Position numbers and translations under genes: made by a program
In this document: piece after piece, positions 1 to 64,000 of the stretch
Layout of the letters: the number at the start of each line of letters is the position of its first letter
Position numbering within the stretch: the first letter of the stretch is position 1
The notes under the pieces: generated by a model
What the model saw: only the letters and a program-made list of their open reading frames with translations
What the model was told of the DNA's origin: nothing
The model's database searches: none
Source: Morinoia aosen
Lineage: Eukaryota > Arthropoda > Malacostraca > Amphipoda > Talitridae
NCBI GenBank assembly: GCA_030386875.1
Contig: CM059580.1
Span: 2,384,838-2,448,837 of the forward strand
Length of the DNA stretch: 64,000 nt
Reading direction: 5' to 3'

Positions 1-2
1 CC

Positions 3-1361
3 CAGTATGGAGCAGATCGGCAAACCTTGCTCCGTCTTTATATGGGTCTACTAAAGCCAAAATTGGACTATGGCTCAGAAGCTTATAGCTCTGCATGTGC
101 TACCCTAATGAAATCATTGCACACTGTGCAGAATTCTGCCCTTCGGGTAGCTACTGGTGCGTTCAAAAGTTCACCTATCTTATCTCTCCATGCAGAAACC
201 GGAATAAAACCTTTAGCGTATTACCTGGAAATAAAGATCGTAAACTATTATCTTAGACTGCTCTCTGATCCTGCTCAACAAATTCTCTCAAAAATTCGCT
301 GTGCTTCGGGACGCCTGCATGCAAACGAAAGAAGCCCCAAACCATTTTATCTTCGCCTGCAAACGATACTAAGAAACTATGACATCTCACTGGAGTGCGT
401 GGCTCCGGAAAGCGTCTCCCCCATTGCGCCGTGGGTCTCTCCCCCGATAGCTGTCTGCAGTGAACTGGCTGACCTGCATAAACGACTGCTTGGTGCAGCC
501 CCATCCAGAGCCCTATTCCTCGATCACTTCGTACGTCACTCTGAAACAGCTGTCTTCTTTACCGATGGATCTAGAACTGAACATGGCACGGCATATGCAG
601 CCGTCCATGGGTTAAACATACTAGCGGTCAAACTCCCTTCAGTGGCTTCGGTGTTCACAGCTGAGTTGTGTGCAATACTGTCCGCGGTGCGCGCATCTCG
701 AGCGGTGGATACGAGTATGATCACAATCGTCTCAGACTGTCGTAGCGCCCTACAAAGTATGATAAAACCCTGCAACACCCATCCTATAATAACGCAGATC
801 CTAACGCTGATGACTGAGATCGGAAAACATTATACATTGTGCTGGGTGCCTAGCCATGTGGGTGTGGCGGGGAACGAAAGAGCTGACGAGGCTGCACAGT
901 CTGCCACCCAACGAGAGCGCCAGATACGCAAAGGAATGCCTCGCGGAGACTTCGCATGTGCCTTTAAAAGACTCGTCCATCAAAATTGGAATCATGACTG
1001 GCGTGAAGTGACTGAGAACAAACTCCGAGAAATTAAGGACACGACGCAACCCCTCCGAACAAGCTGCTGGACCAACCGGGAGTGGGAGATAAAGCTGTGT
1101 CGCCTCCGTATTGGACATACACTTCTAACGCATGAGTATTTGATGAACGGGACTGCGCCGCCGCAATGTCTCCAGTGTCAAGTTACTGTGAGTGTAAAAC
1201 ACATTCTCACCGAGTGCCAACGATATGCTGCACTAAGACGCCGTTACTTCGGTCGGAGCGAGGTGGTGATGAGCGAGTTGCTGGGAGACTCGGGCCCGGT
1301 TGAATTGGGGGGAGGCCTCTATAGGTTTCTCCAAGAAGCTGACTTATTCTATGTAATCTAA
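3..1361 (+). CDS. Non-LTR retrotransposon ORF2 fragment: RT C-terminal region, RNase H domain and CCHC motif
   Basis: This is the C-terminal part of a LINE polyprotein. The frame is open to the left window edge, so the reverse transcriptase and endonuclease lie outside or are lost. The first residues (YGADRQTLLRLYMGLLKPKL, then DYGSEAY) are the post-RT segment typical of Jockey/I-type elements. An RNase H domain follows, with its acidic residues in FFTDGSR, FTAELCAI, IVSDCRSAL and the PSHVGVAGNERADEAA block. Near the end is a zinc-knuckle-like C-x2-C-x7-H-x4-C (CLQCQVTVSVKHILTEC). The frame reads without an internal stop to TAA at 1361, so the copy is probably young. RNase H cleaves the RNA strand of the RNA/DNA hybrid during retrotransposition. 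The RNase H together with the TAA-repeat tail points to the I clade; Jockey is the alternative. Confidence 0.93.
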   Translation, partial: QYGADRQTLLRLYMGLLKPKLDYGSEAYSSACATLMKSLHTVQNSALRVATGAFKSSPILSLHAETGIKPLAYYLEIKIVNYYLRLLSDPAQQILSKIRCASGRLHANERSPKPFYLRLQTILRNYDISLECVAPESVSPIAPWVSPPIAVCSELADLHKRLLGAAPSRALFLDHFVRHSETAVFFTDGSRTEHGTAYAAVHGLNILAVKLPSVASVFTAELCAILSAVRASRAVDTSMITIVSDCRSALQSMIKPCNTHPIITQILTLMTEIGKHYTLCWVPSHVGVAGNERADEAAQSATQRERQIRKGMPRGDFACAFKRLVHQNWNHDWREVTENKLREIKDTTQPLRTSCWTNREWEIKLCRLRIGHTLLTHEYLMNGTAPPQCLQCQVTVSVKHILTECQRYAALRRRYFGRSEVVMSELLGDSGPVELGGGLYRFLQEADLFYVI

Positions 1362-1531
1362 TTTCCCATGAGTTCTAAATTATAAAGACAGGCAAATTGA
1401 TAGTGATGCCATTTATAATTTTAGTTTGAATTGTGCTTGAAATGTAATATGTTACTGCGACTCACTGTGCGGATCACTTGTTAGTGGTAACGGTGGTTAA
1501 ACAATTACAATAATAATAATAATAATAATAA
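3..1531 (+). mobile_element. 5'-truncated (by window edge) I/Jockey-type LINE with 3' UTR and TAA-repeat tail
   Basis: After the ORF there is a roughly 140-bp 3' UTR that ends in about eight AAT/TAA triplets (1507-1531). Drosophila I elements end in TAA repeats rather than poly(A), and they also carry RNase H, so this tail supports an I-clade assignment. The 5' end lies outside the window, so a target-site duplication cannot be checked. Confidence 0.85.
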
Positions 1532-1599
1532 CACTCGTGACATGTGAAGGGAAGGGGGTTGGGGATAGTCCGCAGCCACAATGGTTCCTCCATTGTAGG

Positions 1600-2062
1600 G
1601 ACTAGAGACATTTAAGGAACAATGTTTTATTCCAAACAAGCCCGACACACACCACCTGGTACACTGGTATATCAAATGTCTCATAACTAACACCAGGACG
1701 CCATGACGGTTGGTATATCAAATGCCTCATAACTAACACCAGGACGCCATGACGGTTGGTATATCAAATGTCTCATAACTAACACCAGGACACCATGACG
1801 GTTGGTATATCAAATGCCTCATAACTAACACCAGGACGCCATGACGGTTGGTATATCAAATGCCTCATAACTAACACCAGGACGCCATGACGGTTACCCC
1901 CGGTCAAGTCGGTACCCATTTCCGACACCTGGGTAGAGTGGGGAATTGTGGCTGAGTTCTCCCTTTTCCCAACGGGGAAAAAAACGGGCGGCACTGCCGG
2001 GATTCGAACTCACGACTCCCAGTGAAGGACGCGCTCGCAACCACTGCGCCACGGTGACCAGG
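1600..2062 (-). mobile_element. tRNA-derived SINE, minus orientation, with an expanded internal repeat
   Basis: On the minus strand a tRNA-like head starts near 2062, with an A-box-like GTGGCGCAGTGG and a B-box GAGTTCGAATCCC. The family body follows (GGGAAAAGGGAGAACTC, then CCACTCTACCCAGGTGT and GGGTACCGACTTGACC), then the 46-bp repeat and a tail ending near 1600. The same body occurs at 28.9, 45.0 and 62.4 kb. The boxes are those of an internal Pol III promoter. It is a SINE rather than a functional tRNA because the head does not fold into a full cloverleaf and continues into the shared body. Confidence 0.82.
1666..1895. repeat. 46-bp tandem repeat, 5 copies, within the SINE
   Basis: Five near-identical units begin with GGTATATCAAATGCCTCAT at 1666, 1712, 1758, 1804 and 1850. 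The unit is the 3' body of the surrounding SINE (compare the single copy at 62530-62570), so this is a local tandem expansion of SINE sequence. Confidence 0.93.
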
Positions 2063-2180
2063 GATTACATGGTTGTGGGGGATATCAGGAGGATCGTCGG
2101 GATTTTAGAGGGATTACAAGCCCATGGCGAGGGGATTTATATCCTTGAGGGGATATCCCTTGGTACTCCTGGGGGATACA

Positions 2181-2460
2181 ACTAATGCATCTATGGGAAT
2201 TGGTACTCCCAGAGGGAAGATGTGAGGTACTGAGCTGACAGATGGGCCTTCCTTGTGTTGTAAATTATTTTTGTTTTGTTAAAGATTATCTTTTTCGGTT
2301 GACTGCTGTCCTGTTTTTCAGCACCTGATGCTTTCTTCTTCAACTTTTGTCTTGTTTCATGAACTTCCTTCCTGACTTGCTGTTTGTGTGTGCATAGATT
2401 CCACGTTCCCTTAACTCCACACTAAATAATGCCTTCCTCCGGCCTCTCTTTGAAAAACCT
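2181..2460 (+). mobile_element. Dispersed element DE1 (about 330 bp), copy 1
   Basis: DE1 is my working name for a family with 13 copies in this window. In order it has: CTATGGGAATTAGCGCTCCC; a GAGGTCCCGAGCTGAGAG / GTAGGCCTTCCTTG block; a conserved core CGGTTGACTGCTGTCCTG followed by TTTTTCAGCACC; TTCATGAACTTCTTTC; GCGTAGATTCCGCGTTCCC; TACTAAATGGTGCCTTC; and, in full copies, a (TCTAA)n tail. I see no coding capacity or tRNA head, so it is SINE-like and unclassified. This copy lacks the tail and ends in CGGCCTCTCTTTG. Confidence 0.8.
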
Positions 2461-2751
2461 GACGTTTAAATATGCGTCCGATCCCCAATTTATCTCGGTG
2501 TTTTTATTTAAAAAATCAAAAATTTCATTTCAGAAAATAACTTGCTTGCAAATGAAGCCAGTTCAAAGAATAACGATGAAAAAGAAAAAGAGGATAAAAA
2601 GAAAACCGTACATTTATTTCTTTTATAAAGTGCAACACAAAATGTGTTGCGCATTTTTAGATTCTGAATATTTCTTGAGAAGGAGTAAAAAATTATTTTA
2701 TTTGCTGCATTTTAGTTATTTTGACGGTTGAACGTTTTTCGATGCCACGTC

Positions 2752-5083
2752 CACCTGCCGCGTGGTGGCAACGCCTCGTCCACTGCCGCGTGGTGGCAAC
2801 GCCACGTCCACTGCCGCCCGCGTGGTTGCAACGCCACGTCCACTGCCGCGTGGTGGCAACGCCACGTCCACTGCCGCATGGTGGCAACACCACGTCCACT
2901 GCCGCATGGTGGCAACGCCACGTCCACTGCCGCATGGTGGCAACGCCACGTCCACTGCCGTGTGGTGGCAACACCACGTCCACTGCCGCCCGCGTGGTTG
3001 CAACGCCACGTCCACTGCCGCGTGGTGGCAACGCCACGTCCACTGCCGCATGGTGGCAACACCACGTCCACTGCCGCATGGTGGCAACGCCACGTCCACT
3101 GCCGCGTGGTGGCAACACCACGTCCACTGCCGCGTGGTGGCAACACCACGTCCACTGCCGCATGGTGGCAACGCCACGTCCACTGCCGCATGGTGGCAAC
3201 GCCACGTCCACTGCCGCGTGGTGGCAACACCACGTCCACTGCCGCATGGTGGCAACACCACGTCCACTGCCGCGTGGTGGCAACACCACGTCCACTGCCG
3301 CATGGTGGCAACACCACGTCCACTGCCGCGTGGTGGCAACGCCACGTCCACTGCCGCGTGGTGGCAACGCCACGTCCACTGCCGCGTGGTGGCAACGCCA
3401 CGTCCACTGCCGCGTGGTGGCAACACCACGTCCACTGCCGCGTGGTGGCAACACCACGTCCACTGCCGCGTGGTGGCAACGCCACGTCCACCTGCCGCGT
3501 GGTGGCAACGCCACGTCCACTGCCGCGTGGTGGCAACACCACGTCCACTGCCGCGTGGTGGCAACGCCACGTCCACTGCCGCATGGTGGCAACACCACGT
3601 CCACCTGCCGCATGGTGGCAACACCACGTCCACTGCCGCGTGGTGGCAACGCCTCGTCCACTGCCGCGTGGTGGCAACACCACGTCCACTGCCGCATGGT
3701 GGCAACACCACGTCCACTGCCGCATGGTGGCAACACCACGTCCACTGCCGCATGGTGGCAACACCACGTCCACTGCCGCATGGTGGCAACACCACGTCCA
3801 CTGCCGCATGGTGGCAACACCACGTCCACTGCCGCATGGTGGCAACACCACGTCCACTGCCGCGTGGTGGCAACGCCTCGTCCACTGCCGCGTGGTGGCA
3901 ACACCTCGTCCACTGCCGCGTGGTGGCAACGCCACGTCCACTGCCGCGTGGTGGCAACGCCTCGTCCACTGCCGCGTGGTGGCAACGCCTCGTCCACTGC
4001 CGCATGGTGGCAACGCCACGTCCACTGCCGCGTGGTGGCAACGCCACGTCCACTGCCGCGTGGTGGCAACACCACGTCCACTGCCGCGTGGTGGCAACGC
4101 CACGTCCACTGCCGCGTGGTGGCAACGCCTCGTCCACTGCCGCGTGGTGGCAACGCCTCGTCCACTGCCGCATGGTGGCAACGCCACGACCACTGCCGCG
4201 TGGTGGCAACGCCACGTCCACTGCCGCGTGGTGGCAACACCACGTCCACTGCCGCGTGGTGGCAACGCCACGTCCACCTGCCGCGTGGTGGCAACGCCTC
4301 GTCCACTGCCGCATGGTGGCAACGCCACGTCCACTGCCGCGTTGTGGCAACACCACGTCCACTGCCGCATGGTGGCAACACCACGTCCACTGCCGCGTGG
4401 TGGCAACACCTCGTCCACTGCCGCGTGGTGGCAACACCACGTCCACTGCCGCATGGTGGCAACGCCTCGTCCACTGCCGCATGGTGGCAACGCCTCGTCC
4501 ACTGCCGCGTGGTGGCAACGCCTCGTCCACTGCCGCGTTGTGGCAACGCCTCGTCCACTGCCGCGTGGTGGCAACACCACGTCCACTGCCGCGTGGTGGC
4601 AACGCCTCGTCCACTGCCGCGTGGTGGCAACGCCACGTCCACTGCCGCATGGTGGCAACACCACGTCCACTGCCGCGTGGTGGCAACGCCACGTCCACTG
4701 CCGCGTGGTGGCAACGCCACGTCCACTGCCGCGTGGTGGCAACGCCACGTCCACTGCCGCGTGGTGGCAACGCCACGTCCACTGCCGCGTGGTGGCAACG
4801 CCACGTCCACTGTCGCGTGGTGGCAACGCCACGTCCACTGCCGCGTGGTGGCAACGCCACGTCCACTGCCGCGTGGTGGCAACGCCACGTCCACTGCCGC
4901 GTGGTGGCAACGCCACGTCCACTGCCGCGTGGTGGCAACGCCACGTCCACTGCCGCGTGGTGGCAACGCCACGTCCACTGCCGCGTGGTGGCAACGCCAC
5001 GTCCACTGCCGCGTGGTGGCAACGCCACGTCCACTGCCGCGTGGTGGCAACGCCACGTCCACTGCCACGTGGTGGCAACTCGT
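2752..5083. repeat. 28-bp minisatellite, about 83 copies
   Basis: The consensus unit on the plus strand is CCACTGCCGCGTGGTGGC followed by AACGCCACGT. Variation is mostly G/A at two positions (CGCGTGG/CGCATGG and AACGCC/AACACC) and CCACG/CCTCG; the right third is almost uniform. The unit contains a short inverted repeat (CGTGG...CCACG) that could form hairpins. Because 28 is not a multiple of 3 and no frame holds a stop, several 790-805-codon frames run through it on both strands; none is a gene. Confidence 0.97.
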
Positions 5084-6185
5084 GCAGGTATGTTTATCAT
5101 TTTACTTTCTTTAAATATTCTAATTTAATTCAGACTTTATTTTAATTTTGTATTTACTTTAATTTTAAATTCATTTATATTTTGGATTTCCTTTAATTTT
5201 GAATTTACTCATTTTTGAATTTTCTTTGATTTTGAATTTACTTTAATGTTCAATTTTCTTTGATGTTCAATTTTCTTTAACGTTGAATTGTCTTTAATTT
5301 TGAATTTGATTTAATTTTTAATTTTCTTTAATATTGAATTATCTTAAATTCGAATTATCTTAAATTCGAATTATCTTTAATTTTGAATTCTTGTTAATTT
5401 TGAATTTCTTGAGGAATTTTTTTTAATTTTAAGGAGAATTACCCCTGAGGGGTAATTCTTTTTTTGTGTTGTTTTAATTCATGAATTTTTATATACATAC
5501 TATATTGATAACAATATTAATGTGTTCATGGATTAATATTTTTGAATAAATATAGTATAAGTAAATGAGGTAGGTGTAAATTATGTATGTTTATAACATA
5601 TAACAACATAATATTTTATATAACGTTTTTCTCGAATTTCTGAACCCAACTCAAATTTTTTCATCAATTTTTTTTTAATTGCACGTCATATCTACTTAAA
5701 CAAACTAGCGGTTGATTATGTTGCAGTCTAAGGATTATCTTTGCTTCTCTTTCACCTGAAAATGTTAAATGTAAGTTTATTTTAATAGGATCGTGTGGAG
5801 ATCTGAAGCCATGAGCTATTTTTTCCAAATAACTTTACTTTACATATTTTTATATATATATATATATATAAAATAAAATAATAAATATATATATAGGTGT
5901 CATAAATACAGATTGAAGTCAAACTATTAAAGCTAATTTTATTAAAAATATTAACAAAAAATACCGATTCAGGTTAAAATATTAATGTTCATTTTGTTAA
6001 AAGTATTGGCAAAAATGCAGAATGTCAACGTCCTTGTTATCACCTGGTGCTACTCCTCTGTTGCCTGAGCATGGCTGTTGTCTTGTGTAGTAGTTGTTGT
6101 GCTTAACATTCTGTATTTTTGTTAATATTTTCAACGTAATTAGCTTCAATATTATTTTACTATCTTTATTCAATATTCTGAAGGC
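5084..6185. other. AT-rich non-coding stretch
   Basis: There is no gene here. 5100-5450 is a degenerate TTTTGAATTTACTTTAA-type repeat with a hairpin-like GAATTACCCC/GGGGTAATTC at about 5433-5458. 5850-5895 is a TA microsatellite. 5905-6130 holds inverted, AT-rich low-complexity segments. Confidence 0.7.
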
Positions 6186-6510
6186 TTGCTCCTTAGGGGG
6201 ACACTACTGTTGTAGCTATGGGAATCACCCCTCACGGGACTATGTGAGGTCCCGAGCTGAGGGTGAGGTAGGCCTTCCTTGTGTAGAAATAGAATAGGTT
6301 TTTTTGTTGTGTTACGGACCATCTTTTTTCGGTTGACTGCTGTCCTGTTTTTCAGCACCTATTGCTTTCTTCTTCTACTTTTGTCTTGTTTCATGTACTT
6401 CTTTCTTAGCTTACTGTTTCTGTGCACCTTGTGCGTAGATTCCGCGTTCCCTTAGCTCCATACTAAATGGTGCCTTCATCCTTCCTCTCTTCGAACATCT
6501 CCGTGGAATT
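6186..6510 (+). mobile_element. DE1 copy 2
   Basis: This copy runs from GGGGGACACTACTGTTG through the conserved core to CATCCTTCCTCTCTTCG. It lacks the TCTAA tail. It lies downstream of the 3' end of the secreted-protein gene and opposite to it. Confidence 0.8.
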
Positions 6511-6711
6511 TGTTGAATTTCATGTCAAAATATCAGGATACTAAAATAGAAATATTTAACACAATTTATTTCACGCAAACATTTACTGAAGCCAATTTGG
6601 AAAACGCAATTTTGCTTCTCTAAATTTCCGGCTTATTCGAACTTTGCTTGGCGGTGTACTAACTTATTTTAAAATTAAGGAATTGTCCAATTGAAACGCG
6701 TTGGGATCAAC

Positions 6712-6717
6712 TTTATT
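6712..6717 (-). terminator. Candidate poly(A) signal of the secreted-protein gene
   Basis: AATAAA on the minus strand (TTTATT on plus), about 415 bases downstream of the stop codon at 7131. It is the first canonical hexamer I find downstream on that strand. Confidence 0.5.
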
Positions 6718-7130
6718 GGTATACAGCATGGGTTGTTACAGCTGAAATTCAACTCTAATATTGCTAGAAAGATTGAATTGTTTAGGTCTAAGCCTATAGA
6801 TGTAACCGCTATACAATTCTTCTTTATAGGCCTACCAATGATGTCGCTGTACATTCCTTCGTTATAGGGCTATATATGTAACCGCTATACATTCTTCGGT
6901 ATAAACCTATACAAATTATACATTCCTTTGCTATATAGGCTTATCAATGTAACCCCTATACATTCCTTCACTATAGGGTTATCAATTCATGGCTACTCAC
7001 TCCACCAGTAACTTCCAATAACTACATGGCTGTAGCTAACCAGCATCCTACCAACTACACAGCTACTCTACATACAAACCATAATACATAAGTAACAAAT
7101 GCACAAAAAAAACATGAGCGGGACTTTATG

Positions 7131-8369
7131 TTAACCTGCGATCGAGTTGAAGAAGAAAGTACCACTTTGTGGTACGTGTGAAAACCGGTACCTGAAACCA
7201 GAAAACCGCCCTCTCGATGTCAGTAGAGGTACCGCGAAATGGTTTTGCACGGCTTGCGCGTCCGGTTGGACGGTTTCGGCGACCGGTTGTTCGGACTGGT
7301 CGACTGTGGTTGCTAAGGCATGGTCCTCTACAACCACCGGTGGTTCTTGCGGTTGTCCTTGTACTGAAGTGGTTTCAATTACTGGTTGTTGTGGTAGTTC
7401 TTGCACTATGGTATCCTTCACTGGTAGTTGTGGTTCTTGCACTGTAGAAGTGGTATCTTGCACTGTAGAAGTGGTATCTTGCGCAGTAGAAGTGGTATCA
7501 TGCGCTGTAGAAGTAGTATCCTGCACTGTAGGAGCGGTATCCTTAGGCCCAACTTCTGGACCAACTTCGACAACAGGCATGGATTCCATCACAACAGCTT
7601 CCGTAGTGGACTCGACTGTGGTAGGATCGTTAATAGGATCCTGTACTGGGGTTTGTCCTGTGACAACTTCAGGGGACACTTGAGTTTCCGCTTGAGAGAC
7701 AACTGCATTATGGGGTTGTGTGCTCACAAGGTTGAGTAGGTCAGGTCTGTTGAGGTTGACAGACGCCAGACGTAGCCAGGTGTTGATGAAGTTGTCGTAT
7801 GCTTTGTAGGTCTCCGTCTCGAATGGCGAAATGGGTGTGGGTACTTGCTCGGCAATAGGATCTACCACTTCAAGGGTAGGATCTACCACGTCAAGAGTAG
7901 GATCTACCACGTCAAGAGTAGGATCTACCACTTCAAGAGTAGGATCTACCACTTCAGGAGGTGTTTGATCCTCAATAGCTGGTTCTTGAGGCTGGGCAGT
8001 CAAAGAGAAAGAGTCATCCACGGCGGATAACGATCCAGCGGACGCTGCTTCAACCGTCCCCGTACCTTCCGGAATCTCAACATTTTGCGTAGCCTGGACG
8101 TCGACTAGTCCCAATTTGGGTAGATCTTCTCGGGTCACTACCACGGAGTCCCCAGGGAAGTCCTGGGACACCGGGACCACTACTGGGACAAATGATGGAT
8201 GGACTGGCCCTTCTACGACCCCAACGGTGTTGGGACTTGAGAAGGGGTGGGTGAGGGTAGACGGTGTGTGGACTGTGCGATACGAGAAGTGGATTGGTTG
8301 GCTGAATCTGTGCTGGGGTAGACTGGATACGCCCGCACCAATCGCCATGCAGCAAACCGCTGCGGTTAC
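7131..8369 (-). CDS. Secreted-protein gene, exon 2
   Basis: The acceptor is TTGCTATGGCAG just 5' of 8369. The exon is 1239 bases, phase 0, with stop TAA at 7131-7133. The first residues (VTAAVCCMAIGAG) complete the hydrophobic core of the signal peptide begun in exon 1. The 21-bp internal repeats lie at 7850-7970 (VVDPTLE type) and 7440-7530 (TTSTAQD type). Confidence 0.85.
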   Translation of the reverse strand, partial: VTAAVCCMAIGAGVSSLPQHRFSQPIHFSYRTVHTPSTLTHPFSSPNTVGVVEGPVHPSFVPVVVPVSQDFPGDSVVVTREDLPKLGLVDVQATQNVEIPEGTGTVEAASAGSLSAVDDSFSLTAQPQEPAIEDQTPPEVVDPTLEVVDPTLDVVDPTLDVVDPTLEVVDPIAEQVPTPISPFETETYKAYDNFINTWLRLASVNLNRPDLLNLVSTQPHNAVVSQAETQVSPEVVTGQTPVQDPINDPTTVESTTEAVVMESMPVVEVGPEVGPKDTAPTVQDTTSTAHDTTSTAQDTTSTVQDTTSTVQEPQLPVKDTIVQELPQQPVIETTSVQGQPQEPPVVVEDHALATTVDQSEQPVAETVQPDAQAVQNHFAVPLLTSRGRFSGFRYRFSHVPQSGTFFFNSIAG

Positions 8370-9755
8370 CTGCCATAGCAAAAACATAGTTCTTTATTAG
8401 TTTTATTTATTAATTTGCACTTTCGTACGCTGCGATTGCCTGCCTCGACGTAAAAATAATTTCTTAGTAGTTTTGTTTATTACTTAACGCATCTCTTGGC
8501 TTTCAGAAAGTTTGTACTTGGGTATAAATTTTATTATCTACCAAAGAATTTAAATTAGGTACTGCTTATTCATCATTAACCCGATGGATACGATTACCGA
8601 GCAAACAGATTATTTTCATAAATTTGTTTAACACTTTAACCGCAACTACTAAATATTAAGTTCAACACCAAACTCAAATTAAAAGTCAACTGCAACGCGC
8701 GATGTTGAAAATAGCAAACATGAACTGGATCGTGCCTTCATTTAGCTTTGATTAATTATTTATGGAAATTGTGTTTGTGACTACTGGTCGGTCTGCAGCG
8801 TTCTGAAAATTACCTCCGTGTACCACCGGTGGGTCACGCTGCGGTCAAAGTGTTAATTATAATAAGCTTTGAAAATTACATATTAGGCAATTATTTATTT
8901 GTTAAGTAAATGTTGTGAAACACACAACTATTGATGGTTGAAGGGAGTTAATTAAACTTAGACGAATTGAAGGGTATCGTAATTGTGACAGAAAGAAAGG
9001 CTTAATTTTAATTTGAGGTTAGAAGTACGCTTGCATTTATGTGTGAAAAGTACTGCGACGTGACCCACCGGTGGTACACGGAGGGGATTTTCATAATGCT
9101 GCTGACCGATCAGTAATTGCAACCTCAATTGCCAAAAAATACTTAATTCTGCACCTACAAAATTAAACCATAAATTCCGATTGATATTTCTATGGAACTA
9201 TTTTCTTAAAAATCCCGATTTGTATATTTTTTATTTATATCACATACATTAGCTATTTCCGAATTTACATAATGTTAATGACGAGTCCTATTGATTTTAA
9301 CATGTGCTTAATTTTCGACTCAATATGGGATTTTTGGTTTTGAATTTTTTTATTTTAAATGTTTAACTTTTTTGAAAGATGATTTTTTTTGGGTGAATTC
9401 TAATGTATCGAATTTTGGATTGATTTCCTTAGCGTTAATTTCTGCGTAATGGAGAGTTGTAAAGTTCTGCAATATTTATCGGAATTATTTTAAAGTATTT
9501 GAAAATGGGCTCATAAAATTTGTTTATTTAGCCGAGAAATATTTTTCTTCAAATTTATACATTCCCACTCTTTCTGTTTATCATATGTACGCCTGATATA
9601 TATTTATATGAATTCGTTGTTTACGTTTTTTGTTGAATAGGCATACGAAAGTCAAACATCTACTACCATTTACTCAAATATATTTTAAATGTTACAATTA
9701 ATTTAACCGTACCTTAAAAATAAATGATTTTACTACGTACCAAAAAAGAGTTCAT
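7131..9755 (-). CDS. Secreted low-complexity protein, two exons (417 aa)
   Basis: I do not recognise the family. Exon 1 (9741-9755) encodes only MNSFL and ends at a GTACGT donor. Exon 2 (7131-8369) starts after TATGGCAG, and the join gives a classic signal peptide (MNSFLVTAAVCCMAIGAG). This is better than starting at the upstream ATG inside the intron (8387), which would read through the acceptor. The mature part is rich in V, P, T, D, E and Q, and has no cysteine after the signal. It carries two seven-residue repeats: VVDPTLE/D about five times, and TTSTAQD-like four times. The C-terminus is aromatic and basic (FSGFRYRFSHVPQSGTFFF). Extracellular matrix or cuticle is a reasonable guess from the composition, but no domain proves it. 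Confidence 0.82.
8628..8856 (+). mobile_element. TTAA-bounded MITE (family M1), copy 1
   Basis: The 229-bp element starts TTAACACTTTAACCGCAAC and ends GCTGCGGTCAAAGTGTTAA, which are inverted repeats of about 17 bp beginning with TTAA. The inner end carries the palindromic CACCGGTGGG. TTAA target sites are the mark of the piggyBac superfamily, so this is a candidate non-autonomous member. Related copies lie at 24911, 43566 and 53610. Confidence 0.78.
9053..9125 (-). mobile_element. Partial M1 MITE, inverted
   Basis: GCGACGTGACCCACCGGTGG, then TACACGGAGG, a gap, and CTGCTGACCGATCAGTA match the inverted right end of the MITE at 8628-8856. Only the terminal portion is recognisable. Confidence 0.55.
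9741..9755 (-). CDS. Secreted-protein gene, coding part of exon 1
   Basis: ATG AAC TCT TTT TTG, then the donor GTACGTAG on the minus strand. It lies about 56 bases downstream of the initiator inferred at 9811. A very short first coding exon that splits the signal peptide is common in arthropod secreted and cuticular genes. Confidence 0.78.
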
Positions 9756-9808
9756 GTTGCTTGGACCTCGCGACGCACTGACCCTCACACGGCGACTGCT
9801 CTCGCCAG

Positions 9809-9844
9809 ACTGACCCTGAATGTCATGGCGCGCCGCCTTATATA
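9809..9844 (-). promoter_or_regulatory. Core promoter of the secreted-protein gene: TATA box and initiator
   Basis: On the minus strand TATATAAGG lies at 9836-9844. About 33 bases downstream is TCAGT (9809-9813), the arthropod initiator, which places the transcription start near 9811. The region upstream to about 9990 is GC-rich, in contrast with the AT-rich surroundings. A second TCAGT lies at 9775-9779. Spacing, order and the following short 5' UTR agree with the gene model. Confidence 0.75.
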
Positions 9845-9849
9845 GGCTC

Positions 9850-10765
9850 CGGCCGCCGCCGCGCTGCCCGGCCGTCGCCGTTTGACTTTATGCGGTTGCC
9901 CGCTGCCCAAAAACATCGTCTCCCAAATACCACGCGGGTTCCCCTCATTTAGGAAAGAATGTGCGTGCAAATTTGTACTGCCTGGATGCACCTGAGAAGA
10001 GTTTTGGTGTGTGTAATAGAAGATAAAATTGAGATGTGTGGGGATATGATGTACCGAGTATTCTATTCGTTCTATTTATGAAAATTTAGGCATTTTGCTG
10101 AGTCGCTGTTCTGCTTTTTTTGTGTAATAAGAAATATAAAGTTGAGGTGATTTGTTATATGATGTACCGAGTATTCTACATGTTCTACTTATATTAATAT
10201 TACTCATGGTTGCTTTGCTGTATGGTACAGTGGGTATTCTAAATAGTGCATTTATTAGAATTAGGCACCGTTGCTTTTACATTTTCCAGTTTAGTGTATA
10301 GTTTTCTTGTTTAGTCTTATTTAGCTACGCGCCTTTTTTATTTGGTCACTACTTGTTTTCAGTTGAAAACAATAATAGTTGCAGAATAGTTACGTGTAGC
10401 ATTTTTTCGACTCAAACTGCTCTAAAAACATTTTAGGAATGGAGTTAGTGAAGCAGCGTAAAATGTTTATTTTACGTGAAAAATACAGGAGTCAAAACAG
10501 TAAAAAAAATAGGACTGTTGCAAATGGATGTGACTACGTGAGTTATGGAGAGTAGGCCTCCTGTGCAGCAAATTCTCTATTAAAACGTATGAATAGTTCT
10601 CAAAAAATATCGGGTCACTAATTCAAGTTTAAAAAAGTCATCGAGTTAGCGGTTTTGTGTGTGGTCTTGCGGTTTTGTGTGTGGTCTTGCGGTTTTGTGT
10701 GTGGTTTGCAGTCCGAGATGATGTAGCGACGAAAGCATTGCGTGTGTTCAGTTATTAAGTTAAAT
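9850..10765. other. Upstream flank of the secreted-protein gene, no gene seen
   Basis: The first 140 bases are GC-rich promoter-proximal DNA; the rest is AT-rich. Near-copies of GATGTACCGAGTATTCTA occur at about 10048 and 10162. GCGGTTTTGTGTGTGGTCTT is repeated almost three times at 10650-10705. Confidence 0.6.
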
Positions 10766-10767
10766 AT

Positions 10768-11080
10768 AATATGTAAGGTCCCGAGCTGAGAGTTAGGTAG
10801 GCCTTCCTTTTTTTGAAATAGAATAGGTTTTTGTTTTGTTACGGACCATCTTTTTTCGGTTGACTGCTGTCCTGTTTTTCAGCACCTATTGCTTTCTTCT
10901 TCTACTTTTGTCTTGTTTCATGAACTTCTTTCTTAGTTTACTGTTTCTGTGCACCTTGTGCGTAGATTCCGCGTTCCCTTAACTCCATACTAAATGGTGC
11001 CTTCCTCTTTTTGGAATGCTTCTTTATTTAGTGGGTAGGGAGGCTTGTACTAACATCTAATCTAATCTAATCTAATCTGC
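10768..11080 (+). mobile_element. DE1 copy 3
   Basis: It starts at GTAAGGTCCCGAGCTGAGAG and carries the full core. It ends in CTAACATCTAATCTAATCT-type tail repeats at about 11050-11080. Confidence 0.85.
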
Positions 11081-11348
11081 AGCAGCCTCATGCAATGGGG
11101 CGTGGTTTCAATACCCGGACGCACCCGGCAACCGACCTTTCCCCGACCGGTGCCTATTTAGAACCGGTCGTTAGTGCTGTACAATGTGTGTGTGTGTACT
11201 GTGTGTGTGTGTGTTGTACTGTGAGTGTACGTACTGTCTACTGACGCCACACACACCCACGTACGCACACCGTGCAGAACCGCAAAGGTCATAGTGTTGG
11301 TGTCGAATTTTCCAGAAGGCCGCCATTTTTTCCAGCTAAAGAGGAATC

Positions 11349-14300
11349 TTTCTGGTACTGTGTGGCTGTGGCGTGTGGTGTTGTGTGGCTGTGGCGTGGG
11401 GTGTTGTGTGGCTGTGGCGTGTGGTGTTGTGTGGCTGTGGCGTGGGGTGTTGTGTGGCTGTGGCGTGTGGTGTTGTGTGGCTGTGGCGTGGGGTGTTGGG
11501 TGGCTTGTGGTGTTGTGTGGCGTGGGGTGGCGTGTGGTGTTGGGTGGCGTGTGGTGTTGGGTGGCGTGTGGTGTTGTGTGGCTGTGGCGTGGGGTGTTGG
11601 GTGGCTTGTGGTGTTGTGTGGCGTGGGGTGGCGTGTGGTGTTGTGTGGCTGTGGCGTGTGGTGTTGGGTGGCGTGGGGTGTTGTGTGGCGTGTGGTGTTG
11701 TGTGGGGCTGTGGCGTGTGTGGTGTTGGGTGGCGTGTGTGGTGTTGTGTGGCGTGTGGTGTTGTGTGGCTGTGGCGTGTTGTGTTGTGTGGCGTGGGGTG
11801 TTGTGTGGCGTGGGGTGGCGTGTGCTGTTGTGTGGCTGTGGCGTGGGGTGTTGGGTGGCTTGTGGTGTTGTGTGGCGTGGGGTGTTGTGTGGCTGTGGCT
11901 TGTGGTGTTGTGTGGCGTGGGGTGGCGTGTGGTGTTGTGTGGCGTGGGGTGGCGTGTGGTGTTGTGTGGCTGTGGCGTGGGGTGTTGGGTGGCTTGTGGT
12001 GTGTGGCGTGGGGTGGCGTGTGGTGTTGTGTGGCTGTGGCGTGTTGTGTTGTGTGGCGTGGGGTGTTGTGTGGCGTGTGGTGTTGTGTGGGGCTGTGGCG
12101 TGTGTGGTGTTGGGTGGCGTGTGTGGTGTTGTGTGGCGTGTGTGGTGGTGTGTGGTGGCGTGTGGTGTTGTGTGGCGTGTGTGGTGTTGTGTGGCGTGTG
12201 TGGTGTTGTGTGGCGCGTGTGGTGTTGTGTGGCTTGTGGAGTTGTGTGGCGTGTGGTGTTGTGTGGCGTGTGGTGTTCTGTGGGGCTGTGGCGTGTGTGG
12301 TGTTGTGTGGCTTGTGGTGTTGTGTGGCGTGTGTGGTGTTGTGTGGGGCTGTGGCGTGTGTGGTGTTGTGTGGCTTGTGGTGTTGTGTGGCTTGTGGTGT
12401 TGTGTGGCGTGTGTGGTGTTGTGTGGCGCGTGTGGTGTTGTGTGGCTTGTGGAGTTGTGTGGCGTGTGTGGTGTTGTGTGGCGTGTGGTGTTGTGTGGCG
12501 TGTGTGGTGTTGTGTGGGGCTGTGGCGTGTGTGGTGTTGTGTGGCGTGTGTGGTGTTGTGTGGGGCTGTGGCGTGTGTGGTGTTGTGTGGCTTATGGTGT
12601 TGTGTGGGCGTATGTGGTGTTGTGTGGCGTGTGTGGTGTTGTGTGGCGTGTGTGGTGGTGTGTGGTGTTGTGTGGCGTGTGTGGTGTTGTGTGGGGCTGT
12701 GGCGTGTGTGGTGTTGTGTGGCTTGTGGTGTTGTGTGGCGTGTGTGGTGTTGTGTGGCGTGTGTGGTGGTGTGTGGTGTTGTGTGGCGTGTGGTGTTGTG
12801 TGGCGTGTGTGGTGGTGTGGTGTTGTGTGGCGTGTGTGGTGTTGTGTGGGGCTGTGGCGTGTGTGGTGTTGTGTGGCTTGTGGTGTTGTGTGGCGTGTGT
12901 GGTGTTGTGTGGCGTGTGTGGTGTTGTGTGGCGTGTGTGGCGTGTGTGGTGTTGTGTTGCGTGTGTGGTGTTGTGTGGTGGTGTGTGGTGTTGTGTGGCG
13001 TGTGGTGTTGTGTGGCGTGTGTGGTGTTGTGTGGGGCTGTGGCGTGTGTGGTGTTGTGTGGGGCTGTGGCGTGTGTGGTGTTGTGTGGCTTGTGGTGTTG
13101 TGTGGCGTGTGTGGTGTTGTGTGGCGTGTGTGGTGTTGTGTGGCTTGTGGTGTTGTGTGGCGTGTGGTGTTGTGTTGCGTGTGTGGTGTTGTGTGGCGTG
13201 TGTGGTGTTGTGTGGCGTGTGTGGTGTTGTGTGGCGTGTGGTGTTGTGTGGCGTGTGGTGTTGTGTGGGGCTGTGGCGTGTGTGGTGTTGTGTGGCTTGT
13301 GGTCTTGTGTGGCGTGTGTGGTGTTGTGTGGGGCTGTGGCGTGTGTGGTGTTGTGTGGCGTGTGGTGTTGTGTGGCGTGTGTGGTGTTGTGTGGGGCTGT
13401 GGCGTGTGTGGTGTTGTGTGGCTTGTGGTCTTGTGTGGCTTGTGGTCTTGTGTGGCGTGTGTGGTGTTGTGTGGGGCTATGGCGTGTGTGGTGTTGTGTG
13501 GCTTGTGGTGTTGTGTGGCGTGTGTGGTGTTGTGTGGGGCTATGGCGTGTGTGGTGTTGTGTGGCTTGTGGTGTTGTGTGGCGTGTGTGGTGTTGTGTGG
13601 GGCTGTGGCGTGTGTGGTGTTGTGTGGCTTGTGGTGTTGTGTGGCGTGTGTGGTGTTGTGTGGGGCTGTGGCGTGTGTGGTGTTGTGTGGCTTGTGGTGT
13701 TGTGTGGCGTGTGTGGTGTTGTGTGGCGTGTGTGGTGTTGTGTGGGGCTATGGCGTGTGTGGTGTTGTGTGGCTTGTGGTGTTGTGTGGCGTGTGTGGTG
13801 TTGTGTGGCTTGTGGTGTTGTGGCGTGTGTGGTGTTGTGGCGTGTGTGGTGTTGTGTGGCTTGTGGTGTTGTGTGGCGTGTGTGGTGTTGTGTGGCTTGT
13901 GGTGTTGTGGCGTGTGTGGTGTTGTGGCGTGTGTGGTGTTGTGTGGCTTGTGGTCTTGTGTGGCGTGTGTGGTGTTGTGTGGGGCTGTGGCGTGTGTGGT
14001 GTTGTGTGGCTTGTGATCTTGTGTGGCGTGTGTGGTGTTGTGTGGGGCTGTGGCGTGTGTGGTTTGTGGTCTTGTGTGGCGTGTGTGTTGTGTGGGGCTA
14101 TGGCGTGTGTGGTGTTGTGTGGCGTGTGTGGTGTTGTGTGGCGTGTGTGGCTTGTGGTGTTGTGGCGTGTGTGGTGTTGTGTGGCTTGTGGTGTTGTGTG
14201 GCGTGTGTGGTGTTGTGTGGCTTGTGGTGTTGTGTGGCGTGTGTGGTGTGTGGGGCTGTCGCGTGTGTGGTGTTGTGTGGCGTGTTGTGTTGTGTGGCGT

Positions 14301-16133
14301 GTGTGGTGTTGTGTGGCGTGTGGTGTTGTGTGGCGTGTGTGGTGTTGTGTGGCGTGTGGTGTTGTGTGGCGTGTGTGGTGTTGTGTGGCGTGTGGTGTTG
14401 TGTGGAGTGTGTGGTGTTGTGTGGCGTGTGTGGTGTTGTGTAGCGTGTGGTGTTGTGTGGCGTGTGGTGTTGTGTGGCGTGTGTGGTGTTGTGTGGCGTG
14501 TGGTGTTGTGTGGCGTGTGGTGTTGTGTGGCGTGTGTGGTGTTGTGTGGCGTGTGGTGTTGTGTGGAGTGTGTGGTGTTGTGTGGCGTGTGTTGTGTGGC
14601 GTGTGTGGTGTTGTGTGGCGTGTGGTGTTGTGTGGCGTGTGGTGTTGTGTGGCGTGTGGTGTTGTGTGGCGTGTGGTGTTGTGTGGCGTGTGGTGTGTGG
14701 CTGTGGCGTGTGGTGTTGTGTGGCGTGTGGTGTTGTGTGGCGTGTGGTGTTGTGTGGCGTGTGGTGTTGTGTGGCGTGTGGTGTTGTGTGGCGTGTGTTG
14801 TGTGGCGTGTGGTGTTGTGTGGCGTGTGGTGTTGTGTGGCGTGTGGTGTTGTGTGGCGTGTTTGGTGTTGTGTGGCGTGTTTGGTGTTGTGTGGCGTGTT
14901 TGGTGTTGTGTGGCGTGTGGTGTTGTGTGGCGTGTTTGGTGTTGTGTGGCGTGTGGTGTTGTGTGGCGTGTGGTGTTGTGTGGCGTGTGTGGTGTTGTGT
15001 GGCGTGTGTGGTGTTGTGTGGCGTGTTTGGTGTTGTGTGGCGTGTGGTGTTGTGTGGCGTGTGGTGTTGTGTGGCGTGTGGTGTTGTGTGGCGTGTGGTG
15101 TTGTGTGGCGTGTGGTGTTGTGTGGCGTGTTTGGTGTTGTGTGGCGTGTTTGGTGTTGTGTGGCGTGTTTGGTGTTGTGTGGCGTGTGGTGTTGTGTGGC
15201 GTGAGGTGTTGTGTGGCGTGTGGTGTTGTGTGGCGTGTGGTGTTGTGTGGCGTGTGGTGTTGTGTGGCGTGTGGTGTTGTGTGGCGTGTGGTGTTGTGTG
15301 GCGTGTGGTGTTGTGTGGCGTGTTTGGTGTTGTGTGGCGTGTTTGGTGTTGTGTGGCGTGTGGTGTTGTGTGGCGTGTGGTGTTGTGTGGCGTGTTTGGT
15401 GTTGTGTGGCGTGTGGTGTTGTGTGGCGTGTGTTGTGTGGCGTGTGGTGTTGTGTGGCGTGTTGTGTGGCGTGTGTTGTGTGGCGTGTGGTGTTGTGTGG
15501 CGTGTGGTGTTGTGTGGCGTGTTTGGTGTTGTGTGGCGTGTGGTGTTGTGTGGCGTGTGGTGTTGTGTGGCGTGTGGTGTTGTGTGGCGTGTGGTGTTGT
15601 GTGGCGTGTGGTGTTGTGTGGCGTGTGGTGTTGTGTGGCGTGTGGTGTTGTGTGGCGTGTTTGGTGTTGTGTGGCGTGTTTGGTGTTGTGTGGCGTGTTT
15701 GGTGTTGTGTGGCGTGTTTGGTGTTGTGTGGCGTGTTTGGTGTTGTGTGGCGTGTTTGGTGTTGTGTGGCGTGTTTGGTGTTGTGTGGCGTGTTTGGTGT
15801 TGTGTGGCGTGTTTGGTGTTGTGTGGCGTGTGGTGTTGTGTGGCGTGTGTGGTGTTGTGTGGCGTGTGTGGTGTTGTGTGGCGTGTGTGGTGTTGTGTGG
15901 CGTGTGGTGTTGTGTGGCGTGTGGTGTTGTGTGGCGTGTGGTGTTGTGTGGCGTGTGGTGTTGTGTGGCTGTGGCGTGTGTTGTGTGGCTGTGGCGTGTG
16001 TTGTGTGGCGTGTGGTGTTGTGTGGCGTGTGGTGTTGTGTGGCGTGTGGTGTTGTGTTGCGTGTGGTGTTGTGTGGCGTGTGGTGTTGTGTAGCGTGTTT
16101 GGTGTTGTGTGGCGTGTGGTGTTGTGTGGCTAT
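11349..16133. repeat. GT-only satellite-like array, 4.8 kb
   Basis: The array is built from TGTGGCGTGTGTGGTGTTG (19 bp), GTGGCGTGTGGTGTTGT (17 bp) and GGCTGTGGCGTGGGGTGTTG-like variants. The plus strand is nearly devoid of A and has about one C per unit. There is a gradient: 20-24-bp GGGG-containing variants at the left, 19-bp units in the middle, 17-18-bp units at the right. Open frames of up to 1600 codons are artefacts of the missing stops. Confidence 0.97.
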
Positions 16134-17430
16134 GAAAAATTTATCGTAAATATCGAGATATCGAATAATTCTTAAAAAAAATGAATTAGTGCTACAAAAT
16201 CTCTTGCGCTGCGCAGAATGGATTACCTAAGTTTTCTTATTTTAAAAGCCAAAGTGTCTGTTAGTGTACAGTGTCTCCCCTCGTCAGCGTACTCTAGGAA
16301 GCAGAGTAACTTCCTTTCTACGTATATTATTTCTCTGAGATGACATGCATTTCCAATACGTTTCCTGTTAGGAAATACGCATCAAATTTTTATATGTTGC
16401 ATCATCAGTTCTCTTATTTTTTTTTCGTCCTCCTGCGTAATGTTTACGAAATAAATAGACGTGTACAACACGACAGGCGCGGCGCGCTTGACACGCGCCC
16501 CCCTCCCCCGGCGACGGCCGCGGCCACACTGAAGGTGAAGGCGAACATTTTTCGCACTTTTTTGCCCCATCTCTTGACCTTACCTTTCCGCGCCCGAGCA
16601 TCTTTGGGGTAAAAATGTCATCTGATGACTCGCTAGGAATGGCGGGAGATACGCATTAATTTCCATAAAAAAGTATATGGGTAATTATACTTCGGTGGTG
16701 TGAACTACGGACTGATTTTGTTATAAAAAATATCTTTGGGGCAGTGAGTGAAATTTTGGTGGTGGTGTTCTAGACGCAAGGTAACGATTTTCTGTTTTAA
16801 AATTACCCTGGTTTTGTGATGGATGTTTTTATGGGTTTGGTGTTGTGAAGGATTATTATATATATAATAACATCCGGGATTTATACAATAGTTTGGTGTA
16901 GTGAAATATTATTATATATATAATAACATCCGGGATTTATACATCAGTTTGGTGCAGTGAAGGATTAATTTACATATATTAATTATTTTTTATAATAGCG
17001 TGTAACTCTAACTATAATTGCGCTTTAATAATTATTGTATGTTAATTATTCAAAAAGGAACTAAATAATTAACTGTGGTTAATTAATTTAAAATTTAATT
17101 TTCTAACCAAATTTTCAACATTAAATAATTATTTAATCTATGCTAATTATTTTAAAAACCATTTGAAAATCTGAATGGTTCACTGATTTAAACATTAATT
17201 TTCTTATTAAATTCTGAAAAAATGTTTAGTATGAAACTATTTTCAATAACAAATATTTTATTGTAGCTACACATCATATATATTCCCTGCTACACTTCAT
17301 CTATTTCCAGGAAGTTTGCTTTTCAAAAGTGAAATGAAATTCAATATACTTTTTTCTTTTTTCCGAATGGACCCATTGACCTCCCTCCTCTTCCCCCTCC
17401 CCCTCAGTAGGCATTGGATAGGCAATAGGC
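16134..17430. other. Mostly AT-rich non-coding DNA with a GC-rich island
   Basis: 16470-16570 is GC- and CpG-rich, but I find no start or domain near it. 16840-16975 holds two copies of a roughly 66-bp unit (TTGGTGTAGTGAAGGATT, a TA run, then AACATCCGGGATTTATACA). Part of that unit recurs at 23415-23465, so it is a dispersed repeat. 16975-17340 is AT-rich. Confidence 0.6.
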
Positions 17431-18090
17431 CTAGGCTATTTAAACTTGTGCTTCCTATGCTGTGGGGACTGGCAACAGCAGGGGAATACTGTTAGGTCCC
17501 TCAGCCATATATACACACACAAACATAGACGAACAGAACACAAACACAGATAAACACAGCACAAACAGACTAACAGCGCACACAAATACAGCACATAAAC
17601 AGACAAACACAACACACCAATACAACACAGCACACACACACACACATACGCAACACACAACGCAGAATGTGCCTAGAAATGTCAGAGTTAAGCGGAAGCA
17701 TGTTGGGTAGGTCGTGTTGTGTGTGTGTGTGTGTTGCTGTATAGGTCATACACCGTGTGTGAGCTGTGTGGGGTGTGTACTGGTAATTAGCGTATGACTG
17801 AGCCTATAATATTTTATAAAATTTTGTATTTAATTATATAAAAGGATATCATATATAAAATCATTTTGGTCTTAACGAACCTTCAATAATTGTAATCTGG
17901 AGCCGCAATATAACTCTTGATTGCTCACAGACTGTCTCTGTTCTGCTGAGAATTTCTTTGTCTTCTACTATCATTGTTTTTTTATTTATTATATACATAT
18001 ATTCATTTAAATATAATACATAATTTTTTTAACTAATACCTTCGTAAATAATTACTCAGTTCTGTAGGTCCCAACGTGATTTCAGGATTC
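17431..18090. other. CA-rich low-complexity DNA followed by AT-rich DNA
   Basis: 17505-17665 is degenerate CA-rich sequence (ACACAAACA/ACAGACAAACACA). 17715-17745 is GT-rich. The remainder is AT-rich without recognisable coding sequence. Confidence 0.6.
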
Positions 18091-18091
18091 A

Positions 18092-18425
18092 TACTCGTAT
18101 TAAGTGCTCCCTGGGGGAATGTGTGTGGTCCCGAGCGAAAAATTAGGTAGGGTATGTTTTTGTTGTAATAAAATAGGTTTTTGTTTTGTTACGGACCGTC
18201 TTTTTTCGGTTGACTGCTGTCCTGTTTTTCAGCACCTATTGCTTTCTTCTTCTACTTTTGTTTTGTTTCATGAACTTCTTTCTTAGCCTACTGTTTCTGT
18301 GCACCTTGTGCGTAGATTCCGCGTTCCCTCAACTCCATACTAAATGGTGCTTTCTTCCTTCCAGTCTTTGGATCGCCTTTGTTGCGGTTAGGGAGGATTA
18401 AACTAACTAATAATCTAATATAATC
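18092..18425 (+). mobile_element. DE1 copy 4
   Basis: It runs from CGTATTAAGTGCTCCCTGG through the core to CTAACTAATAATCTAATATA. Confidence 0.83.
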
Positions 18426-18589
18426 TCATTAAGTTTTTTGTGCTTGCTGACTCTGATAGTTCAACTAGATGTCTAGGTCAGTTATTTTCTCATTTTTTAG
18501 TTATTGCATGTAGAAATAACAAAATTGGAAAAAAACATCACTTTAACCTCGAGATTCAGATAATATTCGGACAACAAAAATCAGGCCTA

Positions 18590-18900
18590 TGTGTGTGGTG
18601 CCTTCATCCTTCCTCTCTTTAGAAGGTTTTCGTTGCGGTTTGGGAGGCTTTAAACTAACATCTAATTTAATCCCATCTTCCTCCTTCCTCTCTTTAGAAC
18701 TCCTTTGTTGCTGTTTGAGAGACTTAAACTAACATCTGATCTAATCCCATCTTCCTCCTTCCTCTCTTAAGAACTCCTTTGTTGCTGTTCGAGAGACTTA
18801 AACTAACATGTTATCTAATCTCATCTTCCTCCTTCCTCTCTTTAGAACGCCTTTGTTGCGGTTAGGGAGGCTTAAACCAACATCTAATCTAATCCACGTG
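18590..18900. repeat. Tandemly repeated DE1 3' tail, about 4 copies
   Basis: About 75-bp units run CTTCCTCTCTTTAGAACTCC, TTTGTTGCTGTTTGAGAGAC, TTAAACTAACATCTGATC. The unit is the 3' end of DE1, so the tail has been amplified without the 5' part. Confidence 0.8.
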
Positions 18901-19527
18901 TTATGAATCCCAACTCCAAGACATTTGAAAACCGAAAGTTATCGCACAAGCTTCATTGGCAACCAAAACCTGTTTTTCTTTTGTTATTGTGGCATTTGAA
19001 AACTGGGCAACCGCCTGGCAAAGTTCAGTGCGCGTCTGACCTTGGAGGCGGGTGCACGCGCGCCGCTCCTCTTGAATACCAGGCCGACCCTCGCCCAAAT
19101 GCCCATATTTTTTTTTGTTTGGGCATAACGAGGGTTCCGTAAGCAGGTCTTCTTCCTTGTGCTGGAGGCCGCGACGCACCTGCGCTCTTTATTCTTTCTT
19201 GTTGGTCATAGTCAAAACGGACTTCACAATTTTCAAATATATTTATTTCAAATGACGTGCTTCTTCGAAATTATGAATATTTTTCAAATGAAGTTTCTTC
19301 AGAATATATTGACATGTTTCAATTGAAACGTTTCTTCCAGAATTATAAATATATATAAAATGAAGTTTCTTCAGAATATATGGAAACATGTTCAAACGAA
19401 CTGTTTTTTTCAAATTTTCAAAACTATTCGAAATAAACTGTTCCTTCAAAATTTTGAATCTATACCAAAGGAATTGTTTCTTCTTTTCCTTCTTTTCGAG
19501 AAGGTTTGGTCTAAAATTAAAGTATAA
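18901..19527. other. Non-coding, no recognisable feature
   Basis: 18901-19200 is mixed composition with short open frames on both strands and no domain I recognise. 19225-19500 is AT-rich with degenerate copies of GAAGTTTCTTCAGAATATAT. Confidence 0.5.
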
Positions 19528-20247
19528 GGTGTGCCTTAAAATATGGGGGTGCCTTAAAATATGGGGTGTGCCTTAAAATATGGGGTGTGCCTTAAAATAT
19601 GGGGTGTGCCTTAAAATATGGGGTGTGCCTTAAAATATGGGGTGTGCCTTAAAATATGGGGTGTGCCTTAAAATATGGGGTGTGCCTTAAAATATGGGGT
19701 GTGCCTTAAAATATGGGGTGTGCCTTAAAATATGGGGTGTGCCTTAAAATATGGGGTGTGCCTTAAAATATGGGGTGCGCCTTAAAATATGGGGTGTGCC
19801 TTAAAATATGGGGTGTGCCTTAAAATATGGGGTGTGCCTTAAAATATGGGGTGTGCCTTAAAATATGGGGTGTGCCTTAAAATATGGGGTGTGCCTTAAA
19901 ATATGGGGTGTGCCTTAAAATACGGGGTGTGCCTTAAAATATGGGGTGTGCCTTAAAGTATGGGGTGTGCCTTAAAATATGGGGTGTGCCTTAAAATATG
20001 GGGTGTGCCTTAAAATATGGGGTGTGCCTTAAAATATGGGGTGTGCCTTAAAATATGGGGTGTGCCTTAAAATATGGGGTGTGCCTTAAAATATGGGGTG
20101 TGCCTTAAAATATGGGGTGTGCCTTAAAATATGGGGTGTGCCTTAAAATATGGGGTGTGCCTTAAAATATGGGGTGTGCCTTAAAATATGGGGTGTGCCT
20201 TAAAATATGGGGTGTGCCTTAAAATATGGGGTGTGCCTTAAAATAGG
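19528..20247. repeat. 19-bp minisatellite, about 38 nearly identical copies
   Basis: The unit is GTGTGCCTTAAAATATGGG. I see only about three single-base changes across about 720 bp, so the array is recently expanded or strongly homogenised. Confidence 0.97.
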
Positions 20248-20344
20248 AGGCCATGCATTGCATCGGCTCGATCGTTTTGACCTTAAATTATGGGGTGTGG
20301 TATAGCTAGGGGTCAACTTAACCCATTGATTTATGGCGTGGAAA

Positions 20345-20685
20345 GTATTGTATGTATGGGAATTAGCGCTCCCTGGGCAATATGTGAGGTCTCGAACTGA
20401 GAGTTAGGTAGGCCTTGTTTTTGTTGAAATAAAATGTTTGTTCTATTAAGAACAACCTTTTTTCGGTTGAGTGCTGTCCTGTTTTTCAGCACCTACTACT
20501 TTCTTCTTCTACTTTCATTTTTTTTCATGAACTTCTTTCTCAACTTACTGGTGCGTAGATTCCGCGTTCCCTCATCTCCATTCTAAATGGTGCCTTCCTC
20601 CTTCCTCTCTTCGGAACGCTTTTCTTTTTAGCGGTTAGGGAGACCTAAACTAACGTCGAATCTAATCTAAACTGATACTCTAAAC
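20345..20685 (+). mobile_element. DE1 copy 5
   Basis: It runs from TATGGGAATTAGCGCTCCC to TCGAATCTAATCTAAACTGA. The core is slightly diverged (GAGTGCTGTCC). Confidence 0.83.
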
Positions 20686-21515
20686 TTATTCTAAATAAAA
20701 CTGCATCAGTTTTCACTGAACAGATACAACGCCCATGATCAAAAAACGTACATGTATAACGCACACAGCACGCAGTACACACGCACACACCACGCCCTGT
20801 ACACTCGCTGATTTAATTTAACGGTCGTAAGTGCAAGGAAATTCATTCCATTTATTGGACGCTGATTTCGCTATCGCTTCTCTTCCCGTCGCCCTGATTT
20901 TGTTGTGTTGTTTCCTTGTGTGATTTCTTGTGTTTCCTTGTGTGTTTTATTGTGTTATTTCCTTGTGTGTTGGATTGCTGTCTATACGACAAAATAGGTA
21001 ATTTCCGGATTGTTTTGCAATTAGAGCAGTGAACTTCTGAATGGAATTGGGCCAAATATAGTCCATGTCTATATATATGTGTGTGTGTGTGTGTATATAT
21101 ATATATGTGTGTGTGTACATGTATACATGCATGTGTGTGTATATATAAACATGGAAAAAGTGTTTTGAAATTTTAAGGTTTTTTTTCACTAGTAAAAAAA
21201 TTGATTTAGGCGTGCCTTTTTTATTTTTTATTTTACAATTATCAGAATATTTTTATCTGACAATTCGTTCTACGGTTCGTTGTCTCTGGTGGGTTTGAAC
21301 ATACTTGTTAATTTCTCCAATGCTATAACGTGACTGCGCCTCAATTGCACCGATACCGGTAAGAGACAATACCGGTATCGGTATTGTTCTTTCCTAACTT
21401 GTACCGGTACCGGCATTCACCGTTCGTACCAGTAACGAAAGTAAATATTTTAAATTTAAAGTAAATGGTAGTACCAGAAACTAGAAGGCACGGTACGCAT
21501 ACGTTACCATTGCAA
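20686..21515. other. AT-rich non-coding DNA with microsatellites
   Basis: 20750-20810 is CA-rich. 20890-20970 has several copies of TTTCCTTGTGTG. 21068-21145 is a TG/TA microsatellite. 21350-21420 repeats the palindromic ACCGGTA. Confidence 0.6.
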
Positions 21516-21519
21516 CTTG

Positions 21520-21712
21520 CCATGGTCCCTGTGGCGTAGTGGTCAGGGCGATGAAGGGGCGTCGGTTCGAACCCGGCAATGACAGCCTAGTTTTTACCCG
21601 TTTGGAAGAAGAAGAAGTTAGCCACAATTGCCCACACGACGCAGGTGTATGAAAAGGGTACCGGCGCGACCGAGGGTGGGAAGCATTGTACCCTCAGTGT
21701 GTGGTGAAATAC
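21520..21712 (+). mobile_element. tRNA-derived SINE
   Basis: An A-box-like TGGCGTAGTGG (21532) and B-box GGTTCGAACCC (21562) are followed by TTAGCCACAATTGCCCAC and GGTACCGGCGCGACCGAGG, which match the SINE body seen at 1.9 and 45.0 kb. It is a degraded full-length copy, and the head does not form a proper cloverleaf. Confidence 0.72.
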
Positions 21713-21754
21713 TTGATAAGGGAAAAAAATATTTGAAAAGGGTATAGTATTCAT

Positions 21755-21900
21755 ATAGTGAGTAGTTATCGTTTAGTATTTGAATAGTATTTAGTATTTG
21801 AATAGCATTTAGTATTTAAATAGCATTTAGTATTTAAATAGCAATTAGTATTTAAATAGCATTTAGTATTTGAATAGTATACTATAGTATTCGTACGGTA
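21755..21900. repeat. TAGTATTTGAATAGCAT-type short tandem repeat
   Basis: About six degenerate copies of ATTTAGTATTTGAATAGC (19-21 bp) in AT-rich DNA. Confidence 0.75.
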
Positions 21901-22059
21901 TTTTCGTACAGAAACATTTTAGCCTCATTTTTTGGTTGTGCACAAAAAATGGGTGGGTTGATTTGACAATAGCGGGTGTGTCTCAACGCCCATTTCCGCG
22001 TACTAAACGCGCGTGTAAAAAATGGTGTGTGCTGAGTAGGTAGCGGCCGGCTGCTGTGT

Positions 22060-22275
22060 GACCTTTGTGTGCTTCTGTGTGGGGATTGCGCTGTATGTGT
22101 ATTTCTATGTGTTGCGCTGTGTGTGTATGTATGTGTGTGTGTGTATGTGTGTGTGTTGCACTGTGTGTGTATTGCGCTGTGTGTGTATTGCGCTGTGTGT
22201 GTATTTCTATGTGTTGCACTGTGTGTCTGTATTGCTATATGTGTTGCTGTGTGTGTGTGTGTGTGTGTTTTGTGT

Positions 22276-22314
<39 letters not shown>

Positions 22315-22318
22315 GTGT

Positions 22319-22350
<32 letters not shown>

Positions 22351-22365
22351 ATTGCTGTGTAGTTG
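22060..22365. repeat. Compound GT microsatellite
   Basis: Interrupted TG repeats with TGTGTTGCGCTGTGTGTGTAT units to 22220, then long pure TG tracts to about 22350. Confidence 0.9.
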
Positions 22366-22449
22366 TGTGTTGAGCAAACTACACATAAGACTGTTTAAAA
22401 TACACTGTTGTTGTACAGTGCATGGAGTATAATGTCCATCTTTTAACAT

Positions 22450-23070
22450 ATCAGCTACAGTCCCCTCGGGGAATATGTTAATTGTATCTATGGGAATTAG
22501 TGCTCCCAGGGGAAGATGCGAGGTCCCAAGCTGATGATTAGGTAGGCCTTCTTAAGCTTAAAATAGAATGATTTTTGTTTTGTTACGGACCATCTTTTTT
22601 CGGTTGACTGCTGTCCTGTTTTTCAGCACCTATTGCTTTCTTATTCTACTTTTGTCTTGTTTCATGTACTTCTTTCCTGACTTGCTGTGGGGACACCGCG
22701 TGCATAGATTCCCCGTTCCTTCCTGACTTGCTGTGGGGACACCGCGTGCATAGATTCCCCGTTCCTTCCTGACTTGCTGGGTGGACACTGCGTGCATAGA
22801 TTCCCCGTTCCTTCCTGACTTGCTGTGGGGACACCGCGTGCATAGATTCCCCGTTCCTTCCTGACTTGCTGTGGGGACACCGCGTGCATAGATTCCCCGT
22901 TCCTTCCTGACTTGCTGTGGGGACACCGCGTGCATAGATTCCCCGTTCCTTTCTGACTTGCTGTGGGGACACCGCGTGCATAGATTCCCCGTTCCCTTAT
23001 CTTCTTACCAAATGGTGCCTTGCCCCTTCCTTTCTTGGGAACACCTTCATTGCTTGAACTGACTTATCCA
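22450..23070 (+). mobile_element. DE1 copy 6, with an internal 46-bp tandem expansion
   Basis: The 5' part runs from GGGGAATATGTTAATTG to TTCATGTACTTCTTTC. The segment TTCCTGACTTGCTGTGGGGA...TAGATTCCCCGTT is then repeated seven times before the normal 3' part (ACCAAATGGTGCC). Confidence 0.88.
22673..22994. repeat. 46-bp tandem repeat, 7 copies, inside DE1
   Basis: CCTGACTTGCTG recurs at 22676, 22722 and so on with a 46-base step. Units are almost identical; one carries GGGTGGACACTGCG. It is a local amplification of an internal DE1 segment that is single-copy in the other twelve elements. Confidence 0.93.
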
Positions 23071-23348
23071 ATGCTATTTTTCTCTAAAATTAGGTAAACA
23101 TCACCGGGCAAAATTACTCAAGATTCAAAAGGGAATATTTGTAATTAGAAAACTTTAAAAGTGCTGCTTGAACTGAATGAAATAGGAAACTATGCATAAC
23201 TGATGCGCAGAACGCGACGGTTTAAGTATTTACGACCCATTTTTTGGTTATGTTTTATGTGCCCTTTACAAAAGCCTCGCTGTTTTATTTTTTTCTTTAC
23301 ATTAATGTTCAGTTATTGTTTTTTCTGTTGAGTTAATATCTTGGGGGA

Positions 23349-23349
<1 letters not shown>

Positions 23350-23393
<44 letters not shown>
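23350..23393. repeat. (GT)n microsatellite
   Basis: About 22 uninterrupted TG dinucleotides. Confidence 0.95.
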
Positions 23394-23394
<1 letters not shown>

Positions 23395-23484
23395 CTTGGG
23401 AGTTAGGACTTTTAAAAACACCCGGAGTTTATACATTAGCTTGGTGTAGTGAAGGACTAATATATTTATATTAACAATAACACA

Positions 23485-24452
23485 CCGAGTAAGCAAGCAA
23501 GTAGTCAGTCAAGCATGCAGGCAGGCAAGCACACAAACAAACAAGCAGGAAGGCAAGCACACAAACAAACAAACAAGCAGGCAGACAAACAAGCAGTCAG
23601 TCAAGCATGCATGCAGGCAAGCACACAAACAAACAAGCAGGAAGGCAAGCACACAAACAAACAAACAAGCAAGCACACAAACAAGCAAGCACGCAGGCAA
23701 GCACACAAGCATGCAGGCAGGCAAGCAGGCAGGCAAGCACACAAACAAACAAGCAGGCAGGCAAGCATGCAGGCAGGCAAGCATGCAGGCAGTCAAGCAT
23801 GCAGGCAAGGGAAGCAGGCAAGCACACAAACAAACAAGCAGGCAGGCAAGGGAAGCACACAAACGAACAAGCAGGCAAGCAAGCAAGCAAGCAGGCAGGC
23901 AAGCCCACAAACAAGCAGGCAGGCAAGCACACAAACAAACAAGCAGGCAGGCAAGGCAAGCAGGCAAGCACACAAACAAACAAGCGCACAAACAAACAAG
24001 CAGGCAGGCAAGCATACAAACAAGCAGGCAGGCAAGCACACAAACAAGCAGGCAGGCAAGCACACAAACAAGCAGGCAGGCAAGCACACAAACAAACAAG
24101 CAGGCAGGCAAGCACACAAACAAGCAGGCAGGCAAGCACACAAACAAGCAGGCAGGCAAGCACACAAACAAGCAGGCAGGCAAGCACACAAACAAACAAG
24201 CACACAAACAAACAAGCAGGCAGGCAAGCACACAAACAAACAAGCAGGCAGGCAAGCACACAAACAAACAAGCAGGCAAGCACACAAACAAACAAACAGG
24301 CAGGCAAGCATGCTGGCAGGCAAGCAAGCAGGCAGGCAAGCAAGCAGGCAGTCAAGAATACAGGCAAGGCAAGCAGGCAAGCAAGCACACAAACATGCAG
24401 GCAGGCAGGCAAGCACACAAACATGTAGGCAGGCAAGCACACAAACAAACAA
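23485..24452. repeat. Tetranucleotide-register array (CAGG/CAAG/CACA/CAAA)n
   Basis: The sequence keeps a 4-base register beginning CA throughout. The common unit is CAGGCAGGCAAGCACACAAA followed by CAAACAAG (24-28 bp). It reads as C-, L- and A-rich or Q-, A- and K-rich frames on both strands, all artefacts. Confidence 0.94.
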
Positions 24453-24905
24453 CACAGCTGTGTGACACACAACACACACACACACACACACCACACAGCC
24501 AGAGAGCGGCAGATGCTGCCAGACGTACGAAGCATCACCTGACCTTTGCAGGTACGTCACTTGACCTTTGTTTTGTGGCCGATATGTGTGCGTAGGTGTG
24601 TCTACTGGCTGTGTGTGTGTTGCTGGTGTGTATAGGTGTGTTGTGTACTTCCGTGTACTGGGAAATACCAGCCGTACCAGTGACCGTATCTCTCGTCTAC
24701 TCAGTACAGATGGTCGGTACTTCTCGATTTAAGTTGCTGCGTCATTGTGGTATTATTCTGGTATATATGAAGAACACTTACTTTATGTCTTGTATGAAGA
24801 ACACTTACGCTGCTTATAAATAATTCATAAATATAATTGATATGCAGACACATCTGAACCATGTTTTCAGAAACGTTTATTTTATTTTATTTTTTTTTCA
24901 TTTGC
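24453..24905. other. Non-coding, no feature recognised
   Basis: A short CA repeat lies at 24470-24492. GACCTTTGCAGGTACGTCAC at about 24541 looks like a splice border, but no coding frame with recognisable homology adjoins it. Two GAAGAACACTTACTTTATG-like copies lie at 24766-24815. Confidence 0.5.
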
Positions 24906-24910
24906 ATTAT

Positions 24911-25137
24911 TTAACACTTTGACTGCGGCAGGTAAAGTTGAAGTTCAACATTCAACTCAAGCTTAAAGTCAACTGCAGCGTGCGATGTTGAAAATAGCAA
25001 ACATGGACTGGATCGTGCCTTCATTTAGCTTTGATTGAGTATTTATGGAAATTGTGTTTGTGACTACTGGTCGGTCTGCAGCGTTGTGAAAATCCCCTCC
25101 GTGTACCACCGGTGGTGCACGTTGCGGTCAAAAGGTT
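24911..25137 (+). mobile_element. TTAA-bounded MITE family M1, copy 2
   Basis: Starts TTAACACTTTGACTGCGGC and ends TGCGGTCAAAAGG. The interior (ATTTAGCTTTGATTGAGTAT, CTACTGGTCGGTCTGCAGCG) is nearly identical to copy 1. Confidence 0.78.
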
Positions 25138-25189
25138 TATTTTCCCTCAACTTTTATACAACTTTATATAAAACTCTTGTAATTATATT

Positions 25190-25345
25190 AATTAGCGATT
25201 CCTAGGGGGAAACTCTGTGGTCCCGAGCTGGGAGTTAGGTAGGCCTTCCTTGTGCAAAATACAACCTTCCTTCTTCCTCTCTTCGGAACACCTACTATGT
25301 TACGGTCAAGGAAGCTTTAGGTAACTGATGATATAATCTTGGATG
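25190..25345 (+). mobile_element. DE1 copy 7, internally deleted
   Basis: The 5' part (GGTCCCGAGCTGGGAGTTAG, GTAGGCCTTCCTTGTGC) joins directly to the 3' part (CTTCCTCTCTTCGGAACACC). The central splice-like core is missing. Confidence 0.75.
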
Positions 25346-26040
25346 CGTAGAACACGGAGCTGGGGACGATCACGGGAGATGCCGCTGGCCGGCCTTCTCG
25401 CACAGGCATCCAGTTTTTGCGCAGTGTTGCCATATGCGCGCCGTACGTAGTGTTGCCATATGGGCGTAGTGTTGCCATTTGTGCGCAGTTTCGCCGTGAG
25501 TGGCGCGGTGACCTTTGTGAAGATCCTTTGCGCTTTGCGAGGCATCCTTGGGGGACATCCTTGGGGAGGGGGGGGGGGGGGGGTTATAAGGATTGGGGCA
25601 AAGAGCAATGGGTATGTATGAGGGCTGAGAATATTCTAGAAATGGAAGTTATGGTCCAGGAAACGTAGACTCTGTTAGTACGTGGTTGGTTTGTTTGGTT
25701 GTACTGGTACTGGTGGTACGAGAAGAAAGAAGAGAAGAACCGAAGACGAATACAAATTAGAAGACGAACATGAAGAAAAGAAAAAATAACGAACGGAACG
25801 AAAATGAAGTAAAAGGAAATGAAGAAGACAAAAACATAAGACGAAAAAAAGGGCATAAAGACCTAAAAAAATGAAAAGAAAAAATAAGACTAAGAGAAGG
25901 AAAACAGGACACGAAACAGAAGAAGACGACAAAGAAGAAGAAGGACGCTATCCTTCACCTGGAGAAGGCCACTAGACGACCTTCCTGCAGTTGCCGGGTG
26001 AACTTATTGCTCGGACTTGTGTCCTGCCGTCTAACTTGAC
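25346..26040. other. Mixed non-coding DNA with a G homopolymer
   Basis: 25425-25495 has three copies of GTGTTGCCATATG spaced by about 24-27 bases. 25563-25584 is nearly pure G. 25700-25940 is an AG-rich plus strand (GAAGAAGAC-like). No gene is recognised. Confidence 0.55.
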
Positions 26041-26054
26041 GGCAGTAGTTTTGG

Positions 26055-26415
26055 CGGGACCTCAGGGGGACACAACTATTGTATCTATGGGAAGTAGCGC
26101 TCCCAGGGGGAAGATGTGAGGTCCCCGAGCTGAGAGTTTGGTAGGCCTTCTCTATGTTGAAGTGAAATGGTTTTTATCAAGGACCATCTTTTTTTTTGGT
26201 TGACTGCTGACCTGTTTTTCAGCACCTATTGCATTCTTTTCCAACTTTTGTCTTGTTTCATGAACTTCTTGTTCAACTTACTGTTTTTGTGCACCTTGTG
26301 CATGGGTTCCGCGTTCCCTCAAGTTCACACTAAACGGTGTCTTCGTCCTTCCTCTCTTTGGATCGCTTTTGTTGCGGTTAGGGAGGCTCAAACTATAATA
26401 TATCTAATCTGTTCC
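26055..26415 (+). mobile_element. DE1 copy 8
   Basis: From GGGGGACACAACTATTGTAT through GCGCTCCCAGGGGGAAGATG and the core (here CTGCTGACCTG) to GGAGGCTCAAACT. Confidence 0.85.
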
Positions 26416-26636
26416 ATGTATACCTGTCATTAAATGAAAGATGTAAAATGTGTATTTTTTTCATTGTAATTCGTTCCACATTGCTATCATATTTTTGTAC
26501 GACAGGCTTTTTTTGTTTTTTCCACCTTTGGTTAACATCGGAGGGAATTTCAATGAATACATATATATTTATGTATATATATTGCCATTGTAAAACAAAT
26601 TTATTTTACAGATGTCCAGTTTACGGTTGGACAGCC

Positions 26637-27250
26637 AGAGCAAGCAGAGAAACAGGCGAGCGGACAAACAGGCGAGCGGACAAACAGGCGAGCGGACAAA
26701 CAGGCGAGCGAACAAACAGGCGAGCGGACAAACAGGCGAGCGGACAAACAGGCGAGCGAACAAACAGGCGAGCGGACAAACAGGCGAGCGAACAAACAGG
26801 CGAGCGGACAAACAGGCGAGCGAACAAACAGGCGAGCGAACAAACAGGCGAGCGAACAAACAGGCGAGCGAACAAACAGGCGAGCGAACAAACAGGCGAG
26901 CGGACAAACAGGCGAGCGAACAAACAGGCGAGCGAACAAACAGGCGAGCGAACAAACAGGCGAGCGAACAAACAGGCGAGCGGACAAACAGGCGAGCGAA
27001 CAAACAGGCGAGCGAACAAACAGGCGAGCGAACAAACAGGCGAGCGGACAAACAGGCGAGCGAACAAACAGGCGAGCGGACAAACAGGCGAGCGAACAAA
27101 CAGGCGAGCGGACAAACAGGCGAGCGGACAAACAGGCGAGCGGACAAACAGGCGAGCGGACAAACAGGCGAGCGGACAAACAGGCGAGCGAACAAACAGG
27201 CGAGCGAACAAACAGGCGAGCGAACAAACAGGCGAGCGGACAAACAGACA
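26637..27250. repeat. 16-bp minisatellite, about 38 copies
   Basis: The unit is CAGGCGAGCGGACAAA, alternating with CAGGCGAGCGAACAAA; essentially one variable base (G/A). It is open in five frames without stops, all artefacts. Confidence 0.97.
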
Positions 27251-27254
27251 AGCA

Positions 27255-27645
27255 AGTCTTTAAAAGATTGTAAGCAGGTATGTAAGATTTCTTTGGTCTA
27301 TATTTTTCGTTGAGTTCAAAAACTTAAAATTATCGTAATTTTCTTGCTTGGAGTTTTGCGCCCGCGACGCTTTATGATTGCGGCAAAAATGCGTCATTTG
27401 AAGGAAAATGTTAATTGAAAGCAAAGTTATTTGAAAAGTTATTGATTAAATTCTTCAAGTTCAAAGTTTTAATTCCAATTCCTTTGAATTTCAATTTAAT
27501 TTTACCCAATTAAATTCGGTTCAATTTTAAAAAAAGAGCAAACATTTTCCTGCGCAACGCATTTGTTTGAATTCGATGGGAAGCAAAAATTTCAAAGTAA
27601 AATTTTTTTGAAAAATACTGGTAGTGTTTAAATGAAGTATTTGTT
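27255..27645. other. AT-rich non-coding spacer
   Basis: Between the 16-bp and 17-bp arrays. Degenerate AATTCAAAGTTTTAATT-like sequence; no feature recognised. Confidence 0.6.
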
Positions 27646-27649
27646 ACTG

Positions 27650-28708
27650 GTACCCTCCGTAACGGCATACCCTCCGTAACGGTATACCCTCCGTAACGGT
27701 ATACCCTCCGTAACGGTATACCCTCCGTAACAGCATACCCTCCGTAACGGCATACCCTCCGTAACGGTATACCCTCCGTAACGGTATACCCTCCGTAACA
27801 GCATACCCTCCGTAACGGCATACCCTCCGTAACGGCATACCCTCCGTAACGGTATACCCTCCGTAACGGCATACCCTCCGTAACGGTATACCCTCCGTAA
27901 CGGTATACCCTCCGTAACAGCATACCCTCCGTAACGGCATACCCTCCGTAACGGTATACCCTCCGTAACGGTATACCCTCCGTAACAGCATACCCTCCGT
28001 AACGGCATACCCTCCGTAACGGCATACCCTCCGTAACGGCATACCCTCCGTAACGGTATACCCTCCGTAACGGCATACCCTCCGTAACGGCATACCCTCC
28101 GTAACGGCATACCCTCCGTAACGGCATACCCTCCGTAACGGCATACCCTCCGTAATGGCATACCCTCCGTAACGGCATACCCTCCGTAACGGTATACCCT
28201 CCGTAACGGCATACCCTCCGTAACGGCATACCCTCCGTAACGGCATACCCTCCGTAACGGCATACCCTCCGTAACGGCATACCCTCCGTAATGGCATACC
28301 CTCCGTAACGGCATACCCTCCGTAACGGCATACCCTCCGTAACGGCATACCCTCCGTAACGGTATACCCTCCGTAACAACATACCCTCCGTAACGGCATA
28401 CCCTCCGTAACGGCATACCCTCCGTAACGGCATACCCTCCGTAACGGCATACCCTCCGTAACGGCATACCCTCCGTAACGGCATACCCTCCGTAACGGCA
28501 TACCCTCCGTAACGGCATACCCTCCGTAACGGCATACCCTCCGTAACGGCATACCCTCCGTAACGGCATACCCTCCGTAACGGCATACCTTCCGTAACGG
28601 TATACCCTCCGTAACGGTACACCCTCCGTAACGGTACACCCTCCGTAACGGCATACCCTCCGTAACGGCATACCCTCCGTAACGGTATATCCTCCGTAAC
28701 GGTATACT
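27650..28708. repeat. 17-bp minisatellite, about 62 copies
   Basis: The unit is TACCCTCCGTAACGGCA. C/T varies at one position (GGCA/GGTA), and a few units carry CAGCA or AATGG. The minus strand reads as RRVCRYGGYAVTEGMPL-like frames, an artefact of a stop-free unit. Confidence 0.97.
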
Positions 28709-28894
28709 CTTCCAATTATTCGTTACTTCTTTAGTAATTATATAATTATCTGCTATCAATTATGAATCATTATTTTTGCTAATTATTATTCATTTTACGC
28801 TGATACATATCTTCCATTAATATTTTACATTATTTGTTGTTCATCTTTATTACTTATTTTGAATTCGCTCGTACGACTGATTGCTGGCAGTGCT

Positions 28895-29097
28895 GGCAGT
28901 GGCGATTTTCTCTGTTGGGTATAGGAGAAAAATTCCAAGCACAATACCCCACTCTACCCAGGTGTCTGAAATGGGTACCGGTCTCGACCGGGGGAAAGCG
29001 TCATGGCGTCCTGGCGTTAGTTATAAGGCCTTTGAAAATCCGATGTACAAGGTGATATGTATCAGGCTTGATTGGAAATAAAGCATCCGTAGATGCC
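28895..29097 (+). mobile_element. tRNA-SINE 3' part
   Basis: GGCGATTTTCTCTGTTGGGT, CCCCACTCTACCCAGGTGTC, GGTACCGGTCTCGACCGGGG, TGGAAATAAAGCATCCGTAG. The sequence is colinear with the SINE at 62.4 kb; the tRNA-like head is missing or not recognisable. Confidence 0.78.
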
Positions 29098-30180
29098 TTC
29101 ATCATTCCTCCCTCCTCCCCCTCCTCCCTCCTCCCCCTCCCTCCCCCACGCACCCATTACGGAAATGTTACGGTCGTAATTGGTCCTTTATTGCGGTAAA
29201 AAATTGGGTTTACGGGGAGGGGGAACGGCCTTGAGGGGGAGACGGGGGGCGGAGGGGGGGATTTGAGAAAATAGAGGGGGAAGCTGGGGGATTGAGGGGT
29301 AGGGTCAGCGCACAATTTTGTTCTATTGTATAATATTGTATTATTTATTTTATAACTGTTACTTTGTTATAGCAGGCCCAGCTGTTGCCATGGCAACGCC
29401 ATATTGAATTAGTTAATTAATTTTTTAATTATATTAGGAGGAAATAAAAAACGGCATATATCCCACATTTTATTTGAATTAACAAAAAGCAAACAACATA
29501 AAAAAATCAGGCAAAACCAAGAACAAGAATCGAATAAAATGTTTTTTTTACAGTTTTTCTGAACTTCTGAAAGCATTCACTCTGAATCGATTCCTTCTAT
29601 TTACTAAAAATAATGATTTTTTTACATTGAATTTCTCACTTACACACTCGCGTTCATACTCGTATGTACAGAAGTCTATTGTCTAAGATATAGAGAATTA
29701 AAATACATTACATGTTATCTTTGTTGAATTTCAAATGCTAAAATGGCGCATTCAATATTTTTTCTTCCTGTCGAGTTTGCTTTAAAAAAAAAACATTGCG
29801 TACATTGCAAAAGGGTCACTTCTTTAAAAGTTTTTTTTTGGGTGTTTCTTTTGAGACACCCAAATGGAATGGTGGAATGCAGAAGGTTACTAGTTACTTA
29901 ATGTAACTAGCTTCGCTAATTACCTGGTGACCGTAACTAGCTTTACCAGTTACCGTACCTAGGCAGTTAATGCAATTAGCTAATTACCGTAACTACATGT
30001 AACTTGCCAATAATAATAATTGCTAACTGCTGTAGCTAGGCAAGGTGTAGCTAACGATAGCAGCTAGTACTTCATTTATCCAAATAGTGACCCTAACTAG
30101 TTACGGTAATTAACTAACCAGCCGTGACGTCGTTCTGACTAGCCAGGGACGTAGGAGTGCTGCCACTAGTTACAATACTT
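29098..30180. other. Intergenic DNA downstream of the Rabaptin-5 gene
   Basis: 29105-29300 has C-rich (CTCCTCCCCCTCC) then G-rich low-complexity segments. 29310-29870 is AT-rich. 29880-30175 repeats GTAACTAG-like short motifs. No gene recognised. Confidence 0.6.
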
Positions 30181-30200
30181 GTCATTTATAACAATAGAAC

Positions 30201-30206
30201 TTTATT
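30201..30206 (-). terminator. RABEP1: Poly(A) signal of the Rabaptin-5 gene
   Basis: AATAAA on the minus strand about 195 bases after the stop codon, which gives a short 3' UTR. Confidence 0.75.
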
Positions 30207-30231
30207 AAATATTTCCAACAGGTCAATTACT

Positions 30232-30420
30232 GTAACTGCTGACGGAGGGCTGTTTACTCCTGACGAAGGACTTCGTACTGCTGACGAAGATCTACTCTCC
30301 TCCTGATGATACCACCCACTGCTGGCGAAAGGCGCTTTACTGCTGGCCGAGGGCATCCCACTGCTGGCCGAGGGCATCCCACTGCTGACGAAGGGCGTGT
30401 TACTGCTGACGAAGAGCTTC
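30232..30420 (-). repeat. 21-bp repeat of the terminal codons plus stop, 3' UTR of Rabaptin-5
   Basis: Reading the minus strand, CTTCGTCAGCAGTAACACGCC contains the last four codons (L R Q Q) and the stop. It is followed by about six degenerate copies (CTTCGTCAGCAGTGGGATGCC, CTCGGCCAGCAGTGGGATGC, and so on) through most of the 3' UTR. Confidence 0.85.
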
Positions 30421-30561
30421 GGAGAAGTAGGGCGTGGCCGTCTTCACCAGCAGGGTGTGGCAGACGTTGCACACGCGACACTGACGGTTGGACCGTCCCG
30501 CCGTGACTGTCTTGGAGACGCAGTCCCCGCAGAACACCCGTCCGCAGTGCCGGCAGTGGTG
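30400..30561 (-). CDS. RABEP1: Rabaptin-5 exon 18 (FYVE C-terminal half and stop)
   Basis: Acceptor CATCCGCCCACAG. 162 bases, phase 0, ending in TAA. The join restores RRKHHCRHCG, the PI3P-binding basic motif, followed by CGDC, CRVCNVC and HTLLVKTATPYFSEALRQQ. All eight zinc-ligand positions are present across exons 17 and 18. Confidence 0.95.
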   Translation of the reverse strand, partial: HHCRHCGRVFCGDCVSKTVTAGRSNRQCRVCNVCHTLLVKTATPYFSEALRQQ

Positions 30562-33500
30562 CTGTGGGCGGATGTGTTGGTCACATGCATTACGTTTTAT
30601 ATTCTATGTTATCTATAGGCCCATAATTGATGTACTTCATAAAACTATATTGTATACAGGGTAAGTATCCTCTAAGTGGTGGGGGTCCACAACCCTCTCT
30701 CCTCAAGGTAGTGTGGTATCTACGACGTCCCTCTTCTAGTTGGTGGGGGTCTACAACCCTCCCTCCTCTAGGTGGTGGAAACCACAACCCTCCCTCCTCT
30801 AGGTGGTGAGGGTCCACAACCCCCCCTCCTCTAGGTGGTGGGGGTCCACAACTCTCCCTCCTCTAGGTGGGGGGGAGTCTACAACCCCCCCTCCTCTAGT
30901 TCGGGGGGTCTACAACCCCCCCTCCTCTAGTTCGGTGGGTCTACAACCCCCCCTCCTCTAGTTCGGAGGGTCTACAACCCCCCCTCCTCTAGTTCGGGGG
31001 GTCTACAACCCCCCCTCCTCTAGTTCGGGGGGTCTACAACCCCTCCTCCTCTATTTGATGGGTGTCTACAAGTTCCCCCTCTTCTATTTGGTGGGGGTCT
31101 ACAACCCCCCCACCTTTATTTGGTGGGGGACTACAACCCCCCCTCCTATAAGTGGTGGGGGTGTACAACCCTCCCCTCCTTTAGGTGGTGGGGGCTGCAA
31201 CCCCCCCTCCTTTAGGTGGTGGGGGCTGTGACCTCCCTCCTTTAGGTGGTGGGGGCTGTGACTTCCCTCCTTTAGGTGGTGGGGACTGTTTCCCCCCTCC
31301 ATTAGGTGGTGGGGGCTGCAATCCCCCCTCCTCTAGGTGGTGGGGACTACAACCCCTCCTCCTCTAGGTGGTGGGGGCTACAACTCCCCCTCCTCTAGGT
31401 GGTGGGGGTCTACAACCCCCCCTCCTCTAGGTGGGAGGGTCTACACCCACTCCCCTCTAGGTGCGTGAGCTGCGACGCACGCTCTAGTTGACCTAATTAG
31501 GGCGGCCCTCAATACTCACTTTCCTCCTAACGGCGGAGAAGGTCTTCTTGCAGCTGTTGCAATCGTCCACGTCATCTTCGTGTTGCCAGCGTACCTGCAC
31601 ACACAGATTGGGTACGATGGTAATATTAAACTATTTTCTCCAGAGTTTTAACTCTTATTACCGAGAAAAACGGTTATGGTAATGAATTTGACCTGTTACG
31701 TACGTTTCTTCTGAATTATATCACGATTTGTCCTAAAAGAAGATTATCAGTAGGCATCATTTAACCCCGAAAACACTAGAATTACTATGCTTGATGGTAC
31801 TGGGCGTTAACTGTAACGAAAGCCACTGTGGAGTGAACCGTTTCCTAACCTCACTACCTGTACTTAAAGGTGTTATACCTAGTATTACTGAACTGTTTAT
31901 TATTTGTACCTAAATATGCCAGACAATAGCTAGTGCACAAAGTTGCAATAGATGCCATATGTATACTAATAAAACCTAAAGAACCACGTTGTTTCAATCC
32001 TCGTCTATTTGCCCGCAATGTAAAGATGTTATTACTAAAGGCTGGTGTAAGCCTCCTAAAGGATAAATAACTGGTCGCGTGAGAATACAATTTCACCCAA
32101 ATTGTAACTTTCCCTCCATGACAAAAAAATCCATCGACACCGATCACCGCTACCAAACCGAGCCATGCCCAAATATTGTTCATCATTAGCCCACCAGCCA
32201 TTACTCCTCAACCGTAACTATCTCACCCAGCAACAGCAAGACGCCCTGCCCCACAACCCCCCAGCAGGAGCGAGACGCCCCTCACCTCGCTGTCGCTCTG
32301 GCGGATCTTCTCGAGCTGGACTTGGAGGTCCTGGCTGAGCCTCACGAAGTCCCGCTGGGTCTGCTCCGAGAGCTCCAGGTCGTGCTGGAGGCTCTGCACC
32401 CGCGCCCTTTGTTCCCCCACCTCCCCCTCCAGCGCCCTCTGCGGGAGGTGCGAAAGAAGAACATTATGGATTACCACGTTTGTAAGAAAATTAATATAGA
32501 TTAACGCCTTTATAAGAAAAAAAATTATAGTTAAACACGTTTATAAGAAAAAATTATAGATTAACGCGTTTATAAAGGATTATAGATTCATACGTTTATA
32601 AAGGATTATAGATTAACACGTTTATAAAGGATTATAGATTAAGGCGCTTATAAGAACATTATAAATTACCGCGTTCACCGCCGTTGTAAACGGTTGTTTG
32701 GTTAGGTTGTAAGTAGCATAATGGGGAAATCGACCTTACTGCTCGAATAAAGTTTTATCCTTCAAAAGAAATACGATTACACGGTACTTTTCATCTGGTA
32801 AGATATCAGTTATTATAAAGAGATCGTAAAACAGATGAAATGTCATTCATTTATGCTGGCACGTGAATGAGCAATTGACATGTTGGTACACATGTGGCCC
32901 AACCCAACACGTGGGCAACGTGGTATGATTATAGGTTAATTTAAGCCTCCCTAACCGCTACAAAAAAGAGCGCAACGAAGAGAGGAAGAAGGAAGGCACC
33001 ATTTAGTATGGAGATAAGAGAATGCAGCAGCTATGCAGAAGGGACACAGAAACAACAAGTTGAGAAAGAAGTTCATGAAACAAGATAAAAGTTGAAGAAA
33101 AAAGTAGTAGGTGATGAAAAACAGGACAGCAGTCGGCCAAAAAAAAGGTGGTCCTTAACATAACAAAAAACATTTTATTTCAACAAAAAGGCCTACCTAA
33201 TTCTCAGCTTGGGCCCTCACACATTCCCCCTGGGAGCGTTTAAATTTCCATAAATTGAAACCAAAATGATATTGAACGTCATCATTATGTGTTGAACACT
33301 ACATTGATGATATGACATGCCAATATCAAGGGGCACCTTAGCAAGGGGATGACCCTCGATATCAAGGGGCACCTCAGCAAGGGGATGACCCTCGATATCA
33401 AGGGGCACCTCAGCAAGGGGATGACCCTCGATATCAAGGGGCACCTCAGCAAGGGGATGACCCTCGAGATCAAGGGGCACCTTAGCAAGAGGATGACCCT

Positions 33501-36500
33501 CGATATCAAGGGGCACCTCAGCAAGGGGATGACCCTCGATATCAAGGGGCACCTCAGCAAGGGGATGACCCTCGATATCAAGGGGCACCTCAGCAAGAGG
33601 ATGACCCTCGAGATCAAGGGGCACCTTGGCAAGAGGATGACCCTCGATATCAAGGGGCACCTCAGCAAGAGGATGACCCTCGATATCAAGGGGCACCTCA
33701 GCAAGGGGATGATCCTCGATATCAAGGGGCACCTCAGCAAGGGGATGACCCTCGATATCAAGGTACCTTAGCAAGGGGATGACCCTCGATATCAAGGAGC
33801 ACCTTAGCAAGGGGATGACCCTCGATATCAAGGGGCACCTTAGCAAGGGGATGACCCTCGATATCAAGGGGCACCTTAGCAAGAGGATGACCCTCGATAT
33901 CAAGGGGCACCTTAGCAAGAGGATGACCCTCGATATCAAGGGGCACCTTAGCAAGAGGATGACCCTCGAGATCAAGGGGCACCTTAGCAAGAGGATGACC
34001 CTCGATATCAAGGGGCACCTCAGCAAGGGGATGACCCTCGATATCAAGGGGCACCTCAGCAAGAGGATGACCCTCGATATCAAGGGGCACCTTAGCAAGA
34101 GGATGACCCTCGAGATCAAGGGGCACCTTAGCAAGAGGATGACCCTCGATATCAAGGGGCACCTCAGCAAGAGGATGACCCTCGATATCAAGGAGCACCT
34201 TAGCAAGAGGATGACCCTCGATATCAAGGGGCACCTTAGCAAGAGGATGACCCTCGAGATCAAGGGGCACCTTAGCAAGAGGATGACCCTCGATATCAAG
34301 GGGCACCTCAGCAAGAGGATGACCCTCGATATCAAGGGGCACCTCAGCAAGAGGATGACCCTCGATATCAAGGTACCTTAGCAAGGGGATGACCCTCGAT
34401 ATCAAGGAGCACCTTAGCAAGGGGATGACCCTCGATATCAAGGGGCACCTCAGCAAGGGGATGACCCTCGATATCAAGGGGCACCTTAGCAAGGGGATGA
34501 CCCTCGATATCAAGGGGCACCTTAGCAAGAGGATGACCCTCGATATCAAGGTACCTTAGCAAGGGGATGACCCTCGATATCAAGGAGCACCTTAGCAAGG
34601 GGATGACCCTCGATATCAAGGGGCACCTCAGCAAGGGGATGACCCTCGATATCAAGGGGCACCTTAGCAAGGGGATGACCCTCGATATCAAGGGGCACCT
34701 TAGCAAGGGGATGACCCTCGATATCAAGGAGCACCTTAGCAAGGGGATGACCCTCGATATCAAGGAGCACCTCAGCAAGAGGATGACCCTCGATATCAAG
34801 GGGCACCTTAGCAAGGGGATGACCCTCGATATCAAGGGGCACCTTAGCAAGAGGATGACCCTCGATATCAAGGGGCACCTCAGCAAGGGGATGACCCTCG
34901 ATATCAAGGCACACCTTAGCAAGAGGATGACCCTCGATATCAAGGGGCACCTTAGCAAGAGGATGACCCTCGATATCAAGGGGCACCTTAGCAAGAGGAT
35001 GACCCTCGATATCAAGGGGCACCTTAGCAAGGGGATGACCCTCGATATCAAGGGGCACCTTAGCAAGGGGATGACCCTCGATATCAAGGGGCACCTTAGC
35101 AAGAGGATGACCCTCGATATCAAGGGGCACCTCAGCAAGGGGATGACCCTCGATATCAAGGAGCACCTTAGCAAGGGGATGACCCTCGATATCAAGGAGC
35201 ACCTCAGCAAGAGGATGACCCTCGATATCAAGGGGCACCTTAGCAAGAGGATGACCCTCGATATCAAGGGGCACCTTAGCAAGAGGATGACCCTCGATAT
35301 CAAGGGGCACCTTAGCAAAAGGATGACCCTCGATATCAAGGGGTACCTTAGCAAGAGGATGACCCTCGATATCAAGGGGCACCTTAGCAAGAGGATGACC
35401 CTCGAGATCAAGGGGCACCTTAGCAAGAGGATGACCCTCGATATCAAGGGGCACCTCAGCAAGAGGATGACCCTCGATATCAAGGGGCACCTCAGCAAGA
35501 GGATGACCCTCGATATCAAGGTACCTTAGCAAGGGGATGACCCTCGATATCAAGGAGCACCTTAGCAAGGGGATGACCCTCGATATCAAGGGGCACCTCA
35601 GCAAGGGGATGACCCTCGATATCAAGGGGCACCTTAGCAAGGGGATGACCCTCGATATCAAGGGGCACTTTAGCAAGAGGATGACCCTCGATATCAAGGG
35701 GCACCTTAGCAAGGGGATGACCCTCGATATCAAGGGGCACCTTAGCAAAAGGATGACCCTCGATATCAAGGGGCACCTTAGCAAGAGGATGACCCTCGAT
35801 ATCAAGGGGCACCTTAGCAAGAGGATGACCCTCGATATCAAGGGGCACCTTAGCAAGAGGATGACCCTCGATATCAAGGGGCACCTTAGCAAGAGGATGA
35901 CCCTCGATATCAAGGGGCACCTTAACAAGGGGATGACCCTCGATATCAAGGGGCACCTCAGCAAGGGGATGACCCTCGATATCAAGGGGCACCTTAGCAA
36001 GGGGATGACCCTCGATATCAAGGGGCACCTTAGCAAGGGGATGACCCTCGATATCAAGGAGCACCTTAGCAAGGGGATGACCCTATCAAGGAGCACCTCA
36101 GCAAGAGGATGACCCTCGATATCAAGGGGCACCTTAGCAAGGGGATGACCCTCGATATCAAGGGGCACCTTAGCAAGAGGATGACCCTCGATATCAAGGG
36201 GCACCTCAGCAAGGGGATGACCCTCGATATCAAGGCACACCTTAGCAAGAGGATGACCCTCGATATCAAGGGGCACCTTAGCAAGAGGATGACCCTCGAT
36301 ATCAAGGGGCACCTTAGCAAGAGGATGACCCTCGATATCAAGGGGCACCTTAGCAAGGGGATGACCCTCGATATCAAGGGGCACCTTAGCAAGGGGATGA
36401 CCCTCGATATCAAGGGGCACCTTAGCAAGAGGATGACCCTCGATATCAAGGGGCACCTCAGCAAGGGGATGACCCTCGATATCAAGGAGCACCTTAGCAA

Positions 36501-39500
36501 GGGGATGACCCTCGATATCAAGGAGCACCTCAGCAAGGGGATGACCCTCGATATCAAGGGGCACCTTAGCAAGAGGATGACCCTCGATATCAAGGAGCAC
36601 CTCAGCAAGAGGATGACCCTCGATATCAAGGGGCACCTCAGCAAGAGGATGACCCTCGATATCAAGGGGCACCTTAGCAAGAGGATGACCCTCGATATCA
36701 AGGGGCACCTTAGCAAGAGGATGACCCTCGATATCAAGGGGCACCTTAGCAAGGGGATGACCCTCGATATCAAGGGGCACCTTAGCAAGGGGATGACCCT
36801 CGATATCAAGGGGCACCTTAGCAAGAGGATGACCCTCGATATCAAGGGGCACCTCAGCAAGGGGATGACCCTCGATATCAAGGAGCACCTCAGCAAGGGG
36901 ATGACCCTCGATATCAAGGAGCACCTTAGCAAGGGGATGACCCTCGATATCAAGGAGCACCTCAGCAAGAGGATGACCCTCGATATCAAGGGGCACCTTA
37001 GCAAGAGGATGACCCTCGATATCAAGGGGCACCTTAGCAAGAGGATGACCCTCGATATCAAGGGGCACCTCAGCAAGGGGATGACCCTCGATATCAAGGA
37101 GCACCTTAGCAAGGGGATGACCCTCGATATCAAGGAGCACCTCAGCAATAGGATGACCCTCGATATCAAGGTACCTTAGCAAGAGGATGACCCTCGATAT
37201 CAAGGGGCACCTTAGCAAGAGGATGACCCTCGAGATCAAGGGGCACCTTAGCAAGAGGATGACCCTCGATATCAAGGGGCACCTCAGCAAGAGGATGACC
37301 CTCGATATCAAGGTACCTTAGCAAGGGGATGACCCTCGATATCAAGGAGCACCTTAGCAAGGGGATGACCCTCGATATCAAGGAGCACCTTAGCAAGGGA
37401 ATGACCCTCGATATCAAGGGGCACCTCAGCAAGGGGATGACCCTCGATATCAAGGGGCACCTTAGCAAGGGGATGACCCTCGATATCAAGGGGCACCTTA
37501 GCAAGAGGATGACCCTCGATATCAAGGGGCACCTTAGCAAGGGGATGACCCTCGATATCAAGGGGCACCTTAGCAAAAGGATGACCCTCGATATCAAGGG
37601 GCACCTTAGCAAGAGGATGACCCTCGATATCAAGGGGCACCTTAGCAAGAGGATGACCCTCGATATCAAGGGGCACCTTAGCAAGAGGATGACCCTCGAT
37701 ATCAAGGGGCACCTTAGCAAGAGGATGACCCTCGATATCAAGGGGCACCTTAACAAGGGGATGACCCTCGATATCAAGGGGCACCTCAGCAAGGGGATGA
37801 TCCTCGAGATCAAGGGGCACCTCAGCAAGGGGATGACCCTCGATATCAAGGGGCACCTTAGAAAGGGGATGACCCTCGATATCAAGGGGCACCTCAGCAA
37901 GGGGATGACCCTCGATATCAAGGGGCACCTTAGCAAGGGGATGACATGGAATGTTATCAAGAAGTGTTGAAATGAACGAAAGTGATGATATAAAGGCGCA
38001 CCTTAGCAAGGAGCATATCGTTGAGCTGCTCCTTAAGGGCATGGAGCTCTAAGGTCTTCTGCTGCTGCTGCTCCTCCGTGGGGGGCTCCGGACCCAGGCT
38101 GGCCTGCAGCCGCCCCACCGCCTCCCTGGGGGGTCATGAGGGGGTAACGAGTAGGGTTAAGGGGTTATGAAGGGAGTAATGCCAGGGTTATGAAAGCAGT
38201 TCGGAGGGAGAGAGAGGGGTATTGATTAGGGTATAGGCGGGTATGAGTAAAGATAATCATGGGAGTCATTGGGGGGTTATGAGTTGGAGAGGGCGTCATG
38301 TGAAGGGTTTAAGGAGCAGAGTAAAAAAGGTTATAACGAGAATAGAGGACAAAGGGTTATAATGGGGGTCATAAGGGGAATAAGGAGGGGTCACCTTTGT
38401 TCCAATGTTCCAAAAAGAGGAAGGCACCATTTAGTACGAGCTTGAGGGAACGCGGAATCTACGCACAAGGTGCACAGAAACAGTAAGCTAAGAAAGAAGT
38501 TCATGAAACAAGACAAAAGTAGAAGAAGAAAGCAATAGGTGCTGAAAAGCAGAACAGCAGTCAACCGAAAAAAGATGGTTCGTAACAAAACAAAAACCTA
38601 TTCTATTTCTACACAAGGAAGGCCTATCTAACTGTTAGTTCGGGACTTCACAAATTCCACCTAATACCCAGAGAATGACCACTCAGGGGGAAGACAACAG
38701 AGGGGGCAAGTGTGTCCACCAGTAAGGGAGCAAGTGGCCCTACCATTAACCAAAAGTCCCCACCAGAGAGGGCAAGACAACAAAGGGGGCAAGTGACCCC
38801 ACCAGAGAGGGCATGACAACTGAGTGAGGGGACAAAACAAAGGGGGCAAGTGTCTCCACCTGAGGCTTCTATTGTCCCTCTGGAGGCCCTCCTGGAGCGC
38901 CCTGGCCTGCTGGCGCTCCTCCTGCAGCGTCGCCTCCAGGAGGGCGCGGGTGCTTACAAGGGCCTCCTCCGCCTCCTCCCGCGCCACCGTCGCCGTGATC
39001 ACGTCCTCCTTCAGGCGCAGCAGCACCAGCTGCAGCTCCTGGTGGGGGCGTGGGTTAGTGACGATGGTGGTGGTGGCTTCTGAAGGAGGCAAGTGCCTCG
39101 TTGGGGCGACTTATTTTTTTTTCATTTTTATTTTTTTTCATTTTTTGATCCTGATCCTGAATTTTTTTATTCCATCAATTAATTAATTAATTAATAATTC
39201 TGATGGATGCACAAGTAAACATTGCAAATAAGAAAAGCTTCGACAAAAAATTACCAAAATGGGGGAAGAGTGTTAGATTAGATTATAATCTAATCTAACC
39301 CTCCATTTGTCACTATTATTTATTTGTTAGTTTAAGCCTCCCTATCCGCAACAAAAAAAGATCTTATCAAAGAGAGGAAGGAGGAAGGCACCATTTAGTA
39401 TAGAGTTAAGGAAACGCGGAATTTATGCAGAAAGTGTATATAAACAGTAAATTGAGAAAGAATTTCATGAAACAAGACAAAAGTAGAAGAAGAAAGCAAT

Positions 39501-42500
39501 AGGTGCTGAAAAACAGGACAGCAGTCAACCGAAAAAATGTTAGTCCTTAACATAACAAAACATTTTATTTCAACGAAAAGAAGGCCTACCTAACTCTCAG
39601 CTCGGGCCCTCACATAGTCCCCCTGGGAGCGCTAATTCCCACACATACAATAGTTGTGTCCCCCTGAGGAGGTCATACCTGAACAAGGTTTTGTGTGATC
39701 TTCAGTATATGTGAGCGCTAATACGAACACTGAACATTACGTAGAGCACACTGACGACTTTGTACAACCATCTACTTCGACGACACTGTGACCAAATTGA
39801 TGAACTACGCTGGCAACATCGTATTGAATCCACTTTACTCAATAAATAAGTATACACTTTATACTCCAGAAGGTGGCCAAAACCTTCTGAAGCTGGAAGC
39901 GCCTCCGGCCACAAAGTGGGCCCCTGGTCACAAAGGGCGCCACCCAGCCACACAAAGGGCGCCACCCAGCCACACAAAGGGCGCCACCCAGCCACACAAA
40001 GGGCGCCACCCAGCCACACAAAGGGCGCCACCCAGCCACACAAAGGGCGCCACCCAGCCACACATAGGGCGCCACCCAGCCACACAAAGGGCACCACCCA
40101 GCCACACAAAGGGCGCCACCCAGCCACACAAAGGGCGCCACCCAGCCACACAAAGGGCGCCACCCATCCACACAAAGGGCGCCACCCAGCCACACATAGG
40201 GCGCCACCCAGCCACACAAAGGGCGCCCCCAGACACAAAGGGCACGGCAAGACCCACCTCGACGCTGTGGGGCAGGTCGATGAGCTCCTCCTGCAGGAGA
40301 CGTGCCTTCTTCAGGTGCTTGCCCGCCAGCTTGGCGTTCTCGCGCTGTACCCTGCACACCACACACGCTATGTTCACTCGTCTGACTATTTATTTATTCT
40401 ATTTGTTTTATCTCTTCAATTTTTTTTTCTCTTTCATTATTTAATCTAATGAATTATTCAATTATTGTAATCTATTAAACAGATTTGTTCTGTTTAATAT
40501 AGATAGATGTAGATTTAATTAGATTTCATCGCAGCACGCGTCATCTTATGAACGCGTCTGGTAATTAATTATTCTAATTAACTCACTGACTCATTAATGT
40601 GTGACACACAAGCTCTTGTTGCTCATTTCCTTCACCAAGTGAACGTATAAACGAACAAGAATGATTTCTTTTGCAACTCATTCAATATGTAATCAACTAG
40701 TCCACTCATCTATTAAACATATCATCCAGTGAGAGCAACTTCTCTTAGAAATCTTGCTTCTGAAGACCCAAGTTGGCCCCCCCCCCACCTGCCCCAGTTG
40801 GCCCCCCCCCCTGCCCCAGTTGAGACCCACCTGCTCCAGTTGGCCCCCAGTTGGGACCCACGGTCACCCACCTGCTCCAATTGGCCCCCAGTTGGGACCC
40901 ACCTGCTCCAGTTGGGACCCACCTGCTCCAGTTGGCCCCCAGTTGGGACCCACCTGCTCCAGTTGGCCCCCCCCACCTGTTAATATGCCGCTCGTTGGCC
41001 TCCCGGTCGCCAGTTAGGCTGGCCAGTTGGGCCTTCAGTTCGGTCATGACGCCCTTCCACTTGGTGAGCAGGGCGTCGTGCAGGCGCGTCGCCTCCTGCA
41101 GCTGCGTGCCCCACTCCGCCTCCTGCAACGGGCAGTGTTATTGCTATTGTTGTTAGTGGCCGCTCTACCATGCTATGGCCACCAAATCTACTCAAGTGAA
41201 TTACCATTAGAGTGAGGTGTAAGAGTTACGAGGTGTATGAAGCATCGTTTTATGTAAAATACCATAATTTCCAACAATTTTATCAGTTTCATTTCTGATG
41301 CTAATCTTCATTTTCATTAGTTGGATTATCATTTTCATTATATAAGGTTTTTTTTGTCAATTGATAATATTGTCATTAAATCACTTCCAGCTGGTGCTGC
41401 TCCATCTACCCCTCACCTTCTGCTGGTACTGCTCCACCTGCTCCAGCTGCCCCTCACCTTCTGCTGGTACTGCTCCACCTGCTCCAGTTGCCCCTCACTC
41501 TGCTCCAGCTGCCCCTCACCTTCAGCTGGTACTGCTCCACCTGCTCCAGCTGCCCCTCACTCTGCTCCAGCTGCCCCTCACCTTCTGCTGGTACTGCTCC
41601 ACCTGCTCCAGCTGCCCCTCACCTTCTGCTGGTACTGCTCTACCTGCTCCAGTTGCCCCTCACTCTGCTCCAGCTGCCCCTCACCTTCAGCTGGTACTGC
41701 TCCACCTGCACCACCTGCCCCTCACTCTGCTCCAGCTGCCCCTCACCTTCAGCTGGTACTGCTCCACCTGCTCCAGTTGCCCCTCACCTTCAGCTGGTAC
41801 TGCTCCACCTGCTCCAGTTGCCCCTCACCTTCAGCTGGTACTGCACCACCTGCTCCAGCTGCCCCTCACCTTCAGCTGGTACTGCTCCACCTGCTCCAGT
41901 TGCCCCTCACCCTGCTCCAGCTGCCCCTCACCTTCAGCTGGTACTGCTCCACCTGCTCCAGCTGCCCCTCACCTTCAGCTAGTACTGCTCCACCTGCTGC
42001 AGCTGCCCTCACCTTCAGCTGGTGCTGCTCCACCTGCTCCAGCTGCCCTCACCTTCAGCTGGTGCTGCTCCACCTGCTCCAGCTGCCCCTCACCTTCTGC
42101 TGGTTCTGCTCCACCTGCTCCAGCTGCACTCACCTTCTGCTGGTACTGCCCCACCTGCTCCAGCTGCCCCTCACCTTCTGCTGGTTCTGCTCCACCTGCT
42201 CCAGCTGCCCTCACCTTCTGCTGGTACTGCTCCACCTGCTCCACCTGCTCCAGCTGCCCTCACCTTCTGCTGGTACTGCTCCACCTGCTCCAGCTGCCCT
42301 CACCTTCTGCTGGTACTGCTCCACCTGCTCCAGCTGCCCTCACCTTCTGCTGGTACTGCTCCACCTGCTCCAGCTGCCCTCACCTTCTGCTGGTACTGCT
42401 CCACCTGCTCCAGCTGCCCCTCACCTTCTGCTGGTACTGCTCCACCTGCTCCAGCTGCCCCTCACCTTCTGCTGGTACTGCTCCACCTGCTCCAGCTGCC

Positions 42501-45500
42501 CCTCACCTTCTGCTGGTACTGCTCCACCTGCTCCAGCTGCCCCTCACCTTCTGCTGGTACTGCTCCACCTGCTCCAGCTGCCCCTCACCTTCTGCTGGTA
42601 CTGCTCTACCTGCTCCAGTTGCCCCTCACTCTGCTCCAGCTGCCCCTCACCTTCTGCTGGTACTGCTCCACCTGCTCCAGCTGCCCCTCACCTTCTGCTG
42701 GTACTGCTCCACCTGCTCCAGCTGCCCCTCACCTTCTGCTGGTACTGCTCCACCTGCTCCAGCTGCCCCTCACCTTCTGCTGGTACTGCTCCACCTGCTC
42801 CAGCTGCCCCTCACCTTCTGCTGGTACGGCTCCACCTGCTCCAGCTGCCCCTCACCTTCTGCTGGTATTGCTCCACCTGCTCCAGCTGCCCCTCACCTTC
42901 TGCTGGTACTGCTCCACCTGCTCCAGCTGCCCCTCACCTTCTGCTGGTACTGCTCCACCTGCTCCAGCTGCCCCTCACCTTCAGCTGGTACTGCTCCACC
43001 TGCTCCAGCTGCCCCTCACCTTCAGCTGGTACTGCTCCACCTGCTCCAGCTGCCCCTCACCCTGCTCCAGCTGCCCCTCACCCTGCTCCAGCTGCCCCTC
43101 ACCTTCAGCTGGTACTGCTCCACCTGCTCCAGCTGCCTCTCACCTTCAGCTGGTTCTGCTCCACCTGCTCCAGCTGCCCCTCACCCTGCTCCAGCTGCCC
43201 TCACCTTCAGCTGGTACTGCTCCACCTGCTCCAGCTGCCCCTCACCTTCAGCTGGTACTGTTCCACCTGCTCCAGCTGCCTCTCACCTTCAGCTGGTACT
43301 GCTCCACCTGCTCGAGCTGCCCCTCATCCTGCTCCAGCTACCCCTCACCTTCTGCTGGTACTGCTCCACCTGCTCCAGCTGCCCCTCACCTTCTGCTGGT
43401 ACTGCTCCACCTGCTCCAGCCACCTGTCGTTCATGTCGCTCCGGTACTTCTCCTCCCGCTCCAGCTCCGCCGCCTGTCGCTCCACCGCCTTCTGCAGCAC
43501 CTGCTTCTGCTGCTGCTCATCCTGCAGCTGTGTCTGCAGCTCGGCCATCTGCAGAGCATGAATTGTTAACACATTTCCTGCGACGTGACCCACCGGTGGT
43601 CACTCAGGTGATTTTCACAGTACTGCTGACCCACCTGCAGTCACTAACTCATTGTTTATTAATACTTAATGAAAGCTAAATGAAGGCCCGATCCAGGAAT
43701 GTTTTGCTATTTTCAAAGTTGGTTACCACAACTGACTTTAAATTTTGATTTATTATTGAACTTTAGTTTAACCCTTCACAGTTAACGCATTAAGGGGGTC
43801 CTCCTATCGGTCCGGTGAGCCTTTTTTGTTTTGTTGTTGGAAAAGAAAGGACCCTTAGGTGGTGGACTATTCGGTCCTAAAATTTTATGGCGCTACTGAT
43901 ACTAGATCCTCCCTTCCCTAGAGGGGAGCAAGGGGACCATAAATCCTGAATTTTTGCCCCCATTTCGACCCCATATAAAAACAAAACATAACAGGAAATG
44001 AAAAAATTTGAAACCGTAACTTTGTTTACAATGCTTCAAGGATTCTAAAACTGTCTTTGGTTTTGTTCTAGCATAAAAACTCGATGAGTTCTATTCATTT
44101 TAAATATCAATTTAAATTAACTAAAACACCAATATGTCCAATTTCGTCAAAAACTAAGGCCTGAATCGAAAAAATGAATAAATAAATTGTGTTTCTTTTC
44201 AAAAGTTACATGTAAAAGACAAATTTCATAAGAATCAGACTAAAAATATATATAAAATTTCATAATTTTTATGCAAATAAACTTTTTAGTTATTTTTTGT
44301 AAATTACAATTCACTGTGTGAATATGAAGTTATGCACGGAGATTATCGAAATAAAAATGAAAACAGCATTCAATTACATAAATTGTCCACTATATTACAC
44401 TTCAACAAAAAGTTTTGTTTATGGCTTATACCCACCCAACACCTATAACTTTCAACATTCAAAATGACAGAAGTCAAAAAGTTTTCATGCTAGGAAGAAA
44501 ACAGATAGTTTGAAAATCCTTGGAACATTTCGAACAAACTGATGTCCTGATTTTTCCAATTTGTACATTTTAATTTTTTATACCATGGTTCACAACCAAA
44601 ATTTCGGTATATTTTATATAGTGGTAAAATATGGCATATATAAAACAAGATTCAAATACAAAATAACAGGAAATCAGCTTGTTAGAAATGTTTCAAGGAT
44701 TCCAAAACTGTCTTTGAATTTGTTTTAACACAAAAACTTTTTGACTTCTATCTTTTTGAAATATGTATAAAAAGGACTGAAAAAACTAATATTTCAAATT
44801 TTTCGAAAAACTAAGGCCTAAATCAAAAAAGTTACACGAATGAAATATGTTTTTCTTTTAAAAATACATATACTGGCCAAATTTCCTACCAACCGGTTCA
44901 AAATTCAAATTTTAGCGGAAGACCCCCTTAAAGTGGGTTGGTTTTGGCCGTGTTGGGTTTAGGGGTTTTAATGCGGTATTATTGTGAGGTCACCCTGGCC
45001 GAGTGGTTGCGACCGCGCCCTTCACGGAAAAGCGTCGGGGGTTCGAATCCCGGTGCGCCACCCGGTTTTCCCTCATTAGGAAAAGGGGGAACTCAGCCCT
45101 AATTCCCCACTCTTCCCAGGTGTTCTCCCTGTTGGGAAAAGGGAGAACTCAGCCACAATTGCCCACCCTACCCAGGTGTTCTCCCCGTTGGGAAAAGGGA
45201 GAACTCGGCCACAATTCCCCACTCTTCCCAGGTGTTCTCCCCGTTGGGAAAAGGGAGAACTCGGCCACAATTGCCCACTCTACCCAGGTGTTCTCCCCGT
45301 TGGGAAAAGGGAGAACTCGGCCACAATTGCCCACTCTACCCAGGTGTTCTCCCCGTTGGGAAAAGGGAGAACTCAGCCACAATTGCCAACTCTACCCAGG
45401 TGTTCTCCCCGTTGGGAAAAGGGAGAACTCGGCCACAATTCCCCACTCTACCCAGGTGTTCTCCCCGTTGGGAAAAGGGAGAACTCGGCCACAATTGCCA

Positions 45501-48500
45501 ACTCTACCCAGGTGTTCTCCCCGTTGGGAAAAGGGAGAACTCGGCCACAATTGCCCACTCTACCCAGGTGTTCTCCCCGTTGGGAAAAGGGAGAACTCGG
45601 CCACAATTCCCCACTCTACCCAGGTGTTCTCACTATCATAAGAATGGCATGAGCAGGTAATTTCTCGCAAAATAACCCTTCAAAATTGACCTACAGAAAA
45701 GGTGTTACTGATTATTATGGTATTACTGTTACGGGAAAATAAACTTGGTTCGGGTTTTGTGGGACATGCTGTATTTTGTGCGCGTCGTTGTTAGACGTTT
45801 CATTGTGAGTCCGTTAGTTAAATCCTCCCTAACCATAACGAAGGGGTTCCAAAGAGAGGAAGGCACCATTAAGTATGGAGTTAAGGGAACAGGGAATCTA
45901 TGCACGCGGTGCCCCCACAGCAGGTCAGGAAAGAAGATCATGAAACAAGACAAAAGTAGAAGAAGAAAGCAATAGGTGATGAAAAACAGGACAGCAGTCA
46001 ACCGAAAAAAGATGGTCCGCAACAAAACAAAAACCTATTCTATTTCTACACAAGGAAGGCCTACCTAACTCTCAGCTCGGGACCTCACATCTTCTTGAAA
46101 GCACTAAGAGGGGCAGTACCTTGCTCTGCAGGGAGGGGCAGGAGGTACAGGCGGTCGAGGTGCGGGTGAGGTGCCGCAGCTGGCGCAGCGTGGCTGTCCA
46201 CTCGCTGGCGCTCACCACCTGTCCACCGGCCGCGACTGGCATGGAGGACAGCGTTATGGCGGACACTGCCGACACTACACGGACGTACGACAACTCTCAC
46301 TACACTGCCGACACTGCACAGCTGGCAGACGTTCGACAACTCTCACTACACTGCCGACACTGCACAGCTGGCAGACGTACGACAACTCTGACTACACTGC
46401 CGACACTGCACAGCTGGCAGACGTACGACAACTCTCACTACACTGCCGACACTGCACAGCTGGCAGACGTACGACAACTCTCACTACACTGCCGACACTG
46501 CACAGCTGGCAGACGTACGACAACTCTCACTACACTGCCGACACTGCACAGCTGGCAGACGTACGACAACTCTCACTACACTGCCGACACTGCACAGCTG
46601 GCAGACGTAAAACTCTCACTACACTGCCGACACTGCACAGCTGGCAGACGTACAACAACTCTCACTACACTGCCGACACTGCACAGCTGGCAGACGTACA
46701 ACTCTCACTACACTGCCGACACTGCACAGCTGGCAGACGTACAACAACTCTCACTACCCTGCCGACACTGCACAGCTGGCAGACGTACAACAACTCTCAC
46801 TACACTGCCGACACTGCACAGCTGGCAGACGTACAACTCTCACTACACTGCCGACACTGCACAGCTGGCAGACGTACAACAACTCTCACTACACTGCCGA
46901 CACTGCACAGCTGGCAGACGTACAACTCTCACTACACTGCCGACACTGCACAGCTGGCAGACGTACAACAACTCTCACTACACTGCCGACACTGCACAGC
47001 TGGCAGACGTACGACAACTCTCACTACACTGCCGACACTGCACAGCTGGCAGACGTACGACAACTCTCACTACACTGCCGACACTGCACAGCTGGCAGAC
47101 GTACAACAACTCTCACTACACTGCCGACACTGCACAGCAGGCAGATGTACAACAACTCTCACTACCCTGCCGACACTGCACAGCTGGCAGACGTACAACT
47201 CTCACTACACTGCCGACACTGCACAGCTGGCAGACGTACAACTCTCACTACACTGCCGACACTGCACAGCTGGCAGACGTACAACAACTCTCACTACCCT
47301 GCCGACACTGCACAGCTGGCAGACGTACAACAACTCTCACTACACTGCCGACACTGCACAGCTGGCAGACGTACAACTCTCACTACACTGCCGACACTGC
47401 ACAGCTGGCAGACGTACAACTCTCACTACACTGCCGACACTGCACAGCTGGCAGACGTACGACAACTCTCACTACACTGCCGACACTGCACAGCTGGCAG
47501 ACGTACAACTCTCACTACACTGCCGACACTGCACAGCTGGCAGACGTACGACAACTCTCACTTCACTGCCGACACTGCACAGCTGGCAGACGTTCGACAA
47601 CTCTCACTACACTGCCGACACTGCACAGCTGGCAGACGTACGACAACTCTCACTACACTGCCGACACTGCACAGCTGGCAGGCGTACAACTCTCACTACA
47701 CTGCCGACACTGCACAGCTGACAGACGTACGACAACTCTCACTTCACTGCCGACACTGCACAGCTGGCAGACGTTCGACAACTCTCACTACACTGCCGAC
47801 ACTGCACAGCAGGCAGACGTACAACTCTCACTACACTGCCGACACTGCACAGCTGGCAGACGTACAACAACTCTCACTACACTGCCGACACTGCACAGCT
47901 GGCAGACGTACAACTCTCACTACACTGCCGACACTGCACAGCTGGCAGACGTACAACAACTCTCACTACACTGCCGACACTGCACAGCTGGCAGACGTAC
48001 GACAACTCTCACTACACTGCCGACACTGCACAGCTGGCAGACGTACGACAACTCTCACTACACTGCCGACACTGAACAGCTGGCAGACGTACAACAACTC
48101 TCACTACACTGCCGACACTGCACAGCTGGCAGATGTACAACAACTTTCACTACCCTGCCGACACTGCACAGCTGGCAGACGTACAACAACTCTCACTACA
48201 CTGCCGACACTGCACAGCTGGCAGACGTACAACTCTCACTACACTGCCGACACTGCACAGCTGGCAGACGTACAACAACTCTCACTACACTGCCGACACT
48301 GCACAGCTGGCAGACGTACAACTCTCACTACACTGCCGACACTGCACAGCTGGCAGACGTACAACAACTCTCACTACCCTGCCGACACTGCACAGCTGGC
48401 AGACGTACAACAACTCTCACTACACTGCCGACACTGCACAGCTGGCAGACGTACGACAACTCTCACTACACTGCCGACACTGCACAGCTGGCAGACGTAC

Positions 48501-51500
48501 GACAACTCTCACTACACTGCCGACACTGCACAGCTGGCAGACGTACAACTCTCACTACACTGCCGACACTGCACAGCTGGCAGACGTACGACAACTCTCA
48601 CTTCACTGCCGACACTGCACAGCTGGCAGACGTTCGACAACTCTCACTACACTGCCGACACTGCACAGCTGGCAGACGTACGACAACTCTCACTACACTG
48701 CCGACACTGCACAGCTGGCAGGCGTACAACTCTCACTACACTGCCGACACTGCACAGCTGACAGACGTACGACAACTCTCACTTCACTGCCGACACTGCA
48801 CAGCTGGCAGACGTTCGACAACTCTCACTACACTGCCGACACTGCACAGCTGGCAGACGTACAACTCTCACTACACTGCCGACACTGCACAGCTGGCAGA
48901 CGTACGACAACTCTCACTTCACTGCCGACACTGCACAGCTGGCAGACGTTCGACAACTCTCACTACACTGCCGACACTGCACAGCTGGCAGACGTACGAC
49001 AACTCTCACTACACTGCCGACACTGCACAGCTGGCAGGCGTACAACTCTCACTACACTGCCGACACTGCACAGCTGACAGACGTACGACAACTCTCACTT
49101 CACTGCCGACACTGCACAGCTGGCAGACGTTCGACAACTCTCACTACACTGCCGACACTGCACAGCAGGCAGACGTACAACTCTCACTACACTGCCGACA
49201 CTGCACAGCTGGCAGACGTACAACAACTCTCACTACACTGCCGACACTGCACAGCTGGCAGACGTACAACTCTCACTACACTGCCGACACTGCACAGCTG
49301 GCAGACGTACAACAACTCTCACTACACTGCCGACACTGCACAGCTGGCAGACGTACGACAACTCTCACTACACTGCCGACACTGCACAGCTGGCAGACGT
49401 ACGACAACTCTCACTACACTGCCGACACTGAACAGCTGGCAGACGTACAACAACTCTCACTACACTGCCGACACTGCACAGCTGGCAGATGTACAACAAC
49501 TTTCACTACCCTGCCGACACTGCACAGCTGGCAGACGTACAACAACTCTCACTACACTGCCGACACTGCACAGCTGGCAGACGTACAACTCTCACTACAC
49601 TGCCGACACTGCACAGCTGGCAGACGTACAACAACTCTCACTACACTGCCGACACTGCACAGCTGGCAGACGTACAACTCTCACTACACTGCCGACACTG
49701 CACAGCTGGCAGACGTACAACAACTCTCACTACCCTGCCGACACTGCACAGCTGGCAGACGTACAACAACTCTCACTACACTGCCGACACTGCACAGCTG
49801 GCAGACGTACGACAACTCTCACTACACTGCCGACACTGCACAGCTGGCAGACGTACGACAACTCTCACTACACTGCCGACACTGCACAGCTGGCAGACGT
49901 ACAACTCTCACTACACTGCCGACACTGCACAGCTGGCAGACGTACGACAACTCTCACTTCACTGCCGACACTGCACAGCTGGCAGACGTTCGACAACTCT
50001 CACTACACTGCCGACACTGCACAGCTGGCAGACGTACAACTCTCACTCCACAACTGGCGGACGTACGAAGTAGCCATAAACCCTTAACAAATAAATATGT
50101 GGTTGTGCCCTGTAGATTCGAACTCAAAGGCCTAAATTCATGCACTTGGTACCCAAAATATCTATATAGTTGTATTTAAGTTTCAGGTTCAATAAATACT
50201 TAAATGTACCTTAAATACAAACAATACCTAAATATTTATATTATGTTCGATGTATTAAGGGGATCATCCGCAGCCCCATTGGGCCCCGGCGGCTCCCCCC
50301 ACTGAAATTTTTTTTTGTTGAAAAAGGATCCTTAGGGGATGGGTGATTGTGCCATGAAATTTTATGGAATGTGAGTTAGTTAGAAATGTTTCAAGGATTC
50401 TAAAACTGGTTTTGGTTTTGTTCTAGCATCAAAACTCGAGGACGAGTCCCGTTTTGAAATATCCAAAAAAGTATTCCGAAATACTCTTTCTTTGTCAAAA
50501 AAAATAAAAAATAAGGCATAAATCGAAAAAGTGACACGAGTAAAAAAGGTTTCCTTTCACGACATACATATACTGGCCAATTTTCAAACAAATCGGACGA
50601 AAGAAATTGAAAAAGTCTGAACATGGTCAGTACTGAAATAAAATGTATTATTTTTATTCACTCATATATACGATATTTTTATATGTTCACTTGAGATTCA
50701 ATAGGAAAATGCTGGTCATTGTTCGTACATCGAAATAGATCATGGAAACTGCATTCATGTCAAAAAAATTTTCGTTATATTCAAATTCAATTGACATAGT
50801 TCATTTTTGGACTGCAATCAAAAAATTTTCTTTTTTACCATTCAAAACGACATCGGTCCTCGAGTTTTGATGCTAGAACAAATCCAAATACAGTTTTAGA
50901 ATCCTTGGAACATTTGTAACAAACGTTCGTTCGGCTTTTTTTCAAATTCGAATTCTTCAAAGAAATATATAGCTCTAAACCCAAAAAATTGTTGCTGATT
51001 TTTGAAATTTCACAAATTTTTGAATAAATAGAAAAAATTTGAATTTGAAAAAACTGAACGAGCATTTGTTAGAAATGTTCCAAGGATTCTAAACCTGTCT
51101 TTGTTTTTGTTCTAGCATCAAAACTCATTGAGTTGATACGTCTTGAAATGTACATAAAATATACCAAAAAACACATTTTTCTTCAAAAAAAAAACTAAGG
51201 CCTAAATCAAAAAAATGACAGGAGTAAAAAATGTTTACTTTCACACAAGACATATAATGGCCAATTTACAAACGAATAGGACGAAAAAAGGTCTCCATCT
51301 CGGATGATCCCCTTAAAGATACTTAAATGTTAGGAGCGAAATCCGTAGAGTTTCACATCAGATGTCGACTTGTCTGAACTTTACCACAACTCTACGGAGT
51401 TTGCACCTGACATTTAAGTATCTTTCATTGTTTTTTTTTTGTAGAATTATGTAGAAGTTTGCGACGGAGGCTGAATAATAGTCATTAATTGCAACCAGGT

Positions 51501-54500
51501 ATCCGTTATTATCAACGGCTGTGATTAGATGAAACCAGGTTTCCGTTATTATCAATAATCGTGATAAGCAGTAACCTGGCTCCCGTTATTATCAATAATT
51601 GATTATTTGGAGCCTAGTTTTCGTTATGTTATTATCAATTATTGTGATTCGTAGAAATCTGGTCTCGGTCCATCAATAACAGTTAAATAAAACAAATTAA
51701 GCTCAATTTATATCATCGCAATAACAATGGCATACAAGGCCCCACCAATAACTATTAAATAACAATAAATAATCTTGGCAACTAAACTTAATTCAAATTA
51801 TATAAAAAAATAAAAGCAGCCAAGCCCCCATCAACAATATTTACATTATTGAATTATAATTATAATTAAATTAAATTGAATTTTCAATATTAAATTAGCT
51901 CATCACTCACACACGGCAGCCTCGGCGTCATCTTCCTTCCCCTGGAGAAGCAAAAACACAATTATTATTGTTAAAACAAATACACAATCAATGCCAAGAA
52001 TCAAACATTTTCAGTTAATTGGATAAATAAAATTCACACATTAAACACCGCAGTGCAAAATTCACAGGCAGGAAACTCACATTCAATGACAAAAAAAAAT
52101 TATTAACTCAATTTTGGTCCCCTTAGTTAATAAAGTATAAGAAAATTCACCATTCAATAACGCGGGGCAAAATTCACAGCCGAAATATGGCAAAAAAAAA
52201 AGTCCAAAATTTTCGGCGGAACATCGGTCCAAACCCTAAACAAGTGAACGTTAATTTTACCTATTTATATAGTTATAAATCCCCGTAGTGTTGTTATAGG
52301 TAACTAGTGACGGCCGGGCAACTAGTGACGGCCGGGCAACTAGTGACGGCCGGGCAACTAGTGACGGCCGGGCAACTAGTGACGGCCGGGCAACTAGTGA
52401 CGGCCGGGCAACTAGTGACGGCCGGGCAACTAGTGACGGCCGGGCAACTAGTGACGGCCGGGCAACTAGTGACGGCCGGGAAACTAGTGACGGCCGGGCA
52501 ACTAGTGACGGCCGGGCAACTAGTGACGGCCGGGCAACTAGTGACGGCCAGGCAACTAGTGACGGCCGGGCAACTAGTGACGGCCGGGCAAATAGTGACG
52601 GCCGGGTAAATAGTGACGGCCGGGCAAATAGTGACGGCCGAGCAACTAGTGACGGCTGGGCAACTAGTGACGGCCGGGCAACTAGTGACGGCCGAGCAAC
52701 TAGTGACAGCCAGGCAACTAGTGACACTCACCAGTGACGTCTCCCCCCGCTCAGAAGCAGCGCCTGTCGATGGTCACGGAATTAGACACTAGTGGTCAGT
52801 GGCAGTCATGGTAGAGGCAGCAGTTACTGCTGAATTAAAATACCCATCATGTTATTCACAAGTTCATCATTACCAATGATGGTGATCATATTAATCTTTT
52901 TAAGTAGTTCCTAAGTTCTTCATTAACAATGAAAATGATAATAATCATTTCGATAATGATGATACTAAAGTGGACAATGATGATAATCAACGGGACAATG
53001 ATGATAATCAACGGGACAATGATGATAATCAACGGGACAATGATGATAATCAAAGGGACAATGATGATAATCAAAGGGACAATGATGATAATCAAAGGGA
53101 CAATGATGATAATCAAAGGGACAATGATGGTAATCAAAGGACAAAGATGATAATCAAAGGGACAAAGATGATTATCAAAGCATAGGAGATAAAGCTCCCG
53201 CACGCCTATCTATAGATGAGGGACCTAACAGTATTACCCTAGGGGCGATAGTCTCATCAGTACAGGATCCATAACTCCCGAAGGCCTTCCTATAGCCGAG
53301 GGACCTCACAGTATCCCCCATAATCCTACGCCTCCTACAGGACGCACCCTTCTCCGGGAGCTGCACTTCCTCGTACACGTTCTCCTCCTCCTCGTCAGGA
53401 GTGCCGCGCCCTTTGGGGGACGCCCTTTGCGGGTCCTGAACCCCAGGGTCTCCTGTGGGGGTCCCCTCGTCGAGGGGTTTGTTGACGTTCTCTGCGGGGG
53501 GGGAAGGGGGGTTAAATGAGGGGTGGAAATAGTGGGTATAAGGGGGTCAACTCAGTGATTTTTTATTCATGGACCGATTGTTCTGAAATTTGCACACTGT
53601 TGGTAATTTTTAACACATTTCCTGCGAAGTGACCCACCGGTGGTCACTTTGGTGATTTACACTGTGCTGCTGACCCACCTGCAGTCATTAACCCAACTTT
53701 TATAAAAACTCAATGAAAGCTAAATGAAGGCCCACTCCAGTTAATGTTTGCTATTTTCAAAGTTGATTACCACAGTTGACTTTAAATTTGAATTAAATAT
53801 CAAACTTCAGTTCAACCCATCGCAGTTACCGTGTTAAATATAAACACGTTTTGCTCGTGTGATTTTGTCGATTTTGGTCATAGTTTTTGAGAAAATGGGA
53901 GATATTATGTTTATATATCATTTTCTGACATTTTGATGTAATAAAAGTCTATGAGTTTATATGCTATGTCACGAACTAAAACAGTTTTAGAATCCTAGTA
54001 ACATTTTAACAGAAAAAAGAGGGCAGATTTTCACTTTTCTTTTTTTGATAAATATTTACTTTGAACTGTGATATAAAATTGGAAGAATTGACAAATTATT
54101 TTGATAAAAATGTTAGAAGTATTCCAAACGGTCTTTCGTTTTTTCTAGCATGAAAACTCATTGACTTCTATTCTTTTGAAATGCCTGAAAAAATAAAAAA
54201 AAAAAAATATTCCCCATTACCTCAATAACTAAAGCGGAAATCGAAAAAATCATACTAGCAAAATGTGTTTCTTTTTAAACATTACAAACACTGTGCACAT
54301 TTCAGAACAATCGGTCCACAAATAAAAAAAATCACCGAGTTGACTCCTTATAAAGAACTAGGAAACAATTATCTTTGTGGTGTGTTTGTTTCACCAGCTG
54401 GTACAGACACCCAGCAGCTGGTACACTCACCCAGCAGCTGGTACACTCACCCAGCAGCTGGTACACTCACCCAGCAGCTGGTACACTCACCCAGCAGCTG

Positions 54501-57500
54501 GTACACTCACCCAGCAGCTGGTACACTCACCCAGCAGCTGGTACACTCACGCAGCAGCTGTTACAGACACCCAGCAGCTGGTACAGACACCCAGCAGCTG
54601 GTACAGACACCCAGCAGCTGGTACAGACACCCAGCAGCTGGTACAGACACCCAGCAGCTGGTCCAGACACCCAGCAGCTGGTACAGACACCCAGCAGCTG
54701 GTACACTCACCCAGCAGCTGGTACACTCACCCAGCAGCTGGTACAGACACCCAGCAGCTGGTACAGACACCCAGCAGCTGGTACAGACACCCAGCAGCTG
54801 GTACACTCACCCAGCAGCTGGTACAGACACCCAGCAGCTGGTACAGACACCCAGCAGCTGGTCCAGACACCCAGCAGCTGGTCCAGACACCCAGCAGCTG
54901 GTCCAGACACCCAGCAGCTGGTACAGACACCCAGCAGCTGGTACAGACACCCAGCAGCTGGTACAGACACCCAGCAGCTGGTACAGACACCCAGCAGCTG
55001 GTACAGACACCCAGCAGCTGGTACAGACACCCAGCAGCTGGTACAGACACCCAGCAGCTGGTACAGACACCCAGCAGCTGGTACAGACACCCAGCAGCTG
55101 GTACAGACACCCAGCAGCTGGTACAGACACCCAGCAGCTGGTACACTCACCCAGCAGCTGGTACACTTACCCAGCAGCTGGTACACTCACCCAGCAGCTG
55201 GTACACTCACCCAGCAGCTGGTACACTTACCCAGCAGCTGGTACACTCACCCAGCAGCTGGTACACTCACCCAGCAGCTGGTACACTCACCCAGCAGCTG
55301 GTACACTCACCCAGCAGCTGGTACACTCACCCAGCAGCTGGTATACACACCCAGCAGCTGGTACACTCACCCAGCAGCTGGTACACTCACCCAGCAGCTG
55401 GTACACTTACCCAGCAGCTGGTACACTCACCCAGCAGCTGGTACACTCACCCAGCAGCTGGTACACTCACCCAGCAGCTGGTACACTCACCCAGCAGCTG
55501 GTACACTCACCCAGCAGCTGGTACACACACCCAGCAGCTGGTACACTCACCCAGCAGCTGGTACACTCACCCAGCAGCTGGTACACTCACCCAGCAGCTG
55601 GTACACACACCGAGCAGCTGGTACACTCACCCAGCAGCTGGTACACTCACCCAGCAGCTGATACACTCACCCAGCAGCTGATACACTCACCCAGCAGCTG
55701 GTACACTCACCCAGCAGCTGGTACACCCACCCAGCAGCTGGTACACTCACCCTGCAGCTGGTACACACACTCGACAGCTGGTACACTCACCCAGCAGCTA
55801 GTACACTCACCCAGCAGCTGGTACAGACACCCAGCAGCTGGTACAGACACCCAGCAGCTGGTACACACACTCAGCAGCTGGTACACTCACCCAGCAGCTG
55901 ATACACACACTCAGCAGCTGGTACACACACGGAGCAGCTGGTACATTCACCCAGCAGCTGGTACACTCATCCAGCAGCTGGTACACTCACCCAGCAGCTG
56001 GTACACTCACCCAGCAGCTGGTACACACACCCAGCAGCTGGTACACTCACCCAGCAGCTGGTACACACACCCAGCAGCTGGTACACTCACCCAGCAGCTG
56101 GTACACTCACCCAGCAGCTGGTACACTCACCCAGCAGCTGGTACACACACCCAGCAGCTGGTACACACACCCACCAGCTGGTACACACACCCAGCAGCTG
56201 GTACACACACCCAGCAGCTGGTACACACACCCAGTAGCTGGTACACTCACCCAGCAGCTGGTACACACCCAGCAGCTGGTACACACACCCAGCAGCTGGT
56301 ACACTCACCCAGCAGCTGGTACACTCACCCAGCGGCTGGTACACACACCCAGCAGCTGGGCCACACAGCCAGCAGCTGGGACACTCACCCAGCAGCTGGT
56401 AAACTCACCAAGCAGCTGGTACACTCACCCAGCAGCTGGTACACTCACCCAGCAGCTGGTACACACACTCAGCAGCTGGAACACTCACCCAGCAGCTGGA
56501 GCAGCTGGTCAGGGGCCAGCAGCTGGAGCAGCTGGTCCACAAGCAGCTGGTACACTCACCCAGCAGCTGGAGCAGCTGGTCAGGAGCCAGCAGCTGGTGC
56601 AGCTGGTCCACAAGCAGCTGGTGGCGACGCTCACACCTGAGCAGCTGGTCGTTGGCCCGTCGCGCCTGTGACTTCAGCGCCGCTTCTGCCTGTAAATAAC
56701 CTTGTTCTTTACTCTTTCTTATTCAGTCTAGCATGTCCACTTATTCCATCTTCGTAAATTGTTATTCGTTATTCATTACAATATCTTTGTTTATATCATC
56801 TCTGTTATTTATTCTACCCTAGTTACTTTGTTAATTATTCTATCTTTGTATTTCATTCCATCTTTGTTTATCTATCACACAGTCATGTGGCTGGCGCCCC
56901 CAGCCACATGACTGCCCCATCAGCCACCTGGCTGCCCCCCCCAGCCACATGGCTGCACCTTATCCAGTCCCCTCACCCTGCGGAAGGCGGCGCTGTGGGC
57001 GGTGGCGGCCGCGAGCTGCTCCGTCAACGACTCCTTCTGCGCCTTCAGCAGTCCTGAGTACAGCTCCAGGTCCGACAGGCTCGCCTGGGGGGAGGGGAGG
57101 TTATGCTGGGGTTGTGGGGGTTGGGTTAAAATGAAAAAATAGTCATGGAGGGTTATAGGGGGAGAGAGGGGGGTTGGGGTGGGTTATAGGGAAGGAAGGG
57201 TTACAGGAAGGATTACGAGGGGTTATGGGGAAGGGTAATAATGTAAAAGTGGTTGTGGGGTGTTTTAGGGTGGGTAATAGTGAAGGGAGGGTTACAGGTT
57301 GTGGGGGTTACGGGATTATGGGATGGGTTATAGTGAATAAAGGGGTACAGATGGTTGTGGAGGGATTTACGGGATGAACAGGGAAGCGTTACATGACGGT
57401 GGACGGGAGGGGTTGAATAAAAGGTATTCTGATGTCTCAGTTGCAAAAAGGCAGGAGGCTTAAATTGTGCGTGCCTAATATGAATTCGTTGTAAAATAAA

Positions 57501-60434
57501 AAAGATAGCAAAGATAGCTGATTTAAAAATCATTTTAATGCGTGAATGCTTCAGCCTAAAGCTCAACCAACACCTGTAAAAGCAAATTCAAATAGCGAAA
57601 TAGAAGCAAATCAACGCGTGAATTCGCTGTTTCTAACAGACATGGAGAACATTTGTCTCAGTTTGGCCACAGGTATATGAGCGAGCGCCAGGATCTCAAG
57701 ACGAGGCAGCACAGAAAGAACCGCGTGCTCGCCCCCCAGTTTCGGCCATGCAGCGGAGACCTCCACAAAAACGTGATCCATAATGTGACAAATCAGGAAG
57801 CTACGTGAGACCGACCAACACCAGGTTGATAATTCTTATGAGTTTGATTTTGTTCGACCCGTGCAGTTAGACGGGGCATCGGGCAAAGCTTGAGTGACCT
57901 CGTGTGGTATCTCCACCCTTACTCGCTCCCCCCCCCCCCTTATAATCGTGCCCCCCTTTTTGGAGGGTGTCTTCCGAGGAGAATAGCAGTCTCATTGACT
58001 TCTAATTTTTTTAAATGTCCGAAAAAATTCAACAAACATTTCCCATTATCTCAAAAATTAAGGCGAAAATCGAAAAAGTCACACAAGCAAAATGCGTGTC
58101 TTTTCAAAAATTAAAATTCGTCTTTGTCCAGAAAGCAATAGAAGCGCTAGTTAAATGAGAGGAATTTAATATATATGGGGATTACAAGAGTTTAATAGAC
58201 ACAAAATTCCTGTAAATGGAGGTTTAATGTCGGATATATTAATAAAATAGGGGAACTAATATCGAGAGCCATGTGACATCAATCCCTTCATCTTTAAAGG
58301 CACCATTTGTTGTAGAATTAGGGGAATCTATGCACGCGGTGTCCCCACCTCAAGTCAGGAAGTCTATAAATCAAGACAAAAATTGAAGAAGAAAGTAGTC
58401 GGTGCTGAAGAACAGGACAGCAGTCAACCAAAAAAAAGATGGTCTGCAACAAAACAAAAAACTCGTATTTCAAGAAAGGGGAGGAATAACTAACCTCAAG
58501 TTTAAGACCCCACATACTCCCCCTGGGATCACTAGTTCTCATTGATACAATAATTGTATCCACTGAGACCTGACGTCATGGCATCTAGCAACATAGCAAC
58601 ACTGCTAGCTTCAAATCTGGCACCACTATTGGCCTAGCGACATGTCGCAATGGTGAATTCATCCAGTGCGTTTGAAACAAAGCCTTCCTATTTGCTGGCC
58701 AAACCCACTAAGTTTGAAATGAAGCCTTCCTATTGGCTGGCCGAACCTAGTGCATTTAAAATAAAGCCGTTCTATTGGCTATTGTGGCTATGAACGTTGG
58801 AAATAGAGGGGAGAGAAGCGAGGCGACTGGAGTCTCACCTCCTGCGCCCCCACGCGCTGCTCTCCCCCCTCCCCTGCACTGAGAGGCAGCAGCACCTCCT
58901 CCAGCATGCTGCTCCGGTCTCCGCCTCCTGCAGCACCTCCGTCGGTAGAGCCCTGCTCAAACAGCGGCTCGTAATGAGCGTGTCGTGGACATGTTCCTGT
59001 CGCGTGGCGTGCGTGTTGTGGACATGCTTCTTGTGACATGAATGTACCTGCCACGATTTACTTCTGAAATGAGCGTGGGTACACACGACACAACCACCAC
59101 AACATACATTAAAACACAACACAACCACCACCACAGCACACACCACCCAACAACCAATACACACACAACAAAACAACACCACAACACACAACACAACCAC
59201 CACTACCACAGCACACACCACCCAACAACCAAAACACACACAACAAAACAATATCACAACACACACACACACACACAACACACCAGCAGGTCGTCCATGG
59301 CGGTGCCCTCTGTGGTGTCAGAGGACTCGTCGTTGAAGGCAGCGTTCGTCTCCCCTCCTGACGGCGGCCCTGCAGGAAGAAGACAAAGGGGGCGGCGATT
59401 TATAAGGGCACAAAAAATCACGTCTCCATCAAAATTCTTCGTTCACAATAACAAACATATCACTAGCAGATACAAAACAAAAACCCATAGCAATAAGAAA
59501 GCGTACCGCTGAGGTCGGTGGTGGTGACGTCACTGCCGCTGGTGGTGGAGGAGGTGGTGGGGGGCGGGGGTGAGGTGGGGGGCGCGGACCCACTGAGGGA
59601 GGGCACGTGTTTAGCGATGATGGACTTGGTGATGCCAGACAGCAGGCCTGGGCTCAGTAGGCCGGCACCCGCGCCGGAGGGAGGAGGTGTAGCCGCGCGC
59701 TGTTGCTCCAGCTCCTCCTGCCCGTGCGTGCGTCAGTAATGTTATTAAACTGCATTAATCAATGCTCAAATAAGTATAACATCGAAGGGTGTGCGCAAAA
59801 TCAAAAGAAGGCATTCGTTCCAATAATCCTCCTTGTATTTTAATTAGTAAAAACGCTCGACATAAGAAGGGACGCTCAGTAGGCCGGCACCCGCGCCGGA
59901 GGGAGGAGGTGCTGCTACAACTCCTCCTGCGCGTGCGTGCGTCAGTAATGAAATTAACCTTGCTTAATTAATGCTCAAATATATATATATATATATATAA
60001 TATCAAAGGGTGTTACCATAATTCAAAGAAGCTGCTAGTTACAACAATCCTACTCGTATCTTAATAAGTAAAAACGATCGACAGAAGAACAGAAGCTCAG
60101 TACGCCGGCAACAGCGCCGGGGAGAGGTTCATGTGGAGTCTGTGCTCCCACTCGAGCATCTCAGAAATATTCGTACAAGACTCACCAAGTCATTGTTCAT
60201 TTTTTCAACCGATTTATAAAGCTACGCAGAATAGAGAGAGCATGATTGCATCTAACTATTAATATTAAAACCATTACTAGTCACATTCAAATGATCTCCT
60301 ATGGAGATAGTACAGCACCTGGAGCTGGTGGTAGAGCTGGAGTATCTTCCTCTTGTCTGCCTCGAGTCGCCTGTTCTCTCGCTGCAGCTGCTGCTGCCTC
60401 TCTCGCGCCTCCGCCTCGGCCGCCTCCGCCTCCT
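30400..60434 (-). CDS. RABEP1: Rabaptin-5 (Rab GTPase-binding effector protein 1) with C-terminal FYVE finger; 18 exons, N-terminus missing
   Basis: Joining 18 exons gives about 725 codons with uninterrupted frame and consistent phases. Blocks match human Rabaptin-5 as I recall it: SDLELYSGLLKAQKESL (human TDLEMYVAVLNTQKSVL), RANDQLL (KANDQFL), VVSASEW (LVSETEW), LPHSVEELQLVLLRLKED (a human LRELVLKYRED block) and DFVRLSQDLQVQLEKIRQ (human DFVKLSQTLQVQLERIRQ). These are the coiled coils and the Rab5-binding C-terminal region. After them comes a complete FYVE finger (WQHEDDVDDC, RRKHHCRHCG, four CxxC pairs) that human Rabaptin-5 lacks. Rabaptin-5 with Rabex-5 activates Rab5 on early endosomes; FYVE binds PI3P. 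Exons upstream of 60434 were not found; they may lie beyond 64 kb. Introns are filled with arrays that abut splice sites. Confidence 0.95.
30660..31445. repeat. Imperfect 28-31-bp repeat in Rabaptin-5 intron 17
   Basis: The unit is CCCTCCTCTAGGTGGTGGGG followed by GTCTACAAC, about 26 degenerate copies. The left part has G-run variants. It does not clearly resemble either flanking junction, unlike most other arrays in this gene. Confidence 0.92.
31520..31594 (-). CDS. RABEP1: Rabaptin-5 exon 17 (FYVE N-terminal half)
   Basis: Acceptor CTGTGTGTGCAG, donor AAA|GTGAGT. 75 bases, phase 0 to 0. Encodes VRWQHEDDVDDCNSCKKTFS, then AVRRK: the W motif and first zinc CxxC of a FYVE domain. Confidence 0.94.
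31595..32285 (-). other. Rabaptin-5 intron 16, no repeat array
   Basis: Unique-looking AT-moderate sequence with GT/AG ends. Open frame 31854-32201 on the minus strand has no recognisable domain. Confidence 0.65.
32286..32438 (-). CDS. RABEP1: Rabaptin-5 exon 16 (Rab5-binding region)
   Basis: Acceptor CACCTCCCGCAG, donor GAG|GTGAGG. 153 bases, phase 0 to 0. Encodes LELSEQTQRDFVRLSQDLQV, then QLEKIRQSDSE, the most conserved segment of Rabaptin-5, at the C-terminal Rab5-binding coil. Confidence 0.95.
32465..32670. repeat. Short tandem repeat (AAGGATTATAGATTAACACGT type)
   Basis: About seven degenerate copies of TTATAGATTAACGCGTTTAT (28-35-bp step). They start next to the acceptor side of exon 16. 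Confidence 0.75.
32935..33250 (-). mobile_element. DE1 copy 9, in Rabaptin-5 intron 15, same strand as the gene
   Basis: Minus-strand copy from CTCCCAGGGGGAATGTGTGA (about 33235) to GAGGCTTAAATTAACC (about 32935). The core is CGACTGCTGTCCTG. Confidence 0.85.
33312..37960. repeat. 36-bp minisatellite, about 129 copies, in Rabaptin-5 intron 15
   Basis: The plus-strand unit is GATATCAAGGGGCACCTTAG, then CAAGAGGATGACCCTC. Variation falls at a few sites (TTAGC/TCAGC, AAGAGG/AAGGGG, GGGGCA/GGAGCA, GATATC/GAGATC). The exon 15 border at 37988-38015 (GATATAAAGGCGCACCTTAG, then CAAGGAGCA) aligns to the unit, so the unit appears to be a copy of that junction. The unit is 12 codons and stop-free in several frames, so the 200-920-codon frames here are artefacts. 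Confidence 0.97.
38002..38125 (-). CDS. RABEP1: Rabaptin-5 exon 15
   Basis: Acceptor ATGACCCCCCAG, donor CTTGCTAAG|GTGCGC. 124 bases, phase 2 to 0. Encodes EAVGRLQASLGPEPPTEE, a Q4 run, then KTLELHALKEQLNDMLLAK. The junction is the seed of the 36-bp array. Confidence 0.9.
38126..38395 (-). other. Rabaptin-5 intron 14, acceptor-proximal part: GGGGTTATGA low-complexity
   Basis: Degenerate repeats of GGGGTTATGAGGGGAGTAA-like sequence on the plus strand, about 15 copies with no fixed period. Confidence 0.7.
38392..38665 (-). mobile_element. DE1 copy 10, in Rabaptin-5 intron 14
   Basis: Minus-strand copy with core TGACTGCTGTTCTG and CTTTTCAGCACC. It lacks the TCTAA tail. Confidence 0.84.
38675..38862. 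repeat. Donor-abutting repeat of Rabaptin-5 exon 14
   Basis: Minus strand: CTCAG|GTGGAGACACTTGCCC, then CCTTTGTTTTGTCCC, then CTCTGGTGGGGTCACTTGCC twice to three times. About four units of 35-45 bp begin at the donor. Confidence 0.82.
38860..39038 (-). CDS. RABEP1: Rabaptin-5 exon 14
   Basis: Acceptor CGCCCCCACCAG, donor CTCAG|GTGGAG. 179 bases, phase 0 to 2. Encodes ELQLVLLRLKEDVITATVAR, matching the vertebrate LRELVLKYRED region, then a long coil. An internal GTAAGC (after GCCCTT) is a possible alternative donor. Confidence 0.93.
39255..39665 (-). mobile_element. DE1 copy 11, in Rabaptin-5 intron 13
   Basis: Full-length minus-strand copy from GGGGGACACAACTATTGTAT (about 39665) to GATTAGATTATAATC at 39275. 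It keeps both the 5' block and the tail. Confidence 0.88.
39931..40257. repeat. 22-bp minisatellite abutting the exon 13 donor
   Basis: Minus-strand unit GGCTGGGTGGCGCCCTTTGT plus GT, about 14 copies. The first 30 intron bases after the donor (GTGGGTCTTGCCGTGCCCTT, then TGTGTCTGGG) read like a diverged first unit. Confidence 0.93.
40258..40351 (-). CDS. RABEP1: Rabaptin-5 exon 13
   Basis: Acceptor GTGGTGTGCAG, donor GAG|GTGGGT. 94 bases, phase 2 to 0. Encodes VQRENAKLAGKHLKKARL, then LQEELIDLPHSVE, matching the LQKDNDSLQGKH ... LPDT region of vertebrate Rabaptin-5. Confidence 0.93.
40352..40780 (-). other. Rabaptin-5 intron 12, non-repeat part
   Basis: AT-rich sequence between the acceptor of exon 13 and the array that begins near 40785. 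No feature recognised. Confidence 0.65.
40785..40980. repeat. 20-bp repeat abutting the exon 12 donor
   Basis: Minus-strand unit GGAGCAGGTGGGTCCCAACT, about nine copies, some with GGGGGCCAACT. Each unit contains GCAG|GTGGGT, close to the real donor ACAG|GTGGGG. Confidence 0.92.
40977..41122 (-). CDS. RABEP1: Rabaptin-5 exon 12
   Basis: Acceptor CCCGTTGCAG, donor ACAG|GTGGGG. 146 bases, phase 0 to 2. Encodes EAEWGTQLQEATRLHDALL ... REANERHIN. Confidence 0.92.
41390..43415. repeat. 40/41-bp minisatellite copied from the exon 11 3' end and donor, about 48 copies
   Basis: Minus-strand unit: GAGCAGGTGGAGCAGTACCA, then GCAGAAG|GTGAGGGGCAGCT and the link to the next copy. This is the last roughly 30 coding bases (EQVEQYQQK) plus the first roughly 11 intron bases of exon 11. 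Shortened units lacking the QYQQK part occur in between. Every full unit carries an intact AAG|GTGAGG. Confidence 0.96.
43390..43548 (-). CDS. RABEP1: Rabaptin-5 exon 11
   Basis: Acceptor ATGCTCTGCAG, donor AAG|GTGAGG. 159 bases, phase 0 to 0, 53 residues of coiled coil (MAELQTQLQDEQQQKQ ... NDRWLEQVEQYQQK). The last roughly 30 bases plus the donor form the unit of the adjoining array. Confidence 0.92.
43566..43793 (-). mobile_element. TTAA-bounded MITE family M1, copy 3, in Rabaptin-5 intron 10
   Basis: Plus-strand TTAACACATTTCCTGCGACG to TTCACAGTTAACGCATTAA, with GACCCACCGGTGG and AATGAAAGCTAAATGAAGGC shared with copies 1, 2 and 4. Its last TTAA is the first TTAA of the next element. Confidence 0.76.
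43790..44931. mobile_element. TTAA-bounded non-autonomous DNA element T1, copy 1 (about 1.14 kb)
   Basis: Ends are TTAAGGGGGTCCTCC and GGAAGACCCCCTTAA, 15-bp inverted repeats with one mismatch. The interior is AT-rich and made of repeated and inverted modules such as CAAGGATTCTAAAACTGTC, then TTTGGTTTTGTTCTAGCAT. No transposase frame. TTAA ends suggest piggyBac-type mobilisation in trans. Confidence 0.8.
44985..45655 (+). mobile_element. tRNA-derived SINE with internal 56-bp expansion, in Rabaptin-5 intron 10
   Basis: The tRNA-like head has A-box TGGCCGAGTGG (44997) and B-box GGTTCGAATCCC (45042). The SINE body then starts, and its GTTGGGAAAAGGGAGAACTC ... CCCAGGTGTTCTCCCC segment is repeated ten times. 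It is opposite to the gene. Confidence 0.83.
45075..45640. repeat. 56-bp tandem repeat, about 10 copies
   Basis: Unit AACTCGGCCACAATTGCCCA, then CTCTACCCAGGTGTTCTCCC, then CGTTGGGAAAAGGGAG. It is SINE body sequence, single-copy in the SINE at 1.9 kb. Confidence 0.95.
45795..46090 (-). mobile_element. DE1 copy 12, in Rabaptin-5 intron 10
   Basis: Minus-strand copy whose 5' end (GGTCCCGAGCTGAGAG) lies about 30 bases from the donor of exon 10. The core is intact. Confidence 0.86.
46120..46235 (-). CDS. RABEP1: Rabaptin-5 exon 10
   Basis: Acceptor CTCCATGCCAG, donor AAG|GTACTG. 116 bases, phase 1 to 0. Encodes VVSASEWTATLRQLRHLT, then CTSCPSLQSK. The VSASEW and CxxC pieces match the vertebrate VSETEW ... 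CDMC region. Confidence 0.87.
46262..50060. repeat. 46/43-bp minisatellite with higher-order structure, about 85 copies, in Rabaptin-5 intron 9
   Basis: Unit ACAACTCTCACTACACTGCC, then GACACTGCACAGCTGGCAGA, then CGTACG; a 43-bp form lacks three bases near ACGTACAACTC. The array ends about 30-45 bases upstream of the exon 10 acceptor. Blocks of variant units recur 1356 bp apart. Open frames of up to 1352 codons are artefacts. Confidence 0.96.
50255..51316. mobile_element. TTAA-bounded non-autonomous DNA element T1, copy 2 (1062 bp), in Rabaptin-5 intron 9
   Basis: Perfect 16-bp ends TTAAGGGGATCATCCG / CGGATGATCCCCTTAA. The interior has GTTAGAAATGTTTCAAGG, ATTCTAAAACTGGTTTTGG in direct and inverted copies (about 50383, 50850 inverted, 51068). 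It shares modules with the element at 43790. No coding capacity. Confidence 0.85.
51317..51910 (-). other. Rabaptin-5 intron 9, donor-proximal part
   Basis: AT-rich. 51500-51660 holds about three copies of CCGTTATTATCAATAATTGTG (about 58-bp step). No array touches the exon 9 donor. Confidence 0.65.
51911..51941 (-). CDS. RABEP1: Rabaptin-5 exon 9 (micro-exon, 31 bases)
   Basis: Acceptor TTGCTTCTCCAG, donor GTGT|GTGAGT. 31 bases, phase 0 to 1, encoding GKEDDAEAAV. Exons 8 and 9 together convert phase 1 to phase 1, exactly what exons 7 and 10 require. Confidence 0.65.
51942..52295 (-). other. Rabaptin-5 intron 8, acceptor-proximal part
   Basis: AT-rich sequence between exon 9 and the 18-bp array. 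Short dispersed motifs (AAAATTCACA) recur, with no array. A TATATAG-rich patch lies at 52262-52280. Confidence 0.6.
52299..52731. repeat. 18-bp minisatellite abutting the exon 8 donor, about 24 copies
   Basis: Minus-strand unit GCCCGGCCGTCACTAGTT. The exon 8 end and first intron bases (ACGTCACTG|GTGAGTGTCA, then CTAGTTGCC) resemble the unit (CGTCACTAGTTGCC), and divergence is highest next to the donor. Confidence 0.95.
52732..52763 (-). CDS. RABEP1: Rabaptin-5 exon 8 (micro-exon, 32 bases)
   Basis: Acceptor CCATCGACAG, donor CTG|GTGAGTG. 32 bases, phase 1 to 0, encoding GAASERGETSL across the border. Support is GT/AG borders and phases that mesh with exons 7 and 9. The 18-bp array begins directly after the donor. 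No homology supports so short a segment. Confidence 0.65.
52967..53172. repeat. 21-bp repeat in Rabaptin-5 intron 7, about 10 copies
   Basis: Plus-strand unit ACAATGATGATAATCAAAGG plus G. The left units have CAACGGG. Confidence 0.92.
53190..53345. repeat. Diverged duplication next to the exon 7 donor
   Basis: AACTCCCGAAGGCCTTCCTA, then TAGCCGAGGGACCTCACAGTAT and its relative AGCTCCCGCACGCCTATCTA, then TAGATGAGGGACCTAACAGTAT form two tandem copies of about 70 bases between the donor and the 21-bp repeat. Confidence 0.75.
53348..53491 (-). CDS. RABEP1: Rabaptin-5 exon 7
   Basis: Acceptor CCCCCCCCGCAG, donor AAGG|GTGCGT. 144 bases, phase 1 to 1. Encodes a charged, probably disordered linker (ENVNKPLDEGTPTGDPG ... 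PDEEEENVYEEVQLPEK). Confidence 0.85.
53537..54352. mobile_element. Terminal-inverted-repeat element related to T1 (about 0.8 kb), in Rabaptin-5 intron 6
   Basis: Left end TATAAGGGGGTCAACTCAGT, then GATTTTTTATTCATGGACCG, and the inverted right end (CGGTCCACAAATAAAAAAAA, then TCACCGAGTTGACTCCTTATA) form inverted repeats of about 60 bases with a few mismatches. It contains an M1 MITE and T1-like modules (AGTTTTAGAATCCTAG, CTAGCATGAAAACTCATTG). Confidence 0.78.
53610..53837 (-). mobile_element. M1 MITE copy 4, nested in the element at 53537
   Basis: TTAACACATTTCCTGCGAAG to GCAGTTACCGTGTTAA, colinear with the copy at 43566. It interrupts the larger element, so it inserted later. Confidence 0.75.
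54401..56560. repeat. 20-bp minisatellite straddling the exon 6 donor, about 108 copies
   Basis: Minus-strand unit CAGCTGCTGG|GTGAGTGTAC: ten exon-like bases and ten intron-like bases with a consensus 5' splice site in nearly every unit. A variant block (54560-55140) has GTCTGTAC instead of GTGAGTGTAC's second half (CAGCTGCTGGGTGTCTGTAC) and so loses the donor. Confidence 0.97.
56560..56689 (-). CDS. RABEP1: Rabaptin-5 exon 6 (donor inside the 20-bp array)
   Basis: Acceptor GGTTATTTACAG. It encodes AEAALKSQARRANDQLL, matching the vertebrate KANDQFL block. The obvious donor CTCAG|GTGTGAG (exon end 56637) would leave phase 2, which no acceptor of exon 7 can accept. Reading on into repeat-derived sequence (CERRHQLLVDQLHQLLAPDQ, LLQLL) reaches CTGG|GTGAGTG at 56560, phase 1, which fits exon 7. 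I therefore draw the exon to 56560; other in-array donors or an unseen mini-exon remain possible. Confidence 0.68.
56690..56976 (-). other. Rabaptin-5 intron 5 with a small donor-proximal repeat
   Basis: 56870-56955 holds four copies of CAGCCACATGGCTGCCCCCC-like sequence (about 20-26 bp) close to the exon 5 donor. The rest is T-rich with TATTCATTCTATCTTTGTTTA-like repeats. Confidence 0.75.
56977..57084 (-). CDS. RABEP1: Rabaptin-5 exon 5
   Basis: Acceptor CCTCCCCCCAG, donor AGG|GTGAGG. 108 bases, phase 0 to 0, 36 residues. It contains SDLELYSGLLKAQKESL, one of the strongest matches to vertebrate Rabaptin-5. Confidence 0.92.
57090..57415. repeat. Degenerate GGTTATAGGGA-type low-complexity DNA in Rabaptin-5 intron 4
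   Basis: Plus-strand GGGTTATAGGG, GGGTTACAGGAAGG and similar 12-25-bp motifs, next to the acceptor side of exon 5. Resembles the G-rich sequence of intron 14. Confidence 0.75.
57416..58284 (-). other. Rabaptin-5 intron 4, central part
   Basis: Mostly unique-looking. 57985-58115 is a fragment of the T1 family (CATTGACTTCTAATTTTTTT, then AAATGTCCGAAAAAATTC; GAAAATCGAAAAAGTCACAC). No exon recognised. Confidence 0.6.
58285..58575 (-). mobile_element. DE1 copy 13, in Rabaptin-5 intron 4
   Basis: Minus-strand copy from TGGATACAATTATTGTATC (about 58563) to ACAAATGGTGCC (about 58305). Core TGACTGCTGTCCTG, then TTCTTCAGCACC. Diverged, no tail. Confidence 0.8.
58640..58800. repeat. Three copies of a CTTCCTATTGGCTGG motif
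   Basis: GTTTGAAACAAAGCCTTCCT, then ATTTGCTGGCC occurs three times with a step of about 46-50 bases. Not otherwise recognised. Confidence 0.65.
58839..58952 (-). CDS. RABEP1: Rabaptin-5 exon 4
   Basis: Acceptor CTGTTTGAGCAG, donor GAG|GTGAGA. 114 bases, phase 0 to 0. Encodes GSTDGGAAGGGDRSSMLEEV and continues LLPLSAGEGGEQRVGAQE. The frame is also open upstream (HYEPLFEQ), so an acceptor a little further 5' is possible. Confidence 0.75.
59080..59280. repeat. CA-rich low-complexity sequence abutting the exon 3 donor
   Basis: ACACAACCACCACCACAGCA, then CACACCACCCAACAACCA in two copies (about 70-bp step), then a CA microsatellite ending at the donor (GTGTGTTGTGTGTG on minus). Confidence 0.8.
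59284..59369 (-). CDS. RABEP1: Rabaptin-5 exon 3
   Basis: Acceptor TCTTCCTGCAG, donor CTG|GTGTGTTG (non-optimal). 86 bases, phase 1 to 0. Encodes an acidic linker, PPSGGETNAAFNDESSD then TTEGTAMDDLL. Confidence 0.82.
59507..59717 (-). CDS. RABEP1: Rabaptin-5 exon 2
   Basis: Acceptor GCACGGGCAG, donor G|GTACGC. 211 bases, phase 0 to 1. It starts EELEQQRAA, continuing the coil, then becomes a P-, S-, T- and G-rich linker (SGAGAGLLSPGLLSGITKSI, SAPPTSPPPPTTSSTTSGSD). Its 5' end with the acceptor is duplicated at 59875-59940. Confidence 0.88.
59653..60125. repeat. 222-bp tandem duplication covering the 5' end of Rabaptin-5 exon 2
   Basis: CTCAGTAGGCCGGCACCCGC recurs at 59653, 59875 and, diverged, at 60096. 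Copy 2 contains an exon-like 5' end with its acceptor (GTGCGTGCGCAG|GAGGAG), but the minus frame hits TAG at the fourth codon. Copy 3 is truncated. Confidence 0.9.
60319..60434 (-). CDS. RABEP1: Rabaptin-5 exon 1 of those seen
   Basis: Acceptor CATACCCCCACAG, donor CAG|GTGCTG. 116 bases, phase 1 in and 0 out, encoding 38 residues of coiled coil (EAEARERQQQLQREN, then RRLEADKRKILQLYHQLQ). The acceptor-side sequence is tandemly duplicated upstream (60435-60720). Confidence 0.88.
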
Positions 60435-60720
60435 CTGTGGGGGTATGGTACTGACTTATGTTGTGCTCTATTGTACTATGTTGTGTTGTGCTCTGTTGTG
60501 GTATGTTGTGTGTGTTGTACTCTGTGGGGGTATGGTACTGACTTATGTTGTGCTCTGTTGTACTATGTTGTGTTGTGCTCTGTTGTGGTATGTTGTGTGT
60601 GTTGTACTCTGTGGGGGTATGGTACTGACTTATATTGTGCCCTATTGTACATGTTGTGTTGTGCTCTATTGTGCTCTGTTGTAGTGTGTTGTGGTAGGTC
60701 GTGTGCGTTGTACTCTGTTG
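60433..60720. repeat. 87-bp repeat carrying the exon 1 acceptor, about 3 copies
   Basis: CTCTGTGGGGGTATGGTACT, then GACTTATGTTGTGCTC starts at 60433, 60520 and 60607. On the minus strand each copy contains CATACCCCCACAG|AG, the 3' splice site of exon 1. The extra copies precede the real one in the transcript. Confidence 0.93.
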
Positions 60721-61425
60721 TTATATGTTGTGTGTGTTGTGTTGTACTGTTGTAGTACGTTGTATTCTATTGTACTGTTTTCAATGTACTCAACGGTGAT
60801 TTACTTTAATATGCTATACCGCACTCTAAGAGAACTGTACTGTACACAGCTGTGCTGTGGAGCATTGTACTAAAATAAATTGTATTGTGGTGAGCTGTAC
60901 TGCACATTGTACGACACCGCAGGCCCGGTACTGCTAGAGTAAACAGATGTACTCCCTTGACAAGTGGCATACACACACAAAACACAGTACACACTACTCA
61001 CACAACGCAGAGTAAACACAAATCAAACCACCAACACAGCACAAAATGCAGCCAACACTACACAGCACACAGCCCTCCACACAGTACACTACACATAATG
61101 CACACTATGTACGCACAATACTCACACACCACACAACACAGCAACTACACACCATACATGACACAGCACAACCCTACACAACAAACACAGCACAAAACCC
61201 CACAAACACAGCACACACAAGAAACAACACAACACTCAACAAACAACACAGCACAAACACACCACACTGCAACACAACACAACACACACCAGTGAAAAAG
61301 CCCCACACAACACAACACAGAGAAGCAACACACGACGCTAGGACCACAGGATACACGCTCGTAACGCCCCGCAACTCTGCCGCAACTGCCGTAATCGCGC
61401 CACTTCCTGTGGTCATGTGCCCTAA
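60721..61425. other. GT-rich then CA-rich non-coding DNA
   Basis: 60721-60960 is TGTACTGTTGTAGTA-like. 60965-61330 is CA-rich (ACACAACACAGC-type) with no fixed period. A further upstream exon could hide here, but I could not support one. Confidence 0.55.
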
Positions 61426-61426
61426 C

Positions 61427-62165
61427 TGAGCCGTAATGTGTTGTAACTGAGCCGTAATGTGTCGTAACTGAGCCGTAATGTGTCGTAACTGAGCCGTAAT
61501 GTGTTGTAACTGAGCCGTAATGTGTCGTAACTGAGCCGTAATGTGTCGTAACTGAGCCGTAATGTGTTTTAACTGAGCCGTAATGTGTCGTAACTGAGCC
61601 GTAATGTGTTGTAACTGAGCCGTAATGTGTCGTAACTAAGCCGTAACGCGTCGTAACCGAGCCGCAACGCATCGCAACCGAGCCGTAACGCGTCGTAACC
61701 GAGCCGCAACGCGTCGTAACCGAGCCGCAACGCGTCGTAACCGAGCCGCAACGCGTCGTAACCGAGCCGCAACGCGTCGTAACCGAGCCGCAACGCGTCG
61801 TAACCGAGCCGCAACGCGTCGTAACCGAGCCGCAACGCGTCGTAACCGAGCCGCAACGCGTCGTAACCGAGCCGCAACGCGTCGTAACCGAGCCGCAACG
61901 CGTCGTAACCGAGCCGCAACGCGTCGGAACCGAGCCGCAACGCGTCGGAACCGAGCCGCAACGCGTCGGAACCGAGCCGCAACGCGTCGTAACTGAGCCG
62001 CAACGCGTCGGAACCGAGCCGCAACGCGTCGGAACCGAGCCGCAACGCGTCGTAACTGAGCCGCAACGCGTCGTAACCGAGCCGCAACGCGTCGGAACTG
62101 AGCCGCAACGCATCGGAACTGAGCCGCAACAAATCGCAACTGAACCGTAACGCGTCGGCACCGAG
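61427..62165. repeat. 21-bp minisatellite, about 35 copies, in two sub-blocks
   Basis: Left block (61427-61640): GTAACTGAGCCGTAATGTGT plus C/T. Right block (61640-62165): GTAACCGAGCCGCAACGCGT plus C, with later GGAACC variants. The blocks differ at four C/T positions. Stop-free minus frames of 184-338 codons are artefacts of the 7-codon unit. Confidence 0.96.
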
Positions 62166-62384
62166 CCAGCACGCAGCCGGCATCAAACAAATGAAAGCAT
62201 CAAAGTAACCACAAACAGGCAATATCAATCAAAATAAAGGCATTCCCAGCTCTCCGCCTCTGCGCCGACCCAACAGATCTAAGCTGCGTGCTAATATACG
62301 AGTCGGAATTGGATCTTATTACAATATCGATAGTATTTCTTACTGAGCCTCTTAGTACTCGTCATAGCCGTGTGTCTTTCGGAC

Positions 62385-62628
62385 CTGCCTCCGTGCGGGC
62401 AAATGAGGGTTCGAGTCCCGGCGCTGGTGGCGATTTTCTCCATTGGGTATAGGGGAAAATTCCAAGCATAATACCCCACTCTACCCAGGTGTCTGAAATG
62501 GGTACCGGTCTTAACCGAGGAAAAGCGTCTTGGTGTTAGTTGTGAGGCATTTGATATATATACCAATGTACAAGGTGATGTGTATCAGGCTTGAAATTGG
62601 AAATAAAGCATCCGTAGATGCCGTTGTT
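62385..62628 (+). mobile_element. tRNA-derived SINE, most complete body
   Basis: B-box GGGTTCGAGTCCC at 62408, then GGCGATTTTCTCCATTGGGT, ACCCCACTCTACCCAGGTGT, GGTACCGGTCTTAACCGAGG, TGGAAATAAAGCATCCGTAG. Colinear with 28.9 kb; a TTG repeat (TTGTTTGTTTG) follows. Confidence 0.8.
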
Positions 62629-62629
62629 T

Positions 62630-63455
62630 GTTTGTTTAGATGTCCTAATTGTCTCACACAAACCCATTCATAACTTATTTTTCTTTTAAAAACCGCCGTT
62701 ATCCATCACGAACCCTAACCATCACTTATTACACGATTTGGTAAATCATTCATTTATTAGCTTCTCATCTAAGTAGTAACAGTAGTAGTAGTAACATAGG
62801 TCTGCTAGCGCTTCAGTTATTTAGACTATATCGCACCGAAGGTCACATAATTTAATCGGTATCAGGCTTTTCCGATTTACCACGCAAGGTGAACATCAAC
62901 ATTATATGAACATCAAAAATTACATGATCATGATTTAATTACAACTTAAGATTATAATTGTCTCCCCATTGAAATTGAAAAAAACTTCTCATCTAACAAT
63001 TTCAAGTAACTCATTTATCTTATTTGCCTAACCAATACCCTACTTACCATATTCGCCTGCCCAATTCCCTATTTACCTTTTCCTCATTTAAACCATATTT
63101 GACAAACCAAAATCCCGTAAGTATTCTGCATGTAACCCTAATTCCAATAATGCCTATCTTATTTGAACTACATAAACGTCATAGAAACCATATCCATGTG
63201 CTGCTAACGCTATTCACGTCACATACTCACTGAATAGATCCAGCGTACCTAATACAATAATTGTATTAGATTCAAAACGCATTTTGGCTGCCAAAGTCCA
63301 TACATCGCCCATGTGTTAAGCAGTCTAATTCATCCACGGTATTTTCAACGCATAATCTTGAATGAGCAGAAAAAAGTTTATTTCCAACAAAAATTGTACG
63401 AAAGCCGAAGTTAAAATATCTTAACAATAAGAAATGGAGTTGAAAGACATTTCTG
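62630..63455. other. AT-rich non-coding DNA
   Basis: No gene or array. Short motifs such as CCTAACCAATACCCTACTTA and CCTGCCCAATTCCCTATTTA recur at 63028-63080. Confidence 0.55.
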
Positions 63456-63459
63456 GTGC

Positions 63460-63545
63460 GGGTCCCCTTGGTTAGTGGTGAGCGAGACTCGCTGGCACGC
63501 AGAGGTGGGGGTTCGAAACTCCGTGCCGTTCGTTTTTTTCCAAAT
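63460..63545 (+). mobile_element. tRNA-like sequence, probable SINE head
   Basis: GGGTCCCCTTGGTTAGTGGT, then GAGCGAGACTCGCTGGCACG, with B-box GGGTTCGAAACTCC at 63507. A weak A-box and no proper acceptor stem argue against a functional tRNA gene. Confidence 0.5.
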
Positions 63546-63594
63546 AAAACTAGAGATCTGGGAAACCCTCAATTTAAATGTAATTCATACTGCA

Positions 63595-63870
63595 TGAAGT
63601 ACATATGTATACATACGTAATCTACGTATACATACATACGTAACCTACGCATGCATATGTAACTTATGTATACATATGTAACCTGTGTATACATATGTAA
63701 CCGATGTATACATATCTAACCTATGTATACATATGTAACCTATGTATACATATATATGAAACCTACATATACATACATCATATGTAGCCTACGTATAAAC
63801 ACATGTAACCTACGTATACATACATATGTAACCTACGTATACATGTACATATGTGTATGTGTACTAATAT
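63595..63870. repeat. TACATATGTAACCTATGTA microsatellite-like array
   Basis: About ten copies of ACATATGTAACCTATGTAT (19-26 bp). Each is rich in short palindromes (CATATG, TACGTA). Confidence 0.88.
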
Positions 63871-64000
63871 ACTTCAGAAACGCTCTTTGTCACACAAGTG
63901 TACAGCAATGACGATCGATAAAAAACCCGATCAACAAATGAAGAACATCCGCTAAAGTAAAACCTAAACCCCTGTTCAATTTACACATGGAATCAATTTC

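Follow-up and report, generated by a model that had tools for sequence, protein, structure and literature searches.

Minisatellites whose repeat unit spans a splice junction have been described in lancelets, where these 'mirages' differ from gene to gene: unit length is 10-72 bp for Adh3 and 150-160 bp for BflGb6, of which two haplotypes have 6 and 3 units; splicing of the lancelet globins was checked by RT-PCR (PMC3087553, PMC3902484, excerpts of both). Tandem duplication of AGGT segments has also been described as a route to intron gain (Rogers 1989; Gao and Lynch 2009, as cited in an excerpt of PMC3087553). Among the matches listed from the open-access literature, no boundary-spanning minisatellites outside lancelets were found, excerpts of a Daphnia paper contained no splice-site term (PMC3152781), and those of a C. 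elegans paper offered nothing of use (PMC4039745). Here we describe a cluster of donor-associated arrays, with four boundary-derived mirages of extreme length, in a Rabaptin-5 gene of the amphipod Morinoia aosen that lies in a repeat hot zone; the cluster is real and statistically solid. The initial annotation of this locus knew of no named phenomenon that matches it exactly. The lancelet mirages do match, and the Rabaptin-5 arrays are this known kind of structure in unusually extreme form.

As in lancelets, the Rabaptin-5 units span exon-intron boundaries (at four of 19 donors and at the acceptors of exons 1 and 2), the units of the four spanning donor junctions are unrelated between introns, and, to judge from the lancelet excerpts, duplication can affect 5' as well as 3' boundaries. 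Unit lengths of 20-41 bp at the donors and ~209-222 bp at one acceptor compare with the excerpted lancelet lengths given above. Unlike the lancelet mirages, the arrays occur in a crustacean, are biased towards donors and comprise many independent donor arrays in one gene, with 30-123 junction copies per donor against the 6 and 3 units in the excerpts on BflGb6. Lancelet globin splicing was seen by RT-PCR according to the same excerpts, whereas the Rabaptin-5 arrays are known from DNA alone. Lancelet mirages may extend to arthropods. Potato RdRp is reportedly a case of intron gain by tandem duplication, and the Rabaptin-5 arrays resemble AGGT-type intron gain in that a segment holding a splice signal is tandemly duplicated; unlike that process, the copies lie within the introns of the Rabaptin-5 model, which gives no sign of a new intron. 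Ordinary hypervariable minisatellites are tandem, GC-rich and regionally clustered, as are the Rabaptin-5 arrays, but the starts of the latter are tied to donors and four of their units derive from coding sequence plus donor.

The window, that is to say the whole 64,000-nucleotide stretch analyzed (C25:2384838-2448837 of a genome of 1.99 Gb in 29 contigs), contains the 3' part of a Rabaptin-5 (RABEP1-like) gene, with 18 exons at 30232-60720 on the minus strand and a C-terminal FYVE domain, based on an in-frame model, Pfam and orthologues. Two further 5' exons lie in the flank past position 64000, and the full model has 20 exons, 807 codons plus the terminal stop, and GT-AG ends at every intron. 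Window exons 1-18 are lettered a-q, with a 32-nt exon h0 (52732-52763) as exon 8, which puts the frame right between exons 7 and 9. The 18 exons of the initial annotation agree with those of this model. A Pfam search with the translation lacking exon 8 returned Rab5-bind (5.8e-32) and FYVE (5.3e-16), and EEA1 and Rabaptin-5 were among 15 matching PDB sequences. The best two of 59 matching proteins each align over 55% of the query: one, encoded on a 6.9-kb contig, at 61% identity, and the other, Hirondellea gigas Rabaptin, from an amphipod, at 56%. By tblastn, 15 of 20 exons match amphipod-like orthologues; exons 3, 4, 8, 9 and 10 are supported by frame and splice signals, exon 10 also lying within the Rab5-bind match. 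The predicted product carries a Rab5-bind coiled coil followed by FYVE, as in invertebrate orthologues, and identifies the gene as a FYVE-containing Rabaptin-5 orthologue on the minus strand. GC3 is 0.847 in this gene, against a mean of 0.629 for 24 myosin exons (sd 0.158, range 0.40-0.97); because the value lies within the myosin range it gives no firm sign of a recombination-rich zone, and a recombination-rich region around the gene is only a guess.

To describe array placement, tandem arrays with a TRF score of at least 50 and a period of at least 10 were collected inside the 19 introns, where 34 arrays occupy 58% of intron length, and were compared with shuffles in which arrays were moved at random within their own introns. 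The first array lies within 30 bp of the donor in nine of 19 introns (shuffle mean 1.65; 0 of 5000 shuffles as high) and no more than 60 bp away in 12 (3.20; 0 of 5000), so that the earlier view of chance as unlikely stands against shuffled positions. The excess is retained in the window's 17 introns (seven donors within 30 bp, 1.57 expected; 2 of 5000 as high), in the 14 introns that follow orthologue-matched exons (seven against 1.26; 0 of 5000) and upon removal of the four introns with junction-derived units (six of 15 against 1.35; p 0.0004). G-richness of the sense strand characterizes 10 of 12 donor-proximal arrays (p 0.039) versus 11 of 22 other intronic arrays, which weakly supports a G-rich sense strand as an R-loop or slippage element at donors.

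Inspection of individual donors, all on the minus strand, places a GT-rich array at +12 of exon 3 (c, 59284-59369; array 59081-59271), a 21-bp-unit array at +20 of exon 5 (e, 56977-57084; array 56888-56956), an 18-bp-unit array at +6 of exon 8 (array 52302-52725; no junction copy at 15/20), an array with units of 20, 31 and 51 bp at +5 of exon 12 (k, 40977-41122; array 40780-40971) and a 22-bp-unit array at +14 of exon 13 (l, 40258-40351; array 39929-40243). Further arrays start at 0 of exons 6 and 11 and at +56 of exon 15. These eight are the part that TRF places within 60 bp of the ten donor arrays claimed in the initial annotation (exons 3, 5, 6, 7, 8 and 11-15); those of exons 7 (+167) and 14 (+110) lie beyond that distance, and the exon 15 array had been put only 30 bases from its donor. 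Two donors unlisted there also have arrays, at +58 of exon 4 (d, 58839-58952; array 58663-58780) and, with a 31-bp unit, at +56 of exon 17 (p, 31520-31594; array 30668-31463). A 46-bp-unit intronic array of 83.5 copies (46282-50051, minus strand) ends 46 bp before the exon 10 acceptor and is not a junction array.

Each donor junction was represented by a 20-mer probe of eight exon and 12 intron bases, and copies matching at 15 or more of 20 positions were counted in each intron. Four junctions are copied within their own intron: 30 times at the model's second exon, which lies outside the window, 104 times at exon 6, 42 times at exon 11 and 123 times at exon 15. At this threshold none of the four has a copy in any other intron, which upholds the claim of several independent births in one gene, and the remaining 15 of 19 donors have no copy in their own intron. 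The array at the second-exon donor was invisible to the initial annotation and is independent confirmation. Relatedness of array units beyond the four spanning junctions was judged by eye. At exon 6 (f, 56560-56689), a 20-bp unit, CCAGCTGCTGGGTGAGTGTA, follows 71-bp copies (array 54395-56622, minus strand); at exon 11 (j, 43390-43548), the 41-bp unit contains the exon end CAGCAGAAG followed by gtgagg (array 41397-43420, minus strand); and at exon 15 (n, 38002-38125), the 36-bp unit contains CTTGCTAAG followed by gtgc (array 33323-37945, minus strand). That a unit contains its own exon's end had been proposed for exons 6, 11, 12, 14 and 15, and is borne out for 6, 11 and 15; homology to the exon 12 and exon 14 junctions was rejected, their best copies reaching only 13/20 and 14/20, respectively. 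Twelve donors have an array within 60 bp, and at eight of them no junction copy reaches 15/20, so birth from the junction is demonstrated for four only. The junctions of exons 3, 9 and 12 have one, two and one matches at 15/20 in other introns, presumably by chance.

The junction copies retain GT in 295 of 299 cases, and 105 of 299 (53 of 104 at exon 6) reach or exceed the genuine donor's score in a simple position matrix with values set from general knowledge. Units vary inside arrays, with for example 94-96% match in the 20-, 36- and 18-bp arrays. An earlier and weaker test, in which exon-end 24-mers were compared with introns, gave a mean of 17.7 for own introns and 13.8 for permuted ones (4 of 20000 as high), a signal coming mainly from exons f, j and n. 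A test independent of the gene model used 85 unit consensuses from 93 arrays, eight from loci L002-L004 being left out, and scored donor likeness (at least 6) of each unit versus its reversed form: in the gene region 9 versus 7 of 26 qualified, at window positions 1-30000 0 versus 4 of 19, and in control stretches 11 versus 5 of 40. In several frames, the 36-bp array that follows exon 15 (33217-38048, minus strand) runs for hundreds of codons with no stop, but in exon 15's own frame a stop codon comes after the exon end and before the array.

Acceptors behave differently from donors, and the proposed link to exon borders stands for donors and not for borders in general. By shuffling, two of 19 acceptors have an array within 30 bp (1.66 expected) and four of 19 within 60 bp (3.19 expected), near-null counts with no clear acceptor bias. 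Addition of an exon 2 duplication missed by TRF gives three acceptors within 30 bp (p 0.28 under uniform births), and acceptor-spanning cases show no excess (two against 0.86 expected, p 0.21). Duplications of this kind do occur. An 87-bp unit repeated three times adjoins the acceptor side of exon 1 (a, 60319-60434; array 60433-60692, minus strand) and ends 2 nt inside the exon, and 21-bp repeats cover the last codons, the stop codon and the start of the 3' UTR in exon 18 (q, 30400-30561; repeats 30339-30414, minus strand); the initial annotation was correct on both. Absent from it was the acceptor-side duplication at exon 2 (b, 59507-59717; 59652-60132, minus strand), with copies at a spacing of 209-222 bp, two of the acceptor-bearing piece (83%) and three of a 38-nt exon-start piece (100%, 74%). 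Copy number is two to three on the acceptor side and up to a hundred in donor arrays, which is in keeping with the idea that extra acceptors would compete with the genuine site and extra donors would not. Exon starts are slightly more similar to the introns directly upstream of them than to permuted ones (14.8 versus 13.9; 907 of 20000 as high), a faint likeness that counts against a donor-only reading. An apparent acceptor copy upstream of the model's second exon was rejected as chance (20/60 identity on either side).

The gene sits in a region unusually rich in arrays. By TRF, arrays make up 49% of the window and 62% of the 10 kb that follow it, and the share in the three 10-kb stretches after that is 2-7% apiece; in 16 control stretches, taken at the 20-Mb mark on contigs C1-C16, the mean is 10.7%. 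Over the left 30 kb of the window the share is 44.7%, and the open-frame listing for it identified no gene. A long open frame at window 3-1358 (plus strand) looks like the final part of a reverse transcriptase/RNase H protein of LINE type. A short translated motif, LTAVLFFSTYCFLLLLLSCFMNFF, was seen by eye with its variants at about seven places in the window: about 18177-18398 and 26161-26430 on the plus strand, and 32954-33179, 38394-38597, 39398-39589, 45732-46034 and 58321-58575 on the minus strand. It is probably a dispersed repeat element in introns and between genes. The regional zone probably accounts for the high number of arrays in the gene, and donors would account for their position within it.

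Our preferred explanation, which we hold to be reasonably probable, is that the Rabaptin-5 arrays are mirage-type minisatellites, born as independent local duplications in tandem, located at 5' splice sites or immediately beyond them, and later expanded. The locus would belong to a region with rapid turnover of arrays, in which small duplications are common. A donor-spanning duplication would be nearly silent because the original exon-side donor survives and is still chosen, with the extra copies ending up in the intron; frame and orthologues suggest such use of the first donor. The first duplication may also be promoted by R-loops or slippage where donors have a G-rich sense strand. One competitor holds that duplications arise uniformly and that selection removes exonic ones, leaving survivors that mimic border births. 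It accounts for arrays stopping at exons, would expect donor-spanning duplications to be silent, and agrees with the acceptor numbers. Its own simulation, however, with births anywhere in the gene and wholly exonic ones lost, yields 1.77 donors within 30 bp versus the nine seen (0 of 20000) and 0.89 donor-spanning births versus four junction-derived arrays (p 0.011, the two criteria not being identical), and excluding the first 6 and last 40 bases of each intron from the shuffles leaves the null mean unchanged at 1.66. As the sole explanation in this gene, selection of this kind is strongly disfavoured, and we consider it very unlikely. A possible but doubtful alternative is that arrays grow from GC-rich seeds, which in AT-rich introns are mainly exon edges. 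Donors as such would have no special role, and acceptors would escape because an intact branch point and pyrimidine tract are needed there. GC content follows this expectation, at 0.554 in arrays, 0.392 in unmasked intron and 0.661 in exons, as does the mean GC of donor-proximal arrays (0.57) versus other intronic arrays (0.40). Yet a low-GC array (0.28) also lies at a donor, that of the model's first exon, and the acceptor side adjoins equally GC-rich exons but has arrays at the null rate rather than a deficit (two versus 1.66). Misplaced exon borders, or repeats expanded by the assembly, have almost no likelihood as the source of the pattern: five of 20 exons do lack a tblastn orthologue match at the cut used, but all 20 join in one frame with GT-AG ends, 15 match orthologues, the donor excess persists on introns after orthologue-matched exons alone, units differ within arrays, and unrelated arrays recur at many donors.

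The evidence on donor clustering comes from one gene, and a further alternative is that donors are mutational hot spots throughout the genome in this lineage, through transcription-coupled, R-loop or splicing-linked breaks, which we regard as unlikely. The G-rich sense strand of donor-proximal arrays favours it, as do genome-wide counts of three tandem MAGGTRAGT motifs, with 10,242 matches versus 2,863, 1,328, 3,098, 2,994 and 1,851 for permuted motifs, though taken singly the motif has fewer matches than its backwards control (66,239 versus 84,740). Related counts were 956 versus 552 in the control for CAGGTAAGT, with a ~40-bp unit among the first 100 matches listed; 6,730 versus 917 for AAGGTAAGT, with recurring spacings of 25, 28 and 38 bp among the first 100 matches listed; and 4,593 versus 3,601 for AGGTGAGT alone. 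Arrays of the ~40-bp unit with CAGGTAAGT look like a dispersed family, occurring for example at C2:21059092, C2:64874641, C3:4709475 and C3:9090792. Such listings suggest that the counts are inflated by dispersed repeat families, and the first 22.3 Mb of C1 hold 11 distinct donor arrays (two pairs probably related) versus 9, 1 and 4 in three controls. Given these families and the few distinct arrays, the genome-wide motif counts are not relied on. An acceptor-like motif is in excess too (6,054 versus 1,782), against a poor control in which CA/AG steps are compared with AC/GA steps.

Myosin genes also argue against donor hot spots throughout the genome. Thirty myosin-head exons were examined with 1.5 kb on either side, their ends being approximate as they are taken from HMM match ends. 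In 24 of them, no donor end has an array within 30 bp and two have one within 150 bp, and the acceptor sides have one and four, respectively. Across all 30 loci a donor is predicted in 27, and 0 of these 27 has an array within 60 bp. The six left out of the 24 are L032, L035, L037, L040 and L045, with stops in the match, and L024, with several matches in one frame. L045 has a long array whose end is 19 bp from an acceptor downstream that is weakly predicted, and at L050 an array lies 45 bp before an acceptor. Loci L035 and L036 have one donor-junction match each at 15/20 or better, and L034, L035 and L039, which lie in a cluster of similar exons on C1, have one or two acceptor matches. The Rabaptin-5 gene is not typical of the genome. 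The still broader proposal, in which a transcription- or R-loop-linked process makes 5' splice sites seed minisatellites across the genome in this crustacean lineage, several times as often as other positions do, and fills introns with decoy donors for the spliceosome to disregard, appears slightly less likely again than hot spots as such. If the donor bias were genome-wide, splice donors would be among the places where minisatellites start, and a simple route to intron growth would follow. The single gene is itself a natural experiment on how the spliceosome still picks the first donor in an intron with about 100 copies of it.

Two minor observations were made elsewhere in the genome. At C9:53913532-53918718, four myosin-head matches share an open frame of 1743 codons over ~5 kb, which is odd for a multi-exon gene. 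Protein kinase matches are often paired, with near-identical scores and 0.04-15 Mb apart on one contig (for example C4:94828907/C4:95729789, C2:33433296/C2:37466519 and C17:70002512/C17:72125128), and we interpret these pairs as recent segmental duplications or as haplotype copies left in the scaffolds.
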